A DNA stretch of 64,000 bases from Echinicola sp. 20G (GTDB taxonomy: Bacteria; Bacteroidota; Bacteroidia; Cytophagales; Cyclobacteriaceae): assembly GCF_015533855.1 (NCBI RefSeq), contig NZ_AP024154.1:5415501-5479500 (forward strand), in the 5' to 3' direction. The notes below the pieces were generated by a model that saw only the letters and a list, made by a program, of their open reading frames with translations, made no database searches and was not told where the DNA came from. Positions 1-64,000 of this stretch are shown here, in pieces. The first letter of the stretch is position 1. Every line of letters starts with the position of its first letter. Both the position numbers and the translations under genes were made by a program.

Positions 1-2678
1 TTAGTGTTACGATAATTTGCCGTATTATTTCCTAACCTTGGATAAACTACATTTTCTCCGCTTGCTGCTTTTTCTGGTGTCCAGGCATTTTTCATATATT
101 CTGTAAAATTATCCCTATTAGACCATCTTCCGAAACCAGACAGCAACACATTTCTACCAGTTGCTCCGTTTAGAAAAACACTCAGATCAAATAATTTATA
201 GGAACTTTGAAGGTTAAGACCAAAGAATGTTCGCGGTATACTTCCATTCGCCAATGGTGCTACATCCTTCTGATCTACCACATTATCTCCGTTAAGGTCT
301 ACAAATTTGATATCGCCTGGAATGGGGACCCCTCCCAATGATGACTGGTCTGCCCAAGTATCAATTTCATCTTGTGAATTGAACAACCCTGCTGATCTAT
401 ATCCCCAATATTGGCTAATAGGGTATCCTTGACTTCTGTAGGGATAAGCAAATGTATCGTCGTAAGGCACTTCAGCAAGGTCTTTGATTTCGTTTTTGGA
501 ATAGCTCATGTTTCCATTTATGCCTATAAACCAGTCCTTAGAAAGGTTTTTACTATAGCCAGCGGCCACTTCAAACCCTTTGTTGACAGATGCCCCAATA
601 TTAGCCGGAGGAAGAGATGCTCCCCCTAGTCCCATCATCCCGTTTGGAATGATATCAATATTATTGACTACTAAATTAGAATTGTCATTATAGAAAAAAT
701 CAGTACTTAATTGGACGGAGTTCCACAGAGTGGTCTCCACACCCAAATTGTACATTGAAAATTTCTCCCATTGAAAATTTTCATTTCCCAACTGGTCTTC
801 TGAAGCATCTCCATTCCAACTAGTGATATATAAAAATTGATTATTCTCACTATATCCAAATGCATTATTCCCTACTGAACCTGCAGAGCCTTTTAGTTTT
901 AAATAATTTACAACGGTGGAGTTCTTCAAAAACCCTTCATTGGAAATAACCCAACCTAAACTGAAAGAAGGGAAGAGGCCATATCGATGATCTTTGTGAA
1001 ATTGTTCTGACCCTTGGTATGCAAAATTAGCTTCAGCAATATACTTTTTTTCATATGCATACAAGAATCTTCCCGAAATCCCTAAAAAATTATTGGGTAG
1101 TAAGATCTGTTGTTGAGCACGATTTTGTTCACCTAAAATGGTAGCTGCCACCTCATGTTTATTGTCGAATACACGATGATAATCCGCTCTGACTCTGAAA
1201 TTATACATGTAATAGAAATACTTACCCTGACCATCTGAAAGAGTAGTATTTGATGTTCCCGGTACCAATGAATATCCCAATGAATCAGCACCGTTCGTGT
1301 CCATAAAAGTAGCTACTTCATAAGCTTCATAATCCCTTCTGCGTATTTGCGAGCTCCTTGAAAGCACATCAAAAGACACCTGGCCTGACAATGTTAGGCC
1401 TTTCATTGCACCTATTTGTTGGCGAATCCCAAAGGTATTCCCTAAGCGTGTTACTGTTTCTGCCTGTGAACCAGTTCGGTTTAAGTATCCGTAAACCGAT
1501 TCATTTGTTCTAAAATTAAGTCTATCCCGTTTAACTAACACTTCACCACTGGGTGTTAGGTCATTATGTGCATTATTGGGAGTCTCATAAAGCTTGGCCA
1601 AAACAAAATCCCAACCTTGTCCTGATCCAATATAAGGGGCATTATTTTTTTCTAAGTAGCCTCCCACATTTACGTACACTTCAGTAGAGGGAGATAGTGA
1701 TATATCAAGGTTGGTCCTAAAGTTAAATCTGTTAGATTTGGAATTCGCATCGTAGCTGTATTTTTCAAAAGGCTCATTTTTAAAAAGCCCACTTTGATTC
1801 AGGTAACTTACAGAGGTAAAAAACCTCATGGCATCATTTCCTCCTCTAAAATTGACATTTAGTCTACTCATCATAGAATAATTCTTCATGAAATCATCCA
1901 CCATATTCCGAACTGGAAAAAACTCTGTAGAATCAGCAAGACGATACCTTTCCATCTCGTAGGGGCTATAAAACTGAGTCCCTCTATGGTCAATTCCATT
2001 TCCTCCGGCAGCTATATCCTGTGCATCGGCAAATAAAGTATCATTGGCTACCCTTTGATTGAACAATTGGGTATAGTCATAAGCCGAAACAAAATCAGGC
2101 TTTCTAGTAGGGCTTTGGAATGACTGGTCAAAAGAAACATTGATTTTTGAATCTCCATCAAAACCCCGCTTGGTATCTATTAGAATAGCCCCGCCACCTG
2201 CCCTCATGCCATACATAGCCAATGCAGCAGCATCCTTGAGGACAGTAACTTTAGCTACCTCATTGGGGTCAATACCTTGGGGGTTCCTTTCAATGCCATC
2301 CACCAAAAATAAGATATTATTGAAATTGGGTGAGTTCTGACCTCTTACTTGAATGGAAAAAGACTCCTTTCCTGGTTCGCCGTTATTCTGGATAATATTT
2401 AAGCCCGGAAGTCTCCCTTGAAGTGCAATTAGTATATTTGAGGAGCGACTTTTTACGAGCTCCTCCCCTTTAATGGTAATCACAGATGCATTGGTATAAG
2501 TTTTATCTTGAACCCCATACGCAACTCTCATAGGTTCATTTTCTATTCTTATACCTACACCGATACTATCTTGAGGCAGTAACCTTGAAAAAGTAGCTGA
2601 AAACCCACTTTTCCCAAAGCTCATCAGAAACAAAATACTAAATGAGAGTATATAACTAGATTTGATTTTTATTATCAT
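1..2678 (-). CDS. SusC-like TonB-dependent receptor, C-terminus cut by window edge
   Basis: Outer-membrane TonB-dependent transporter of the SusC/RagA type, which imports oligosaccharides with a SusD lipoprotein lid. I read the frame by hand: ATG at 2678 after a good AGGAG-like site (about 2686-2691), then a signal peptide-like segment and a plug domain with LVDGIERNP and VLKDAAALAMYGMRAGGG, the usual SusC plug signatures. The frame is still open at base 3, where a typical late-barrel stretch (YPRLGNN) appears, so roughly the last 100 residues lie outside. The CarboxypepD_reg-like beta-sandwich normally found before the plug is missing: about 30 residues after the signal peptide the plug begins. 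It starts 30 bp after the SusD stop, so it is the third gene of the 7698 operon. It resembles the SusC at 4600-7698, suggesting a tandem duplication; its own SusD may lie to the left. Confidence 0.9.
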   Translation of the reverse strand, partial: MIIKIKSSYILSFSILFLMSFGKSGFSATFSRLLPQDSIGVGIRIENEPMRVAYGVQDKTYTNASVITIKGEELVKSRSSNILIALQGRLPGLNIIQNNGEPGKESFSIQVRGQNSPNFNNILFLVDGIERNPQGIDPNEVAKVTVLKDAAALAMYGMRAGGGAILIDTKRGFDGDSKINVSFDQSFQSPTRKPDFVSAYDYTQLFNQRVANDTLFADAQDIAAGGNGIDHRGTQFYSPYEMERYRLADSTEFFPVRNMVDDFMKNYSMMSRLNVNFRGGNDAMRFFTSVSYLNQSGLFKNEPFEKYSYDANSKSNRFNFRTNLDISLSPSTEVYVNVGGYLEKNNAPYIGSGQGWDFVLAKLYETPNNAHNDLTPSGEVLVKRDRLNFRTNESVYGYLNRTGSQAETVTRLGNTFGIRQQIGAMKGLTLSGQVSFDVLSRSSQIRRRDYEAYEVATFMDTNGADSLGYSLVPGTSNTTLSDGQGKYFYYMYNFRVRADYHRVFDNKHEVAATILGEQNRAQQQILLPNNFLGISGRFLYAYEKKYIAEANFAYQGSEQFHKDHRYGLFPSFSLGWVISNEGFLKNSTVVNYLKLKGSAGSVGNNAFGYSENNQFLYITSWNGDASEDQLGNENFQWEKFSMYNLGVETTLWNSVQLSTDFFYNDNSNLVVNNIDIIPNGMMGLGGASLPPANIGASVNKGFEVAAGYSKNLSKDWFIGINGNMSYSKNEIKDLAEVPYDDTFAYPYRSQGYPISQYWGYRSAGLFNSQDEIDTWADQSSLGGVPIPGDIKFVDLNGDNVVDQKDVAPLANGSIPRTFFGLNLQSSYKLFDLSVFLNGATGRNVLLSGFGRWSNRDNFTEYMKNAWTPEKAASGENVVYPRLGNNTANYRNT

Positions 2679-2707
2679 TTTAAATCTCCTTTAAAGTCGT
2701 TGAAAGA

Positions 2708-4564
2708 TTATTGCCAAGCTTCAGGTTGGTCCATATTTGGAAGTAATTTTTTATCCACAATTGGAATAGGAAGTACTTTGTATTTTTCATTGTGGCATTC
2801 CCAAGCAAAAGGAATTTGGTATCTAATGTGCTTAAATTCACCATCGGCAACCTTAGTCACTTCCATTCCACTAATAGTATTATGGTTTTGATCGCTGATA
2901 ATGTCCCATCTCCTTATATCGTAAAACCTATGGTCCTCCAACACCAGTTCAACCCTTCTTTCATTTTGGATTCTTTTCATCAACCAGTCCGTATTACCTC
3001 CCATATAATCTGGTACCTGTCTAATGGAAGGCTGATTAGCCCGTAGACGTGTCATGTCCAATGCATCACATGCTTCCTCAAACTTACCTGCACCGCACAA
3101 TGCCTCTGCATAATTAAGATAGATCTCTGCGTATCGCATTACTATACCATGTTGCATTACCCGGTTGTTTGCTTGTCCTTTACTTCCTGCACCATACCAT
3201 AGAGGGTCCCGGTCTTTCCCAAAATAATAACCTGTAAATGTTTTCCTATTGGACCCAGATGTCACATTCCCGTTTGAGCCTGTCCCAGGGGCATCTAAAT
3301 AAGTCCAAACTATAATCTCTCCTAGCTGATAGGACTGTCCAAAACTGCTTCCATTAAAAAGTATGTCCCTATAGAAGCGATCATCCCTATTTTCATATGG
3401 ATTATTTTCATCATCATATCCAGAAGCTAACGCCTCAGCGGTAAAAGTTGGTTCAGCATGTGTAGCATCATAATTTTCAACTATCAATGCCCCGTTTTTC
3501 AACTCATAGGCATCTACTATTTCCTGAGAAGGAGTTTCGCCTGCTTTAAAATTGGGATAATTACTTCTTTTTGGTTTGGCGGTGGCCAAATCCATTCCAT
3601 GAACGTTGGAAAATTGCCCCAGCCTGTCACGATATCTCCATATTACTTCGGTTTGTTCAACATTTACCGACATTGGAGAAATATACATTCCCTTGGTATT
3701 TTCAAAAGGTTCCAATGAATACTGACCAATGTCCAAAAACCTTTTTGCAGCCTCCGCTGCTGCCAAATATTTTTGCGGATCACCTGTAGGGTTGTTCAAT
3801 GGACTTGCATTGTACAATAGTACTCGTGATTTTAGTCCATAAACAAATCCAAGAGGTACTCTATATTTATCGTTAGTATTGAATGGTTCCCTTTTAATGG
3901 GAATATTTCCATTGGAAATCACTTCATCTAATTCAGCTACTATTTGGTCTGTGATTTCTTGAAATGTTGGTCTGGACATATCTGCCCAGCCCGCAAACCC
4001 TAATTCGGGCGTCTCATACATATAAGGAACCGGTCCATACATGCTTATTAGTTTAAAATGATAATATGCACGCAGGACTTTTGCTTCATCAAGCATTAGT
4101 TCCCTTTCCTCCAAAGGAAGCTCATCTTCAGTTACCATAACCCCATCCATATTGTTGATCAGTGTATTACAATGCCTGATCGCCCCCCAATATCTTCCCC
4201 ACCAACCTACAGTTGGATTCATATAGGAATTACCCTGATTTGAATTTGCCCAAACCGCCGCATTTGACGGAGAAAGTAATCCAGACCTCCAGTTTCCCAT
4301 ACTTTGCCCTTGAAAATTAAATGTATTATCAGTCAGTGATTCCTCGGTCGTCCAAAAATATAAATAAGACCTATTTTCTGGGACCCCCATATAAGCAGAA
4401 GTAAGCATACCTCTGATTTTATTGGGATCACTTAACATTCCAGCTAAATCTTCCCGAGAGTCATCTGCCCTATTCAGGGCCTCCTCAAAAATCCCTTCAC
4501 AACTGGCCAACATAGTGATGCCGACAAAAAGGAAATTCACTATTATTAATCTATATCTTTTCAT
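2708..4564 (-). CDS. SusD/RagB-family surface glycan-binding lipoprotein
   Basis: Surface lipoprotein that binds oligosaccharide and closes the SusC barrel. From the ATG at 4564 the protein has a lipoprotein signal with lipobox MLASC (Cys22), then alpha-helical TPR-like SusD sequence (LRAYYHFKLISMYGPVPY, RYAEIYLNYAEALCGAG) and the usual C-terminal NERRVELVLEDHRFYDIRRW region. About 618 residues, somewhat long for the family. An in-frame ATG at 4600 overlaps the upstream SusC stop as TGATG and could couple translation; it would add a 12-residue, awkwardly long signal n-region, so I prefer 4564, though 4600 cannot be excluded. It is the partner of the SusC immediately upstream and is followed by a second SusC. 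Confidence 0.95.
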   Translation of the reverse strand: MKRYRLIIVNFLFVGITMLASCEGIFEEALNRADDSREDLAGMLSDPNKIRGMLTSAYMGVPENRSYLYFWTTEESLTDNTFNFQGQSMGNWRSGLLSPSNAAVWANSNQGNSYMNPTVGWWGRYWGAIRHCNTLINNMDGVMVTEDELPLEERELMLDEAKVLRAYYHFKLISMYGPVPYMYETPELGFAGWADMSRPTFQEITDQIVAELDEVISNGNIPIKREPFNTNDKYRVPLGFVYGLKSRVLLYNASPLNNPTGDPQKYLAAAEAAKRFLDIGQYSLEPFENTKGMYISPMSVNVEQTEVIWRYRDRLGQFSNVHGMDLATAKPKRSNYPNFKAGETPSQEIVDAYELKNGALIVENYDATHAEPTFTAEALASGYDDENNPYENRDDRFYRDILFNGSSFGQSYQLGEIIVWTYLDAPGTGSNGNVTSGSNRKTFTGYYFGKDRDPLWYGAGSKGQANNRVMQHGIVMRYAEIYLNYAEALCGAGKFEEACDALDMTRLRANQPSIRQVPDYMGGNTDWLMKRIQNERRVELVLEDHRFYDIRRWDIISDQNHNTISGMEVTKVADGEFKHIRYQIPFAWECHNEKYKVLPIPIVDKKLLPNMDQPEAWQ

Positions 4565-4599
4565 TATCTTATTCTTTAAATCGTTCATCTGGGTATGCA

Positions 4600-7500
4600 T
4601 CAAAGTGCGACATTAAGTCCTAGATTGAAGGTTGAAAAAACCGGATGACTAAGGGAGTTTGAAACTTCAGGATCCATTACCTTATACTTCATATTATCCC
4701 ATAAAGCTACATTTGCTCCAGTCATGTAAATCCTTAGGTTGTCTAGTTTAAGCTTATTTGTAAGACTTTTTGGAAGTGTATATCCCAATTCCACATTTCT
4801 CAGCCTGATATACCAAAGATCCTGGATCCAATAATTGCTTGGTTGTTTACTGACAGAGACTCCATCAACATGCATTCTCGGATAAAGGATCTCTTCGCCA
4901 TTGGCAACTTTTTCTTCCGTCCATGCTCCCTTATGATGTTCAAAATAATTTTTAATTCCATCATACGCATTTCCATCCCAATCGTAAACACCTCTTCCGG
5001 AAAGGTTAAAGCCGTAGTTACTCACCCCATGAAACAATACATTGAAGTCTATCCCTTTAAATGAAACTGAAATATTAGCCGAATAATTAAACTCTGGGAC
5101 ATTGGGAGACTTCATCGGCACCATATCTCTAGGATCAATAATACCATCTCCATTGACATCTTCATATTTAAGATCACCTGGCATGGATACTCCTCCAAGG
5201 GTAGTTTGGTCTGCCCAGCTATCTATTTCAGACTGGTCTTGGAAATAACCGAGTGAATTGTATCCCCAGATCGTTCCCCTTCTAAATCCTTCTTGACGAA
5301 TAGGATAAGCATAATCATCCCCTAAAGAAGCCTCATTGATACTGATCACTTCATTCCTTGCAAAAGAGGCGCTTAATCTGGAATCAATTCTCAGACCAGA
5401 GGTAAAAGTTTTTTTATAACCCAATGATGCTTCAAAGCCTTTGTTGGTCATCACACCACTGTTTGTAGGTGGTAGATTAAGCTGGCCAAACATATATTCT
5501 GGGATATAACTATTGGTGATCAGTATAGAACTTCTTTTTTCATAAAACACATCTAAATCGGCCTCAAAGCCTCCTACGAAATTTGTTTCAATTCCCAAGT
5601 TGGCCTTATTGCTAACTTCCCATGAGACATCTTTATTTGGTACAGAATTCTCATAGACTGGGCTCGGTAATCCCGGAATCCCAGGAATCCCTGCAAAATA
5701 TCCTCCTCCATTCTGTGTCCAGTCATCCACATAAATAAATCTGGTATTGGAAATTTTATCATTCCCCACTTGCCCAAAAGAGCCCCTGATTTTCAAAAAG
5801 TCAATTATCTCTGAGTCTCTTAAAAACTCCTCCTCACTCATGACCCAACCAATTGAAAATGAAGGAAAAAACCCAAACCTTTTCCCTGGAGCGAATTGTT
5901 CAGAACCGTTCATCCCAAAATTAAATTCTGCTAGATAACGGTTTTGATACCCGTAAGTAGCCCTACCTACAAGCCCTAAATAATTAAAGGGTACCTGTGT
6001 ATCTATTACCTTTTGACTTTGTAAATAAAGTAATTGGCCTGTTACATTATGTGAATTAAATTTACGTTTGTAATTTATGGATGCTTGTAAGTCGAAGTTC
6101 GTTAAAAAACTTTGGGTGAGCACAGGGATAAGTTCACTATCAGTCCCAGATCCTGGTAAGTAATACACAGAATCCTGCTCTCCAGAAGTGTCTAGCTCAG
6201 CTACATATTTTTGATATGTTCTTCTAAAACCATTAATATGCATGGCCCTTGAATCATAGGAGGCCATCACTTTTGCTGTCAATCCTTTGGTGATAAACTT
6301 TAGATCCTGTTCAAGGCCAATGGAGGTATTTAAGGTATTTTGAGTGGTGATACGGTAACCTGTTCTATTTAAGTCCCCATACGGACCACTAGTGACTTGT
6401 CCTGCTGGATTTAAATCTGCATCTGATATTGATGGTATATCAGCAAAGGCAGCAAGTAACTTATAGTAAAAAGAAGCTGTGGTAGCTGCCGAGCTATTGT
6501 CGCCAAAAATAATGGGATCATTCTTGTCTTGGAGAAAACCAGATAAATTTAACCATCCCTTTAGGCCACTATTAATCTGCATCTCTACATTGGCACGGTA
6601 ATTAAAACGATCAAGACGCTGCTCATTGTCATAGTTATATTCATCCCAACGTTCAGTTTTAAATGGGCCTCCTTGTCTTACATAGCCAACACTTGTAAAA
6701 TACTTTGTCCTTTTAGTTCCTCCACTAACGTTAACATTGGCTTTGGTCATTGGCACAAAATCGTACATTAATTCTTCATAGAAATTCCTGTCCACATAAT
6801 ATTCCGGGAGGTAGTTGTTTTCATAAGCATTAAACACATCCTCCGTGAAATCTGGAGGGGTATTTCCACCAGAAAACTCATTATGCTGTTCTATTACTGA
6901 ATTCCTTGTTCGCATATAATCTATTGCCCCCATTGGTTTTGGAAGCCTAGTGGTCTTTTGCAATGAATAGTTTACATTTCCACTAATTTGTGCTTTACCT
7001 TCTTTGCCCTTTTTGGTAGTAATCAAAATAACACCATTAGCTCCTCGAACCCCAAAGACAGCAGTAGCCGAAGCATCCTTCAATACGGAGACTGACTCTA
7101 CATCATATGGATCAATGGTTGCCATTTCTCTTTCCACTCCATCCACCAATATCAGGGGGCTTGAATTGTTCAGCGTAGCCTGTCCACGGATGAGGGTTTG
7201 GAAGTTTTCACTTCCCAACTCACCATCCTTTAGCATTACTGTTAGGCCAGGTAGTTTTCCTGCTAAGCCAGCAGTCAAATTGGAAGTGGGAGTCCTAACG
7301 ATATCATCACCTGAAATAGTAGATATGGCTCCTACAACACTCTCTTTTTTTTGAGCGCCATATCCTACGACTACAACCTTCCCAAGTTCCATAGAGTCCT
7401 CTTCCAAACTTAGATTGATAATGGAACTGTTTCCTACTTCTACTCTTTTTCCTTTAAAACCGATATAAGAAAAAATTAAAACATCACCACTTTGGGCCTT

Positions 7501-7698
7501 TAGATGATATTTTCCATCAATGTCTGTAACTGTCCCTACAACTGATCCTCCATTATTATTTTCAACAATTACATTTACTCCAATCAGGGGCTCTCCTTCT
7601 TGGCTTGTAACAACCCCTGTGATTGTACCTTTTTGTGCATAGCTTATTGAACAAGCTATACACCATGTAAGCAGCGTACAGTAAATTTTAATTTTCAT
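4600..7698 (-). CDS. SusC-like TonB-dependent receptor
   Basis: Outer-membrane oligosaccharide importer of 1032 residues. In order: signal peptide ending at SYAQ, a CarboxypepD_reg-like domain (about residues 25-100, GVNVIVENNNGG...DIDGKYHL), a TonB-box-like stretch VVVVGYGAQKK, the plug (LILVDGVERE, VLKDASATAVFGVRGANG) and a long beta-barrel ending in STFNLGLNVAL with a C-terminal hydrophobic residue, as usual. First gene of a SusC-SusD-SusC operon; the downstream SusD overlaps or nearly touches it. A promoter with the shared WACAGGWTAC element lies about 95-130 bp upstream. Substrate cannot be read from sequence; the neighbouring sulfatases and GH105 suggest a sulfated uronate-containing oligosaccharide. 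Confidence 0.95.
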   Translation of the reverse strand: MKIKIYCTLLTWCIACSISYAQKGTITGVVTSQEGEPLIGVNVIVENNNGGSVVGTVTDIDGKYHLKAQSGDVLIFSYIGFKGKRVEVGNSSIINLSLEEDSMELGKVVVVGYGAQKKESVVGAISTISGDDIVRTPTSNLTAGLAGKLPGLTVMLKDGELGSENFQTLIRGQATLNNSSPLILVDGVEREMATIDPYDVESVSVLKDASATAVFGVRGANGVILITTKKGKEGKAQISGNVNYSLQKTTRLPKPMGAIDYMRTRNSVIEQHNEFSGGNTPPDFTEDVFNAYENNYLPEYYVDRNFYEELMYDFVPMTKANVNVSGGTKRTKYFTSVGYVRQGGPFKTERWDEYNYDNEQRLDRFNYRANVEMQINSGLKGWLNLSGFLQDKNDPIIFGDNSSAATTASFYYKLLAAFADIPSISDADLNPAGQVTSGPYGDLNRTGYRITTQNTLNTSIGLEQDLKFITKGLTAKVMASYDSRAMHINGFRRTYQKYVAELDTSGEQDSVYYLPGSGTDSELIPVLTQSFLTNFDLQASINYKRKFNSHNVTGQLLYLQSQKVIDTQVPFNYLGLVGRATYGYQNRYLAEFNFGMNGSEQFAPGKRFGFFPSFSIGWVMSEEEFLRDSEIIDFLKIRGSFGQVGNDKISNTRFIYVDDWTQNGGGYFAGIPGIPGLPSPVYENSVPNKDVSWEVSNKANLGIETNFVGGFEADLDVFYEKRSSILITNSYIPEYMFGQLNLPPTNSGVMTNKGFEASLGYKKTFTSGLRIDSRLSASFARNEVISINEASLGDDYAYPIRQEGFRRGTIWGYNSLGYFQDQSEIDSWADQTTLGGVSMPGDLKYEDVNGDGIIDPRDMVPMKSPNVPEFNYSANISVSFKGIDFNVLFHGVSNYGFNLSGRGVYDWDGNAYDGIKNYFEHHKGAWTEEKVANGEEILYPRMHVDGVSVSKQPSNYWIQDLWYIRLRNVELGYTLPKSLTNKLKLDNLRIYMTGANVALWDNMKYKVMDPEVSNSLSHPVFSTFNLGLNVAL

Positions 7699-8017
7699 GT
7701 AAATAGATTATTTGGGTTAAACAAAATTGAAATTTTATAATCGACAGGAACCAATTCACCCAAAAGTCAATTAATTATTTCCTGATATAAACAATATTAA
7801 AAATACTGGTAGCGTAATGTATCCTGTTTCCTACTGTATGACTTCCCCTAATTATCATTTTGACAAATAAAAAATAACATAAACATTAATAAGACAATAT
7901 AAAATTAAAAAAATTTTAAAAACAGCAAAATAAAACATAAATAGCTTAAACATAAATAGCTATAATCAAATAAAATTAGGAATCCTCGACATGGTCCCCT
8001 CACTTATTTTTGGGTTT
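7699..8017. other. Intergenic region upstream of SusC 4600-7698
   Basis: AT-rich spacer of 319 bp with no credible reading frame. It holds promoter A; the part near 7860-7980 is a run of A-rich sequence containing a near-repeat of AAACATAAATAGCT (around 7936-7962). I see no clear hairpin terminator for the preceding sulfatase. Confidence 0.6.
7792..7836 (-). promoter_or_regulatory. Candidate promoter/operator A for the SusC-SusD-SusC operon
   Basis: Minus strand AACAGGATAC (plus 7819-7828) followed after exactly 19 bp by TAATATTG (7792-7799), one mismatch from the Bacteroidota -7 box TAnnTTTG. The plus-strand word GTATCCTGTTTCCTACTG (7819-7836) agrees with promoter B at 16 of 18 positions. 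The element takes the place of the -33 box, which suggests an activator site or an unusual sigma recognition. A second possible -7 box, GACTTTTG, lies at 7761-7768. Confidence 0.5.
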
Positions 8018-9502
8018 TCAATCTATTGCAGATGGTTTACATAAAAGTTCAAGAGGGCTTACTTTGTAATTATTTTCCCAATTCCCGATAGGTTTTTTAG
8101 CAGCAAATTCATTGGGACCAAAAAATCTATCCTTAAACCTATTCATCCAAGAATGGGTCAATTGGATAAGTCGTTCTTTTTCTTCTTTATAGTCGGGATC
8201 CTCGAACAAGTTATTCAATTGAAAAGGGTCCTTTTGGCGGTCAAATAGCACGTTGGTAATTTTCAGTGAATCCATGCTCATAGAAAATGTATAATCCTTT
8301 GTTACCACCCCACGCCAATTGAAATTATTCTTTCCTCCTTTACTGTATACCCACAAAGGAACTGAATCTACTGCTTCCTCCTCTTCTTGTATAATGGCTT
8401 TGGATAGATCTTTCCCATCATATTCTTGACCACTATCAATCCCTAAAATTCCCAATACAGTTGGCAAGATATCCAATGTGCCCATAAGAAGTTGTGTAGA
8501 TGAACCGCTGATAAGTTTTTCGGGATACTTCATGATAAACGGAATACGGCTAGAATAATCATGCGCATACTGCTTAGGAAGAGTAGCATTATGGGATTCC
8601 AGCATATCTCCATGGTCAGCAGAAAAAACAGTAAGGGTATTTCCATCTTCCCCGATGTCTTTTAGTTTTTTCATTAGCATGCCAAACGCTTTATCCACAC
8701 CGGAAACCATGGCCATATAACCATGGTACATTCTTTTCCTATCTGGGGAAGGATCTAGTCCTGGTCTTAACCTTACAGAATCTCTATTATAAATGGCCAT
8801 AAGTTCATCCATCGTATCATAGCGATAATGCATTTTACCATCTAAACCTTTAAATTTACCCCAATCGTGAGGGGGGTGCCATGAAACTATTAGGGCAAAA
8901 GGTTTATCCTTATCAATCTTGTCCAGAAAGGATAATGCTTGCTTGGTTTGTCCATACACCTCCCATTCATCAAAAAACTCCTTTTTTCCCTCTTCATTAT
9001 AAAAAAACGCCCTTCCGGGCCTAAAATCTACGTGGCAATTATTCGTAAGAAGAGTTTCAAAACCATATCTCATCTCTCCTTTCGGGATTGGTCTGTCCCG
9101 CTCTCCTCCAAACAAGTGCCACTTCCCTATGTAGGCGGTTTGATACCCCTGGTCCTTTAGGATTTCGCCCATTAACTTGGATTGATTGGGTAAAAGAGGT
9201 GCATCATTTACAAATGCTCCATTTTTTAGAGGATGCATCCCGCTCAATAGCATTCCTCGGAAGGGGGTACAAACAGGCTGGTTAGAAAAGAAGTTTCGGA
9301 ATAATACCCCCTCACTTGCAAACTTATCTAGGTTTGGCGTTTTTACCTGTTGATTTCCATACGCTCCTACCATATCATAAGAATGCTGGTCGGATAGTAC
9401 AATAAGAAGATTGGGTCTTTTCCCGTTTAGTTTACTTTGACGAGCGGTCGAAAGATGAATCACGCAAAAAATCATCCCTAATGATACTATGATATTCCTC
9501 AT
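8018..9502 (-). CDS. S1-family sulfatase (CTPFR active site), secreted
   Basis: Formylglycine-dependent sulfatase that removes sulfate esters from saccharides. From the ATG at 9502 the protein (494 aa) begins with a signal peptide (MRNIIVSLGMIFCVIHLSTA). The metal-binding start NLLIVLSDQHSYD is followed by the active-site motif Cys78-Thr-Pro-Phe-Arg82, a complete CxPxR, then GKWHLFGG and FSADHGDML, which carry further metal and sulfate ligands. A GTG at 9535 extends the frame but would put 11 residues before the signal peptide, so I reject it. Last gene of the GntR-sulfatase-DUF4861-GH105-DUF1080-sulfatase cluster. Its position after GH105 fits desulfation of oligosaccharides in the periplasm; regiospecificity cannot be told. 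Confidence 0.93.
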   Translation of the reverse strand: MRNIIVSLGMIFCVIHLSTARQSKLNGKRPNLLIVLSDQHSYDMVGAYGNQQVKTPNLDKFASEGVLFRNFFSNQPVCTPFRGMLLSGMHPLKNGAFVNDAPLLPNQSKLMGEILKDQGYQTAYIGKWHLFGGERDRPIPKGEMRYGFETLLTNNCHVDFRPGRAFFYNEEGKKEFFDEWEVYGQTKQALSFLDKIDKDKPFALIVSWHPPHDWGKFKGLDGKMHYRYDTMDELMAIYNRDSVRLRPGLDPSPDRKRMYHGYMAMVSGVDKAFGMLMKKLKDIGEDGNTLTVFSADHGDMLESHNATLPKQYAHDYSSRIPFIMKYPEKLISGSSTQLLMGTLDILPTVLGILGIDSGQEYDGKDLSKAIIQEEEEAVDSVPLWVYSKGGKNNFNWRGVVTKDYTFSMSMDSLKITNVLFDRQKDPFQLNNLFEDPDYKEEKERLIQLTHSWMNRFKDRFFGPNEFAAKKPIGNWENNYKVSPLELLCKPSAID

Positions 9503-9588
9503 TATATTTAGGTGTTTTGTATAAAGCTTGATCACGGTGATCAGAAAGAGATAATTAAGTAAGCCAGCCTACAATAATATGGGAGTTG

Positions 9589-10362
9589 CTACTTGGAGAA
9601 ATCCTTTATACGAAGATTCCGCCAGCGAATTTGTCCTTTTCTACCCTGATGTACCTGCAAACCTATGAACCCATCTTTTCTTTCTTGACTTCTTAGGTTA
9701 GCACAAGGAACTCCATTTATCCAAGTCAATATTTGATCTCCCTTTGCATAGATGGTCACCCTATTCCATTCTTGATGGTCAATTATAGCATTTCGAGCCA
9801 TTTGATGTTCTTTCTCTTTAGATAATGGATATATCCAGCCTCCCATAGCTTCACCATAGATTCCACCTGTCCACTTCCTATTAGTGGTTTCCACTTCACA
9901 TTGGTATCCGTAGACCTGTAATAAGGAGCGATCTTTTACTATGGGTCTCTCTCCCTTTTCCAGTGGACGAGTATCTGCCCGAAACATCACACCTGAATTA
10001 CCTAAAACATCCCATTTAAACTCTGCAGTAAAAATAAAATCATCATAAGATGTTTCAGTGACCAAAAAAGAATTAAGCCTTTCCTCAGGATCACAGGTAC
10101 CCACAATATTTTCATCCTCGACGCTATATATCATTGATCCACCTTTCACACTCCACCCTGTAAGGTCTCGGCCATTAAATAAATCCGTCATAATGATTTT
10201 ATTAAGATCCGGTTCCGGTTGGGTATTTTCCTGAAGAGCAGCTGGGTTTATATTCCCTGGCCACTTTTGGTTTACTGATTGAGCTATGGCATATTTCGGT
10301 GGTAAAAAGATTACATAGCATAATAGGCAAACAAAATATGCCCTAAGTTTAAATATTCTCAT
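9589..10362 (-). CDS. DUF1080 (3-keto-disaccharide hydrolase-like) secreted protein
   Basis: Concanavalin/laminarinase-like beta-jelly-roll protein of the DUF1080 family (Pfam name 3-keto-disaccharide hydrolase), 257 aa with an N-terminal signal peptide ending near AIAQ. Family hallmarks seen: LFNGRDLTGWSVKGG (about residues 61-76), FIFTAEFKWD, NSGVMFRADTRP, GEAMGGW and WNRVTIYAKGDQILTWINGV. Members have been linked to 3-keto-glycoside hydrolysis, but many are uncharacterised, so the reaction here is open. It sits between GH105 and a sulfatase in one apparent operon, suggesting a role in oligosaccharide trimming or binding in the periplasm. No lipobox is visible. Confidence 0.85.
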   Translation of the reverse strand: MRIFKLRAYFVCLLCYVIFLPPKYAIAQSVNQKWPGNINPAALQENTQPEPDLNKIIMTDLFNGRDLTGWSVKGGSMIYSVEDENIVGTCDPEERLNSFLVTETSYDDFIFTAEFKWDVLGNSGVMFRADTRPLEKGERPIVKDRSLLQVYGYQCEVETTNRKWTGGIYGEAMGGWIYPLSKEKEHQMARNAIIDHQEWNRVTIYAKGDQILTWINGVPCANLRSQERKDGFIGLQVHQGRKGQIRWRNLRIKDFSK

Positions 10363-10477
10363 TTAATTCAAATTGGTTGATCATGCAATCAATGAAATGC
10401 TTATTGATGACAGTCTAAACTATAAATGTATCTCTTCTAAAAAAGATATTAGATATCCTATCCCTTAATTTCCTTGA

Positions 10478-11578
10478 TCAGCGCTGAACCATTTTCCATA
10501 CCTCTGACCCAGCACTGAGAAATCCCCCTACACCGAAAACGGCTGTAGTTTCAGGATCAAAAGCTACAGGATAACCTCCTACTGGCTGAATATTGATTAA
10601 ACGACCATTGGGCTTTTGCCTTTCGCAAAGTGCTTCCCATCCCTTTCTTACATGGGACTCATAATTATTATGGTCTAAAATCCCATTATTAATTCCCCAA
10701 GCCAAACCGTACACAAAAAATACCGATCCACTAATATCGTCTTGATCAGGATGTAGTGGGTCCAAAAGACTAGGAGCCCATGTTCCATTTACTTTTTGGA
10801 TACGGATGAGTTTAGCAGCCATTTTCTTAAAAACCCCTATGAAATAGTCCCTCTCAGAGTGGTCTTTAGGAAGGAATTGAAGCACTTCCACAAGTGCTGC
10901 CATTACCCATCCGTCTCCACGTGCCCAAAAGACTTTTTGTCCCCCTGGTGACACTTTGCTGATATCTCTTTTATCATGAAAATAGAGGCTATCTTTTTCG
11001 GACCAATACCATTCGTGCGACTGTTTCCATTCTTGGATCATATAGTCCAAATATTTCTTTTCTTCTGTTACAGCGCCTAAACCTGTCCACACCGGTGCTG
11101 CCATGTAAAGAGCATCACTCCAGTTCCAACGTTCACGGTTATACCTTAATCTTATCTTTCCATCTTCCCCTTGGATGGTCTTTTCAGGTGGGTTTGCCAG
11201 AATCCAATCAAATTCACCCTTCAACTTTGAAATGGTCTGGGGATTTTTTGTTAGCTGGTAAATCTTAATATAGGATAACCCAACAGCATGGTCGTCTGCA
11301 TGGTATTTTCGAGGCCCTATTTTCCAGTTATTTTGTATTCCTACATCTAGGATAGTTTGTAGATAATTTTCGTCTTCAGTGATTTCGTAAAGGTCTGTAA
11401 GCCCCATATAATACGGTGCCCAATGCCATTCCAATTCTCCGAAAGGAGCTGGGTTATGGCTTTGCCAGGTTGCTGCTTTTTCCAATCTATCAATGATAAC
11501 TTCGGGTTGAAAAACATTTTCCTTGGAATGGGTATTTAACCATAACAACCATAATATAAATCCTAGTTGTACGTTCAT
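10478..11578 (-). CDS. GH105/GH88-like unsaturated uronyl hydrolase
   Basis: Hydrolase that removes the 4,5-unsaturated uronic acid from the non-reducing end of lyase products by hydrating the double bond. The 366-residue (alpha/alpha)6 barrel shows the GH105 marks: HADDHAVG (residues 93-100), WNWSDALYMAAPVW with the probable catalytic Asp155, and FWARGDGWVMAALVEVL (217-231). The N-terminus is hydrophobic, consistent with export, but the cleavage site is unclear. It stands between DUF4861 and DUF1080 in the GntR-led operon. Together with the heparinase-type lyase and GH78 enzymes nearby this supports a uronate- and rhamnose-containing substrate such as ulvan or rhamnogalacturonan. GH88 versus GH105 cannot be settled by eye; the WaRGdGW motif favours GH105. 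Confidence 0.9.
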   Translation of the reverse strand: MNVQLGFILWLLWLNTHSKENVFQPEVIIDRLEKAATWQSHNPAPFGELEWHWAPYYMGLTDLYEITEDENYLQTILDVGIQNNWKIGPRKYHADDHAVGLSYIKIYQLTKNPQTISKLKGEFDWILANPPEKTIQGEDGKIRLRYNRERWNWSDALYMAAPVWTGLGAVTEEKKYLDYMIQEWKQSHEWYWSEKDSLYFHDKRDISKVSPGGQKVFWARGDGWVMAALVEVLQFLPKDHSERDYFIGVFKKMAAKLIRIQKVNGTWAPSLLDPLHPDQDDISGSVFFVYGLAWGINNGILDHNNYESHVRKGWEALCERQKPNGRLINIQPVGGYPVAFDPETTAVFGVGGFLSAGSEVWKMVQR

Positions 11579-11593
11579 ATTCTTAATTCTTAT

Positions 11594-12475
11594 TTAATCG
11601 TTCTCTGATACGTTTTGCAGATAATTACTCCAGTCAGCAGAGGTTTTAATAGTCCCTTCCTTTTCCCAACCATAACCCGCCTTATATTCGACTTTTCCTA
11701 AAGCATCTGTAGAAGTAATCAGTAAGGCGTTCCCCTCATCTTTTCGTATGGGCTCAAGTAGCATATATGTACTAATTTTATTAGGGTCCATAACAACACC
11801 TGTTCCTACACCAAAACCATCGATGATTTCCCAACAAGTCATATAACCATTTGACAGATCATTTGTCACTTCAGCTTTTCCATCATGTGTAGTAATTCCT
11901 ATGGCTATGGGTAAGCCTACGGCCAATTTGCCGTTTTTCCAGAAAGTAGAGGCAACAGAATAAAACCGGTCTCCCAAATGGATGGATATCTGCTTTTCCT
12001 CCTTGTAAATATCTCCTTTATACTCCCAATCATAGGTCAAAACAAAAATCGTCTCTCTTTTCTTACTTTTGATAATCTTCCACTCGGTATAAGTATTGGA
12101 AGTAATCAGCGTATCTTCAATCCATAGGCCCAGTCCTCCACATCCCCGAGAAGATCCAACATGATACGGATCATACCCCTCCCCATGGTCTCGGTGGTAG
12201 GAATACTTTGCTTCATTATCTATGTACCATTTATCAATGATAGGATAATCTACCCGCTTGAGCCAACAATCAATCCCGCTATCTTCCGTTCTTTGGCGCA
12301 TAGTAGGTCCATAGGCCCTGAAGGCTACCAGGTCATTTTCCCAAGCAAAGTCGTCTGCCCGCTCAGGGACATGCCTAGCATAAGTTCTAATTTGAGCCGT
12401 GCGATGAACGCTGCATGAGATGAGCAGCAGTACTGTAACTACATTCCCAAGCAGCTGAAATAGAGGTTTTACCAT
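11594..12475 (-). CDS. DUF4861 lipoprotein
   Basis: I assign this to DUF4861 from the overall pattern: RTYARHVPERADDFAWEND near the N-terminus, VAFRAYGP, then a beta-rich body. From the ATG at 12475 it is 293 residues with a lipoprotein signal, lipobox LLISC (Cys21). The 14-residue extension to 12517 would spoil the signal and is not used. DUF4861 proteins are frequent beside lyases, GH105 and GH88 in Bacteroidota polysaccharide loci; their reaction is not established to my knowledge. Here it is encoded 16 bp before GH105, so it probably works on the same unsaturated oligosaccharides, as an enzyme or as a binding protein. Confidence 0.8.
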   Translation of the reverse strand: MVKPLFQLLGNVVTVLLLISCSVHRTAQIRTYARHVPERADDFAWENDLVAFRAYGPTMRQRTEDSGIDCWLKRVDYPIIDKWYIDNEAKYSYHRDHGEGYDPYHVGSSRGCGGLGLWIEDTLITSNTYTEWKIIKSKKRETIFVLTYDWEYKGDIYKEEKQISIHLGDRFYSVASTFWKNGKLAVGLPIAIGITTHDGKAEVTNDLSNGYMTCWEIIDGFGVGTGVVMDPNKISTYMLLEPIRKDEGNALLITSTDALGKVEYKAGYGWEKEGTIKTSADWSNYLQNVSEND

Positions 12476-12638
12476 GCTATAGCGAAAAAGTAATTGTATT
12501 TTATATTCATTGATCATTTTTTATCATTTCTCTATCTGCCACACTTTTCGGAAACCTATTGAAGCCTAATTAAATTGCATGACAAAGCTACTCCCCTTTA
12601 TCAAATAAGCCGCTTGCATAAAGATGATTCCGCGATAG

Positions 12639-14273
12639 TCAGGGGCGATTCTTTAAGGGATAACGACTGTTGAGATTTGCCGGCATTGCTGAAGGTGTAT
12701 ATTCAGCCCCCGTCCCCCGGTCTCCTTGGGGTTTATAATGAGGACTATTGTGCGTACTCTCCGGCCTGTAATTACTTTTTCCACTTTCAGTCTTCCACCA
12801 CATCAACCATTGCATATCCAGCTCATTGACCTTTTCGGGATATTGACTGGATAAATCACGTGTTTCCATGGGGTCTGTTTCTGTATCATATAATTCCCAT
12901 CCGTTTCCATCGACTTCCACCAAACTCCACTTATCCGTTCGTATTGCACGGTTATCCATAAATTGAAAATACATAGGTGATTTTCTCTCCCATTCTTCCC
13001 CTTTGAGTAAGGCTGCAAAAGACTCCCCTGCCACCACTTTTGTATTATTTTGATCCGTACTTTTTTTATCCATATTGCCAGCGACATCCAAGAAAGTAGG
13101 AAAAACATCGATCACATGTAGTGGATCAAAAAGTAAAGTTCCACTATTACGAATTGTTTTAGGCCACCAGGCAATGGCACCGGTTTTTACCCCTCCCCCA
13201 TGCTGGCTTATTTTATAGAGTCTCCTTGGCGTAACACTGGCATAAGCCCAACCTGTTCCGGGCTGATAGTTTGACCCAATATCACCGGGTAGCACTCCCT
13301 TTTGGAGCATAACACTGTCCATCACTGAAAAAGAATCTGTTCCGTTGTCACTAAGGAATATCACCAAGGTATTTTCAGCGAGACCGTTTACTTTTAAACT
13401 TTCCATCAATTTGCCTACTCCATTGTCCATGCGCTCTACCATTGCGGCATAAACAGACATTCTTAGGTCCTCCAAATCCTTTTGGGCAAAACTCAAGCTT
13501 TCCCATTCTGGAAGGTTTTGTGGATAACCAGGAAGAGGGGTGTTTTCATTGACCAGCCCTATGGCTTTTTGTCTTTTCACACGAGCCTCCCTAATAGCCT
13601 GCCAACCTGAAAGATAGGTCCCGCGGTATTTCATAATGTCTTCCTTGGGGGCCTGTAGGGGATTATGGGGGGACTGGTAGCTCAAATAAAGAAAAAAGGG
13701 TTGGTCTTTATGGCCTGCCCTTTCATTAACAAATGATACGGCCCGCTCACTAAATTCATCCGTACTGTAAAATTCATTGTCAAAATCTTTATATATTTTT
13801 TTGTTCTCCCGATAGTCGGAACTGCCCTGAAAATAGGTAGAATAGCCTCCCAAAAAACCAAAAAAATAATCAAAGCCTTTTTCATTGGGTTCACCATTTA
13901 AATGCCACTTACCGATAAGCCCAGTGCTGTATCCTTCTTTTTTTAATTCTTGAGCAATATTCTCCCCATGTTCTATCCCATAACCGACTTTAGGCCACCA
14001 TTGTCCTGTGAGTAGTGAACTTCTTGAAATCACGCACATTCCTGCATTGTTCATATTGGGAAGCCTCACTCCTTCATTGGCTATACTGTTCAGAAAGGGA
14101 GTTTGAATTTCACCGCCGAAACAGCCTAAATCACTATATCCTAAATCATCAGCGACTATTAGAATTATATTGGGTTGTTTTATGGTAATCGATTCTTTCT
14201 TTGTACAAGAAAAAAAAACAGGCAGAAAAGACATGATGGCAAAAAATAGGTTAAATGACATGATTTTATTCAT
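12639..14273 (-). CDS. S1-family sulfatase with unusual CVISR active-site motif
   Basis: Sulfatase fold lipoprotein. From the ATG at 14273 the protein (544 aa) has lipobox VFFSC (Cys23), then NIILIVADDLGYSDLG with the metal Asp pair, GKWHLNGEP, VIFLSDNGTDS and a C-terminal ELYDTETDPMETRDL region, all normal for S1 sulfatases. The active-site motif reads Cys80-Val-Ile-Ser-Arg84, so the usual Pro (or Ala) at position +2 of CxPxR is Ile. The DNA was checked directly at about 14022-14045. Formylglycine conversion may be altered, or this may be a known subfamily variant. The longer frame to 14339 adds 22 residues before the signal and is rejected. Second gene of the GntR-led operon. Confidence 0.9.
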   Translation of the reverse strand: MNKIMSFNLFFAIMSFLPVFFSCTKKESITIKQPNIILIVADDLGYSDLGCFGGEIQTPFLNSIANEGVRLPNMNNAGMCVISRSSLLTGQWWPKVGYGIEHGENIAQELKKEGYSTGLIGKWHLNGEPNEKGFDYFFGFLGGYSTYFQGSSDYRENKKIYKDFDNEFYSTDEFSERAVSFVNERAGHKDQPFFLYLSYQSPHNPLQAPKEDIMKYRGTYLSGWQAIREARVKRQKAIGLVNENTPLPGYPQNLPEWESLSFAQKDLEDLRMSVYAAMVERMDNGVGKLMESLKVNGLAENTLVIFLSDNGTDSFSVMDSVMLQKGVLPGDIGSNYQPGTGWAYASVTPRRLYKISQHGGGVKTGAIAWWPKTIRNSGTLLFDPLHVIDVFPTFLDVAGNMDKKSTDQNNTKVVAGESFAALLKGEEWERKSPMYFQFMDNRAIRTDKWSLVEVDGNGWELYDTETDPMETRDLSSQYPEKVNELDMQWLMWWKTESGKSNYRPESTHNSPHYKPQGDRGTGAEYTPSAMPANLNSRYPLKNRP

Positions 14274-14386
14274 TCTATACGTTCTTTTCAATACTATATC
14301 TGCCCAAATTTGAGACAGGTATATAAGACTGTTCAACAATTATTAGATTTGATTCCTAATTTGATAAATTCTTTTGAAAGCGTATG

Positions 14387-15430
14387 TTATATACTTCCTC
14401 GGTCAATAAAGTCAAAATAATTTTGTACCGTCTCACATTTATTCTTCTTCAGCATATATGCAGCTGAGTCTGCCATCACTTCAAAGTCGGTACTCAGTAC
14501 GGATATTTCCATTACTTTTTTCAAAGGGGTTTCATTGTAGGAAATCACACCTAGATCAAGACCTAATCGAAGTTCACTTCCTTTTACTTGTTGTAAAAAG
14601 TTAATTAGGTCTGACTCATCTATAATAATATAGGCATCTCCTTTCTGGAACTCCATGTAGGGATATATTTTATCAATTATTTCAGCATCACAGTTTATAT
14701 CTTTACAGAATTTGGTAAAACCATTTTTAATCTCATTTGGATAAGGATAAAATGGGTTTTCAGGAAACACCAATACTATTTTCTTATATTTTTTTTTATT
14801 TATAATTGCAGAGCATAAGGCATAATAGATGTCCCATTTAAAATCTTGGTAAATACATGGTACTAACTCTCCTAATTCTGGAAGGTATTTATCCATTAAT
14901 AACAATTGTCCTGCAGGCATAGCCTTGAAGTAGTCTAACACTTTGTCAACCACATCCTGTTTATCATTAAAGTGAGGCATGACCACGAAGTGATCATAGA
15001 TCAATTGATTTTCCTTTAATATTTCGCGTAGGTTATTGGCACTGCAATGATGCACCTTTAAATCCACATGGAAGTCCGCTCCTACAGCATCAACAAATGC
15101 GTTAAAAATTTTAAGTTTATAATTGCTCAGCTTATTTAAAACGATTAACACCTTTGTTTTGGACAAATTAACGTTACGAGCTACAAAAAAACCTTTACTC
15201 ATAACTGAGACAACTATTTTTTTTTCACGTAGGTAATTCAATGTTTTGACAATGGTGTCTTTTGAAAGTCCAGTGATATCTTTTAATTCACTAATTGAGG
15301 GAAGTTTTTCTCCAATTTCTAAATCCTTTCTTTCTATAGATTGGATAATTAAATCGGATAGCTGCTTGTATTTTGGGACCCTTGAGGATTCGTATAATAA
15401 ACTTTCAAAAATTTTTGATTCGCAAATCAT
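14387..15430 (-). CDS. GntR-family regulator with sugar-binding-like C-terminal domain (copy 1)
   Basis: DNA-binding regulator of 347 residues. The winged helix is at about residues 18-85 (VPKYKQLSDLIIQSIERKD, LPSISELKDITGLSKDTIVK), followed by a C-terminal LacI/periplasmic-binding-like domain (KVLIVLNKLSNYKLK ... MADSAAYML) suited to binding a sugar or sugar phosphate. It leads the sulfatase/GH105 operon and has a same-length paralogue at 38474-39517 that is very similar throughout. The leader of about 300 nt contains promoter B and an inverted repeat at 15508-15533 that could be an autoregulatory operator. Similar architecture is known for the Bacteroides fucose regulator FucR. The ligand is unknown; rhamnose or a uronate derivative would fit the context. 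Confidence 0.88.
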   Translation of the reverse strand: MICESKIFESLLYESSRVPKYKQLSDLIIQSIERKDLEIGEKLPSISELKDITGLSKDTIVKTLNYLREKKIVVSVMSKGFFVARNVNLSKTKVLIVLNKLSNYKLKIFNAFVDAVGADFHVDLKVHHCSANNLREILKENQLIYDHFVVMPHFNDKQDVVDKVLDYFKAMPAGQLLLMDKYLPELGELVPCIYQDFKWDIYYALCSAIINKKKYKKIVLVFPENPFYPYPNEIKNGFTKFCKDINCDAEIIDKIYPYMEFQKGDAYIIIDESDLINFLQQVKGSELRLGLDLGVISYNETPLKKVMEISVLSTDFEVMADSAAYMLKKNKCETVQNYFDFIDRGSI

Positions 15431-15507
15431 GGATATAGTGGGTTGGGTTAATGATAATCATCTCAAAGTATGACATTTTGGACAAGCCTAAACATCAATC
15501 CTCGTTT

Positions 15508-15533
15508 AACAATAGGTAAATTACACTATTGTT
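15508..15533. promoter_or_regulatory. Inverted repeat, candidate GntR operator
   Basis: Perfect 8-bp arms AACAATAG (15508-15515) and CTATTGTT (15526-15533) around a 10-bp centre that itself contains the near-palindrome GTAAATTAC. It lies about 80-105 bp upstream of the GntR start in the leader of its own operon, a position that suits autoregulation. No copy was found upstream of the second GntR gene. Confidence 0.35.
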
Positions 15534-15723
15534 TTAAGAGGAGTCACTACTCATTGAATGCCAAATACCCTCACATTAAAATAATAATCAGCTTTACATT
15601 CTATTAATTTGGAAAGTAAAAATGATCCTAATCAGGTTATTTTACTTAGTGAGGTTCATCGAATTCTATTAAATAAATTATTAATAATCTAATGAATAAT
15701 GATATTTTCTAAATATTCAGAGA

Positions 15724-15768
15724 TAAATATAATTATTTCGCTTTTGAATGGTAACCTGTATCCTACTG
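15724..15768 (-). promoter_or_regulatory. Candidate promoter/operator B for the GntR-sulfatase-GH105 operon
   Basis: Minus strand TACAGGTTAC (plus 15751-15760) followed after exactly 19 bp by TATATTTA (15724-15731), one mismatch from TAnnTTTG. The plus-strand word GTAACCTGTATCCTACTG (15751-15768) differs from promoter A at only two positions. The implied 5' leader is roughly 290 nt. Confidence 0.5.
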
Positions 15769-15842
15769 CTCTAAAAATCTTTAAGAACAGAAAAGTCGAT
15801 TTAGCCAGTTAGCTATAAAATTAAAAGTACTGTTACCTAAAA

Positions 15843-15882
15843 TAGCACAGAGTTTAGTTTCCAATAACAAATCTCTGTGCTA
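15843..15882 (-). terminator. Hairpin downstream of the KduD-like gene
   Basis: Perfect 10-bp stem TAGCACAGAG / CTCTGTGCTA with a 20-nt loop, extendable by TTT/AAA past one bulged base. On the minus strand a short T-rich run (TTTTAGG) follows. It lies about 185 nt after the stop at 16067 and just before promoter B, so it probably ends the 24224-16067 operon. Confidence 0.55.
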
Positions 15883-16066
15883 ATGACTTTAATAATTTAA
15901 TCCATATGGACAGCATACAGTATTTAAAAGGCTTCTTTTAAATACTCTTCCATTAGGTTCGCATCTCCTGCGAACCAATCATTACTATAAATTAATATAC
16001 CCCCCCTTAAACAAATGATTATGAGATTTTTATCAAAATCACATTTCCCATAATCATTCAACCAGT

Positions 16067-16855
16067 TTATTCCTCTCCGTGAGGTTTACCTATCGTAGCC
16101 AAAATCCCCCCATCCACATATACCACCTGTCCATTGACAAAATCACTTGCTCTTGAAGCCAAAAAAACGGTAGTACCTTGAAGGTCCTCCGGATCTCCCC
16201 ACCTTCCGGCGGGCGTGCGGTTAATTATAAAATCATTGAAGGGATGCCCATCTACCCTGATAGGAGCCGTTTGGGAAGTGGCAAAATAGCCAGGACCTAT
16301 GCCATTAACCTGAATATTGTACTTGGCCCACTCAGTAGCCAGATTTCTGGTCAACATCTTAAGCCCCCCCTTACCGGCCGCATAGGCAGAAACTGAATTA
16401 CGCCCCAGTTCACTCATCATTGAACAGATATTGATGATCTTTCCTCCCCCGTTTTCTTTCATCGTCCTTCCTACCCTTTGGGACATAATAAAAGGAGAAA
16501 TCAAATCCACCTCTACTACCTTTTTAAAATCCGCGGGGTCCATTTCCATTGCTGGAACTCTCATTATAATACCTGCATTATTTACTAAAATATTGATAGG
16601 ACCATATTCTTTTTCAATTGACGATATATTTTCATCCACTGCTTTTGAATCTGTCACATCAAATAAATACCCCTTGGCTTCAATTCCTTTTGCAGCGTAC
16701 TCTTTAACGGCATTATCTATCTTCTCTTGATTGATATCATTGAACAATAATTTAGCCCCGCTTTTAGCTAAAGCCGTAGCCATGGCCATCCCTAATCCAT
16801 GCGTAGCACCGGTAACCATGGCCACTTTTCCCGTTAAATCAAATAACTCTTTCAT
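16067..16855 (-). CDS. kduD: KduD-like short-chain dehydrogenase (uronate catabolism)
   Basis: NAD(P)-dependent SDR of 262 residues, most like 2-dehydro-3-deoxy-D-gluconate 5-dehydrogenase (KduD) or gluconate 5-dehydrogenase. Seen: cofactor motif TGATHGLG (15-22), NNAG (92-95), catalytic Ser145, Tyr158 and Lys162, and the C-terminal DFVNGQVVYVDGGILATIGK typical of this group. No signal peptide, so cytoplasmic. KduD interconverts 2,5-diketo-3-deoxygluconate and KDG, the step after spontaneous or KduI-catalysed rearrangement of unsaturated uronates. It follows the heparinase-type lyase, which fits. KduI, KDG kinase and KDPG aldolase were not found in the window. The exact substrate within the SDR family remains uncertain. 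Confidence 0.8.
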   Translation of the reverse strand: MKELFDLTGKVAMVTGATHGLGMAMATALAKSGAKLLFNDINQEKIDNAVKEYAAKGIEAKGYLFDVTDSKAVDENISSIEKEYGPINILVNNAGIIMRVPAMEMDPADFKKVVEVDLISPFIMSQRVGRTMKENGGGKIINICSMMSELGRNSVSAYAAGKGGLKMLTRNLATEWAKYNIQVNGIGPGYFATSQTAPIRVDGHPFNDFIINRTPAGRWGDPEDLQGTTVFLASRASDFVNGQVVYVDGGILATIGKPHGEE

Positions 16856-16960
16856 TTTATGCTTTTATATAATTAGTAGTATACAAATCAAATTATATTC
16901 TTTCCCTCTAGTGAAGTTGTAAATACGGTATAGAGATAGTACCCCGTTTTCTTTTTTAGG

Positions 16961-19423
16961 CTAAAACTTCTTGTATCCCTTGCAGCTTTTATCGGCAGTC
17001 AATGTATGATCCTTGTATTTCATTTGATTTCCTTCTCCAATATAAAGCTCTACCTCCTCCTTTGCATCATGCATCGTAATGCGGACAACGCCAAACCTTC
17101 CTACAAACTGGAGATCGATTTTATGATTAATATAAGATGCCGCAGCATTGTCCTGCGAAATGATATAATCTGTTATTACCTTATTACCGACATGAGAAAT
17201 AACCTTTACCCCTATCGTTTTTTCTCCATCTTGTAATGGTTGGACATTTTTAACACTTGAGGACTTATTGGCAGATGGTTCAAAAACAGACATATAAGGT
17301 CTTGCCCAAGCCTCTCCATTTTGTCGGATAGCTATAAGTTGTGTTTTTTTGTCTATGTAACCATTTTTTGCCTCGCGTGTTGGGGGGGCAAGAGCCTGGG
17401 TGAATTCCCTTTCTACACCTCCCGCCACAAACATGTGCATGTACTTCCTATTATAGTTGACATCAAACCGAATTTTTACGGTTTCCGACGTAGGATCGGT
17501 CACCTTAGTATCTTCAAAATAACGCCATCCTGGAGATCGAACTACATCCCCAATATCATTTTGATAGCGATCTGTTTGTTTAAGGCTCAGTTTTTCATTA
17601 TCTGTATCCCAGATATAGGTCTTATCTCCAATGTTATGGTAAATGTAATCGTGGAAATTATTGTTCTCTTTTGATTTTGAACGAAAAACATCTAAATAAT
17701 ACCCAGTGGTAGCACTTGTTCTAATAGTGCTCAGTGTTCTCTGCTGCAGGGAGTGATTCACCGAATCATCCAAAAATTGGGTAGCAAAACTGAAGTTATC
17801 ACTTATAGGATCTTCCAGATGCTTTGGTTCAGCCGCAATATTAAGGGTGGTATTTTGCCAAACATTTGCCTTTCCTTTCCATGAACCTTTATCAAGACCG
17901 TGAGAAGTACCATTGACAATCACTGTATTATTCCCAGCATATAGCCTAAAGTAATGCTCATGCAATGGGATTTGTCTTTCAGCCACAGTTGGTGGAAGCC
18001 CTGCATTGGGAGCCATTACATATCCAGCGCCATAGAGTTCCATGGTGATACCCGTAACGTGGGAGTGCACATAATGTGCTCCTCCAATAATCCCACATAG
18101 ACCATAGAGTAAATTATTTTCTTTGACATAATTTCGCTGAAGTGCTACTCCTGCATGTTCAATAATCACTGTAGGTTTTTGAAAATCAATACTATCATCT
18201 ATATTATCGGGAATGGGTACACCCCAAAAAAGCTGAAGTTCTTCATAATTGTTAAAAGTATTCCCTGTTATTCTTGGTCGGTACCCTCCTTCAATTTCGT
18301 AAGCCTGCTTTAAGGCAATTTTAGCTTGATTTGTCAAATTGTCAAACCCTCTCCTATTAGCAATATCTAGAGTGTACCTATATAACTCTTGGGTACCATC
18401 ATTATTTCTCTTGGAGTCTCCAAATCTGACAAACCTGTGATCTGGATACCGAAGGTTATCGAACAAAAAGCTTCCGTTAAAAATTTGTTTATACTCCTTT
18501 GTTACATCCATTTCAGGAAAATTTCTATCGACAATGTTCAATACCAGCGTAACCAATGGCATAAAACTATAGCTGGTTGACTCGGGCCAGATTCCTTGTT
18601 CACCGAACATGGTCAAAATGGTGTGCTTAAATGAATTCTGATGGGCCGTTCCTGTCTCCCAAAACACATTAAACAATCGCTCTCTTTCTATATCATCCTC
18701 AACACATAATATTCCATACAATACTCCAGGGGCTGTCAATATGGGATGGTTGGAAATATACTTTCCATGGGTGTCCTTTTTTCCATATTCCTGTAAAGTA
18801 TTGCCCACCATATTTTCAATTGACTTTTGGGCTTTATCATTATTGAATGGAATTCTCTTTCCAAGTTCTCTATTGTATACCGAGGCTTGACTTTTTTTAA
18901 GGTAATTGTAAATAAAATCGTAGGCCAAAGCAATATGATCATAAGTAGTTCTAGGGTCATAAAATGCATTCCCAGCAATAGTAGTAGTCATAGGGGTTTT
19001 TGAACCTAATTGTTCAAAATAGACTTCCAGTATATCTGCTGCAAACATGGCATAAGTTTCATCCTGGGTCAGAAAGTAAAGCATACCCGCTTCGGAAGCA
19101 ATTGACAACACTTTGTTGTGAGCGGCAGCAGGTTTATCGGCTTTAGGATCAGCAACTTGATGATCACTCTGTGCAAATGAAGGAATGGAGTCCAGTATGG
19201 CTTCGGGATTGCTTTGATGAAGAGACAACTTTTTATCCACTCGATGATGTAGTTGATCCACAATACTTTCGGCCCAATCATAATTTTCAATAAGATTAAG
19301 TACCTTCTCCCTTTCTTCCTGCGTAATCCAGATGGTGGGATGTTGTAGGGATTGAGCCTTAACAACACTTACCCATAGACTTAACAATAGGAAAATTATA
19401 CTTTTCCTTAATCGAACATTCAT
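16961..19423 (-). CDS. Heparinase II/III-type polysaccharide lyase, secreted
   Basis: Large secreted lyase-like protein, 820 residues from the ATG at 19423, with signal peptide MNVRLRKSIIFLLLSLWVSVVKA. An alpha/alpha-toroid N-terminal half holds YISNHPILTAPG (Asn225, His226, catalytic-type pair) and GIWPESTSYSF (Tyr285). The heparinase II/III beta-sandwich follows, with HYVHSHVTGITMELYGAGYVM (His450, His453, His455). These are the expected positions of neutralising and acid/base residues. By family knowledge it should cleave a uronic acid-containing polymer by beta-elimination. The exact PL family is uncertain: PL37 or a relative seems possible, ulvan lyase activity is inferred from context only. 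The frame back to 19546 has no proper signal and is rejected. Third gene after SusC and SusD. Confidence 0.82.
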   Translation of the reverse strand: MNVRLRKSIIFLLLSLWVSVVKAQSLQHPTIWITQEEREKVLNLIENYDWAESIVDQLHHRVDKKLSLHQSNPEAILDSIPSFAQSDHQVADPKADKPAAAHNKVLSIASEAGMLYFLTQDETYAMFAADILEVYFEQLGSKTPMTTTIAGNAFYDPRTTYDHIALAYDFIYNYLKKSQASVYNRELGKRIPFNNDKAQKSIENMVGNTLQEYGKKDTHGKYISNHPILTAPGVLYGILCVEDDIERERLFNVFWETGTAHQNSFKHTILTMFGEQGIWPESTSYSFMPLVTLVLNIVDRNFPEMDVTKEYKQIFNGSFLFDNLRYPDHRFVRFGDSKRNNDGTQELYRYTLDIANRRGFDNLTNQAKIALKQAYEIEGGYRPRITGNTFNNYEELQLFWGVPIPDNIDDSIDFQKPTVIIEHAGVALQRNYVKENNLLYGLCGIIGGAHYVHSHVTGITMELYGAGYVMAPNAGLPPTVAERQIPLHEHYFRLYAGNNTVIVNGTSHGLDKGSWKGKANVWQNTTLNIAAEPKHLEDPISDNFSFATQFLDDSVNHSLQQRTLSTIRTSATTGYYLDVFRSKSKENNNFHDYIYHNIGDKTYIWDTDNEKLSLKQTDRYQNDIGDVVRSPGWRYFEDTKVTDPTSETVKIRFDVNYNRKYMHMFVAGGVEREFTQALAPPTREAKNGYIDKKTQLIAIRQNGEAWARPYMSVFEPSANKSSSVKNVQPLQDGEKTIGVKVISHVGNKVITDYIISQDNAAASYINHKIDLQFVGRFGVVRITMHDAKEEVELYIGEGNQMKYKDHTLTADKSCKGYKKF

Positions 19424-19491
19424 ATTTAATTTAATTATCAGATTCAACATAAAATTCTTAAAAAATACTAATTGGGAAACTAAAGAATAAT

Positions 19492-19544
19492 GGAAGGATA
19501 TAAATTGGCTAGAGTTATTTAGTTCAGTCAATTCATATCCTTCC
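19492..19544 (-). promoter_or_regulatory. Hairpin between SusD and lyase genes
   Basis: Two 16-nt arms, 19492-19507 (GGAAGGATATAAATTG) and 19529-19544 (CAATTCATATCCTTCC), pair with one mismatch around a 21-nt loop. It begins a few bases after the SusD stop and has no T-run after it. I read it as an mRNA-stabilising or processing structure that sets different SusC/SusD and enzyme levels, less likely a terminator. Confidence 0.45.
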
Positions 19545-19549
19545 AAATT

Positions 19550-21115
19550 TTACCTATACCCATTATTCGTAGGGTCGGACTCAAGTAAAATTGGGTTAGT
19601 TTGAAGCTCCTGTAAGGGAATTGGAAGTAATGTGTGATATGGTTTTATATTTTCATTAGGTTTCCAAAATCGATATTCAAGATTTTTGACAACATCCAAT
19701 AATATACCCCACCTAATAAGATCATACCTTCTGTGCAATTCTCCTGCTAATTCCCACTTTCTTTCGTCATAGATTACCTCTCTAAATTCTTGTTGCGAAA
19801 GCCCTTTTAACTCCCACTCATCCCGTGTTGCATAAGCGCGTTCCCTAACCATATGAATATATTGATAAGCATTTTCAGGCCCATTTAATTCATTTTCACA
19901 CTCTGCTGCCATTAAGTAGACATCTGCTAGTCTAAAAATCAGCCTATTATCCGAATGGTTGAACCGTGGCGAAGAATCCAGATCAAGATTCATAAACTTT
20001 GGCATGTATGGAAAAACTAATTCAAAGCCTAAATAATTATCCATTACATTCATTGGTCTTCTTAGGTCATTCTTTGGAAATTTTTCAGCGAAATCCTTTG
20101 ATGCTATTTGCAGTCCTGTTCCATTAAATGCTTGACCATTTTCAGCCAATGCTTTCGCCAAAGCATCCCTTTCACTGGTATTGGCCGGTTCGTCTCGCAA
20201 CCTTGGGTTAAACATACTAGGTCTCCAATTACCATTTCCCGCAAGTTGTGGAACCCCAACTTCAAATTGACCAATTATATCTTTTGCAAAATCCAAAGAC
20301 CAAATTATCTCATCATTATATTCTTGCATCGGGTCAAAAACATCTGCATAGGTAGGCATCAGTTGATGGGAGGATTGGTTAATGATCTCCATACATTTGT
20401 TTAAGGCATCTTCCCATTTATTTTGTTTCATATATAATTTGGCCATCACAATTCCAGCAGCCCATTTTGAAGCCCTTCCATTTTGTATTTCTGGGATTTC
20501 ATCTCTTCTTGGCATGTTTTCCTGCGCAAATTGTAAATCATTCAGTATTGCCTCTATAATCACATCCTCATCTGTCCTACCCAATTTTTTTATTTCCTCT
20601 ATATTAATGTTCTGGGTATAATATGGGGCATCCCCCCACAGGTTAGTGATATGCCAATAAGCCAATGATCTAAGAAAGAGTGCTTCTGCAATTATATCAA
20701 TTTCAACTTGATCAGAGATTGCCTCATTACCTTCTACTTTCTCTATTATAATATTGGTATTCAAGACAATTTTATAAAGGTCTCTCCAAGTATCTGCAAC
20801 ACTCATTTTCTGAATAGAAACATCTGCCAATGCCTCATTCATGGTATAATTCCCTATTGGCTCAACAAAATCCGCTACCCTATTGGGTTCTATAATATCA
20901 GCTCCATTATCATAGAAATGATCCAAGCCTACTTGTCCATAAAGAGAATTATTTTTTAGAATGGCATATACTCCTGTAATGGCTTGCCTTGCATCTGCTT
21001 CAGAACTAAAAAAATTCTCTGGCGCTATTATATCCTTAGGCTTTTCCTCTAAAAAGCCCTGACAACCAAGGTTGAGGAATATTAAAATATGATATATTAT
21101 TTTATTGATTTTCAT
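19550..21115 (-). CDS. SusD/RagB-family lipoprotein
   Basis: Surface glycan-binding lipoprotein of 521 residues, partner of the SusC 28 bp upstream. Lipobox LNLGC (Cys18) is followed by QGFLEEKP and the typical SusD start PENFFSSEADARQAITGVYA. Helical SusD_N segments (AEALFLRSLAYWHITNLWGDAPY) and the C-terminal SusD domain (RLADVYLMAAECENELNG, YDERKWELAGELHRRYDLIRWG) are all present. It precedes the lyase gene in the same unit and is followed by the 19492-19544 hairpin. Confidence 0.96.
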   Translation of the reverse strand: MKINKIIYHILIFLNLGCQGFLEEKPKDIIAPENFFSSEADARQAITGVYAILKNNSLYGQVGLDHFYDNGADIIEPNRVADFVEPIGNYTMNEALADVSIQKMSVADTWRDLYKIVLNTNIIIEKVEGNEAISDQVEIDIIAEALFLRSLAYWHITNLWGDAPYYTQNINIEEIKKLGRTDEDVIIEAILNDLQFAQENMPRRDEIPEIQNGRASKWAAGIVMAKLYMKQNKWEDALNKCMEIINQSSHQLMPTYADVFDPMQEYNDEIIWSLDFAKDIIGQFEVGVPQLAGNGNWRPSMFNPRLRDEPANTSERDALAKALAENGQAFNGTGLQIASKDFAEKFPKNDLRRPMNVMDNYLGFELVFPYMPKFMNLDLDSSPRFNHSDNRLIFRLADVYLMAAECENELNGPENAYQYIHMVRERAYATRDEWELKGLSQQEFREVIYDERKWELAGELHRRYDLIRWGILLDVVKNLEYRFWKPNENIKPYHTLLPIPLQELQTNPILLESDPTNNGYR

Positions 21116-21143
21116 AATTTTAATTGTTTAATAATTGACAATC

Positions 21144-24100
21144 TTAAAAAGTTACGTTAACACCAAGTGTTAAAACTCGTGGATTGGGGTATTCCCCATT
21201 TGAAAATCCTTGTGCGATATTTCCGACACCTGACGTACCATATCTACTTGTCTCAGGATCAATGAGTCTAAAACGCGATGCCAAGAACAGATTGGAACCA
21301 GAAAAATAAAATGACATTCTGTTTACACTATCCCATCCCAATTTTTCAACTGGTAAATTATAAACCAAGCGTACTGTTTTGAGTCTTAGATGAGAGCCAT
21401 CTTCCACATACTCCGAATTACTGGTGATAGAAGTTACCGCATCAGAGCCAGCCCTCGGAATATCAGAAGTTGGATTTTCGGGAGTCCATCGGTTTACCAT
21501 TTCAGCATATTTAGGCACCTCTCCCCTTGTAAAATAGCTTCCTCTTGTCCTTAAATTATACACCTCATTACCTACAGTTCCTTGGAAAAAAAATGAAAAC
21601 TCAAAATTCTTGTATGTAAGTGAATTTTCAAATCCAAAAATCAAATCTGGTTGAGGACTACCTAACACTACATTATCTTCTGTTGAAATTATACCATCAC
21701 CGTTGAGATCTTCAAATTTAGGTCCGCCGACTACTTGAGAACCCATTCCAGATTCATCAATTTCTTCTTGACTTTTCCAAGTCCCCAGATACCTCACTCC
21801 TGTGAATACAGGAGCTGGTTCACCTACAATGATCCGTGTATTACCCGCACCTAAAATTTCATCCACAACCACATCTATAAATTCACTTCCACCCAAATCC
21901 AGCACCTTGTTCTTATTGGAGGATAATGTAAGAGTAGATCCCCAGTCAAAGTCCTTCTTACTAAGATTAGTAGATTTTACCAATAACTCCCAGCCTGTAT
22001 TTTCTAAAGAGCCGATATTTTGTAATTGACTTGTAAAACCAGTTTGCTTTGGTATTACTACTTCCAATAACAAATCATTAGTTTGCTTATGGTAATAATT
22101 AAATTCAGTAAAAATTCTATTTTTAAATAAGGACGCTTCCAGCGCGATATCCAATTGTTTAGTAGTCTCCCATCTTAAACTTGGATTGGCTGGTCTTCCC
22201 AGAGTTACACCAGGATTTTGAACCCCATTGTATGTAGTGCTTGCCTCTGTCATTAAAGCCAAAGTTCTATAAGAGTCAATCCCTTGACTTCCAGATCGAC
22301 CAAAACTTGCCCTTAATTTCAAATCATTAACAAAATTCGCTCCATCCAAAAAATCTTCCTCTGAAATCTTCCATGCACCTGCAATTGAAGGATAAAACTC
22401 ATATTTATTCCCAGGGGCAAAACGTGAAGACCCATCCGTTCTTCCTACTAAAGTCAGTAGGTACTTATCCTTGTATGAGTAATTTAATCTTCCAAAAAAT
22501 GATGCAATCGCAAATTCATCATAGCCACTCCCAATCACATTTCTAACAGGATCAGATCCTAGACCTAAATTATTAAATCCAGTTGCATCACTTGTAATTC
22601 CGTATGCCTCTGCAAAAACTTCTTCTGAAGTAAATTTTTGAAAGGATGCTCCAACTAAGGTTGTAATATTATGATCTTTTCCAATATTAGATTGATATTG
22701 AATAGTATTTTCATTGTTCCACCCCATACTGGATAAGGCGCTTACCCTTGCATCCCCATCTTGTCCTACTTCAAGATAGTCAGGTCTTTGACTGGAATTA
22801 AATACATTGGTTTTCGTATTGTTAATTTCAGGGCTATACGTTGACCTAATCAACCAATTCGAATTTGGTTTGAATTCCAAATATATAGTTCCCAGTAAAT
22901 TGTTGGTATAGGTTTCGTTGGTGTTTAAGCGAGCATTCGCAAGTGGATTGGAAAATGGAGCACCAACAACTTCGTTAAAACCATTATACGACCCATCTTC
23001 ATTATAAATAGGTTGAGTTGGAAGAATAGAGAGCAACCCACTATAGCCTACAGTTCCATTATCTTGATGGATCCTGGAATAATTCAATCTAAAACCAGTA
23101 TTTAATTTATCGCTTAATTTTATATCTAGATTAGACCTAAAAATATGTTTTTCAATACCAGAGTTTTCAATCAAACCATCTTGATTAAAATAATTTAAAG
23201 AATTATAATAGTTTATCTTTCCATTTTCAGAAGCACCTGAAACTGAGATATCACCATTATAAATTGCGGCAGGATCAATTAATAAATTAAACCAATCATT
23301 ATCTTGGTAACTTGATGGAGGATTTGGAAAGGGCTCTGCCGCCGAACGGAATCTGGCGTCTTCATTTGTATACTCAATTTGGTCAGGCTGAGAAAGGTAT
23401 TCAGGACGTTGAGGCACTAATTGAGCACTGGTATAAAACCCAATATTAACTTGAGGTTTCCCACCAGTAACGGTACCACTTTTTGTTGTCACTAAAATAA
23501 CACCATTTGCACCCCTTGAGCCGTAAATTGCAATGGAAGAAGCATCTTTTAAAATTTCTATTGATTTGATATCATTGGAGTTCAAATTGTTTAAATTATA
23601 GTCTTGCCCAACAATTATTCCATCAATAACCCAAAGAGGCTCATTACTGCCCTGAATAGAATTGCCCCCACGTACCCTAATTGAAGTACCAGCTCCAGGA
23701 GCTCCGCTAGTTTGGGTAACTTGAACTCCTGATGCACGGCCTTGTAACACCTGATCAACCCTTGAATTGGGATTGTTTTCTAATGCTTTGGTGTCCACTG
23801 TTGAAACAGAACCGGTTAAATCGGACTTTTTTGATGTTCCATATCCAATTACAACTACCTCATCTAATTGTTTGATATCAACCTCTAACTCAATATCAAT
23901 TATAGTTTTATTTTTTACTTCTATTTCTTGGGAAAGGAAACCTACAAAGGATATCACTATGCTTGCGTCTTCAGATACCATTAAACTATAGTTACCATCT
24001 AAATCTGTTATCGTGCCATTTGAGGTCCCTTTTTCTAGAATTGTAACCCCAGGCAGAGTAGTACCATCTTGTGCAGAAATTACTTGACCGGAAATTTCAA

Positions 24101-24224
24101 TCTTATTGTCTGCTATTTTAAAGACCTCAGCAAATAATTGACTCATTGTAAGTGTCTCTAATAAGATCAACACAATAGCAATTTTTGTTAAGGGTATTAT
24201 CTTTTGTAAATTTTCACATTTCAT
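21144..24224 (-). CDS. SusC-like TonB-dependent receptor
   Basis: Outer-membrane oligosaccharide importer, 1026 residues. A hydrophobic signal-like segment (about 12-32) precedes a CarboxypepD_reg domain (about 43-120, ISGQVISAQDGTTLPGVTILEKG), the TonB-box region DEVVVIGYGTSKKSDLTG, a plug (WVIDGIIVG, EILKDASSIAIYGSRGANG) and a long beta-barrel ending RVLTLGVNVTF. First gene of a SusC-SusD-lyase-KduD unit. Unlike the SusC at 7698, its upstream region lacks the WACAGGWTAC-N19-TAnnTTTG pattern, so control may differ. An AAGGTTATT word directly precedes the start codon and recalls the AGGTTAT repeats before the next SusC. Confidence 0.95.
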   Translation of the reverse strand: MKCENLQKIIPLTKIAIVLILLETLTMSQLFAEVFKIADNKIEISGQVISAQDGTTLPGVTILEKGTSNGTITDLDGNYSLMVSEDASIVISFVGFLSQEIEVKNKTIIDIELEVDIKQLDEVVVIGYGTSKKSDLTGSVSTVDTKALENNPNSRVDQVLQGRASGVQVTQTSGAPGAGTSIRVRGGNSIQGSNEPLWVIDGIIVGQDYNLNNLNSNDIKSIEILKDASSIAIYGSRGANGVILVTTKSGTVTGGKPQVNIGFYTSAQLVPQRPEYLSQPDQIEYTNEDARFRSAAEPFPNPPSSYQDNDWFNLLIDPAAIYNGDISVSGASENGKINYYNSLNYFNQDGLIENSGIEKHIFRSNLDIKLSDKLNTGFRLNYSRIHQDNGTVGYSGLLSILPTQPIYNEDGSYNGFNEVVGAPFSNPLANARLNTNETYTNNLLGTIYLEFKPNSNWLIRSTYSPEINNTKTNVFNSSQRPDYLEVGQDGDARVSALSSMGWNNENTIQYQSNIGKDHNITTLVGASFQKFTSEEVFAEAYGITSDATGFNNLGLGSDPVRNVIGSGYDEFAIASFFGRLNYSYKDKYLLTLVGRTDGSSRFAPGNKYEFYPSIAGAWKISEEDFLDGANFVNDLKLRASFGRSGSQGIDSYRTLALMTEASTTYNGVQNPGVTLGRPANPSLRWETTKQLDIALEASLFKNRIFTEFNYYHKQTNDLLLEVVIPKQTGFTSQLQNIGSLENTGWELLVKSTNLSKKDFDWGSTLTLSSNKNKVLDLGGSEFIDVVVDEILGAGNTRIIVGEPAPVFTGVRYLGTWKSQEEIDESGMGSQVVGGPKFEDLNGDGIISTEDNVVLGSPQPDLIFGFENSLTYKNFEFSFFFQGTVGNEVYNLRTRGSYFTRGEVPKYAEMVNRWTPENPTSDIPRAGSDAVTSITSNSEYVEDGSHLRLKTVRLVYNLPVEKLGWDSVNRMSFYFSGSNLFLASRFRLIDPETSRYGTSGVGNIAQGFSNGEYPNPRVLTLGVNVTF

Positions 24225-24619
24225 GTTAAGGTTATTTTGTTCGTTGTTAATTGAGTTTTTTATCGGAATCCTATAATCTCATTTCATCCAAAAGTTTGTT
24301 AGCTGCTATTAATTGTTATCATATTTTGGGTTATTAATGTTCTTCAAGTTGTTTGTCATAGATGTATGTATCCACGACACCACCCTGTTGGTGACAACTA
24401 AAATTGATAACTTCATGCTTAAAAAAAGTTTTAAAAAGAGGTAAAAAAGTCCATTTCTTTAGCTAACAAACTCATGTAAAAGGATTTACTCAAGTTATTC
24501 ACCACCTACAATGGTGGGAAATTTCAAATTTTGAGAAGCAAAACAAATACGCTTTCTTCTCTTATAAAAAAAGGTAAACCCAATAGAGCTTACCTTTTTT
24601 AAAATGAATGTATCTAATT
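24225..24619. other. Intergenic region upstream of SusC 21144-24224
   Basis: 395 bp without a credible gene. It must hold the promoter of the SusC-SusD-lyase unit, but I find no clean TAnnTTTG box. A dyad CACCCTGTTGGTG (about 24391-24403) and the terminator at 24567-24600 are the only structures I can point to. Confidence 0.5.
24567..24600 (-). terminator. Rho-independent-type terminator after the fasciclin gene
   Basis: Perfect 11-bp stem AAAAAAGGTAA (24567-24577) / TTACCTTTTTT (24590-24600) with a 12-nt loop. On the minus strand it ends in a run of T, about 20 nt after the stop of the fasciclin-domain gene. The T-runs on both sides make it potentially bidirectional. Confidence 0.75.
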
Positions 24620-25309
24620 TTAGAATGGTTGATACCTGACATAACCATTAAGCTGATGTCCAATACCATTTGTGAAAATAAAATTATGGAGTGCAACTGA
24701 AGCACCTTTGGATGAACTAGGCATTGTGGTGGGAGTGGTTCCTCCTCCTACTCTAGCTATACTCGTATTTATTCGGATTTCCTGGTTAAAAAGTCTTTTG
24801 TTTATCTCCACTACGCCAGTATCTCCTGGCACAAGTGACTGATAGTAAAGATGAAAATCATTTTTAGGGATATCAGTTTGACTTAAAGACTCATCCAATA
24901 TATGATATCTGAGCACATGCTCCAAACGGTCTGGACTTATTGATTCAATGGGTGTATTGCTATCCCCTGTCATATTTGCGATCAATTGTCCTCCCCCATT
25001 AAATGCACTATTTCTTAGCAAAAAATAAGTTTGTTCCGAATTAGGATCATTGTATAACTCCAGCAAGCCCGTGTGTTCGATAGCTTCCAACATATACTGG
25101 AATTGAGGAATACCGTCATCATCATTATAAGTATCGTCATTATTTATCATCAACATCCAGTCATAGGCAGTCATACCTGTTGGGCGGTTTCCAAAAGGTT
25201 CTGGCACATACTCCCACTTTTCCTGTAAAGCCAAGTCACAACTTGTGGTAATAATTATCATAAATCCTACCACAAAAATATTTATTGAATTTCTTATGAA
25301 TATCTTCAT
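24620..25309 (-). CDS. Fasciclin (FAS1)-domain lipoprotein
   Basis: Lipoprotein of 229 residues with lipobox IITTSC (Cys24). After a short linker (WEYVPEPFGNRPTGMTAYDWM) comes one FAS1-like fold: FQYMLEAIEHTGLLELYNDPNSEQTYFLLRN is the H1-like block and LEHVLRYHILDES the central HHxL-type block, with ALHNFIFTNGIGHQLNGYVRYQPF at the end. It is the last gene after SusC and SusD, 22 bp from SusD, exactly where surface glycan-binding proteins (SusE/SusF-like) are usually encoded. FAS1 domains are known in adhesion and, in Bacteroidota, appear in some SusCD operons. A glycan-binding or cell-surface adhesion role is inference. Confidence 0.82.
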   Translation of the reverse strand: MKIFIRNSINIFVVGFMIIITTSCDLALQEKWEYVPEPFGNRPTGMTAYDWMLMINNDDTYNDDDGIPQFQYMLEAIEHTGLLELYNDPNSEQTYFLLRNSAFNGGGQLIANMTGDSNTPIESISPDRLEHVLRYHILDESLSQTDIPKNDFHLYYQSLVPGDTGVVEINKRLFNQEIRINTSIARVGGGTTPTTMPSSSKGASVALHNFIFTNGIGHQLNGYVRYQPF

Positions 25310-25331
25310 TTTTTCAATGTGTTAAGGTGAA

Positions 25332-26822
25332 TTAATATCCTGATGTTTGAGTCAAGTTTGGATTATCCACTAGGTGTTGAAACCAAATTGGAAACAAAAG
25401 TGTCTCCGTAGTCTGACCGTTAATTGGGCCCATTACCTCCACTGCTTTATTTGTCCTAATTAAATCCCACCACCTTTTTCCTTCGGCCAGTAGTTCAAAC
25501 TGACGTTCATCAAGAATGGTATTATGAAGCTGTTCTTGCGTTTGAAAATCAGCTATTGAAATCCCTGGTAAATCACGAGCACTTCTAATTCTGTTGACCA
25601 AATTAACGGCTTCATCAGAATTTCCAAGCTGTAATTCCGCCTCTGCCTTCAGTAGTAGCATTCCTGCATATCTATAGACTACTATATCCACGTCATCTTC
25701 CGATCCTGCATAATTACTTAGATTGTATTTTCCATATCTTCTATCTCCTATATCTTTAATACTTTCTATTAATTGCAAGTACCTATGGTAATCTCCATAT
25801 ATGGTATTTCCAGTTTCTTCATCTACAGTAGAAGGTGTATAATTCGGGTATTTTGAGACCCAGGAAATCGAATCTATCGGGAAAGTTTCAATCCATTTTT
25901 CTTCTAGCTCATTTGAAACTACGTAACTTGGAACTCCGGGCCAAAAAAGTGAATAAATACCTCCTTCTCCTGGTTCTTCGTCTTGGTTAAAAACAATTGA
26001 GAATATCAATTCTGGCCCGGTCTCTTGCGGAGTTGTAATTCCTGACCTTTCTGGTTCTCTTCTGAACAAAGAGTGAAATGCTTCTGGATTAGTCACTAGA
26101 GAAAACTCACCCAATGCCTCCAATTTATCAAGTGCTTCTTTTGCTAGGGCATATTCTTTTAAGTGCATATATACTTCGGCCTGTAAACAATAAACACTGG
26201 ACAAGGAGAACTTAAACCTATCTTTAATATTGGGGATTAGTTCTTCCGCTTTTAACATGTCAGGAATTATCACAGTGTTCATAATTTCTGAACCGGGTGT
26301 CTTGGATCGAAAAATATCATCATTAATCCCTGTGATCAAATCTAGGTATAATGGAACATCACCATATGCTCTGATAAGATCAAAATAAACAAAAGCACGC
26401 AATGCATGTGCTTGTCCCAATAGCGGGTCTGTATTACCTCCAGAGATGTTTGGAATATTTTCTATTGCAAGGTTTGCCCTTAAAATCATTTGATAAAAAG
26501 CTCCCCAACTTGAATAGCTAGATCTTTGATCAGTCAAGTTGTTTGACGTCAATTCCAAAGATTCAGGGTTTTCTGCAGATCCAAAAGCATCAAAATTGTC
26601 AGACCTCATCTCTCCCCATAGGAAGTACCTTCTACTATATGCTCCCTGCATCGCATCATAAATACCTGCTACTGCCGCATTGGCATCAGCTTCCGAGTTC
26701 CAGAACTGATTTTCACTAATCGAACTCTCCGGCTCTACCTCCAAAATGCTATCACAGGAAATCATAAATGTTATGGTTATTGCAATGGTCAATACCCATT
26801 TTATATTATTGAAAGTTTTCAT
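25332..26822 (-). CDS. SusD/RagB-family lipoprotein
   Basis: Glycan-binding lipoprotein of 496 residues from the ATG at 26822 (a TTG at 26849 would add 9 residues before the signal and is not used). Lipobox MISC (Cys23), then the SusD start SENQFWNSEADANAAVAGIYDAMQ, the helical block ALRAFVYFDLIRAYGDVPLYLDLI and the C-terminal LDERQFELLAEGKRWWDLIRTNKA. Partner of the SusC 35 bp upstream; followed by the FAS1 lipoprotein. Confidence 0.96.
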   Translation of the reverse strand: MKTFNNIKWVLTIAITITFMISCDSILEVEPESSISENQFWNSEADANAAVAGIYDAMQGAYSRRYFLWGEMRSDNFDAFGSAENPESLELTSNNLTDQRSSYSSWGAFYQMILRANLAIENIPNISGGNTDPLLGQAHALRAFVYFDLIRAYGDVPLYLDLITGINDDIFRSKTPGSEIMNTVIIPDMLKAEELIPNIKDRFKFSLSSVYCLQAEVYMHLKEYALAKEALDKLEALGEFSLVTNPEAFHSLFRREPERSGITTPQETGPELIFSIVFNQDEEPGEGGIYSLFWPGVPSYVVSNELEEKWIETFPIDSISWVSKYPNYTPSTVDEETGNTIYGDYHRYLQLIESIKDIGDRRYGKYNLSNYAGSEDDVDIVVYRYAGMLLLKAEAELQLGNSDEAVNLVNRIRSARDLPGISIADFQTQEQLHNTILDERQFELLAEGKRWWDLIRTNKAVEVMGPINGQTTETLLFPIWFQHLVDNPNLTQTSGY

Positions 26823-26857
26823 ATTTGAATTCTTTATTTTTTCAATCAACCTAGATT

Positions 26858-29800
26858 TTAAAATGTAATATTCAGCCCCATGATATACTCACGGTAAAGT
26901 GGATACCTTAAATTATCCATTCCGGGCTGCAAAGCATTACCCCTTGTTCCGAGTTCAGGATTATATCCTTCATAATTTGTCCAATTCAACAAATTGTTTC
27001 CCGAGGCATAAAAGGATACATTTGACAAGAAGCTTACTTTATCAGTAATAGAGCTAGGAAGGGAATAATCGAACCTGACTGATCTTAGCATTATAAAATC
27101 CGCATCACTTACCCAGAAACTATTGGGACCAAGATTATTCCTCGAACTACCAGCAGATGCTAAAGTTGGATATTTTGCGATATCTCCAGGTTGGTACCAT
27201 GCTTCATCGATTCTTTCTGGGCCAGGTAAAATTGTTCTGACCATTCTTTGGTTACGCGTTTCATCATATTCCCGATAGATATCATTTCCAAAATTATAAT
27301 CTATCATAACTGAAAGCTTGACTCCCTTATAAGTAAATTCATTATAAAACCCTCCAAAAAAACTAGGAATTCCATTGCCTATTACCGAACGGTCATTATT
27401 AGCATCGATATTAAAGTCACCATTTAGGTCTTTCCAATGCACGTCACCTCCCCTTAAAACGCTATTACCAACAGATAATTGATTTACATTACCTGAATAG
27501 GCCTGTCCGTTCAGCTCGTAACTAAGGAATCCACCTTGCTCATCAAAAATTGGTGTCAATTGATTTCCCGCATCATCAAAAGCATTGGATTCGTCATATG
27601 GAAAAACCCCTAAAGCAGTATATCCCCAGAAATCTCCAATTGGTCCACCTTCTCTAATGATATAATTTCCCTGAATAATTTGACCATCCTCTTCAGCCAA
27701 ATCTAAGATTTCATTAGTATTGGTAGAAATATTAAAACTTGAATACCATTTGAAATCAGGTCTGTTCATGACATCTCCACTGATGGTAAATTCAATTCCC
27801 TTATTTTTGATCTCACCAATATTATTTCTAATGCTGCCAAAACCTGTCTCTTCCGGAAGTGGAGTATTATATAGTAAATCAGAAGTTAGTTTTTCATAGT
27901 AATCCACGCTAGCATTGATCTTTCCATTAAAAAGACCGAAATCAACTCCCAAGTAGGACTGTTGTGTGGTTTCCCATACAAGATCTTGATTTCCAAGTTG
28001 GGTTAATGCAATGCCATTCTGGCCATTATAAAAGAATCCGGGAGAATACAATGATCTACTGTCAAAGTCTCCTATCCTCTCATTACCATTTTGAGAAATC
28101 CCTGCTCTCAACTTAAAATCTGACACGATCTCCGACAGAGGCTCCCAAAACGTTTCATCACTCATTCTCCAACCAACGGATACACCTGGAAAAACCCCAT
28201 ATTGATTCGCAGAACCAAAGCGTGAGGATCCGTCTCTTCTTACTGTTGCACCAAAAAGATACTTACTCTTGTAATCATATGTCACTCTCCCAAATTGAGA
28301 CAAAATAGAATGGGCTGTGGCTGTGGTTTGCGTATTTGCGGCATCAAGTTCAACAACATTATTGAATGTTCTTACTATATCATTATTAAATTCAGTAGAG
28401 CGAAAACGAGCATATTCGTTCTTCCATTTTTGTACCTGTATACCTAATACCCCACCTATATTATGTTCACCAAAACGTTTCTTATAGGTTAGATAATTTT
28501 CTTGTTGAAGGCTGTAATTTAATCTTGTTATTTCTGACCCAGCGGCAGCCCTCCCCAATGGTTGCACTACTATTGGATCAAAATCATTATCTCGTCGAAG
28601 TTCCAAAAGCACCCCTAAAGTGGATTTAAATTTTAATGAAGGCAATATATCCAATTCTAAAAAGCTAAAAATTTGCCCATCATAATCTCTCCTTTTCCTG
28701 ACGGCGAACAATGTTTCAGCCAGTACATTTTGCTGACTAGAAGTTTGTGGAACATATGTACCATCAGCATCTTGAGAGGGAAGATAGGGGAAATGAGTGG
28801 ACAATTGATTGAATACAGCCCCTTCATTCAGTCCATTCCTTTCCGAATAGGAGGCCAAAATCCTAGTTCCTGCCTTTATTATTTTTGAAGCTTTAAAGTT
28901 CAGGTTTAAAGTGGTATTGACCCTTTGAAAATTGGAGTTTTTTACTACTCCTTCTTGATTCATAAATCCAGTATTCCAATAAAAGTTAGCGTCATCCTTT
29001 CCTCCACTCAATGAAAGTCCAACCTGATCACGAACCCCGACTCTTGTGATCATTTCTTGATAATCATAATCCTGATTGAACAAGGTAGACAAAGAATCAG
29101 CTGGAGGCCCAGGATTTACAGCATCATTTCCAGTTCTAGCAATTTCATAAATTCTTGCTTGACGCGTGTTGGACACTGGTATCTTTGAAGACAATGCACT
29201 GTAACTGCGGACGTAATTTGCATCAATTTTCGTTTCTCCTGATTTCCCTTTTTTGGTGGTAATAATAATTACTCCATTTGCTGATTTTGATCCATAGATC
29301 GCCGCAGAAGCCCCATCCTTAAGAACCTCTACAGATGCTATATCATTTGGGTTTATATTGTTAATATTGTCCAACTGTTGTCCATCTACCACATATAAAG
29401 GCCCGGTTCCACTGTTCAATGTAGAGGTACCCCTTATTTTAATATCAGGAGCCTCACCTGGCCCTCCATTGGCAGTAATGGATACCCCGGATAATCTTCC
29501 CCTCATTCCTTCAAGGGCTGTGGTAGGTGTGGATTGTTCTAGTTGATCTGATTTAATAGATACAACTGATCCCGTTAAATCTCTTCTATTTTGCTCACCG
29601 TACCCTACCACTACAACTTCATTCAGTTGAGACACATCCAAATTCATGGTAAGGTCAATTCTTGTTCTATTTCCAACTTCAATCTTTTCTTGAGAATAGC
29701 CAATAAAAGAAAATACCAAAATATCTGAAGGGCTTGCGTTTATCTTGTAATTACCATCAATATCCGTGGCTGTTCCAACTGTGGTTCCTTGCACCAAAAC

Positions 29801-29944
29801 AGTTACCCCTGGCAAGGCTCCACCATCTTCTCCGGAGATAACAGTCCCTGAAATTGTAGTTTCTTGGGCCCAGACAAAAGTATAGCAGAATAATGCTGCC
29901 AGTGTTACCCATATTTTTTTCTGTAAAATTTTATAAATCATCAT
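26858..29944 (-). CDS. SusC-like TonB-dependent receptor
   Basis: Outer-membrane oligosaccharide importer, 1028 residues from the ATG at 29944; an ATG three bases further in is equally possible. The GTG at 29974 would add 10 residues before the signal peptide, which ends near TFVWAQ. Order: CarboxypepD_reg (TTISGTVISGEDGGALPGVT), TonB-box region NEVVVVGYGEQNRRDLTG, plug (LYVVDGQQLD, VEVLKDGASAAIYGSKSANG) and barrel ending YIMGLNITF. First gene of a SusC-SusD-FAS1 unit closed by the terminator at 24567-24600. Its upstream region carries repeats of AGGTTAT instead of the shared promoter element, suggesting a different regulator. Confidence 0.95.
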   Translation of the reverse strand: MMIYKILQKKIWVTLAALFCYTFVWAQETTISGTVISGEDGGALPGVTVLVQGTTVGTATDIDGNYKINASPSDILVFSFIGYSQEKIEVGNRTRIDLTMNLDVSQLNEVVVVGYGEQNRRDLTGSVVSIKSDQLEQSTPTTALEGMRGRLSGVSITANGGPGEAPDIKIRGTSTLNSGTGPLYVVDGQQLDNINNINPNDIASVEVLKDGASAAIYGSKSANGVIIITTKKGKSGETKIDANYVRSYSALSSKIPVSNTRQARIYEIARTGNDAVNPGPPADSLSTLFNQDYDYQEMITRVGVRDQVGLSLSGGKDDANFYWNTGFMNQEGVVKNSNFQRVNTTLNLNFKASKIIKAGTRILASYSERNGLNEGAVFNQLSTHFPYLPSQDADGTYVPQTSSQQNVLAETLFAVRKRRDYDGQIFSFLELDILPSLKFKSTLGVLLELRRDNDFDPIVVQPLGRAAAGSEITRLNYSLQQENYLTYKKRFGEHNIGGVLGIQVQKWKNEYARFRSTEFNNDIVRTFNNVVELDAANTQTTATAHSILSQFGRVTYDYKSKYLFGATVRRDGSSRFGSANQYGVFPGVSVGWRMSDETFWEPLSEIVSDFKLRAGISQNGNERIGDFDSRSLYSPGFFYNGQNGIALTQLGNQDLVWETTQQSYLGVDFGLFNGKINASVDYYEKLTSDLLYNTPLPEETGFGSIRNNIGEIKNKGIEFTISGDVMNRPDFKWYSSFNISTNTNEILDLAEEDGQIIQGNYIIREGGPIGDFWGYTALGVFPYDESNAFDDAGNQLTPIFDEQGGFLSYELNGQAYSGNVNQLSVGNSVLRGGDVHWKDLNGDFNIDANNDRSVIGNGIPSFFGGFYNEFTYKGVKLSVMIDYNFGNDIYREYDETRNQRMVRTILPGPERIDEAWYQPGDIAKYPTLASAGSSRNNLGPNSFWVSDADFIMLRSVRFDYSLPSSITDKVSFLSNVSFYASGNNLLNWTNYEGYNPELGTRGNALQPGMDNLRYPLYREYIMGLNITF

Positions 29945-29981
29945 ACTATCATTTAAAATTCTTTCTTTAATCACTTTAATA

Positions 29982-30032
29982 ATAACCTTTGCTAGGTTAT
30001 ATCAATTTGGGTATTAGGTTATGTTAGGTTTA
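29982..30032 (-). promoter_or_regulatory. AGGTT repeats and inverted repeat upstream of SusC
   Basis: A perfect 7-bp inverted repeat ATAACCT (29982-29988) / AGGTTAT (29994-30000) with a 5-nt centre lies 38-56 bp before the SusC start. Two further AGGTT words follow at 30016 and 30026, so three same-strand copies are spaced 22 and 10 bp apart, close to whole helical turns. This looks like an operator, perhaps for an AraC-type or hybrid two-component regulator. Confidence 0.45.
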
Positions 30033-30178
30033 TTCTCATGCATATAGTTTTTAAATGTTATAATATTCAGATTAAGGCTGCAGGATAAGGTTTACTCTAT
30101 TAATCAAGACCCATTATTTTTTCATATAATCCTTATAAAGTCTTAAGAGTGCCACTTGAAATTTCAACTGTTAATTTC

Positions 30179-30234
30179 AAGCAAATCTTTATTTTAAAAA
30201 CTGATGAATTAGTTTTTAAAATAAAGATTTGCTT
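30179..30234. terminator. 24-bp perfect hairpin
   Basis: Arms 30179-30202 and 30211-30234 are exact reverse complements (24 bp) around the 8-nt loop GATGAATT. The stem starts AAGCAAATC and is mostly A/T. T-run after the stem is on the plus strand (GCTTTTTGG), where no upstream gene exists; on the minus strand it follows the Tat-type enzyme gene by about 450 nt. Most likely a strong or bidirectional terminator or RNA-stability element, possibly a remnant of a mobile palindromic repeat. Confidence 0.5.
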
Positions 30235-30684
30235 TTTGGTTATGCTTTGAATCACTTAACAACTAGATAATAAATCATTATCGTTGATGTTGTTTCTTTC
30301 ATCCAATTTTAAATTTTTTAATAAAAATAAAATCCAGAATACAGGTAATATTGTACAAAAAGGATCTAAATCAACTTTTCAGGCCATTTTTCAAGAAATT
30401 TCAGGTCAACCAGGTAAAATATTACAGACTTAAAAATTAGGCTTAACATTAGATTAGAATTTCACGAGGTAAGGTAATTACCACAGATATAAATCGATAA
30501 AAAATGAATTAAGAGATAAGCCTTAAATTCCAATAAAATTAAATAAGGTTTAACTCTTGATTGCTCAGAATTAGTTTAAAAACATTAAAAGCAATGATCG
30601 TGATCCAATCATTTTAACAAAAGAAAATAAAAATAGCCCTACATCCAATCAGACTAATTATATAAATATTCTAGCCTAAATTTA

Positions 30685-32604
30685 TCAATCGTTTATAATT
30701 ATAGTTAACTCAATATGGTTTATCCCTTTAATAAAAAATACCGTAATTGGTAGAGCCTCTACCCCTGGAACCATATTAAAAGTCCGGTTTGTTGTTAAAG
30801 TGTCTATTTTTAAAGGCACATTTGCCGAAATGAGAACTTCCCCCTTTTCTTTTTGAATGGCAACAGAATTTTTGTTAGGTTGATTGACCATTTCTCCCGA
30901 TGGTGAAATAATGGGAATCACAAAAGCTGTTTGTCCGGTAATAGCCTTAGGAGTCTTTGCAGTAATCTTTATTAAGTCTTTGGAGCATCTGTAGACTAGC
31001 TCAAAATCGGCTGCGGTGTTTTCTACAGTTTCCCTTGCTTCATTTTTTAGTTTGACATTACCTGAAATCTGAATCTCTCCCATCTTGTCTTCAGTGCTGA
31101 AACTTGCAGAAAGATCATATAGATTGGTATACCACACACCATTTTCATAAGTTTCCAATCGGGGAGTCAACGCAATGTCTCTTCCTGGTGCAGGCTGTTG
31201 GTTCAAGGGTTCCATCATTTTATAAACCGCCATACTTGCAGCACATAAAAGTCCTACTTTTTGATGGTATAGAATCCCCAAAGAATTACCTGTTGCCTGG
31301 CGAAAATCTTCTTTATGATAGTATTCTGCGTCATATGCTGATATGGTCCCTCTCCAGTTGCCCCTGGAAAAAAGCACTGTATCCAGCTCCTTAAAATACC
31401 TTGTACCATCTGCTTTTTCGCGAGGAAGTAAAGTTTTTTTATTGATTTCCGGCAAATGTCCCCATTGGTCCAGAACCGTTGCAAGAGATTTGGCATGTGT
31501 AAAGGTATGGTGTAAGCAAGGTTTGATCCCATGGGAAAGGTAATGTGGCCCTCCATGCAATAGTCCTTCCGAGGTGCATCGCTTAAGCAGTTCCGTATTT
31601 TTTATAACTGCAGTGCCAAATGCTGGATTAAATCCAGCCATCATGCTGAAAGCCGGCTGGCATCCATCACAAGTCCTACTGCCCCAATAGGTCCATTTAA
31701 ACATTCTTGTCCCCCAACTATTGTCCCAGCCACCATCGGGGAGCATGAATTCCAAATGGCTTTCTAAGGATTTTTGCAATAGTACCAACAGTTCTCGGTC
31801 CCCAGTATGAAGGGCATACATTACGATACTGTTCAAGGATTCCTCCACATTGTACCCTAAATCCACTCCCGGCAAGCCCTTAGCACTTTTCTTGTGCGCT
31901 GATGGTTTAATTTCTCCATACAGCAAATAATTAGGTTGAGTAAAATAATGCTTTACTTCAGCTGCCAGTTTTTGGCTTCTAGCAGTGTACTTCGGCTCTT
32001 CCAAAAGTTCACCAACCAAATACAGGGCGTAAATATTCGTAGCTCCATAATTGACATTGGTTGCATCGATGGTTTCAAACTTTTCATATATAAAGGCTGC
32101 TGCTTTGCCCAGTCGCTCCTTCCATGCCCCGTAGCGATTGGTATCGAGTAAATCACCATGGTATTTTAATGTCTCGGCCAACGCTATGGCACCAAAAACC
32201 GTTGTACCATTCCATGAATTTGGATTCAAATCATTGGTCCAGCTACCATCGGGCAAGGTCACATTTTTACTCCATTCCATGACGGCTATTCCTGCTTCCA
32301 AATACTTCTCCTTACCAGTGGCTTTGGCCATATAAAAGAAAGGATATACAGCATCGGAAAACCTGGCATGAACGACATCGCAGGCGGGGCACTGCATCAT
32401 ACCATGGATTTCAGGGTCAGAAGGTTTAATGATCAACTGACGAATCATCCCGTCACACCAATCTTTTAATAAACCATAGGCTAATGCTTTATATTGTATG
32501 GACTGTTCTATTGCTCCATTTTTATTAAACAGAACATTGTCGAATGGCATCATACAGCCCAATCCTGCCAGAGAGGAGCTATGTAAAAAATCACGTCGAT
32601 TCAT
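30685..32604 (-). CDS. Tat-exported alpha/alpha-barrel carbohydrate-active enzyme, unassigned
   Basis: 639-residue protein starting MNRRDFLHSSSLAGLG, a twin-arginine-type signal. Residues about 40-420 are helix-rich with repeated motifs (ALAYGLLKDWCDGMI, LPDGSWTNDLNPNSWNGTTVFGAIALAETL, YNVEESLNSIVMYALHTGD), an alpha/alpha-toroid pattern; residues about 480-639 look like a beta-sandwich. That combination is typical of polysaccharide lyases and related dehydratases. Two Cys pairs, CPAC (72-75) and CDGC (312-315), could bind metal or form disulfides. I do not recognise the family with certainty; a relative of the ulvan oligosaccharide dehydratase (P29_PDnc of Formosa agariphila) is a guess from architecture and context. 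It is the last gene after HTCS, GntR, sulfatase, GH3 and sulfatase. Confidence 0.7.
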   Translation of the reverse strand: MNRRDFLHSSSLAGLGCMMPFDNVLFNKNGAIEQSIQYKALAYGLLKDWCDGMIRQLIIKPSDPEIHGMMQCPACDVVHARFSDAVYPFFYMAKATGKEKYLEAGIAVMEWSKNVTLPDGSWTNDLNPNSWNGTTVFGAIALAETLKYHGDLLDTNRYGAWKERLGKAAAFIYEKFETIDATNVNYGATNIYALYLVGELLEEPKYTARSQKLAAEVKHYFTQPNYLLYGEIKPSAHKKSAKGLPGVDLGYNVEESLNSIVMYALHTGDRELLVLLQKSLESHLEFMLPDGGWDNSWGTRMFKWTYWGSRTCDGCQPAFSMMAGFNPAFGTAVIKNTELLKRCTSEGLLHGGPHYLSHGIKPCLHHTFTHAKSLATVLDQWGHLPEINKKTLLPREKADGTRYFKELDTVLFSRGNWRGTISAYDAEYYHKEDFRQATGNSLGILYHQKVGLLCAASMAVYKMMEPLNQQPAPGRDIALTPRLETYENGVWYTNLYDLSASFSTEDKMGEIQISGNVKLKNEARETVENTAADFELVYRCSKDLIKITAKTPKAITGQTAFVIPIISPSGEMVNQPNKNSVAIQKEKGEVLISANVPLKIDTLTTNRTFNMVPGVEALPITVFFIKGINHIELTIIIND

Positions 32605-32639
32605 TTCTTTAGTGTTTTTGGATATTCTTTACTTAAGTT

Positions 32640-34406
32640 TCATTGATCAAGGAGCACCTCTACCAATTCACTGGGCTTATACCCTATTCGGTGAGCTTTT
32701 ACCATTATTTTAGATCCATTGGGGACTTTTATTGACCCATGGTATAATCTCCATACTTGAGATTTTCGACCTTTTTTGTCCATTACTTTATAAGCGATAG
32801 AAGCTCCTTCTGTGTTGTTACTCATCCTAATTTCTCCATTTTCCACTTTCACCAAAGGGGCCTCTGTTTTTGGTTGAGTATTTTGGCCCTCCCAAAGCTG
32901 ATTGATCAATTGATTTTCAGGTAAATTTGGCTGGTCACCGATTTCCTGTATCCACCTATCCAGTTCATGACTCAATATCTGGAGTTTATCCTGGTATTTT
33001 GGGTCTTCCGCCAGGTTATTGAGTTCATGAGGATCCGTAACACAGTCATATAATTCTTCTCTGGGTTTGCTTTCGCGGAACCATTGGGCTTGAACAGGAT
33101 CTAATTCTCCTGCTTTCCTTAACCTCAACATTTCCTTCATAGTAGGGATTTCCTCCCGATAGGATATGGGAAGGTAATACCCTTGATGTGGGCGAAAATT
33201 TCTAATGTATTTATACTGCTTATCCCTTACCGCGCGAATAGCATCCGTATAGGCATCGAAGCGGTCTGCTGCAGCATGGATAAATTGTCTTTCCTCATTG
33301 GCCTGATAATCTCCCAAAAAAGCCCTTCCGTGCATATAATCCTTTGGCGCTACGCCCACCAAGGACAATAGGGTGGGGGCAAAATCAACAAAGCTGATCA
33401 GTTGATTATCTTCTGAGCCTGCCCGGCGAGAATGGGGGAAACGGATGATCATTGGAGTATTCAGTCCTGAATCATAAATCAGCCGTTTTTGCCGGGGTAA
33501 TGGACCTCCATGGTCACCATAAAAAAATATAATGGTATTTTCCAGCAATCCATCTTCCTCCAATTGTTTTAAAACGGCCCCCAATTGCCGATCCATCTCA
33601 GAGATATTATTATACATTTTCCACATATCCCGCTTCACAACAGGGGTGCTAGGTAAATATGGGGGAATAGGAAATTCAGTATCCTTGCTGATGTGAACAG
33701 GTGTTTCTTCTTCGTCCATTCTACCATCAGCCCACTTGTAGCTGGTATCCCCAGCATAGTAATGCCTGGTCTCTATGTGCCGAAACCCATAAGGATCAAA
33801 CAGTCCTGATTCATGGGTTTCCGTAAAGTTAACTACCGAAAAAAAAGACTGGCCTTCTGTCCTGTTTCGCCAATGGGCATATGGACCGCTTTCATCCCAA
33901 GCAGTTACTGGTGCCTTAAATTGGTAGTCCTCCTTATAATTATTGGTACAATAATAACCTTCCTCACGCAGCCATTCACTGATCATCCTCACTTCTGGGC
34001 CTGGAACTGCTTCATATTTAGGAATTCCCACCTCTTCATTATATGAATTGGTCCGCATGTGATTGGCTCCAATACTTGAAGGGTACATGCCTGTGGCAAT
34101 GGCTGCTCTACTGGGAGCACATACTCCCGATGTAGAATATAAGTTGGGATAAATAACCCCTTCATTGGCCAGGCGGTTTAAATTAGGGGTGTACGCGGTA
34201 GAATCGCCAAAGGGAGCTATATAGGGTCCCATGTCTTCCGTGACCAACCATAGGATATTGGGCCTTGACAAGACTGTTTTTCTTTTATTGTTATGCAGCT
34301 CATTAAGGGACCTTCCAGATTGGCCGCAACTAAAACCAATGAAAAGCAAGAATACTATACTTAGCCTTTCCAAAACGGGAATTCTGACATTGATGGAGAA
34401 TGACAT
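32640..34406 (-). CDS. S1-family sulfatase (CAPSR) with C-terminal extension, lipoprotein
   Basis: Sulfatase of 588 residues. A hydrophobic segment with LFIGFSC (Cys27) suggests a lipoprotein. NILWLVTEDMGPYIAPFG carries the first metal ligands, the active-site motif is Cys96-Ala-Pro-Ser-Arg100, and FFYGDHGGPLPRQKR holds the second metal site. The C-terminal region ends in a short beta-rich extension (about 525-588) similar to chitobiase C-terminal-like domains often found on such sulfatases. It is encoded 35 bp before the Tat-type enzyme and after a GH3. Together these suggest desulfation of oligosaccharides in the periplasm; the sulfate position is unknown. Confidence 0.93.
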   Translation of the reverse strand: MSFSINVRIPVLERLSIVFLLFIGFSCGQSGRSLNELHNNKRKTVLSRPNILWLVTEDMGPYIAPFGDSTAYTPNLNRLANEGVIYPNLYSTSGVCAPSRAAIATGMYPSSIGANHMRTNSYNEEVGIPKYEAVPGPEVRMISEWLREEGYYCTNNYKEDYQFKAPVTAWDESGPYAHWRNRTEGQSFFSVVNFTETHESGLFDPYGFRHIETRHYYAGDTSYKWADGRMDEEETPVHISKDTEFPIPPYLPSTPVVKRDMWKMYNNISEMDRQLGAVLKQLEEDGLLENTIIFFYGDHGGPLPRQKRLIYDSGLNTPMIIRFPHSRRAGSEDNQLISFVDFAPTLLSLVGVAPKDYMHGRAFLGDYQANEERQFIHAAADRFDAYTDAIRAVRDKQYKYIRNFRPHQGYYLPISYREEIPTMKEMLRLRKAGELDPVQAQWFRESKPREELYDCVTDPHELNNLAEDPKYQDKLQILSHELDRWIQEIGDQPNLPENQLINQLWEGQNTQPKTEAPLVKVENGEIRMSNNTEGASIAYKVMDKKGRKSQVWRLYHGSIKVPNGSKIMVKAHRIGYKPSELVEVLLDQ

Positions 34407-34585
34407 AATCTTTTTTGATAAGAATTAAAACAATGATCTTTTATCAACCGGGAAACCTCATTTGTATTCCCTTTTCGAAGAGATAAAACACTATTTTTCA
34501 ATATCTATTTATCTGATAATCAATAGAAGTACTTCCATTCACTGTGAAGAGGTGAATAAGTTTCATTTTATTCAACAACTTTGGT

Positions 34586-36850
34586 TTATTCAAACATAAA
34601 ATTCACTGCTTGAAAAGATTGGCAGGAACTACCTATTCGGAGTTCAAACTCCCCTTTCCCTTGTTCTTTCTTCATATTTAAACCGGTATACTCCAGCATT
34701 TCAGGTTTAATTTCAAAGGTAACCTCTTGACTCTCTCCTGGCTTCAGGTCTATTTTTTTAAACCCCTTTAGTTCTTGCATGGGACGTACCACTGTACCAA
34801 TCAGATCTTTGATATAGAGTTGCACAGTTTCTTTACCTCTTCGTTTACCCGTATTGGTCACCTTAACGGTAGCCTTAATGGACGTATCATCATGTAATAC
34901 AGTATTAGAAAGTCTGACGGGGGAATAACCGAAGGTTGTATAACTTAGGCCATACCCAAAAGGGTACAAAGGATTGTTTTCATTAAACAGGTAGCCTTTT
35001 TTGTAATTGATTTCCTTTTGACTGTAATGAAAGGGAAATTGTCCAATAGAAAGGGGCACGGTGACGGGAAGCTTACCGGAAGGATTTACCTTTCCAAAAA
35101 GCACTTCTGCTAGCGCATAATTCCCCTGTTCGCTGAGATCCCAACAGTCCAGAATAGCATCAGCTTTTTCATTAAATGCATTTATCGAAAGTGTCCTTCT
35201 GTGCTTTAACACTACAATCAAAGGCTTTCCAAGTTTTTTAAGCTCCTCAATCAACTCATCCTGAAGTCCTACAGGATTAATATTGTCCCGATCGCCAAGA
35301 GCATTGTTAAAAAATCCCTCCTTAGCTGTAAATTCATCTCCACCTACAAAGGCGACCACCACATCGGCTTCCACACTGCTTTTAACGATTTCTTCAATTC
35401 CCTTTCTTTGTTCTTCACCGGACATCAATTGGGGAACATCCCGTACGCCATTGGTCAAATCAAACCCCTTTTTTTCAATAAATTCAATTTCTTTCCCTGC
35501 AATGGCTTGAAACTGTTTTTTCACTTCTTTTCCTAACAAGGGCCCTACCAAGGCAATTTTCTGAGGTTCTTGGGCTGATAATGGTAATACCCTCTCATTT
35601 TTTAATAAAATAATCGACTCCCGATCGGCTTCCTGGGCCAAGGTCAAATGATGTTTGGATCTTACAGCGGTACTTACCTTTTCTAACTCAATAAAGGGAG
35701 CATCAAATAGACCAAGGATAAATTTGGTTCTTAATACCCTGGCCGCAGACTGGTCAATATACCCCTCAATTTCTGGCATTTCCTTGATTATTTCAGGCAG
35801 CAACGCATAGGCATCCTCCGCATATAGATCCAGATCCACTCCTGCTGTTAAGCCCAAAATAGCAGCATCTTCTGGGGTTTCGGCCACTTTCATGAAATAA
35901 TGTAATCTACCAATGTCATTGGCATCAGAAACTACATAACCTTCAAAACCCCACTGTTCTCGAAGCACTTCTGTCAGTAGCCAAGGATTGGCATGGCTCG
36001 CCACCCCATTAATATCCCCATGTGATGCCATTATTCCAAGGGTATTGGCCTCCTGAACAGCTGCCTTGAATGGAGGAAAAATCTCATCAATTAGGGTCCT
36101 TGGAGAAATTTCGATGGAGGCAAAATTAGTTCCTCCAGATACTTGTGCATATCCTGCAAAATGCTTGGCCACTGCTCCTATATGTGTAGCATTCAATCCA
36201 TCATAACCACCTTGTAAACCCGTAATTGCACTGATGATCATTTGCGTGGTTAGGTAAGTATCTTCACTAAATGCCTCACTCATTCTCCCAAAGCGTGGAT
36301 CCCGAACAATATCCGCCTCTGGCGAATGAGTAAGGTGTAGACCTCGCAAGCGTGCTTCCCTCCCTACTGCATCATAGACGCTATTGACTAGCTCTCGGTT
36401 AAATGTGGCAGCCATATTGATGGGCCGTCCAAAACTTGTACACCCTTCAGCATCGACCCCGTTGTAGGACTCCGTCACAAAGAAAGCGGGTATACCCAAT
36501 CGGTTATGTTCTATAATATATTTTTGAAGTTTGTTATTTAATAAAGCCGCTTTTTCGGGAGATAAATGCTCCCCCGGATTTTTTATTCCACCTACGCCTA
36601 TACTTAATTTTTGAATCACTTTTTCAGAAAGATCCAGTTCTCCCTGCTCATTGAGTTCTACTCCTATTTGGGCATGAAACATTCGCATTTGGGCTACTTT
36701 TTCTTCAAGGGTCATACGCCCAAGCAAATCAGTCACCCGTTTATCAACCTCCATGTTGGATTGTTTATAAATAGGAACAGTAGTTTGGGCATAAACTCCC
36801 TCTCCCATTAGTAGCATAATTAATACAGATACATACCTTGTTAACTTCAT
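34586..36850 (-). CDS. GH3 beta-glycosidase, secreted
   Basis: Exo-acting beta-glycosidase of 754 residues with a signal peptide ending at VYAQ. The GH3 N-terminal barrel has VTDLLGRMTLEEKVAQM, THSPEADIVRDPRFGRMSEAFSED and GFEGYVVSDANDIGRLH with the nucleophile Asp309; the alpha/beta-sandwich and a FN3-like C-terminal domain (VKVTNTGKRRGKETVQLYIKD) follow. GH3 enzymes split terminal beta-glucose, beta-xylose or related residues; in a ulvan-like context beta-xylosidase is plausible but not shown. It lies between two sulfatases in one direction. The second GH3 (44474-46633) shares the SDxNDIxRLH motif. Confidence 0.93.
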   Translation of the reverse strand: MKLTRYVSVLIMLLMGEGVYAQTTVPIYKQSNMEVDKRVTDLLGRMTLEEKVAQMRMFHAQIGVELNEQGELDLSEKVIQKLSIGVGGIKNPGEHLSPEKAALLNNKLQKYIIEHNRLGIPAFFVTESYNGVDAEGCTSFGRPINMAATFNRELVNSVYDAVGREARLRGLHLTHSPEADIVRDPRFGRMSEAFSEDTYLTTQMIISAITGLQGGYDGLNATHIGAVAKHFAGYAQVSGGTNFASIEISPRTLIDEIFPPFKAAVQEANTLGIMASHGDINGVASHANPWLLTEVLREQWGFEGYVVSDANDIGRLHYFMKVAETPEDAAILGLTAGVDLDLYAEDAYALLPEIIKEMPEIEGYIDQSAARVLRTKFILGLFDAPFIELEKVSTAVRSKHHLTLAQEADRESIILLKNERVLPLSAQEPQKIALVGPLLGKEVKKQFQAIAGKEIEFIEKKGFDLTNGVRDVPQLMSGEEQRKGIEEIVKSSVEADVVVAFVGGDEFTAKEGFFNNALGDRDNINPVGLQDELIEELKKLGKPLIVVLKHRRTLSINAFNEKADAILDCWDLSEQGNYALAEVLFGKVNPSGKLPVTVPLSIGQFPFHYSQKEINYKKGYLFNENNPLYPFGYGLSYTTFGYSPVRLSNTVLHDDTSIKATVKVTNTGKRRGKETVQLYIKDLIGTVVRPMQELKGFKKIDLKPGESQEVTFEIKPEMLEYTGLNMKKEQGKGEFELRIGSSCQSFQAVNFMFE

Positions 36851-36947
36851 ACTTTTGTCACGCTATATTTCGAGTTACTTGACTTTATTGATGTTTTTTA
36901 GCTTTTTGAATCCACTTTTCTTTCCATTGGGATCAGAATAAATCATG

Positions 36948-38438
36948 TTAACGCTTACTGGTCCTGGCTTTTTGTTCCACAAAATAGGGCTGGAATTTAT
37001 AGGAGGAATTTTCATCCCATTTTGCATTATTATTTGGTAAACTTGCCTTTAAATCATTGACTATTTCGGCATATTTGGGGTTGTTTGCTTGATTTATCCA
37101 TTCATTGGGATCTGCTATAAGGTCGTAAAACTCCTTTGAGCCGTCTTCATACTGAATATATCGATGATTTTTTGTCCTTACCGCATGGTTATTCATTCCA
37201 AAAGTGGTAATGGCCATTTGGCCGGTACCATTATTTTCTCCTTTCATCAGGGGTACCAGACTCTTTCCTTCATTTTTTCCGTAAGCATCAAGACCACACA
37301 AATCCAACAAAGTAGGATAAATGTCCAGCATTTCCACTGGTGCATTAATTACTTTGCCTCTTGATAGGCTTGGTGCTTTGAACATTAAAGGCGCATTTGT
37401 AGCAGGATTCCATAATGCATGTTTGGCAAAGGTTCCCTTTTCTCCTAAACGATATCCATGATCAGACCATAAAACGATTACCGTATTATCCGCATATTTA
37501 CTTTTTTCAAGCGCTTCAAGTACCCTTCCGATTTGGTGGTCTACAAAACTCACGCAGGCCAAATAGGCTTGAATTATTTTTTTCCATTCCCCGTTCTCCA
37601 TGGCCCATTTGGTAGAGGGCATCATGGGCAAATCATTTATTTTAAGCCCAACTTCTGGAATATCCTCTAGATCATCTGAGCGATATGGGGGTACTTCAAT
37701 CCCTTCTAAAGGATGTAGATCAAACCACTTTTGAGGTACATAAAGGGGTACATGTGGTCTCAAAAAGCCCAATCCAATAAAAAAAGGTCGATCATACTTT
37801 TTGTTAAGCCGGTCTATCACCCAGCTGGCAGATTGATGGTCAGGCATCATATCATCCTGTTCTGGATATGCTCCCCAATCGGTACTTGTGCGACCATAAT
37901 GTTCACGGTCCGAATTACCAAAACCATCCCAAACAAACCTTTCTTTTGGCAAAGGACCAAACCCTTTTACCCTACCTCCCGACTCATCAAAAACACCATC
38001 TGGTGCATGGTCATGAAACAATTTACCGATCCCCATCGTGTAATAACCACTTTCCCTAAAATATTCTGGGAGAAATACTATATCCTTAGTCGCGGGATTA
38101 TCAGACCGAATTTTTTCATCCAGTATCATCCCATATATCCCTGTAGTAGAGGGACGGAGTCCGGTCATAATCGATGCTCTAGAGGGGCCACAAAGAGGGG
38201 CTTGACAGTGTGCATTTGAGAACAAAATACCTTGGGAAGCAAGTTTGTCTAAATTTGGAGTTTTGGTGTTGGAATAATCTTTCAAACACCCTAACCATGT
38301 ATTTAAATCATCCACTGCTATAAATAAAACGTTAGGATTATCTAAAGTAGTTGTATTACTTTTTTCTTTGAAACTAGACTTACATCCACAAAAAATTAAT
38401 AGAGCTATCCCATAGAAGAGGTGAGAAACATTGTTCAT
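36948..38438 (-). CDS. S1-family sulfatase (CGPSR), iduronate-2-sulfatase-like, lipoprotein
   Basis: 496-residue sulfatase with an N-terminal lipoprotein-type signal (ALLIFCGC, Cys17 or Cys19). NVLFIAVDDLNTWLG, the active site Cys83-Gly-Pro-Ser-Arg87, GIGKLFHDHAPDG and WSDHGYRLGEKGTFAKH are characteristic of the iduronate-2-sulfatase-like branch (probably S1_7). This branch acts on several sulfated sugars, so iduronate, glucuronate or other 2-O-sulfate is only a suggestion; ulvan does contain iduronate. Encoded directly after GntR copy 2 (35 bp) and before the GH3. Confidence 0.93.
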   Translation of the reverse strand: MNNVSHLFYGIALLIFCGCKSSFKEKSNTTTLDNPNVLFIAVDDLNTWLGCLKDYSNTKTPNLDKLASQGILFSNAHCQAPLCGPSRASIMTGLRPSTTGIYGMILDEKIRSDNPATKDIVFLPEYFRESGYYTMGIGKLFHDHAPDGVFDESGGRVKGFGPLPKERFVWDGFGNSDREHYGRTSTDWGAYPEQDDMMPDHQSASWVIDRLNKKYDRPFFIGLGFLRPHVPLYVPQKWFDLHPLEGIEVPPYRSDDLEDIPEVGLKINDLPMMPSTKWAMENGEWKKIIQAYLACVSFVDHQIGRVLEALEKSKYADNTVIVLWSDHGYRLGEKGTFAKHALWNPATNAPLMFKAPSLSRGKVINAPVEMLDIYPTLLDLCGLDAYGKNEGKSLVPLMKGENNGTGQMAITTFGMNNHAVRTKNHRYIQYEDGSKEFYDLIADPNEWINQANNPKYAEIVNDLKASLPNNNAKWDENSSYKFQPYFVEQKARTSKR

Positions 38439-38473
38439 AATGATTAAACTTTGCTAAAAATTTTGAGATTAGA

Positions 38474-39517
38474 TTAGATACTTCCTCTGTCAATCAGACT
38501 AAAATAATTAGGAACTGTTTCAACTTTTTCCTTTGCAATCATATAAGCAGCTGAATCTGCCATTATTTCAAAATCTGTTGTCATTACTGAAATTCCCAGT
38601 ACCGCTTTTAAAGAGGTGTCGTTGTAAGAAATAACTCCCATGTCTTTCCCCAAAATAAGTTGATTATCTTTTACTTGTTGTAAAAACCGAATCAAATCCT
38701 CCTCATCAATAATGACATAGGCATCATTGGATTGAAATTCCATATCATCATATATCTTATTTATAATTTCATAATTCAATTTTGCCTGCTTACAAAATTT
38801 TATAAAACCCATTTTAATTTCTTTAGGATATGGGTAAATGGGGTTTTCTGGAAAAACCAGTGTAACCTTTGAATACTTTTTCAATTTAATTGCTACTTCA
38901 TTCAAAGCATGATATATGTCATTTTCAAAATTTTGATAGATACATGGAACACTACTATTGATTTCAGGCAGAAATTTATCCATGAGTAACAGCTTATTTG
39001 CAGGCATATTTTGAAGGTATTTAATTGCGTCATTCATCTTTTCCGATGAATGACGGAAATGGGGCATTACCACAAAATGATCATATGCAAGTTTATTTTC
39101 TTCAAGAATATTCATCAGGTACTCTGCATTACAATGATGAACTCTCATATCGACTTGGTAATTGCCTCCCAAAGCATCTACAAACGAATGAAAAAGTTTA
39201 AGCTTATAGCTGCTAAGCTTATTTAGGACTATTAAGACCTTGCTTTTTGTCAAATTAACATTCCTAGCCACGTAAAAGCCCTTACTCATCACAGAAATTA
39301 CAATCTTTTTTTCCCTTAAAAAATTAAAAGTTTTAACAATCGTATCTCTGGCCAAGCCTGAATCTTCTTGTAGTTCACTTATCGAAGGCAATTTTTCTCC
39401 AATTTGAATAGTACCATTTTCAATTTCTTGAATAAGCAAATCTGCCAGTTGTTGATATTTAGGAACTCGAGATGAATTATTAATGGAACTTGTTAAAATT
39501 TTCTTTTCTAAAATCAT
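38474..39517 (-). CDS. GntR-family regulator with sugar-binding-like C-terminal domain (copy 2)
   Basis: 347 residues, exactly the length of the regulator at 14387-15430 and similar throughout, including the ends (VPNYFSLIDRGSI versus VQNYFDFIDRGSI). Winged helix at about 18-85 (VPKYQQLADLLIQEIENG, RDTIVKTFNFLREKKI), then a LacI/periplasmic-binding-like domain. It follows the HTCS gene by about 260 bp and leads a sulfatase-GH3-sulfatase series. The duplication suggests that each enzyme operon carries its own regulator, perhaps with different ligands or reciprocal control. No clear operator repeat is visible upstream. Confidence 0.88.
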   Translation of the reverse strand: MILEKKILTSSINNSSRVPKYQQLADLLIQEIENGTIQIGEKLPSISELQEDSGLARDTIVKTFNFLREKKIVISVMSKGFYVARNVNLTKSKVLIVLNKLSSYKLKLFHSFVDALGGNYQVDMRVHHCNAEYLMNILEENKLAYDHFVVMPHFRHSSEKMNDAIKYLQNMPANKLLLMDKFLPEINSSVPCIYQNFENDIYHALNEVAIKLKKYSKVTLVFPENPIYPYPKEIKMGFIKFCKQAKLNYEIINKIYDDMEFQSNDAYVIIDEEDLIRFLQQVKDNQLILGKDMGVISYNDTSLKAVLGISVMTTDFEIMADSAAYMIAKEKVETVPNYFSLIDRGSI

Positions 39518-39778
39518 GGTTATTCGGGTAAAGTTTTCACAAATGACATAGCTTCCATTATATCAAGAGGATTCTTAAAAAATTGTCAAATTTATAAATG
39601 ACAAATAATTTAAATGAATATCTCTTAGGAGTATATTGAAGCAATTGATCAATTTTAAAAAATTAGAATGAAAAAAAAGTCCACAATTATGGTCAAATAG
39701 TACACAAAATAATTATAACTGACTAATATTCAAATAATTAAATAAATCTAAAAATAAAAAAACTCACTCGCCAAATTG

Positions 39779-42700
39779 TCAAATACCCAAACTTTCTTTA
39801 AACTTTTGGGCGTAAGCCTTTGGGCTTAATCCATGGTATTTTTTAAATGCTTTTGAAAAATAGTTGGGATTTTTAAATCCAATTTGATAGCCCACTTCAG
39901 ATACATTAATATTTCCTTTCTCAATAATACTAGCAGCTTTTTTCATTTTTATTCCTAAAATAAAGTCATTAGGTGTCTGATTAGTCCACGCCTTAAACTT
40001 TGTAAACAGCAATGACCTACTTACCCCCAACTCTTCGCACAGAGTCTGAATATCAAAAAATTCGTTTTTAAGATTATTCTTAATAATCTGAATGGCTCCA
40101 TTCATCATCTCTTCGTCCCTGGAATTTACAGCAGCTTCCGAGGGTTGAAATTCCCCTGACTCTACAATCTTTTCCTTTAACTTTTTCTGAGTATTAATGA
40201 TATTTTTGCATTTTAACAGTAATTCTTTCAACTCAAATGGTTTGCTTAAATATTCATCTGCTCCTGATTCCAAGCCATTGTATTTATATACTAAAGAAGT
40301 CCGAGCGGTCAATAATATAAATGGTATATGACTTGTGCGTATATCTGATTTTACTTTTTCACAAAACTCAATTCCGTCCATTACTGGCATCATAACATCA
40401 CTGATAATTAGGTCTGGCTGTTCAGAAAGTGCCTTTTGGTAGCCTAAGGCACCATTTTCAGCTATGGATACTTTATAACGTTCTTTCAAGGAATTATATA
40501 TAAATTGGCAAATATCTTGGTTATCATCAACGATAAGTATATTTGCTTCTTTTTCTAAACTTTCATATTGCCCTAAGAATATATTTGCATTTTCATCGAC
40601 TTGATCCAAGTCAACCGATTTTCTATATAGGCTAATATCCTCGCTATTCTTAAAAGAGACAATAATTTCATCATCCTCCAAGTGCTCTTTCCCCAACCTC
40701 AATTCCATTACAAATTTACTTCCTTTTCCCTCCTCGCTTTCAACCTTGAGCTCTCCCTTATGTAAGTCCATAACGTTTTTGGCGATTGCTAAACCTATTC
40801 CCGATCCATACCTAAATTTACTTGGATTTTTTTGTTTTGGAATTTCATAAAATCTATCAAAAATTTTTTCTAAATGTTCTGCAGAAATTCCTATGCCATT
40901 ATCTTTTACTGCAATTATAACCTTTTCAGCACTTTCTGATACAGCAACCTCAATCTTCCCTTTTGATGGCGTATATTTAAATGCATTGGAAATAAGATTA
41001 TACAATACTTTTTCCAGTTTGTCTCTATCAAAAAAAACGTTTATCTCCTCATGTTGAGATTTAAAAGAATATCTTAATTTATTTAGTTTTGCTTGTTGAG
41101 AAAATGAAAGGTATATTTCATTTGCAAATTTCACGATATCTCCTTCCGCAGCTTGAAGTTTCATCTGTTTACTTTCTAATTTACGGAAATCCATTAGTTC
41201 ATTTATTAGCTTAAAAAGTTGATCTGTATTTCTTTTGATCACCTGAAGTTGTCTAAAGACAGAACTCGGTCCTTTATATTCGATAATTAGTTTTTCCAAA
41301 GGCCCAGAAATCAAAGTCAATGGAGTTCTAAACTCGTGGGATATGTTGGTAAAAAATTGAAGTTTTTGTTGGTTTAAATCCTGTTGGTTAATGAATTCCT
41401 GAGTTTCAAGTTCAAGCTTATGTTGCAGTCTTAATCTTGACTTGAAGAAATAAATAAAAACGGTCAACGCTAATAGAAAAAGTGTGATGTATACTATGTA
41501 AGCCCATATTGTTAGCCATGGAGCACTTTTTACTTCAATTTCAAGTATAGTGGGATTTTGAGTTTCAACTCCATCGCTATTGATCCCCTTTACCTCAAAT
41601 ACATAATCTCCACCACGCTGAATCGTAAATGACACAAAATTATTTGTCGTGCGTACCCAGTTATCATCCAAACCTTTTAATCGATAAAGAAAGGTGTTCT
41701 TATCGGCATTACTAAAATTTGGCATTGAAAAATTAATTGTAAAGATATTTTGGTCATAATCCAAAGTAACTTCGTCTGTATACTCAATTGATTTTTTTAA
41801 GATTTCGGTGCTATCATTCACTTCCAACTGGTAATCAGACAAACTAAATCCCGTCAATACCACGTTGGGAGCATACTTATTTTCCGTTGCTAGGTTTTTA
41901 GGATAAAAAGAAACGATACCTGATGCACCTCCAAAAAACATCCTTCCATCAGACGAATATAGTTTTGCTCCCCTATTAAATTCATTTGCTTGCACACCAT
42001 CATTCCTGTTATAAATTCTCTGGTTGCCAGAATTTGGGTCATATGAGAGGATCCCTTCTTCAGAGCTTAACCATAGTTTTCCATCATGATCTTCAGATAT
42101 AGCAAATATGCTACTAATACCATTTAGGCTAACCGGTATTATTTTATCACTGTTTATTCTAAACAGGCCGTAGTTTTGAACTGCCAGCCAAACGTTCCCC
42201 CGAGAATCTTGAAAAATATCATGAATATATAACCTATCTTCACCACCATTTTCCATTTCAAAAAAATCAAACTCAAATGTATTATTTTCATAATTTGACT
42301 TCCTTAAAACACATAATCCTTCCCCTGTTCCAACGAACAAATCACCTTCTTGACTAAGCAACAGAGACCTAACATTATTACTAGTTATATTGGGCTTGTT
42401 ACTTCCTGCATTAAAGTTTCTAAATTCATTCGATTCTACGTCAAAAAGATCTAATCCTTGATTTAAAGTACCGATCCATAATTTTCCGTCTGATGATTTT
42501 GCCAATGATAAAAGTTGGTCAGTGGAAAGTGAATTAGTTCTATCTGAATTCCCCCCTCTAAATTCTTTAAATTTTAGACTTTCGGTATCAAGATATATTA
42601 ATCCCCTGTTGAATGTCCCAATCCAAAGCTTGTATGTATCATCAAATACAATATCTTTAACAGATCCAATAAAGTTACCTTTACCTAATTTATTAATATT

Positions 42701-43966
42701 TCGGAACTTTTCTGTAGATAGGTCCAAAACACTTAACCCTGCTCCCTCTGTTCCGATATAAACTTCCTGTCCATTTACCTCTTCCAAGCAGCTAACCACA
42801 TTGTAGCCTAGTTGCGTACCATTTCGTTCTTCAATTAATTCAAAATTCAATTGGTTATCATCCCAATAATTGACACCACCATAGTAAGTAGCTATCCAGA
42901 TTCCACCTTGGTTATCAGTAAACAAGGCACGAATATCATTACCTGTCAACCCGTTGTTTTTTTTGGGATCATGTTTCATCTTTCGAATGAGTTTATGGTT
43001 ATTGTCTATGACGTTCAAACCGTCATAGGTTCCCACCCAAAGCCTTTGATGATAATCTATAGTAATATCTTGAATTATATCATTGGTTAATTCTTGTCCT
43101 TTTTTATTCCCAAATTGCTCAATTTCCTCTTTTTCTGTATTAAAATAGAACAATCCATTATGTGTACCTACCCATAAGTTTCCCATATGGTCTTCCTTTA
43201 TGCATGAAACATAATTCTGGAACTGGATTTTATTCTCATCTCTACTCAACTTGAAGGATTTAAAATTAACTTTATCTCCAATCCTTCCCTCTAATTTATT
43301 AAGCCCAGACCTTGTCCCAATCCATATATCGCCATTACTAGACTTGAACAGACAGGTAACAAAGCTTGAGTTAATTGTTGTGGGCCTGGCCTCATCATGT
43401 AGGTAATACCTAATCTCCTTTTTATTTTCATCATAGATATTAATTCCGTTTTTAGTGGCAATCCACACCTCATGGTCATTTACCCTTAAAATATCATGAA
43501 CGAATCTTGAGGAGACAGCTAGTTTGGAAAGAGTTTCCTCCTCAAAGTCCTTTGATAAATTATTTTTTGGGTTAAAAAGACTCAAACCACTTTTAGTTCC
43601 CATCCAAATCCCCTTGGAGCTATCAACATGTATTGAATAAATATCATTGACCCGAAATTGTTCGGGACTGCCTTTTTCCCTCCTCATCACCTTTAGTTCC
43701 TTTCCATCATACCTCATTAATCCATTACGTGTCCCAAACCAGATCATTCCCTTTTGATCTTGGTCAATGGAATTAACGGCATTCAACGAGAAGCCATCAG
43801 ATGTTGAAATATGACGAAAATTATTTATCTGGTCTTGGGCAAATACTGGAAAAATCCAAGCAAAAGTTAAAAAGCAAAATATTAAAATATATTGGATGTA
43901 CTTAGTTAAAGGAATAGGGTTAATAGTAAAATTTTTTCCCAATCCATTTAATATAAACTTCTTCAT
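39779..43966 (-). CDS. Hybrid two-component system regulator (HTCS)
   Basis: One-protein sensor and regulator of polysaccharide genes in the inner membrane. I start at the ATG at 43966 (1395 aa); an ATG at 43999 is possible and a GTG at 44023 unlikely. A signal/anchor segment is followed by many periplasmic Reg_prop beta-propeller repeats (GMIWFGTRNGLMRYDG type), a Y_Y_Y domain, a transmembrane helix (WAYIVYITLFLLALTVFIYFF), HisKA with His877 in SHEFRTP, HATPase (DNGIGIS, GSGIGLAI), a receiver with Asp1190 in SDVMMPVMDG and an AraC-type helix-turn-helix at the C-terminus (VGYQIGFKNPNYFSKAFKKYHG). HTCS sensors bind oligosaccharides and activate neighbouring SusC/SusD operons, so it may act at the promoter sites described here. 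Confidence 0.95.
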   Translation of the reverse strand: MKKFILNGLGKNFTINPIPLTKYIQYILIFCFLTFAWIFPVFAQDQINNFRHISTSDGFSLNAVNSIDQDQKGMIWFGTRNGLMRYDGKELKVMRREKGSPEQFRVNDIYSIHVDSSKGIWMGTKSGLSLFNPKNNLSKDFEEETLSKLAVSSRFVHDILRVNDHEVWIATKNGINIYDENKKEIRYYLHDEARPTTINSSFVTCLFKSSNGDIWIGTRSGLNKLEGRIGDKVNFKSFKLSRDENKIQFQNYVSCIKEDHMGNLWVGTHNGLFYFNTEKEEIEQFGNKKGQELTNDIIQDITIDYHQRLWVGTYDGLNVIDNNHKLIRKMKHDPKKNNGLTGNDIRALFTDNQGGIWIATYYGGVNYWDDNQLNFELIEERNGTQLGYNVVSCLEEVNGQEVYIGTEGAGLSVLDLSTEKFRNINKLGKGNFIGSVKDIVFDDTYKLWIGTFNRGLIYLDTESLKFKEFRGGNSDRTNSLSTDQLLSLAKSSDGKLWIGTLNQGLDLFDVESNEFRNFNAGSNKPNITSNNVRSLLLSQEGDLFVGTGEGLCVLRKSNYENNTFEFDFFEMENGGEDRLYIHDIFQDSRGNVWLAVQNYGLFRINSDKIIPVSLNGISSIFAISEDHDGKLWLSSEEGILSYDPNSGNQRIYNRNDGVQANEFNRGAKLYSSDGRMFFGGASGIVSFYPKNLATENKYAPNVVLTGFSLSDYQLEVNDSTEILKKSIEYTDEVTLDYDQNIFTINFSMPNFSNADKNTFLYRLKGLDDNWVRTTNNFVSFTIQRGGDYVFEVKGINSDGVETQNPTILEIEVKSAPWLTIWAYIVYITLFLLALTVFIYFFKSRLRLQHKLELETQEFINQQDLNQQKLQFFTNISHEFRTPLTLISGPLEKLIIEYKGPSSVFRQLQVIKRNTDQLFKLINELMDFRKLESKQMKLQAAEGDIVKFANEIYLSFSQQAKLNKLRYSFKSQHEEINVFFDRDKLEKVLYNLISNAFKYTPSKGKIEVAVSESAEKVIIAVKDNGIGISAEHLEKIFDRFYEIPKQKNPSKFRYGSGIGLAIAKNVMDLHKGELKVESEEGKGSKFVMELRLGKEHLEDDEIIVSFKNSEDISLYRKSVDLDQVDENANIFLGQYESLEKEANILIVDDNQDICQFIYNSLKERYKVSIAENGALGYQKALSEQPDLIISDVMMPVMDGIEFCEKVKSDIRTSHIPFILLTARTSLVYKYNGLESGADEYLSKPFELKELLLKCKNIINTQKKLKEKIVESGEFQPSEAAVNSRDEEMMNGAIQIIKNNLKNEFFDIQTLCEELGVSRSLLFTKFKAWTNQTPNDFILGIKMKKAASIIEKGNINVSEVGYQIGFKNPNYFSKAFKKYHGLSPKAYAQKFKESLGI

Positions 43967-44473
43967 TAATTTAAAACTCTCTTGGTTATTTTTGTTCATT
44001 GCTAATTTCTCGACCTCTTCCACTTCCTATTGGTATAACTTTGGCAAGTTATACCATGCTGTTATTAAAAAAATATGATCAACTCTACCTACTCAATGAT
44101 TAGGTAAATGGTTTTGCCCTACTTCTATTTTGAATTTAACTAATTTTCATTTATGAAATATCCCGTGCACCTAAATTTTTGAAGCAAATTAGCTCAATTA
44201 ACATTGATAAATATAACAAAAATGTAAAATTGCAGTCGCTATTATTTCCCCTTAATTCTGTTGAATTTAATAATACATGAAATTTAAATAATAGAATAAA
44301 TAACATTCTAGATTTATAGAAATAAATATGTCAATCATTTCATAAAATGACAAAAAGAGTAATTCCACTTGGAACTACTCTTAATATAATTACTATAACC
44401 CTAAACTTTTCTCACCTTCAGGATTTCATCTAAATAAAGAAGACCTTTAGCGAAATATTTTTTAAATAGTTTG
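43967..44473. other. Intergenic region upstream of the HTCS gene
   Basis: About 500 bp, AT-rich, no credible gene. It holds the HTCS upstream region and, at its right side, the terminator at 44355-44382 of the GH5-GH3 unit. No copy of the shared promoter element was found. Confidence 0.5.
44355..44382 (-). terminator. Terminator after the GH5/GH3 unit
   Basis: Stem AAGAGTA (44355-44361) / TACTCTT (44376-44382) continued, after one mismatch, by TTCC/GGAA with loop ACTT. On the minus strand it is followed by TTTTTG. It lies about 90 nt after the GH3 stop at 44474. Confidence 0.7.
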
Positions 44474-46633
44474 TTAGCGAACTGATAGCTTAATCTCTTT
44501 AAGATCCTTTTCAAGACTAGAGGACCCAATATAAATCGTGAAGTTTCCGGGTTCAACCACCTTATTCATATTAAAATCATATAAAAAGAGATTTTCAGAA
44601 TTTAATTCAAATTTTATAGTTTTAGTCTGACCAGGTTTCAAAGTAACCCTTTGGAAGCCTTTAAGCATTTTGTTATATCTTCCAACAGATGCAAAATCAT
44701 CTTTTACATACATCTGAACTACTTCATCTCCTGTCCTGCCACCAGTATTTGTAACATCCACTGAAACAACCGTGCTCTCATTTGTTTTAATCGACTCTTT
44801 TTCTAAAACCAAATTATCATATTTGAAGGAAGTATAACTAAGCCCATAACCGAATGGAAAAAGTGGGGATTTTTCTGTAAACTTATACTGTCCTTTTCCA
44901 GACCCCACAAAATCAGGCCTTTCCAAATAAGTCACTGGAAGCTGACCGACTGATCTTGGGAATGACACAGTTAATTTTCCTCCTGGGTTATAATCTCCAA
45001 AAATAACTTCGGCCAAAGCATCTCCACTACGCATACCCAAATACCAGCTTTCGATAACTGATGGAATATTTTTTGCAATATAGTTTATAGTTAGTGGCCG
45101 CCCATTGATCAATACTGCTATAATAGGTTTTCCTGTTTCGTATATAGCTTGTACAAGTTCATTTTGAACACCAAACAAATCTAAATCCGCTCTATCTCCT
45201 CCTTCTCCACAAGTAGCAGTAGATCCTCCTATTGCCAGTATCACAACATCCGAATTCCGTGCAGCATCAATTGCTTCAGGAAAGCCTGCCTTTGAAGAAC
45301 TTTTAAGTTTACATCCCTCTGCATAGTTGACTTTTACTTTGCCTCCCACTTTTTGTTTTATACCATCCAATACGGAAGTATAGTAGGGGGGAATTCCAGC
45401 ATATCCCCCAAGAAGAGTATACTTTCCCCCATCCTTTACTTCTTCATGGGCATTTGGTCCTATCACAGCAATAGACTTGATTTCCTCCACATTCAGAGGC
45501 AAAAGATCATTGTCATTTTTAAGTAAAACCACTGCTTTTTTTGCAATGGACAACGCCAGTTCTTGACTCTCCTTTGTGCTAACAACAGGTTTAACTTCAT
45601 CTGTATTTACCTGATCAAAGAGACCAAGTTTATATTTCATCTTCAATATTCGCGAAACACTATTGTCCACATATTTCTCTAAATCAGGGTTATTGGTCAA
45701 CGTATCTTTCAAAACCTTCATGTTGTAAGCTGCATCATCAGGATTTTTTCCGATAACCAAATCCATATCTACACCAGTCTGTAACCCCATGACCGCGGCT
45801 TCCTCACGAGATTCAGCAATAAAATGCATATGATGCAACCTAGATATATCATTATTATCAGAGACTACAAATCCATCAAAGCCCCATTGATCCCTAAGTA
45901 ACTCTTGAATCAACCATTTATTCATGTGGCAAGGGACTCCATTTAGATCTTGATGTCCTGGCATTATACTACCCACACCTGCTTCTTTCACAGCCGCTTC
46001 AAATGGAGGAAGGTGTACTTCATATAGGCGTCTTTTTGAAATATCACTGAACCCTCCATTGATTCCTCTGCGATTTTCTGGGTAGGCTACAAAATGCTTA
46101 GCAGTAGCCAAAATATGGTTCTCATCAAACTTTTGATGCCCTGTTCCTTGCAACCCCTCAATAAAAGCAACCCCCATCCGTGAGACCAAATAGGGGTCTT
46201 CCCCATAAGACTCCTCTACCCTTCCATAGCGAGGGTCTCCAGTAATGACATCCAAATTGGGGGAATAACAGTGGGTAAGGTTAGCTGCCCTAGCTTCTTT
46301 AGCTATGGCAGTAGACATTTCTTTAATAGCCATTGGGTCCCAAGTAGATCCTAATGCAATTGCTTGTGGATAGACTGTTGCCCCCGGCAACCATAATCCA
46401 TGTAGGCATTCACTATATTGCATCATCGGGATGCCCAAGCGCTTATTTGGCGGTGCATCTTGAGTAAGTTCTGCTATTTTTTCCTCCAACGTCATCAAAT
46501 TGACAAGGTTGGATACTTTTTGGTCAATAGTTTCTTCCTTCTTGTTATTCTTCCCGTGAGATTGACACCCCCATAAAAGCACCATTATTAAAAAAGTGCA
46601 AGTATAGCCACAAATAATTTGTTTTACATTCAT
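44474..46633 (-). CDS. GH3 beta-glycosidase lipoprotein
   Basis: Beta-glycosidase of 719 residues with lipobox LLWGC (Cys23), so probably membrane-anchored in the periplasm or at the surface. Barrel motifs LMTLEEKIAELTQ, SPNLDVITGDPRYGRVEESYGED, ATAKHFVAYPENRRG and GFDGFVVSDNNDISRLHH with nucleophile Asp259 are present; a FN3-like C-terminal domain (VSVDVTNTGGRTGDEVVQMYVKD) closes the protein. The YSECLHGL stretch resembles beta-xylosidase-type GH3 (Xyl3A-like), so xylosidase activity is a reasonable guess, in keeping with xylose in ulvan. Last gene of a unit with GH5 and the 46855-48879 protein. Confidence 0.93.
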   Translation of the reverse strand: MNVKQIICGYTCTFLIMVLLWGCQSHGKNNKKEETIDQKVSNLVNLMTLEEKIAELTQDAPPNKRLGIPMMQYSECLHGLWLPGATVYPQAIALGSTWDPMAIKEMSTAIAKEARAANLTHCYSPNLDVITGDPRYGRVEESYGEDPYLVSRMGVAFIEGLQGTGHQKFDENHILATAKHFVAYPENRRGINGGFSDISKRRLYEVHLPPFEAAVKEAGVGSIMPGHQDLNGVPCHMNKWLIQELLRDQWGFDGFVVSDNNDISRLHHMHFIAESREEAAVMGLQTGVDMDLVIGKNPDDAAYNMKVLKDTLTNNPDLEKYVDNSVSRILKMKYKLGLFDQVNTDEVKPVVSTKESQELALSIAKKAVVLLKNDNDLLPLNVEEIKSIAVIGPNAHEEVKDGGKYTLLGGYAGIPPYYTSVLDGIKQKVGGKVKVNYAEGCKLKSSSKAGFPEAIDAARNSDVVILAIGGSTATCGEGGDRADLDLFGVQNELVQAIYETGKPIIAVLINGRPLTINYIAKNIPSVIESWYLGMRSGDALAEVIFGDYNPGGKLTVSFPRSVGQLPVTYLERPDFVGSGKGQYKFTEKSPLFPFGYGLSYTSFKYDNLVLEKESIKTNESTVVSVDVTNTGGRTGDEVVQMYVKDDFASVGRYNKMLKGFQRVTLKPGQTKTIKFELNSENLFLYDFNMNKVVEPGNFTIYIGSSSLEKDLKEIKLSVR

Positions 46634-46854
46634 TGTAACTGTAATATTTTAAGTTCAAACAAATTAAACATGGTCATGAACAAAAATTGTCTAGAAAAAA
46701 GGTGTTTTTGTCCAAATTCTACTGGATTGAGATAAAAACCAATCAAATTGGTTTTACCTTATTTCTAATCAGTACATGCATAACCAAAAACATTTATTAA
46801 CTACTTAAAATACATGTATTAAGTTTATACACTCTTGATGCCGTCCTAGTATCC

Positions 46855-48879
46855 TTAATCTATGTAATCCAAAAGTAGTTTTTTTACATCTTCAATGGAT
46901 CCAAGTTCCAACCCACCTGAAGTAGCTCCAGATATCCAATAAAGGACCATTCCAGCATCTGAACAGTCCCACTTTCCTTTTTGGAATTTTACCACATCAT
47001 CCACTTCAGCAATTTTCCCCATTAACCAAACCCATTGAACTCTAGGGTCGGAATGGTTTTTGGCCCAATCCCAGAGTTCCAGATCTACCTTGAGAAAAAC
47101 ATTCTGATCAGGAATACGAACTTCTTCTACGCCAAAGTCAAGAATCTGCTGCCAAGTATAATAATCCCCTGCATCATCATTGGCAGAATGATGGGTAATG
47201 ACCTTAACGAATTGGCGTTTATTTTTTTGGGAAGCCTCCAAAGCAAAGCCAATAATATCAGGTTCACCGGCCTCCACAATCCAAAGGGGATTATTTTTGG
47301 AAGATTCATTAATTGCCTTAGTCAAGGAATTAACTGATTCCTCTTGTTCCCATAGAGCATCATAGAACTTCAAGTGATCAAAACCTCCCCAACGTCGCGC
47401 TGTAACGTCACAGGCAGTTTGCATCAGGGCATGCCGCTCAATTTCGGCCTGTTCAGATATTCTATTACTTCTCACTAGGTCACAACTATGGGAATAATGC
47501 ACCAGTCTATCATTAAGTAAAGTAGCCCGCACTAACGCAAGTGAAACAGCCGTACCTCCTAAATCGTCAGGATCTGGAGAGTTCCCATCTGCCACGATCG
47601 CCAATCTCCCCGCTGGGGGAGCAACCTTTACAGGTTCACTGATTTTGTGTTTTCCAGGAAACATATTTTGTAGAGTCATACCTTTTCCAGCCGGTACAAA
47701 GACGATCCCAGACCACCTTCCTCTGGCCCACTCTTGACCATCTGCACTTCCTAGTTTTGCTTTAAGTGTGATTACATCGCCTTTTGAAAGTGAGATATTT
47801 TCAAACAATTGATTATAATCGGGCCCTTGTTCAAATACTTCCTTGGCCAATGGAGGTGTAAAACCTCCAAGTACCCGGTCATTTACTGTTAGGACATAAT
47901 TAGACTGACCGTCATTCTCCCCTACACCTACAAATAGAATATCATACCTACCACTAGAAAAGTAAAAAGGCATGGATACCTGAGCCTCTTTTCCATGTTC
48001 AGGATTTATGGCTAACCAATCTCCCAAGGTATCCTTATAAAAACCCTGTGCCTGCACAGGTAATTCTTTGGCGAAAAAAGTTTTGGTATCAGCTGAACTG
48101 GTTGCCAATTGGGATATATAAGATCGCTTGGACACCTTTTCTTCGACCCTTAAAGACGGATTTTTCCAATAATTTACAGAGTCTGGCCCATTGCCTTCTG
48201 GCCTATAGTGGATGTCTCTGGTTAGAATAAATTTATCGAATTCAAAACCGTCTTCCCGCATACTGAATTGTATATCATGGATTCCCGGTTGATCTATATC
48301 CAAATAGATTTGATGGGCTAGTCCACAATGTACTTCTTTGGTCCGCTGCCTGCTTTCCCATGTCCAGTCATTTTTACCTTCACACCATTGCATCCGCTGA
48401 CCATGTTCGGGCCAGTCATCATTAATCCCTACATGGATCCCATTATCTTCACTCCCAGTAGAAAACGCCCTAACCCATACATAGAACCGGCCTGTCGTAT
48501 TGAACTTTACTTTATAATGAACAATACCCAAAACTCCTGGTTGATCCGAAAAGTTTTCCCCTTTCATCAAAATATCCTCGTGGGTGGACCTTGTATCGGG
48601 CAATATCTCTATGTATGCATGGTTACTAGCTCCTTCAGAATGATTATTGTCCTTATCAGGAGTAACGGCTGGGGATTTATCCTTTGAAGTAATATACCAT
48701 TTCCTTTTTCCAGATGAAGTTTGTTTATAGAAATCTTCTGCCTCGATGGCTACTATACCATCTTTTTCTACATAAATTAGATTTGAAGAATTTTGGTCGT
48801 GAACTGGCTCTGTATCTTGGGCCTTTATAAAGAAACCTAAACAACAGGTTAATGCAGTTGTTAAAACGATAATCCGCAT
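46855..48879 (-). CDS. Secreted protein with carbohydrate-binding and nucleoside hydrolase-like domains
   Basis: 674 residues with a signal peptide ending near FIKAQ. Region about 35-225 begins VEKDGIVAIEAEDFYKQTSS and resembles CBM6/CBM35-type beta-sandwich modules; a second beta-rich part (about 275-400) looks like another binding module. The C-terminal part (425-674) contains IVADGNSPDPDDLGGTAVSLALV, an Asp cluster (Asp431, Asp436, Asp438, Asp439) like the calcium site of inosine-uridine nucleoside hydrolases and DUF1593 proteins. I do not know the reaction. Being encoded with GH5 and GH3 suggests that it acts on a polysaccharide or glycoside rather than nucleosides. The domain order is seen, the function is inference. 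Confidence 0.75.
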   Translation of the reverse strand: MRIIVLTTALTCCLGFFIKAQDTEPVHDQNSSNLIYVEKDGIVAIEAEDFYKQTSSGKRKWYITSKDKSPAVTPDKDNNHSEGASNHAYIEILPDTRSTHEDILMKGENFSDQPGVLGIVHYKVKFNTTGRFYVWVRAFSTGSEDNGIHVGINDDWPEHGQRMQWCEGKNDWTWESRQRTKEVHCGLAHQIYLDIDQPGIHDIQFSMREDGFEFDKFILTRDIHYRPEGNGPDSVNYWKNPSLRVEEKVSKRSYISQLATSSADTKTFFAKELPVQAQGFYKDTLGDWLAINPEHGKEAQVSMPFYFSSGRYDILFVGVGENDGQSNYVLTVNDRVLGGFTPPLAKEVFEQGPDYNQLFENISLSKGDVITLKAKLGSADGQEWARGRWSGIVFVPAGKGMTLQNMFPGKHKISEPVKVAPPAGRLAIVADGNSPDPDDLGGTAVSLALVRATLLNDRLVHYSHSCDLVRSNRISEQAEIERHALMQTACDVTARRWGGFDHLKFYDALWEQEESVNSLTKAINESSKNNPLWIVEAGEPDIIGFALEASQKNKRQFVKVITHHSANDDAGDYYTWQQILDFGVEEVRIPDQNVFLKVDLELWDWAKNHSDPRVQWVWLMGKIAEVDDVVKFQKGKWDCSDAGMVLYWISGATSGGLELGSIEDVKKLLLDYID

Positions 48880-49193
48880 AATAGAAAATCTATATCAAAT
48901 TTTAATTTTCATCTATTAAATAATCATAAATATCTTCATCTCCCCACTTAGTTTTTTAGGCTAACCCTATTAAGGTTCCACTATTTACTATGTAAATGCA
49001 GGTGGAAAGGCTTTGAATCTACTTGAATATTTTTAATATCTCCTTTAATTGGTGCAGGATTGGACTTTATTACCTGTTATTTAGATTAGAGAACCTGATT
49101 TCTTTTAAAGCCATTACCAATAGAAAAAATCAATCGTCTGAATCCAAAAATTACCTGCTTGAAATTAAACCCCTAAATCTCCATTGACAAGCT
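48880..49193. other. Intergenic region between GH5 and the CBM/nucleoside hydrolase-like gene
   Basis: 314 bp, no gene and no clear hairpin. Two TTACCTG words (about 49070 and 49147) recall the shared promoter element but lack a -7 box at the right distance. Confidence 0.5.
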
Positions 49194-50588
49194 TTATTTT
49201 TGAATGCCCGGTTCTACCCTAAGCTCCAAATGAGCCTCATCTTCGGGCCAAGCCAATACCGTAAATTGCTGCTTGGATTCATCCCATATAAAATTGGCAC
49301 TATCTATATGCAACTCATTTTTGACCACCTTCAAAGCCTTACTGATTAAGGGGTTATGCACCAAAATCAACTCATCTCCTATCGCAATTGAGAACCCATC
49401 CGGATAATGTCTATTGGCTCCGATAAAAATTTTGGAAATGCCTTTACTATTATCTGATACCAAGTTGACCTTTAGTGTTCTTGTGGCAAAATCAAACCTA
49501 AAGGAAAAAATATCCCCAGCAATGGCTTGTGGATAGGGACGGGCAATGATATCAGTAATATATTTGCGTTCTACCGTACCTACTCCAATGGGATCACTAA
49601 ATATCGCCCAGGTCGATCGACCTCCAGAAAGGAAGTTTTGATATTTTCGATTTCCGGAAAACCAGGCTTTGATGGTCCCTACTCCCAAACTGTCAAATAA
49701 GTTAACAGTGTGGATATAAAAGTCCATATAATTACGCTGCTCAGCTGCTGAGGAATCGGTGGTCTGAAAGGTAGGAAATCCCCATTCTCCGATTAACATC
49801 GGCCCTTTTTGGAGTGAAGCTTCCTTCACAAAACGCATCATGGTCGGCTTTATCCATTCCTTCCTGTTTTGATATATATGAGGTGTAAACACCACATTTT
49901 CCCGATTGATGGCAGCAGTAATTTCAGCATATTGGTTGTGGTTGATTGCGTCTCCCTTGTTCATGAAAATGGCCTGACAATACATCAGCTTATCTGGATC
50001 CTCCTTCTGACTTTCATCAATAATTTTTTGGTAAAGTGGAACCAAATATTCGGTTGTCAAATCATCGTAAGAAATATCCATCGACTCTTTTCTAGGCTCA
50101 TTCACCAGATCATAACCTACTACAGCCTCTTGGTTTCTATAACGCTCCCAAATCGTTCTCCAAGCTTCAATATATGTATTGTGCTCATCATTATTATTTT
50201 TCCAAAAATCTTCCCAACTGAAATGTTTCACACCATAAACGGTCATTTTAAAAACCGTCTTCATTCCATGTTCTTGCCCTAGGCTTACCAGGGTATCTAG
50301 TTTTTGCAGATAAGCATGGTCAAGTGTACAGCCTGGAAAATCACTTAACTTGCCCAGTTCCAACCGAATCACCTGATAGTTGGCTCCCATGCGAACCATT
50401 CTCAAATAATCATCCGAGGTATAAAACAATTCTCCCACCGCATCATTGGTATTGATCACAAAACCACGGGGAATAATATGGCGGCCATTTTTGTCTCTTG
50501 TTTCGTGGCTAATTTGCCCTAGTGATGGTAAAGCAAAACATATTAGTAAAGCTGTTATGATCACCCCTCTATTCTGACTGTTCAACAT
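49194..50588 (-). CDS. GH5-family glycoside hydrolase, secreted
   Basis: 464 residues with a signal peptide ending at SLGQ. The (beta/alpha)8 barrel carries YDLVNEPRKE with the acid/base Glu164 and LIGEWGFP with the nucleophile Glu268, the two glutamates of clan GH-A. The C-terminal part (about 350-460) is a beta-sandwich like the GH5 C-terminal domain of endoglycoceramidase-type members. Likely an endo- or exo-beta-glycosidase; the substrate is unknown. First gene of a unit with the CBM/nucleoside hydrolase-like protein and a GH3. There is no lipobox, so soluble secretion is expected. Confidence 0.9.
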   Translation of the reverse strand: MLNSQNRGVIITALLICFALPSLGQISHETRDKNGRHIIPRGFVINTNDAVGELFYTSDDYLRMVRMGANYQVIRLELGKLSDFPGCTLDHAYLQKLDTLVSLGQEHGMKTVFKMTVYGVKHFSWEDFWKNNNDEHNTYIEAWRTIWERYRNQEAVVGYDLVNEPRKESMDISYDDLTTEYLVPLYQKIIDESQKEDPDKLMYCQAIFMNKGDAINHNQYAEITAAINRENVVFTPHIYQNRKEWIKPTMMRFVKEASLQKGPMLIGEWGFPTFQTTDSSAAEQRNYMDFYIHTVNLFDSLGVGTIKAWFSGNRKYQNFLSGGRSTWAIFSDPIGVGTVERKYITDIIARPYPQAIAGDIFSFRFDFATRTLKVNLVSDNSKGISKIFIGANRHYPDGFSIAIGDELILVHNPLISKALKVVKNELHIDSANFIWDESKQQFTVLAWPEDEAHLELRVEPGIQK

Positions 50589-50779
50589 TTATGATTTTTT
50601 AAGATTCAAATAGCATTTGGATGTCAAATATCCTTTTGTATAAAAATATGCCAAGAAACTTAGTTGATAGTCCAGAAGAGTTGCCAAATCGTCCATAAAA
50701 AAAATGCTTTATGACAAAAAGTGGAACTGACTATAGCTTTAAACCTACTGATTTTGAAATTGCATGGTTAATTTAAAAT

Positions 50780-50821
50780 AGAAAAGCACCAATATCTAAA
50801 AATAAAATATAGTGCTTTTCT
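50780..50821 (-). terminator. Hairpin after the YhdH-like gene
   Basis: Perfect 10-bp stem AGAAAAGCAC (50780-50789) / GTGCTTTTCT (50812-50821) with a 22-nt loop, about 58 nt after the stop at 50879. A TTTT stretch follows after one A on the minus strand. Confidence 0.6.
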
Positions 50822-50878
50822 GAAAGGATCAAAGTTCAAATTGCCTTTGCCAAGGTGACTAGGGAAAAATAAATCCCC

Positions 50879-51871
50879 TTAAATTTTGATTACAACCCTT
50901 TTCTTTAACTGTCCTTTTAATATTTTGTCAATATTTTCATCCAAACGATTTAACCCTATTTCATCGACTCTATTACTTAAATCAGGAATTTTCCATTCAT
51001 CTGAAAGTTTTTGCCAAATCTCTTTTCTCTGAGTCATAGGGAAATTCTGAGAGTCAATACCTATTAAAGAAATTCCCCTTAATATGAATGGGAAAACTGT
51101 CAGTTCCAATTTTGGGGAAGCAACATTGCCACAACAAGTAACGCACCCTAGTTGCTGAGTACTTTTAATGATATTTTCCAGAATCACTCCTCCTACAGTG
51201 TCTATTCCTCCTGCAAAAGTTGTTTTTAATAGTGGCTTACCGCCGTTATTTTCAAATTCATTCCTGAGGATAACATCTTCAGCACCAAGTTGGATTAAAT
51301 TCCCCCTTTCACTTTCCTTTCCGGTAATAGCAATAACCGCATAACCTAATTTTGATAATATGGATACACTTAAAGCCCCTACACCACCGGTAGCACCTGA
51401 GACCACTATTTTCCCATCTTCCTTTTTTACCGATTGGCTTAATTTCCAAACTGACATCCCAGCGGTCAACCCTGCTGTACCATAAGCCATCGACTCCTTC
51501 ATTGACAGCCCATCAGGAAGTTTCAAAACCCAATGGGCTGGTACTCGAATATATTCTGCGAACCCTCCATCAGTATTCATTCCTAAATCATAGCTGGTGA
51601 CAATCACTTTATCTCCTATACTAAATTGACTATCCTTACTTTCTTCCACTATTCCAGCAGCATCAATACCGGGAGTGTGAGGAAAGGATCTAGTTACACC
51701 TTTATTTCCTGTAGCAGATAATGCATCTTTATAATTTAAAGAGCTGTAGCATACTCGTACAAGCAATTCCCCCTGGTCGATGGGTTCAATGAGGGTGTCC
51801 TCTACGGATCTGATAAAGCCACTTTCATTTTCATGCACACGATAAGCTTTAAATGTTACTTTACTTTTCAT
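50879..51871 (-). CDS. YhdH/YhfP-like NADPH-dependent oxidoreductase
   Basis: Medium-chain dehydrogenase/reductase of 330 residues without the catalytic zinc Cys. Seen: SSLNYKDALSATGNKGVTRSFPHTPGIDAAGIV at the N-terminal GroES-like domain, YGTAGLTAG and the cofactor motif SGATGGVGALSV in the Rossmann domain. Members are called putative quinone oxidoreductase or acrylyl-CoA reductase (AcuI); the physiological substrate here is unknown. Cytoplasmic. It is divergent from the HxlR regulator with a 20-bp-phased direct repeat between them, so it is probably the target of that regulator and not part of the glycan pathway. Confidence 0.88.
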   Translation of the reverse strand: MKSKVTFKAYRVHENESGFIRSVEDTLIEPIDQGELLVRVCYSSLNYKDALSATGNKGVTRSFPHTPGIDAAGIVEESKDSQFSIGDKVIVTSYDLGMNTDGGFAEYIRVPAHWVLKLPDGLSMKESMAYGTAGLTAGMSVWKLSQSVKKEDGKIVVSGATGGVGALSVSILSKLGYAVIAITGKESERGNLIQLGAEDVILRNEFENNGGKPLLKTTFAGGIDTVGGVILENIIKSTQQLGCVTCCGNVASPKLELTVFPFILRGISLIGIDSQNFPMTQRKEIWQKLSDEWKIPDLSNRVDEIGLNRLDENIDKILKGQLKKRVVIKI

Positions 51872-51924
51872 AATTTTATTTTTTCATTAGAATTCAATCA
51901 ATATGAAAATAAAATTACTCGTTA

Positions 51925-51955
51925 CCAATAGCTTACAAATTATGCCAATACTTAC
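51925..51955. promoter_or_regulatory. Direct repeat in the yhdH-hxlR divergent region, candidate HxlR operator
   Basis: CCAATAGCTTAC (51925-51936) and CCAATACTTAC (51945-51955) are near-identical direct repeats with a 20-bp period, nearly two helical turns. They sit between two divergent genes, which suits an HxlR dimer binding and controlling both. Confidence 0.45.
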
Positions 51956-52000
51956 ATTTTTATCTAAAATGATCTAACTTCGTCCTGAAGCATAAAAAAT

Positions 52001-52336
52001 ATGAAAAAAAGTTATTGTCCCATAGACACATTTATTAATGTTATTAAAGGAAAAAGAAAAGGTACAATAATATTGCACCTTGCTCAAAGTGAAAAACGTT
52101 ATGGGGAGTTAAGTGCGCTATTACCAGACATCAGTGACCGAATGCTGTCAAAACAGTTAAAAGAGTTAGAAGTAGATGGTATTATTTACCGAACTGTATT
52201 TCCTGAAATACCTCCCAAGGTAATTTATAGTCTTACAAAAATGGGGAGAGAAATTCATCCAACCTTAAAGACAATGTTTAAATCAGGAATTCTCTTTGAA
52301 AAATGGATAGATGAAAACCTCCTTTTAAACCATTAA
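52001..52336 (+). CDS. HxlR-family transcriptional regulator
   Basis: Small winged-helix regulator, 111 residues, the only convincing plus-strand gene in the window. HxlR family marks: CPIDTFINVIKGKRKGTIILHLAQSEKRYGEL with the early Cys6, PDISDRMLSKQLKELEVDGII (recognition helix region) and VIYSLTKMGREI. HxlR proteins often sense electrophiles or aldehydes through the N-terminal Cys and control an adjacent oxidoreductase, as here with the divergent YhdH-like gene. Confidence 0.92.
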   Translation: MKKSYCPIDTFINVIKGKRKGTIILHLAQSEKRYGELSALLPDISDRMLSKQLKELEVDGIIYRTVFPEIPPKVIYSLTKMGREIHPTLKTMFKSGILFEKWIDENLLLNH

Positions 52337-52494
52337 TTGCAATAATTATATTGTAGTTATTTAATTTAGGATTGAAAATACTAGGTCAACCAATTCCTTT
52401 TAATTTAAGCTTTTGGACGTTTTTACAATTAAAGTCCAGTTTAAAAATCATCTATTTAAAATTAATTGCTTTAATCTAATACTATTTCCTCGCA

Positions 52495-53820
52495 CTACTT
52501 TAACACTAAAGCGGCTCCATAAGCTGAACCCAGTGGAAAATCGGAAAATTCCAATTCACAATCATGCAGGTAGTGCCTCAGCAGTTCCATAAATACTTCG
52601 TTATGGACAAAACCGCCATCTATAAAAACTTTGTTAATCTTAGAGCTTCCTTTGGCTAATTTCAATGATGCCACCTGCAACAATGTCAATCCCCAAATCA
52701 AGTGGTGATATGCTTCCTCAAAGGAGTCAAAACCCTCAGGATTCCATTCATTTCCTCCAAAGAGTGATTTCACCAAGGGTGTTTCTGCAATATGCTTTGG
52801 GCAAAAAGTATTTGTGACGGCCCCATCTTTAATAGGCTGAAGAATGGACCTGTCCGCCTCGACATTCTTGTAATATTTTTCTGGCTTGTTATAATGCTTG
52901 TTGATTCTATCAATCTGGTAATTAAACTCATAGCCCATAAAAAAGCGGGACGCTTTCACCGGATTACCATCAATACTCAAAAAATTCAAGCAGTCGTTAT
53001 CCAATTCCTCCATCGTCAATGGATCTTGGGTAAAAGGATTCAAAGATATACTCCATGTCCCTGTGGATATCAACAAAAAAGGCTCTTTGATCCTTACCAA
53101 ATAGGAAGCCAAAGCAGAGGAGCTGTCATGGATTCCTACACCTACTTGCACCTCATGGCCGCAAAGCTCACTGGGGTAAGTCTGGCTTGTAGGTACAATT
53201 TCAGGCAAGACCCTGTCTATCCCTTCTTGCTTTACCCAATCATGATATTCCCTCTTCTGAAAGTCCCAAAGCCGCGTATGACAGCCTATGGATGTCGGCT
53301 CACTGACTGCTTTTCCAGTAAAGAGGTAACTCAGGTATTGTGGAAAATGCAAGGAAGATTTGATCTTTGAAAATAAATCAGGTTGGGTCTTTTTCAACCA
53401 ATATAGCTGTAATCCAGAATTCAACATCCCCAAGGATGGGGAAGCAGTTTCCAAGCTATTGGTTTCTTCAGGATAACTTTGGTAAAACTCATCAATAATC
53501 ACCTGAGGTACTTCTTTCAAATAATTATAAAGTGGTGTCAAAGGCTGACCATCTTCATCCAGGTGAACAAAAGTAGCCCCATAGGTAGAGAAGTTCACTC
53601 CTTTCAGTTCATAAGCTGAAGATTTGCAAATTCCATCTACTGTAGCTTTAATCCATTCGGTCAATACAGGCAAATCATCACATTCAAAACCATCTTCATC
53701 TTTGGTCAAAGGAATTTTGTAGTATTCCTGCTTGACCTCATTCATCTCTTCATCGAACAAGAAGAATTTCTTATTCGTTTTTCCTATGTCAAATATGGCT
53801 ATTACCGGTAATGGCATCAT
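52495..53820 (-). CDS. rhaB: FGGY-family carbohydrate kinase, probable rhamnulokinase
   Basis: ATP-dependent sugar kinase of 441 residues, cytoplasmic. FGGY features: IAIFDIGKTNKKFF (phosphate 1, about 6-19), ISTGTWSISL (phosphate 2) and VFIDGGFVHNEVF (adenosine region). From its place beside L-rhamnose isomerase and the rhamnulose-1-P aldolase I infer phosphorylation of L-rhamnulose at C1; fuculokinase-type relatives are hard to separate by eye. The ATG at 53817 is an equal alternative to 53820. It is separated from the isomerase gene by about 450 bp, so it may have its own promoter. Confidence 0.85.
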   Translation of the reverse strand: MMPLPVIAIFDIGKTNKKFFLFDEEMNEVKQEYYKIPLTKDEDGFECDDLPVLTEWIKATVDGICKSSAYELKGVNFSTYGATFVHLDEDGQPLTPLYNYLKEVPQVIIDEFYQSYPEETNSLETASPSLGMLNSGLQLYWLKKTQPDLFSKIKSSLHFPQYLSYLFTGKAVSEPTSIGCHTRLWDFQKREYHDWVKQEGIDRVLPEIVPTSQTYPSELCGHEVQVGVGIHDSSSALASYLVRIKEPFLLISTGTWSISLNPFTQDPLTMEELDNDCLNFLSIDGNPVKASRFFMGYEFNYQIDRINKHYNKPEKYYKNVEADRSILQPIKDGAVTNTFCPKHIAETPLVKSLFGGNEWNPEGFDSFEEAYHHLIWGLTLLQVASLKLAKGSSKINKVFIDGGFVHNEVFMELLRHYLHDCELEFSDFPLGSAYGAALVLK

Positions 53821-54267
53821 GGGATCTAGTTAATTAAGCGAGAAATCCGGAATCATTTCAGTACACCTCAAATTAAAAGAGTCCACAAATTCGCCATTGT
53901 GGACAAGATTTCACGGATTTTATTTTATTAAATAATTTTTAAAGCAGGTAATTAAACAGTACCGGCAATCCTTATCTTTCTGCAGAGAACTTTGCTTCAA
54001 ACCTATTAAACCCATTTTTTGAAAGAAAGGACTACCGGAATAACTTTATAATCTGTTAAGATAAATTATTCTATGTTTATTACATTGCTAACATCAAATA
54101 TTCAATATTTTTAAATAAATGAAGGAAATAACTTCTTTCAAAGTCAAAATAAACCCGACAATTCAGTTCCCTTTTCAAAATGTCCAATTCTCTGAATCTA
54201 TTAACTAAAGACGATTAAACTGATTGCCGGGATTTATTCTTTATGAGAATAACCTCTTAAATAGAGT
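53821..54267. other. Intergenic region between isomerase and kinase genes
   Basis: 447 bp with no credible gene. An imperfect long hairpin with CCCGACAATTCAGTT near 54156 and AACTGATTGCCGGG near 54214-54227 lies just downstream of the isomerase stop and may end or stabilise that transcript. A further partial dyad (ACCGGCAATCCTT, about 53963) lies nearer the kinase. Confidence 0.45.
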
Positions 54268-55551
54268 TTACAGTCCTGTCGAAACTGTTTTAGCACCACG
54301 TGCTATAATCAATTCCTTACGGACATTCAATCTTCTATAAGTACCAATCGGATCCAAGGCTCCTCCAGCTTGTAACCTTGCCTCAGCCAGTAGTGGACGT
54401 ACATCCGTTCTGTAAGCAGCCTGAAGAATTTCCTGTGCCAATGAAGGATCATTATTTTCCCTTGCTTCCTCTAAAGCCGCTCTATCCACCAACATGGCCT
54501 GAGCATAAGCAATTTTGATGGCCTCCAAAGACTGTAGCAAGTCCTCCAATGGATCTTTTAAATTATGGCTGGCATCAATCATCCAAGCTGGGTATGGATT
54601 ATTAGAAGTGGGATCTTCCATGCCATCCACCAGTTCATTAAAGATCAAAAACAGCTGATAAGGCTTTAATGAACCTACAGTCACATCATCATCTCCATAT
54701 TTGGAGTCGTTGAAGTGAAAGCCTCCCAACTTACCGACCATCATCAAGGTAGCGACAATCTGTTCAATATTGGTATTGGGCAAATGGTGTCCTAAATCCA
54801 CCAAGCTAAAAGCCCTGTCACCCAACTTATCTGCCAACATGTGGGAAGATCCCCAATCCTGGATCACCGTAGAATAGAAATTTGGCTCGTATGGCTTGTA
54901 TTCTACAAACATTTTCCAATCGGAAGGCATGCCCGCATAGATGGCCTGCAAAGACTCCAAAGTTCTTTGGAAAGCCTTTTTAAAGTTCAGCTGTCCTGGA
55001 AAAGAAGACCCATCTGCCAACCAAACGGTCAGTGATTTGGAACCTAAAGCTTCTCCATATTTCACCACCTCCAAATTATGGTCAATAGCCTGTTGACGAA
55101 CGGCTTTGTCCACATGGCAAAGCGAACCAAACTTGTAGGACAGCTTTTGATCCGGCTGATCCTGAAAGGTATTGGAGTTAACCGCATCAAACAGTAGCCC
55201 ATAACTGTCAGCCAATTGTTTGATGGCTTCCACATCTTCTGGAATATCCCAAGGAATATGTAATGAGATCGCCTCTGCAGACTGACTTAACTGGTGAAGC
55301 AGCCCAACATCTGCTATTTTGTCTTCCAAGGTTCCTGGCTCTCCGCCTCCGGAAAAGCGGCCAAACCGGGTTCCTCCAGTCCCTAAGGCCCAGCTAGGAA
55401 TGGCCACCTGGAATTCTTTCAATTTACCGATTATACTATTTGCATCGATTTCTTTTCTCCCCAGTACTTTGGACAAATGATCAAGACTCTCCCGATGTTC
55501 CGAGAGAGTCTGGTCATTTACTTGATTTATTTTTTGTTGATCTAAACGCAT
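54268..55551 (-). CDS. rhaI: L-rhamnose isomerase (Pseudomonas stutzeri RhaI type)
   Basis: Metal-dependent isomerase of 427 residues that converts L-rhamnose to L-rhamnulose. It has a TIM-barrel with probable ligands Glu217 (FVEYKPYEP), Asp252 and His255 (LVDLGHHLPN), His279 (GFHFND), Asp287 and Asp289 (YGDDDV), and Asp326 (WMIDASHN), matching the two-metal site known for P. stutzeri L-rhamnose isomerase. It lies 2 bp after the aldolase/dehydrogenase gene, so the two are co-translated, under promoter C. The low-specificity members of this family also accept other aldoses. Not related to the E. coli RhaA at this level. Confidence 0.92.
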   Translation of the reverse strand: MRLDQQKINQVNDQTLSEHRESLDHLSKVLGRKEIDANSIIGKLKEFQVAIPSWALGTGGTRFGRFSGGGEPGTLEDKIADVGLLHQLSQSAEAISLHIPWDIPEDVEAIKQLADSYGLLFDAVNSNTFQDQPDQKLSYKFGSLCHVDKAVRQQAIDHNLEVVKYGEALGSKSLTVWLADGSSFPGQLNFKKAFQRTLESLQAIYAGMPSDWKMFVEYKPYEPNFYSTVIQDWGSSHMLADKLGDRAFSLVDLGHHLPNTNIEQIVATLMMVGKLGGFHFNDSKYGDDDVTVGSLKPYQLFLIFNELVDGMEDPTSNNPYPAWMIDASHNLKDPLEDLLQSLEAIKIAYAQAMLVDRAALEEARENNDPSLAQEILQAAYRTDVRPLLAEARLQAGGALDPIGTYRRLNVRKELIIARGAKTVSTGL

Positions 55552-55553
55552 AA

Positions 55554-57662
55554 TTATCTTACAAAGGCAGCAGCTACACCACCATCCACATTGAGAATGT
55601 TACCTGTTGATTTGCTTAGGTCACCGCCTACAAAGGCGAATACACCGTTAGCAATATCGTCCACACCTATGATCTCGTTCAAGATCGTTCTTTTGGCATA
55701 GAAAGATGGTAATTCTTCTACTTTGATTCCATAGGCTTTGGCTCTTCCTGCAGCCCATTCACCTTCCCATATCTTACTTCCTTCGATCACAGCATCTGGA
55801 TTCACCACGTTTACGCGGATTTTATCCTTGCCCAGTTCCGCTGCCAACAACCTGCTCATGTGGACTTGTGCAGCTTTAGCTGTTCCATAGCCTACATTGT
55901 TTGGCCCTGATACCAAGGCATTCTTACTGGCTATATTGATGATATCTCCACCCAGTTTTTGCTCTCTCATGATTTCCACGGCAGCTTTGGAAACGGCAAA
56001 CTGGCCTTTCACCAAAATATCCTGAAGCAAATCCCAGTCTTTTTCTGAGGTCTGTTCGATCGGTTTGGAAATGGCCAATCCTGCACAGTTCACAATGATA
56101 TCTACTCCGCCAAACTTCAGCGTTGCGGCTTTTAGTGCGGCAACAATATCATCACCTTTGGTCACGTCCATGATGGCTCCCGCTCCTACATCATTGGAAT
56201 AAGTAGCTACTGCTTCATCCAGACGGTCTTGATTGATATCAGTGATAAATACACAGGCGCCTTCACTGGCCAATTTGTCGGCAATAGCCTTTCCGATACC
56301 GCCAGCACCACCAGTCACCAAAGCAATCTTTCTAGAAAGTGGCTGCTCTTTGGGCATTCTTTGAAGCTTTGCTTCTTCCAACAACCAATATTCAATATCA
56401 AAAGCTTCCTGCAAAGGCAATGAAACGTATTCAGATACCGCCTCAGCACCGCGCATCACATTGATGGCGTTGATATAAAACTCACTGGCCACCCGTGCAG
56501 TCTGTTTATTCTTTGCATAAGAGAACATACCCACACCAGGCCATAAAATAATTACCGGATTGGCATCTCTAATCGCAGGACTGTTGTCACGCTTGTGGTC
56601 TTCGTAATATTTGGTATAGTAAGCCCTGTACTCTTCAAAATCCTTGTCCAGTTTGGCTTTGATTTCCTCCGCATTGCTCAAGTCCACATCTGCTGGAAAA
56701 TCCAATACCAAAGGTCTGATTTTAGTTCTAAGGAAGTGGTCTGGACAGCTGGTTCCCAATGGAGCTAACTTTTCCAGGTCATGACTGTTAGCAAACTGCA
56801 ACACTCGCTCATCATCGGTAAAATGGCCCACCATTCTGTTATACCCTGAAGCCAAACCCCTCAATACTGGAGCGATCTTGGCCGCTTGGTCTTTCCTTGC
56901 TTCTGGCGCCAGCGATTCAATTTTCTGACCACCAAATACTGGACGGTCCTTGCCATAGTTTTCTTCCAGATAGATGGAAGCCTTATCGATTACCTCCAAG
57001 CTGTTGATGTAACATTCGTAAGCGGTATCCCCCCAAGTAAACAATCCATGTCCACCCAACATGATTCCTCGGATGCCAGGATTTTCATTCAAAGCTTTCT
57101 CCAATTGTAAAGCAAGGTCAAACCCCGGCTTCTGCCATGGCACCCAAGCAATCTGTCCTTCAAAAAGCTCTTGTGTAATCTTTTCACCATCCTTCGCTGC
57201 CGCAATGGCAATCGCCGCATCAGGGTGAAGGTGGTCAATATGTTTGAAAGGCAAAAAAGCGTGTAATGGGGTATCAATGGATGGTGCCTTTGAGTCCAAA
57301 TCATAAATACAGTGATTGAAAAGACCTACCATCTCATCTTCAAACTCCAAACCTCTGTATACATTTTTCAGGGCATGCAATTTCTCCACATAAAGTCCTG
57401 CAAGTCCGCTCTTTTTCAAAGTCCCGATGTCACCACCAGAACCTTTTACCCACATCACTTCCGTTTCCTTTTTGGTCAAAGGATCTGTCTCCATGGTCTT
57501 GCAGCTGGTGTTTCCTCCACCATAGTTGGTTATCCGAAGGTCAGCACCCAAAATGTTTGACCGGTAGATCAAAAGGGCCACTTCATCTCCTTCTAGTTCC
57601 TGGGCCTTTTGGTCATCCCAGAGGTAATTCACATGCTTAAATGTTCTTTCTAATGTGCTCAT
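55554..57662 (-). CDS. rhaD: Bifunctional rhamnulose-1-phosphate aldolase/short-chain dehydrogenase
   Basis: 702-residue fusion. The class II aldolase part (about 10-400) has the zinc-type histidines His144, His146 (HIDHLHPDA) and His205 (GGHGLFTW). The SDR part (about 440-702) has TGGAGGIG (450-457), Ser579, Tyr592 and Lys596. It should cleave L-rhamnulose 1-phosphate to dihydroxyacetone phosphate and L-lactaldehyde, and the dehydrogenase domain should oxidise the lactaldehyde to lactate. Such fusions are widespread in bacteria with the RhaI/RhaM system. First gene of the rhaD-rhaI unit; promoter C with a perfect TACTTTTG box is 42-49 bp upstream. Confidence 0.93.
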   Translation of the reverse strand: MSTLERTFKHVNYLWDDQKAQELEGDEVALLIYRSNILGADLRITNYGGGNTSCKTMETDPLTKKETEVMWVKGSGGDIGTLKKSGLAGLYVEKLHALKNVYRGLEFEDEMVGLFNHCIYDLDSKAPSIDTPLHAFLPFKHIDHLHPDAAIAIAAAKDGEKITQELFEGQIAWVPWQKPGFDLALQLEKALNENPGIRGIMLGGHGLFTWGDTAYECYINSLEVIDKASIYLEENYGKDRPVFGGQKIESLAPEARKDQAAKIAPVLRGLASGYNRMVGHFTDDERVLQFANSHDLEKLAPLGTSCPDHFLRTKIRPLVLDFPADVDLSNAEEIKAKLDKDFEEYRAYYTKYYEDHKRDNSPAIRDANPVIILWPGVGMFSYAKNKQTARVASEFYINAINVMRGAEAVSEYVSLPLQEAFDIEYWLLEEAKLQRMPKEQPLSRKIALVTGGAGGIGKAIADKLASEGACVFITDINQDRLDEAVATYSNDVGAGAIMDVTKGDDIVAALKAATLKFGGVDIIVNCAGLAISKPIEQTSEKDWDLLQDILVKGQFAVSKAAVEIMREQKLGGDIINIASKNALVSGPNNVGYGTAKAAQVHMSRLLAAELGKDKIRVNVVNPDAVIEGSKIWEGEWAAGRAKAYGIKVEELPSFYAKRTILNEIIGVDDIANGVFAFVGGDLSKSTGNILNVDGGVAAAFVR

Positions 57663-57703
57663 TATATTAATTGCTTTATGTTATTATCCTATCATACTTT
57701 AAT

Positions 57704-57750
57704 CAAAAGTATTGGTATGTAAGTTAATATGTATCCTGTTTCGTGTTGCG
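57704..57750 (-). promoter_or_regulatory. Candidate promoter/operator C for rhaD-rhaI
   Basis: Minus strand AACAGGATAC (plus 57731-57740), then exactly 19 bp, then TACTTTTG (57704-57711), a perfect TAnnTTTG box. The predicted start is near 57697, giving a leader of about 35 nt. Two near-identical words, ATCCTATCATACTTT (57686-57700) and ATCCTAGCATATTTT (57761-57775), flank the promoter 75 bp apart. Confidence 0.6.
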
Positions 57751-57857
57751 TTAATTTAATATCCTAGCATATTTTGATTTAACACGAATAACATCTTCTG
57801 CAGAAAAGGTAAATACCACAACCTATTAAATGACACATCATAATCGTAAAAAAGTAA

Positions 57858-58172
57858 CTAAGGTAAATGAAACACCTCCTCAAGATTAATTGAAATTGGG
57901 CTATTATCAGCATTGGTTTCCATAAGTTCGCTCATATGGTCCCACCATTTCCTACATATGGCTGTTTTAGCAATAGACTCCCACTGCTCTTCGGAAGATA
58001 TCTCTGCATATCCGAACAAATAATTGGTTTCCTTGTCATGAAAAATACTATAGTTGTTGACTCCATGGCTTTTTAACACCTGCTTTAATTCTTCCCAAAT
58101 TGGATTATGTCTGCGTATATATTCTTCCAGTTGACCTGAATACAACTTCATTTTAAATGCTTTTCTAAACAT
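57858..58172 (-). CDS. rhaM: L-rhamnose mutarotase
   Basis: Small cytoplasmic enzyme of 104 residues that interconverts alpha- and beta-L-rhamnose to supply the isomerase. RhaM/RhaU family marks: MFRKAFKMKLYSGQLEEYIRRHNPIW with the catalytic His22, NYSIFHDKETNYLFGYAEI and RKWWDHMSELM. Length is standard. It is 40 bp after the sulfatase gene and followed by the rhaD promoter region, so it probably shares a transcript with GH78 and the sulfatase. Confidence 0.94.
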   Translation of the reverse strand: MFRKAFKMKLYSGQLEEYIRRHNPIWEELKQVLKSHGVNNYSIFHDKETNYLFGYAEISSEEQWESIAKTAICRKWWDHMSELMETNADNSPISINLEEVFHLP

Positions 58173-58212
58173 ATTTATTTAGTTTAATTGCCCACCAATC
58201 ATGAGGATGAGG

Positions 58213-59538
58213 TTATTTTCTAAATGTCTTTGCTTTATTGGTTAATTCTTGGACCAATTGAGGATGAGCGGCACTGATTTCCCTTTGTTCATAGGGATCT
58301 TCAAAGATGTCAAAAAGCTCTATCTTTTCACCTGGCTTATTTTTCTCGTTAGGCACGATTAATTTATAGGGCTTCTGATAGACTATATTATAGAAAAGAT
58401 CATCTTCAGTGGAATAAAAATCATGATCATAAATCTCACCATAAATATTTTCCCTATGCTCAATGGCCTGTTGGTCCAAGAAATTAATACCTTCCATTTC
58501 GTTTGGTTTATCAATATCCAACAAATTTAAAATGGTAGGAACAATATCAATACTGCTTACTAAAGAAGAGGTGTCCATAATTGGGGTAATTTGGCCTTTC
58601 CATTTGATCATGATAGGGGTTCTCATTCCCAAATCATAAGGAGCCCTTTTGGATACCTTGTCATAGCCGGAATCCCCCTCGTTCTGTACCCATCCATTGT
58701 CACAAACATAAACGAAAATAGTATTTTCCGTAAGCTCCTTTTGATCGATATAATCCATTAATTGTCCACATGTGCTGTCAAACCATTCGCACATGGCCCA
58801 GTATTTGGCAACATAGGTTGAAGAAGTTTTGCCAAGGTATTTTTGATACAAGCTATCCGGTGGGGTATGTGGCCCATGCGGCATCATCGGCGCATACCAC
58901 AAGAAAAATGGCTTTTCTTTCTCTAGGGCATAATCGATATAGCTAAATACTGAATCCATACCATTTCTTCCAATCTTTAGCCCTTCATCTCCATGTCTTC
59001 CACCTCGAGTGATATCCCCATGGGTCATTCCCCGATCAAATCCGCCATTCTTAAAGTTGCCTATCCACCATTTACCTGCTTGAAATGATAGATATCCTTT
59101 AGGTTTTAACAAATCGGGCAAGGTTTCCAACTTTTCAAAATCATTGATTAATGGCTTAAAGTTTTCTCCTCTGACTTCCTTCCTTTTAGCAGGATTATCG
59201 GTAGGCAAAATTCTATCATTCCCCAATATACCGTTCTGTTTAGGATAAAGTCCCGTAATCAAAGAAGCCAGGGAAGGAGAACACAATGATGTCGGCACAT
59301 AACCTCTGGTGAACGTACGGCCCTCTTCTGCCAACCTATCGATATTGGGCGTTTCAATTTGATCATGCCCCATAAAACTGTAGTCTGTCCAGGCTTGGTC
59401 ATCGGATAATATTAATACGATATTTGGCAACTTCTGATCTGTCACTTGTTTCTGCTCAGCAGTAGCTTTCTTTTCATTACAGGATGCAAGGCTACCTAAT
59501 ACCGTCATTAAACTGAATAATGCTATGGCTCTTTTCAT
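58213..59538 (-). CDS. S1-like sulfatase with CSPSL motif, lipoprotein
   Basis: 441-residue sulfatase-fold lipoprotein (lipobox GSLASC, Cys20). NIVLILSDDQAWTDYSF, GKWWIGNF, VYVCDNGWVQ and LFDIFEDPYEQREI are normal sulfatase blocks. The active site reads Cys86-Ser-Pro-Ser-Leu90: the Arg of CxPxR is Leu. I checked the DNA (about 59265-59295). CxPSL variants occur in some sulfatase subfamilies of Bacteroidota and Planctomycetes as far as I recall, so this may be active with a different maturation or substrate contact. It sits between GH78 and rhaM, suggesting desulfation of rhamnose residues, for example rhamnose 3-sulfate. Confidence 0.9.
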   Translation of the reverse strand: MKRAIALFSLMTVLGSLASCNEKKATAEQKQVTDQKLPNIVLILSDDQAWTDYSFMGHDQIETPNIDRLAEEGRTFTRGYVPTSLCSPSLASLITGLYPKQNGILGNDRILPTDNPAKRKEVRGENFKPLINDFEKLETLPDLLKPKGYLSFQAGKWWIGNFKNGGFDRGMTHGDITRGGRHGDEGLKIGRNGMDSVFSYIDYALEKEKPFFLWYAPMMPHGPHTPPDSLYQKYLGKTSSTYVAKYWAMCEWFDSTCGQLMDYIDQKELTENTIFVYVCDNGWVQNEGDSGYDKVSKRAPYDLGMRTPIMIKWKGQITPIMDTSSLVSSIDIVPTILNLLDIDKPNEMEGINFLDQQAIEHRENIYGEIYDHDFYSTEDDLFYNIVYQKPYKLIVPNEKNKPGEKIELFDIFEDPYEQREISAAHPQLVQELTNKAKTFRK

Positions 59539-59829
59539 ACTTGTTTTATTTATTAGTTAAGGATTGATCATCCTATGTTCGAGATTTAAAACCGTCTCCG
59601 CATAGTGTTCGGGAAATGCACTGCGAGAGGTCAACAATTTTTTATATATTAAAAAGCTGAAGGGCAGACATCAGTCCCCCCTCTTTAGCTCCTAGTCCCT
59701 TTAAGTATGAACTCCTGCGCAGATTGAACACCTTGTATATAGCAGGCGTGAGCGGGGTTTTGGCAGTAAGTGCCGTAGCAGCCTCTGTATTCCGGGATTG
59801 CCTGCCCCATTACAAAACCAGGTAAATCC
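59539..59829. other. Spacer between GH78 and sulfatase, with a GC-richer stretch
   Basis: 291 bp. The part from about 59690 to 59815 is visibly richer in G+C than other spacers here and stays open on both strands for short frames, yet none has a start, signal or recognisable motif. It may be a decayed gene fragment or an interspersed repeat. Confidence 0.35.
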
Positions 59830-62592
59830 CTATTCCATACTATAGTTAATTTGGTAAACTCCTGGTCCAACCTCAAAGTGGAGTGCATTTAGGGATTTCG
59901 AAATCTCCACGGTATAATTATCCTTTGCAAAACCACCGTTTACGAAAAGTCCACCTACATTGCTTATGGGCAGCTCTATTTTTGCGGCGGTATTAGGTGG
60001 AACAGTGGCATGCAGAGTAAATTCCTTTCCTATTATTTTCCAAGCACTTTTGACCTCTCCATAGATGGTATTTACAGAGGCAGCAGCTGAACTAAGTGGA
60101 TCATGTGGAAAAGGAGCTATACTTATTTTTTTATAGCCTGCCTCCAATGGAGAAATACCGGCAATCCTTTCGTACATCCACTGGCCGATAGCCCCATAGG
60201 CATAATGGTTTAGGCTGTTCATTCGCTGAGGATTAAATCCATCTTCCTTGCTATAACTATTCCAGCGCTCCCAGATGGTGGTAGCTCCCTGATTAATGGA
60301 ATAAAACCAAGAAGGATAGGTTTCATTGAATAGCAGTTGATACATTAATTCAGTTTCGCCTATTTCATCCAGCACTTTGGCCAATAAAGGTGTCCCTAAA
60401 AAACCTGTCCGAAGATGATCGTCTGCCTCATTGATCTTTGCCACTAAGTTCTTCCCTGCCTTTTCTTTTTTAGCTTCAGGCAATAGATCAAAAGCCAAGG
60501 CCAATAAATAGGTTGTCTGTGTGGGCATAACGCCAACAACCTGCCCATCGGAATCAAAGAATTGCTGATCAAATGCTTGGGCTACCTTCTGGTACAATTC
60601 CCAATATTCTTTGCTTTCATGGGTTTTTCCCAAAGTCTGCGCAGTCTGGGCAGTAAGTTTCGCAGAATAGGCAAAAAAAGCTGTCCCTATCAATGCTGGA
60701 GATGTATCACCTCTGTTATCACCTGTTTCTGGGAATGGCTGAAGCCAGTCAGCAAAGGAATTCATGTTTGAAATAAAACTTTCGGCATTCATTTGGTGAT
60801 GAGCTACCCACTTTTTCATCATTTCATAATTATCCTCTAAGATGGATTTGTCTCCCGTATATCGGTACATTTCCCAAGGGATTATCGTGCATACATCTCC
60901 CCAGCCAGAACTTACCTTATTATTCTTAAGGACATCCGGAACTACAAAGGGAATTCCACCATTTTCATATTGAGATTCTCGGACACTTTGTAACCAACTG
61001 GCCCAAAAAGGATATACCTCAGCATTAAACAATGAGGTTGGGCCAAATACCTGTGCATCTCCCGTCCAGCCCAGTCGTTCATCACGCTGGGGACAATCGG
61101 TAGGTACGTCAAAGAAATTCCCCCTCAGCCCCCAAACGATATTACTTTGCAACTGATTAAGTTTTTCATGGGATGATGAAAAGCTTCCATTTGACTCAAA
61201 ATCTGAATGTTGAACCACTCCCCGCACCCAATTTTTTGAAGGTGACTTGCTTTGGTCGAATCCGCTTAACTCGATAAATCGAAATCCATGAAAAGTGAAT
61301 TTAGGCATCCAATCTATCACCCCCGATTCCTTGGCTATATAATAGTCTGTTGATAATGCTCCTCGATAATTTTCCGTATAAAAAGCCCCATCAGGACTGA
61401 GCATTTCAGCAAACCTAACCTTTAAGGTATCCCCCTTCTTCATAGGTACCTTAAGATGTGGCACTCCGACCATATTTTGACCTAAATCATAAACTGTTGT
61501 ATTATCATTTGACTTTACTTCTTTGGGACTTAGGTAGATTTTTGGTTTTATGGAGTGGTGGCGTTTAGGTTCCAAACGGATCTTTGGATCAATAGCCTCT
61601 GACTCCACTTTGCTCCAAGTTTGATCATCATATCCATTTTTACTCCATTGACCTAGTTCATAATGGGCATCGTATACTTCCCCATCATAAATCTCGGCTG
61701 TTCTAATTGGTCCATTAGTGGTACCTTTCCAGCTCTCATCAGTGGTAATGACAGACTGAGACCCATCCTGGTGGACCACTTCAAGTTGGCACAGAACTTT
61801 GGGAGATGGAGTATCCTTCCAGAATGACCTTTCCCATCCTAATCTACCCGAATACCATCCTGCAGCCAATTCGACCCCAATGGTATTCTGTCCTTCCCTT
61901 ATAGCATCTGCCACATCATACGTAAGGGTTTCTATACGTTCCGCATACGGGGTCCATCCTGGAGGCATAACATCATCACTAACATCTTGCCCGTTAATGC
62001 GAACATCAAACACCCCTTTGGCAGTTATATAAAGTCTCGCCCGAATAATATCAGTGGGCAGTTCAAAACTTTTTCGAAGATATTGTGGTCTATGAATAAT
62101 ATTATCCTTCGTCCCCAATACCTTCTCTTCGGCTGTAGGAAGGCCAATCCATTCCCCCTTCCAATCGGAATTTTTCAATAAGCCCAATTCAAAAGTATTG
62201 ATATCGCTCCATCCTGTTGGTGAATCATCCTGGTTCCAATTCATCACCTGCCAAAATACTTTTTGTCTTGAACCCAATGGCGCTCCAGCATAGTCTATCC
62301 AAGCCGATTGTTCACTGGGAACTTTTTTGGAATCCCACAAATCTGCTTTATCCGGTAATAATTCTGGACTGCTGGCTACCAAAAGCCGGTAAGCACTCTG
62401 ACTATTTATATCTTCAGCTACCGGAAGCTTCCAAGAAAAAGTAGGCTTGGGGTCATAAAAACCTAAAGGGTTAACAAAACCCTCCGAAACAGTCAAGCTA
62501 CATGGTTCTGTCACCGATTCTTTTTTACAGGCAACAAAAACAGAGAGGATTAGCAACCCCCACAAAAAAATCTGTATATGCTTATTTACCAT
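59830..62592 (-). CDS. GH78 alpha-L-rhamnosidase, lipoprotein
   Basis: Exo-alpha-L-rhamnosidase of 920 residues with lipobox SVFVAC (Cys22). Beta-sandwich domains at the N-terminus (SLTVSEGFVNPLGF, TYDVADAIREGQNTIGVELAAGWYSGRLGW) are followed by the (alpha/alpha)6 barrel holding DCPQRDERLGWTGDAQVF with the probable general acid Glu505 and Asp512, TTIWERWNSY with the likely base Glu and SLNHYAYGAIGQWMYERIAGI. The C-terminal beta-domain is complete. It should release rhamnose from the non-reducing end of desulfated oligosaccharides. Promoter D lies 190-226 bp upstream, and the sulfatase and rhaM follow. Confidence 0.94.
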   Translation of the reverse strand: MVNKHIQIFLWGLLILSVFVACKKESVTEPCSLTVSEGFVNPLGFYDPKPTFSWKLPVAEDINSQSAYRLLVASSPELLPDKADLWDSKKVPSEQSAWIDYAGAPLGSRQKVFWQVMNWNQDDSPTGWSDINTFELGLLKNSDWKGEWIGLPTAEEKVLGTKDNIIHRPQYLRKSFELPTDIIRARLYITAKGVFDVRINGQDVSDDVMPPGWTPYAERIETLTYDVADAIREGQNTIGVELAAGWYSGRLGWERSFWKDTPSPKVLCQLEVVHQDGSQSVITTDESWKGTTNGPIRTAEIYDGEVYDAHYELGQWSKNGYDDQTWSKVESEAIDPKIRLEPKRHHSIKPKIYLSPKEVKSNDNTTVYDLGQNMVGVPHLKVPMKKGDTLKVRFAEMLSPDGAFYTENYRGALSTDYYIAKESGVIDWMPKFTFHGFRFIELSGFDQSKSPSKNWVRGVVQHSDFESNGSFSSSHEKLNQLQSNIVWGLRGNFFDVPTDCPQRDERLGWTGDAQVFGPTSLFNAEVYPFWASWLQSVRESQYENGGIPFVVPDVLKNNKVSSGWGDVCTIIPWEMYRYTGDKSILEDNYEMMKKWVAHHQMNAESFISNMNSFADWLQPFPETGDNRGDTSPALIGTAFFAYSAKLTAQTAQTLGKTHESKEYWELYQKVAQAFDQQFFDSDGQVVGVMPTQTTYLLALAFDLLPEAKKEKAGKNLVAKINEADDHLRTGFLGTPLLAKVLDEIGETELMYQLLFNETYPSWFYSINQGATTIWERWNSYSKEDGFNPQRMNSLNHYAYGAIGQWMYERIAGISPLEAGYKKISIAPFPHDPLSSAAASVNTIYGEVKSAWKIIGKEFTLHATVPPNTAAKIELPISNVGGLFVNGGFAKDNYTVEISKSLNALHFEVGPGVYQINYSME

Positions 62593-62781
62593 GGAAATGA
62601 TCTTTATTCTTTTCAGACTTTATCTTATACCTATTGGCCTATCACCACTTCCCTCCACCTTGCTCCCTCCTAAGTTCCTTGGCCAAAATCACCTCAATTA
62701 TTTAGATTCTCCTTTATTGATTAAATACACCATGACGGATATGAGGTTTAGAAATATGTAGGATACTGATTGACCCTAAAT

Positions 62782-62818
62782 CAAATATATATGGAATTCC
62801 ACTTTTATGTATCCTGTA
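62782..62818 (-). promoter_or_regulatory. Candidate promoter/operator D for GH78
   Basis: Minus strand TACAGGATAC (plus 62809-62818), exactly 19 bp, then TATATTTG (62782-62789), a perfect TAnnTTTG box. Same arrangement as promoters A, B and C. Confidence 0.58.
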
Positions 62819-62998
62819 TTGGTCTAGGTGAATTTTGAGTTTACTAAAGAATTCAATAATAAATTTCTTAATTGAAAACATAAAAATGATATCAACTCTC
62901 TAAATCAATTTTTGCAAAACGTCGTGAATTCACTCCACCATTTTTTACAAGTAATTCATTCTATCCACGTGATTTTTAATAAAGTTTTATGGATAGTT

Positions 62999-63029
62999 GC
63001 TCCAACATCTTAAAAATGGATGTTGGAGC
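62999..63029 (-). terminator. Hairpin downstream of the partial GH78 gene
   Basis: Perfect 11-bp stem GCTCCAACATC (62999-63009) / GATGTTGGAGC (63019-63029) with a 9-nt loop, about 85 nt after the GH78 stop. There is no T-run directly after it on the minus strand, so termination efficiency is uncertain. Confidence 0.55.
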
Positions 63030-63114
63030 TAGGAGTGTTTAGCATACTTTTTCAAATTTCTGAAACATTAATTCAGGCATTCAACCAAGACTCAATAGAC
63101 CGAACTGGCACATC

Positions 63115-64000
63115 CTAATTAGCTTTGCAATAAGACAATTGATAAGATCCAGACCCTAGGACCAATTCACTATTACTCTTAACAGCACCTTTATGCCTGT
63201 TCAGAAAATCATCTCCCTTTTCTCCATTTACTGTTAGTGTGGAGAATTCCTCCTCTGAAAGGATCACTTTAGCTTTGGTATTGAAAGGAACAGTTAAACT
63301 CATGCTAAAATTAACTCCTTCTACCTTCCAATTATTTCGAATCTCACCATATCTTGTGGGTATGGACACTTTTGTAAAAGTGATTTCTTCAGGGAATACC
63401 GGCTCAACCACAAATTCCTTATATCCTACGGCCTTATAAGAAGATTTTATACCTCCTAAGGATTCAAAAAAGTAAGCGGCAAACCCACTATGCATGGGAT
63501 GGTTTAAGGAATTGGTCAAACCTGACATCTTATCCCATTCAAACTGCCGCTCTGGCCAGGTAGTGAAACCATAATTTAGAATATAGGCTTGACTTGGAAA
63601 AGTAGGCGTGGTCAGAATTTTATGGGCCAGATCTGCATGCCCATACCTACTCAACACAGTATAAATATACCTATTTCCATGTATTCCAGTGCTATGGTGT
63701 CCTCCTTTCCGGATCTCTATATCATAAACCAGCCCATTGACCACCAAAGCAATTTCTTTTTCTGGAACCATACCAAATTGCAGAGCCATGACCGTTGCGG
63801 TCTGGCTACCATACCATTTGTATTCCGTACCTGAAATACCCTCCAGAAACTGTGCATTAAATGCGTCTTTTAGTTCTTGTTGCTCATTAGCTAACTGTGC
63901 TTGGTAGACCATGTCCATATTTATCTTGGCAAACCTTTCCATAATCCCTAATACATCATAAAAATAAGCGTTTGCCGAAATCACCGGATGGCATTCCATG
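63115..64000 (-). CDS. GH78-like alpha-L-rhamnosidase, N-terminus cut by window edge
   Basis: At least 294 residues of the C-terminal end of a GH78-type rhamnosidase; the frame is open at the window edge and the Met at 63999 is almost certainly internal. Seen: end of the (alpha/alpha)6 barrel (GGHHSTGIHGNRYIYTVLSRYG, YGFTTWPERQFEWD, SLNHPMHSGFAAYFFESLGGI) and the C-terminal beta-domain (VSIPTRYGEIRNNWKVEG). The order TTWxER then SLNHPMxxG is characteristic of GH78. Relative to the second GH78 it differs throughout, so it is not a recent duplicate. Followed by the 62999-63029 hairpin. Confidence 0.85.
   Translation of the reverse strand, partial: MECHPVISANAYFYDVLGIMERFAKINMDMVYQAQLANEQQELKDAFNAQFLEGISGTEYKWYGSQTATVMALQFGMVPEKEIALVVNGLVYDIEIRKGGHHSTGIHGNRYIYTVLSRYGHADLAHKILTTPTFPSQAYILNYGFTTWPERQFEWDKMSGLTNSLNHPMHSGFAAYFFESLGGIKSSYKAVGYKEFVVEPVFPEEITFTKVSIPTRYGEIRNNWKVEGVNFSMSLTVPFNTKAKVILSEEEFSTLTVNGEKGDDFLNRHKGAVKSNSELVLGSGSYQLSYCKAN

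Follow-up and report, generated by a model that had tools for sequence, protein, structure and literature searches.

A tandem-repeat operator at the -33 position of rhamnose and polysaccharide-utilization promoters in Echinicola sp. 20G and other Cytophagales, and its predicted GntR-type readers

Four promoters in a 64,000-nucleotide stretch of the Echinicola sp. 20G genome (hereafter the window) share an element that forms one half of a tandem-repeat operator, and computational comparison revealed that the operator and its spacing to the -7 box are conserved ahead of rhaD across Cytophagales, that the operator co-occurs with a family of GntR-HTH regulators, and that two such regulators in the window group phylogenetically with a rhaD-adjacent one. 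We consider it likely that this operator of two 10-bp tandem repeats at -33 is bound by a GntR-HTH regulator, and that a duplicate of this regulator in Echinicola runs a PUL together with a second rhaDIK copy by activation. That GntR binds here, that it activates and does not repress, and what ligand it senses are predictions drawn from sequence comparison.

An operator with fixed spacing to the -7 box

A sequence-only reading of the window had described four WACAGGWTAC elements at exactly 19 bp from a TAnnTTTG-type box, two boxes being perfect and two having one mismatch. Re-reading confirmed this observation, with elements and boxes at the positions given (Table 1), and domain scans agreed with the downstream units named there (SusC-SusD-SusC, GntR-sulfatase-GH105, rhaD-rhaI and GH78-sulfatase-rhaM), the “GH105” gene matching Pfam GH88. 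Five 10-mers were seen in the window where 0.40 were expected (maximum among 100 shuffles 4); the fifth core, at 6355-6364, lies within a susC gene and is not accompanied by the box architecture. A further site, GCAGGATAG-N19-TAATATTG, lies beyond the window at C1:5481852 and belongs to the second GH78 gene, which the window end cuts.

Table 1. Operator-promoters and genes of the locus (window positions)
Feature	Position	Strand	Details
Operator-promoter 1	7792..7838	-	half-site ACAGTAGGAA; core ACAGGATAC, 10-mer AACAGGATAC (7819-7828); N19; box TAATATTG (7792-7799); ahead of SusC/SusD unit
Operator-promoter 2	15724..15770	-	half-site GCAGTAGGAT; core ACAGGTTAC, 10-mer TACAGGTTAC (15751-15760); N19; box TATATTTA (15724-15731); ahead of GntR gene and sulfatase/GH88 unit
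Operator-promoter 3	57704..57750	-	half-site GCAACACGAA; core ACAGGATAC, 10-mer AACAGGATAC (57731-57740); N19; box TACTTTTG (57704-57711); ahead of rhaD-rhaI
Operator-promoter 4	62782..62828	-	half-site CTAGACCAAT; core ACAGGATAC, 10-mer TACAGGATAC (62809-62818); N19; box TATATTTG (62782-62789); ahead of GH78-sulfatase-rhaM
SusD-like protein, behind operator 1	2708..4603	-	PF07980 3.5e-39
SusC-like TonB-dependent transporter, behind operator 1	4600..7698	-	Plug and CarboxypepD_reg domains
Unit behind GntR gene: sulfatase, 3-keto-disaccharide hydrolase, GH88, DUF4861, sulfatase	8018..14339	-	domain matches
GntR-HTH regulator WIN1 (347 aa), proposed operator reader, behind operator 2	14387..15430	-	PF00392 3.4e-9; PF13377 4.9e-5, below cut-off
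GntR-HTH regulator WIN2 (347 aa), in the derived clade of WIN1 at 65% identity	38474..39517	-	PF00392 3.9e-9
Hybrid two-component system (HTCS), rival PUL regulator	39779..44023	-	Reg_prop, HisKA, HATPase, RR, HTH_18
rhaK, rhamnulokinase-type FGGY kinase	52495..53820	-	FGGY domains; best NCBIfam match rhamnulokinase, well under cut-off
rhaI, L-rhamnose isomerase	54268..55551	-	best NCBIfam match 544.5 bits, under equivalog cut-off 646.75
rhaD, bifunctional rhamnulose-phosphate aldolase/short-chain dehydrogenase, PUL copy	55554..57662	-	family match
rhaM, L-rhamnose mutarotase	57858..58172	-	domain/family matches
Sulfatase, operator 4 unit	58213..59538	-	PF00884 2.9e-46
GH78 alpha-L-rhamnosidase	59830..62592	-	domain match
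Second GH78, cut by window end; 946 aa in genome, start C1:5481455	63115..63999	-	domain match

The window element proved to be the right, promoter-proximal half of a longer operator, of which the sequence-only reading had caught neither the left half nor the wider promoter set. Across Cytophagales, the rhaD operator is a 10-bp tandem repeat, CAGGATAGTACAGGACAG-N19-TAnnTTTG, with a conserved portion of 19-20 bp that forms a direct repeat and not a palindrome in the rhaD consensus. The repeat was derived from 33 non-Echinicola promoters selected for fit to both halves and the box, after near-duplicates and weak scores had been dropped. With the core picked without regard to the box, TAnnTTTG (at most one mismatch) stood at exactly 19 bp in 46 of the 86 distinct rhaD upstream regions having a core, and the next commonest spacings, 10 bp (8 regions) and 29 bp (5), were each one repeat off; in this comparison a core was missing from 22 of the 112 regions, and the repeated loci L041, L042 and L050 plus four repeated stretches were excluded. 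Operator and spacing are the same at the housekeeping rhaD. The PUL operator variant reads, by eye, as CWAGTAGGAWACAGGWTAC-like, and since only a single window site of the four was listed by the non-Echinicola rhaD promoter model with E no higher than 10 (5473203, E 2.1; 150 of 1335 first-look candidates scored in this genome), the PUL sites are regarded as a diverged subtype. Positions 1196289 and 465398 also appeared in this model scan.

Genome-wide, the bare 10-mer is less frequent than its reversed control (52 vs 103 matches), yet the full architecture (at most one mismatch), a pattern derived from the four window sites themselves, has 5 matches in 5.79 Mb against 1 for the control, so that a chance 10-mer was rejected as an explanation. 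All 5 fall inside 84 kb of the locus, namely the four window sites and 5394759 (+), which lies ~21 kb left of the window with a 722-aa ORF beginning 73 bp downstream. A slightly wider core occurred 24 times over 204 kb, 7 times with the box at 19 bp, always intergenically, and the box stood at any of 30 other spacings tested in 6 cases altogether. In Echinicola pacifica (G005), the architecture has 7 matches, all intergenic (reversed control 2). This relative, the fifth genome site and the fixed 19-bp spacing before rhaD across the order provide support independent of the window sites. A chance likeness among A+T-rich promoters, with which the unenriched 10-mer would agree, is scarcely credible and contradicted by the fixed spacing, the intergenic placement, the conservation and the low shuffle rates. 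In a more distant genome (G025), 5 architecture matches were seen and none in the control.

Strict PUL-type sites number 5 in Echinicola sp. 20G, 7 in G005 and 1 in G010, with 0-1 in the other 8 of 11 Echinicola genomes; the lone site of G010 is distinguished from this background by its position before rhaD. Orthologous sites exist for operator 3 (rhaD; G005:C2:827181 and G010:C1:5956361) and operator 4 (GH78; G005:C2:819854), and a relaxed scan, run without shuffled control, placed orthologs of operators 1 and 2 at G005:C13:263220 and G005:C13:269406 and a site paralogous to operator 2, before another GntR gene, at G005:C2:785715.

The proposal of the sequence-only reading that the element replaces the normal -33 TTTG is also supported, as the operator occupies the stretch in which TTG is over-represented among the genome's remaining promoters (17 of 54 vs 7.0 shuffled, p 0.001, pooled over 18-23 bp). 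Pooling was used, the native count being uninformative with 21 promoters and, with 54, too noisy when each spacing was taken by itself. TTG at -33 was found in 0 of 33 operators, a figure that follows from core-based selection and is no separate test.

Candidate readers of the operator

GntR-HTH family regulators most likely read the operator, as predicted from their distribution and phylogeny. Both window proteins, WIN1 and WIN2, have an N-terminal GntR winged helix-turn-helix (PF00392) above cut-off, while the LacI/periplasmic-binding-type sugar domain PF13377 is sub-threshold in WIN1 (23.9 bits, threshold 26.5) and has no match in WIN2. Among the GntR matches listed for 291 genomes, the family was present in 100 of the 109 rhaD-bearing genomes; 9 genomes had rhaD only, 9 GntR only and 173 neither. 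It lies within 6 kb of rhaD in at least 72 of 114 loci and within 1 kb in at least 48, counts that exclude this genome and eight rows of second rank, each on a contig other than that of its genome's rhaD, and within 440 bp in 32 of 115 loci, 20 of them divergent. Moreover, the operator was detected at 66 of 88 rhaD loci in GntR-bearing genomes vs 0 of only 7 in GntR-less ones (shuffle rate 0.5%), being missing from 22 of the 88 at the looser threshold and from 33 at a stricter one. This test took 95 of 116 rhaD matches, leaving out 20 others and the window copy, and Fisher p values overstate independence here because the genomes compared are related.

In the tree, the window GntRs group with their G005 and G010 orthologs at 100/100 support, and this group falls inside a wider clade (99/99) that includes a rhaD-adjacent regulator, which suggests that the window proteins derive from rhaD-linked regulators. 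Among the 11 Echinicola genomes, PUL-type GntRs, defined by 58% or more identity to WIN1, are confined to Echinicola sp. 20G, G005 and G010. A recognition-helix code, in which TIVK of the PUL clade vs TVEK/TVER of the rhaD-linked GntRs shown would track the last operator base (C vs G), failed: L112 combines TVEKAY with ...ATAC and L101 TVEKAY with ...ACAC.

The sequence-only reading had envisaged one activator joining uptake and rhamnose catabolism, with the HTCS, GntR, an unlinked AraC-type rhamnose regulator or a special sigma factor as candidates. The part concerning one regulator family holds, GntR being by far the best candidate by co-occurrence, proximity, operator distribution and tree, while activation itself is a further prediction. 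An alternative, which we judge improbable, has the window HTCS or the AraC protein encoded at C1:5489558 as the reader of PUL sites whose likeness to the rhaD operator would be superficial. The HTCS lies inside the PUL, its closest orthologs sit in G005 and G010, that is, in the same three Echinicola genomes as the PUL, and HTCS motifs are direct repeats (PMC3878776); the single window site picked up by the non-Echinicola rhaD model would also suit such a resemblance. However, the two HTCS motifs described there combine sites of 12 or 14 bp with spacers of 9 or 6 bp, against a 10-bp pitch here, and the housekeeping rhaD shares both operator and spacing. The HTCS is thus a possible candidate for the PUL alone and leaves the order-wide operator at the housekeeping rhaD unexplained. 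Its absence from G005, suggested by limited stretches, was no argument either way, since an ortholog lies just outside them at C2:842230. AraC-type proteins (two queries, 1.5-20 kb flanks) were found near rhaD in just 2 of 115 loci (L089, adjacent; L090, ~6 kb off), both without the element, which speaks against an AraC-type reader.

The fixed spacing and the displaced -33 box could also be expected of a special sigma factor recognising WACAGGWTAC as its own -35 element. The -7 box, being of the common TAnnTTTG type, makes this highly improbable in our view; further, the conserved 19-20-bp tandem repeat exceeds the length of a -35 element and operator presence follows the GntR gene. The TAnnTTTG-like box recurs at the seven sites of the 204-kb scan, which were chosen for it, and at the four window sites the boxes were already named in the sequence-only reading.

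Activation or repression, and the putative circuit

The same operator and GntR protein might act in repression, as with AraR of Bacillus subtilis, by covering -33 and blocking RNA polymerase until rhamnose releases the protein. We hold this to be rather unlikely. AraR (4egy), the arabinose repressor, is the fifth of six PDB matches (E 0.0035) and the sole sugar regulator among them, the location over -33 suits a repressor, and one PUL GntR sits behind its own operator, where autorepressors often stand. Yet the operator stands where other promoters are enriched for a -33 TTG, so the bare promoter is expected to be weak, and repression needs no base-exact spacing to the -7 box.

In the reading that we favour, the operator of two 10-bp tandem repeats, which ends where the -33 box belongs, 19 bp ahead of the -7 box, is most likely bound before rhaD across Cytophagales by a GntR-HTH regulator, here named RhaR-G. 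A duplication of this regulator within Echinicola may then have given rise to the two window paralogs, which with a slightly altered operator would govern a PUL for a sulfated, rhamnose-rich polymer and the second rhaDIK copy. With rhamnose or a rhamnose-derived ligand, the regulator would activate from a class-II position and replace the absent -33 contact. The genome has another rhaD copy at C1:1747577, with a site at 1747498, and a further GntR gene at C1:1811230; the rhaD-rhaI DNA of both copies is 97.9% identical and the match stops 16 nt before the ATG.

The duplicated rhamnose regulator and its diverged operator thus seem to tie a sulfated-rhamnose/ulvan-type PUL to the second rhaDIK copy, probably via activation at -33. 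Evenly balanced, in our judgement, is the broader proposition that a previously undescribed GntR rhamnose activator of Cytophagales replaces the -33 element on two 10-bp tandem repeats, and that PULs were captured by joint duplication of regulator, operator type and catabolic operon, yielding a parallel, separately tuned circuit in which the rhaDIK coding copies are nearly identical and their promoters differ. This amounts to a specific hypothesis on the regulator and operator behind rhamnose utilization by Cytophagales, beyond the AraC, DeoR and LacI rhamnose regulators of one comparative study (PMC3870299). If true, a PUL has been wired to a monosaccharide pathway through duplication of regulator and operator, and -33 may serve GntR proteins as a site of activation in the Bacteroidetes promoter. 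Seaweed-sugar uptake would be linked to rhamnose breakdown in marine Echinicola if the GntR assignment holds.

Comparison with known systems

The window regulators resemble the AraR subfamily in their GntR winged-helix N-terminus (the 4egy match), the nearby sugar genes and the weak LacI-type sugar-binding match of WIN1, but differ in the 10-bp direct repeat at -33, the rhamnose genes and the probably activating role. Because the operator is a direct repeat and not a palindrome, they are filed as GntR-family and not as typical AraR. Regulators of the NanR, NagQ, FarR and MocR group have other effector domains and serve other pathways. GntR regulators usually bind palindromes, and this group is described as the direct-repeat exception (PMC4494728), thus sharing a GntR HTH acting on direct repeats, although the repeats are others.

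The AraC-type RhaR of Bacteroidales (BT3768) likewise governs rhamnose catabolism in the same phylum (PMC3870299, PMC3878776). It belongs to a different protein family, its direct repeat has a 21-bp period (PMC3870299) vs 10 bp here, and it accompanies rha genes, whereas only two of the 115 rhaD loci have an AraC protein of the kinds searched in their vicinity. The rhamnose regulators of that comparative study are AraC, DeoR and LacI types, with “gntr” absent from the main text (PMC3870299), and among the matches listed from the open-access literature none dealt with a GntR-type rhamnose regulator in Bacteroidetes. The HTCS regulons of Bacteroides PULs also have direct-repeat motifs before PUL genes (PMC3878776), and an HTCS is encoded in this PUL, but the described cases have longer half-sites and pitch, and the housekeeping rhaD would be outside their reach. 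Finally, the ulvan PULs reported for Echinicola sp. 20G, whose regulation does not figure in the passages on them, have a lyase presumed to be PL25 (PMC9182395), while no lyase was among the proteins scanned at this locus; they share with it the genus and the combination of GH78 and GH88 in ulvan-tied loci (PMC9182395).

The operator in and around the locus

The sequence-only reading had placed a WACAGGWTAC core exactly 19 bp from a TAnnTTTG box before the SusC/SusD, GntR, rhaD-rhaI and GH78 units (operators 1-4), and the sequence matches this description exactly. The bare 10-mer is uninformative alone because it is rarer genome-wide than its reversed control (52 and 103 occurrences). Joined to the box 19 bp away (at most one mismatch), it occurs five times in the genome, always between 5394759 and 5478318, and once for the control. 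Within the 204 kb around the window, both strands hold 24 matches to the core [AG]CAGG[AT][TC]A[CG], seven of which, all intergenic, have the box (at most one mismatch) at 19 bp; the remaining 30 spacings tested yielded six boxes in sum. Another WACAGGWTAC within susC lacks the architecture and is taken as chance.

Features outside operators 1-4 (positions in Echinicola sp. 20G unless stated; the relaxed scan was run without a chance control)
Position	Feature	Context
window 6355-6364	fifth WACAGGWTAC, no architecture	within susC
5394760	architecture site outside window	precedes 722-aa ORF
5481852	architecture site outside window	precedes second GH78
5402036	extra site, relaxed scan	precedes GH106 gene
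5483285, 5503978, 5508762	extra sites, relaxed scan	
5529321-5530364 (L096, C1)	GntR of a third branch	
5529202	third architecture site outside window, own site of that GntR, ACAGGATAG-N19-TAGTTTAG	precedes 1175-aa ORF
E. pacifica C2:784447, 787465	GntR of the same third branch and same site	site precedes 1175-aa ORF
E. pacifica C13:263220 / 269406	sites, relaxed scan	orthologs of window SusC / window GntR
E. pacifica C13:231933/231954 and 271945/271965 (L075, L077)	paired operator-like sites, opposite strands, back to back, ~20 bp apart, relaxed scan	between divergent genes
1811200	site, box with 2 mismatches	between GntR 1811230 and 482-aa ORF
C1:1744815 (-) (L070)	profile match, 13.6 bits, E 0.52	just before lactate-oxidation-type operon beside rhaD
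C1:3670502 (-) (L221)	operator-like site	before SDR gene of L-fuconate-type operon
1762969, 4217556	profile matches	overlap opposite-strand ORFs of 98 and 129 aa

E. pacifica has seven architecture matches, all intergenic, against two for the reversed control. They precede orthologs of GH78, rhaD, the 722-aa ORF, a GntR of the polysaccharide utilization locus (PUL) and a 639-aa protein, and the remaining two stand before a SusC-like ORF and an ORF without a match. Another Echinicola genome (G010) has one strict site, upstream of the PUL rhaD (AACAGGATAG), and one relaxed-scan site upstream of a GH78; its strict count is distinguishable from those of the other eight Echinicola genomes (0-1 each) solely by the position before rhaD. 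The earlier prediction of one activator or special sigma factor joining uptake and rhamnose catabolism was not refuted when many matches before unrelated genes, and missing conservation at rhaD or GH78, were sought by sequence. Against this stand five matches (control 0) in a distant genome of another family (G025), among 39 genomes scanned; two of the five are identical sequence on two contigs, and they may reflect chance or a different use of the element.

The locus encodes alpha-L-rhamnosidases (GH78 and GH106), sulfatases, GH88, GH3 and SusC/D-like proteins, and its substrate is therefore likely a sulfated rhamnose-rich polymer, e.g. ulvan. No ulvan lyase was found among the subset of locus proteins scanned. 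Echinicola sp. 20G has been described as an ulvan degrader (PMC9182395).

The rhaD operator across the order

The element predates the PUL. Some form of it precedes a rhaD in all 11 Echinicola genomes, and rhaD is present in 109 of the 291 genomes of the order (E <= 1e-200). Among 112 rhaD upstream regions (115 minus three repeats; 13 from Echinicola), 90 carry the core. These comprise 86 distinct regions, with the box at exactly 19 bp in 46, at 10 bp in eight and at 29 bp in five (both one repeat away), and elsewhere between 8 and 31 bp at most twice per spacing. The consensus of 33 non-Echinicola promoters selected for fit to both halves and the box, ACAGGATAGTACAGGACAG-N19-TAnnTTTG, consists of two copies in tandem at a pitch of 10 bp. 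From the first of these, window operators 1 and 2 retain CAGTA, and operators 3 and 4 retain less.

Echinicola sp. 20G has a second, housekeeping rhaD-rhaI-rhaK at 1747577, whose promoter (TCAGTACACA ACAGGACAG-N19-TAAATTCG) shares the spacing of the window sites. Window 52495-57678 and C1:1747560-1752460 (L070) show 97.9% and 97.6% DNA identity in rhaD-rhaI-rhaK; for rhaDI, 97.9% holds over 3413 bases and the match ends 16 nt before the rhaD start codon. The two copies share 98.0% in G010 and 78.9% in E. pacifica. Alike coding parts and differing promoters suggest gene conversion or recent copying that took place repeatedly.

The 33 promoters were made into a profile and run on the 11 Echinicola genomes, giving at least 15 matches at E <= 10 in Echinicola sp. 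20G, where scoring covered 150 of the 1335 first-look candidates. Matches seen include the housekeeping rhaD, the SDR gene of the fuconate-type operon, the 1811200 site, ORFs of the 1.91-1.96 Mb region and a lactate-oxidation-type operon that diverges from the gene preceding rhaD. The bifunctional RhaD pathway yields lactate. The site before the L-fuconate-type operon recurs in G007 and G003 (L226, L227), with further matches in G004 and G006, and the element may thus serve other 6-deoxyhexoses too. Of window operators 1-4, the profile listed only the one before rhaD (E 2.1) among the 150 scored candidates, as well as the 5529202 site (E 2.6). By this result the PUL sites are a diverged operator subtype, which counts against one protein reading all sites.

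A GntR protein as candidate reader

In other genera, a GntR-HTH protein of the window's kind (344-364 aa) is a neighbour of rhaD. Among 115 fetched loci, 32 have it no more than 440 bp from rhaD (20 divergent, five upstream in the same direction, seven downstream), none of them among the 16 Echinicola loci. A GntR lies within 1 kb and 6 kb of rhaD in at least 48 and at least 72 of 114 loci, respectively. Genome-wide searches with the 1811230 protein (E <= 1e-40) found GntR and rhaD together in 100 of 291 genomes, rhaD only in nine, GntR only in nine and neither in 173. Among 95 rhaD loci examined, the operator was present in 66/88 from GntR-bearing genomes versus 0/7 from GntR-less ones, at a threshold that shuffled sequences reach at a rate of 0.5%; threshold 14 gave 55/88 versus 0/7 and threshold 15 gave 39/88 versus 0/7. 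As the genomes are related, all these counts are non-independent tests.

Within Echinicola sp. 20G, the protein most closely related to a rhaD-adjacent regulator is 1811230 (67% to G019), standing before a 482-aa ORF that had no Pfam or NCBIfam match at the cut-offs used. By eye, ORFs with a similar N-terminus adjoin rha genes in six loci (L083, L084, L085, L086, L087, L089), and our guess is a putative rhamnose transporter. In the tree, the window regulators WIN1 (14387-15430) and WIN2 (38474-39517) and their E. pacifica and G010 orthologs form a 100/100 clade, sister to the GntR 1807086; both belong to a 99/99 group that also contains the L083 protein, a neighbour of rhaD. The recognition helix reads TIVK in the PUL clade, whereas the rhaD-linked proteins shown have TVEK or TVER, and 1807086 is intermediate (TVVR); the last operator base does not follow this difference.

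Three of 11 Echinicola genomes, the three with PUL sites, carry GntRs of the PUL type (58-100% identical to WIN1). Orthologs (67-70%) of the hybrid two-component system at 39779-44023, the rival reader, occur in the same three, and co-occurrence alone therefore cannot choose between the two; the order-wide data do. An AraC-type protein (L010, C1:5489558-5490448, +) resembles one that neighbours the second of G017's rhaD copies (L089), which is without an operator, and possibly represents a second type of rhamnose regulator in the order.

Mode of action and known regulators

The right repeat of the operator ends at the place of the expected -33 element. Of 54 other promoters in the genome, 17 have TTG at 18-23 bp, versus 7.0 when shuffled (p 0.001); none of the 33 operators has it, a consequence of their selection for the core at that place. 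The base-exact spacing and the operator at the -33 place favour a putative activator contacting RNA polymerase, the main rival being a repressor at the same operator. The GntR ligand would be rhamnose or a derivative (a sugar-binding domain is weakly indicated), and operator binding and regulatory sign are likewise predictions.

GntR HTHs usually act on palindromes, and direct-repeat cases are published (PMC4494728). A comparative rhamnose-regulon study describes AraC, DeoR and LacI regulators, with an AraC-type one in Bacteroidales, and 'gntr' appears 0 times in its main text (PMC3870299). The open literature searched yielded no GntR-kind rhamnose regulator for this phylum. We regard GntR-family sugar regulation as known, and the operator and its placement as unusual.
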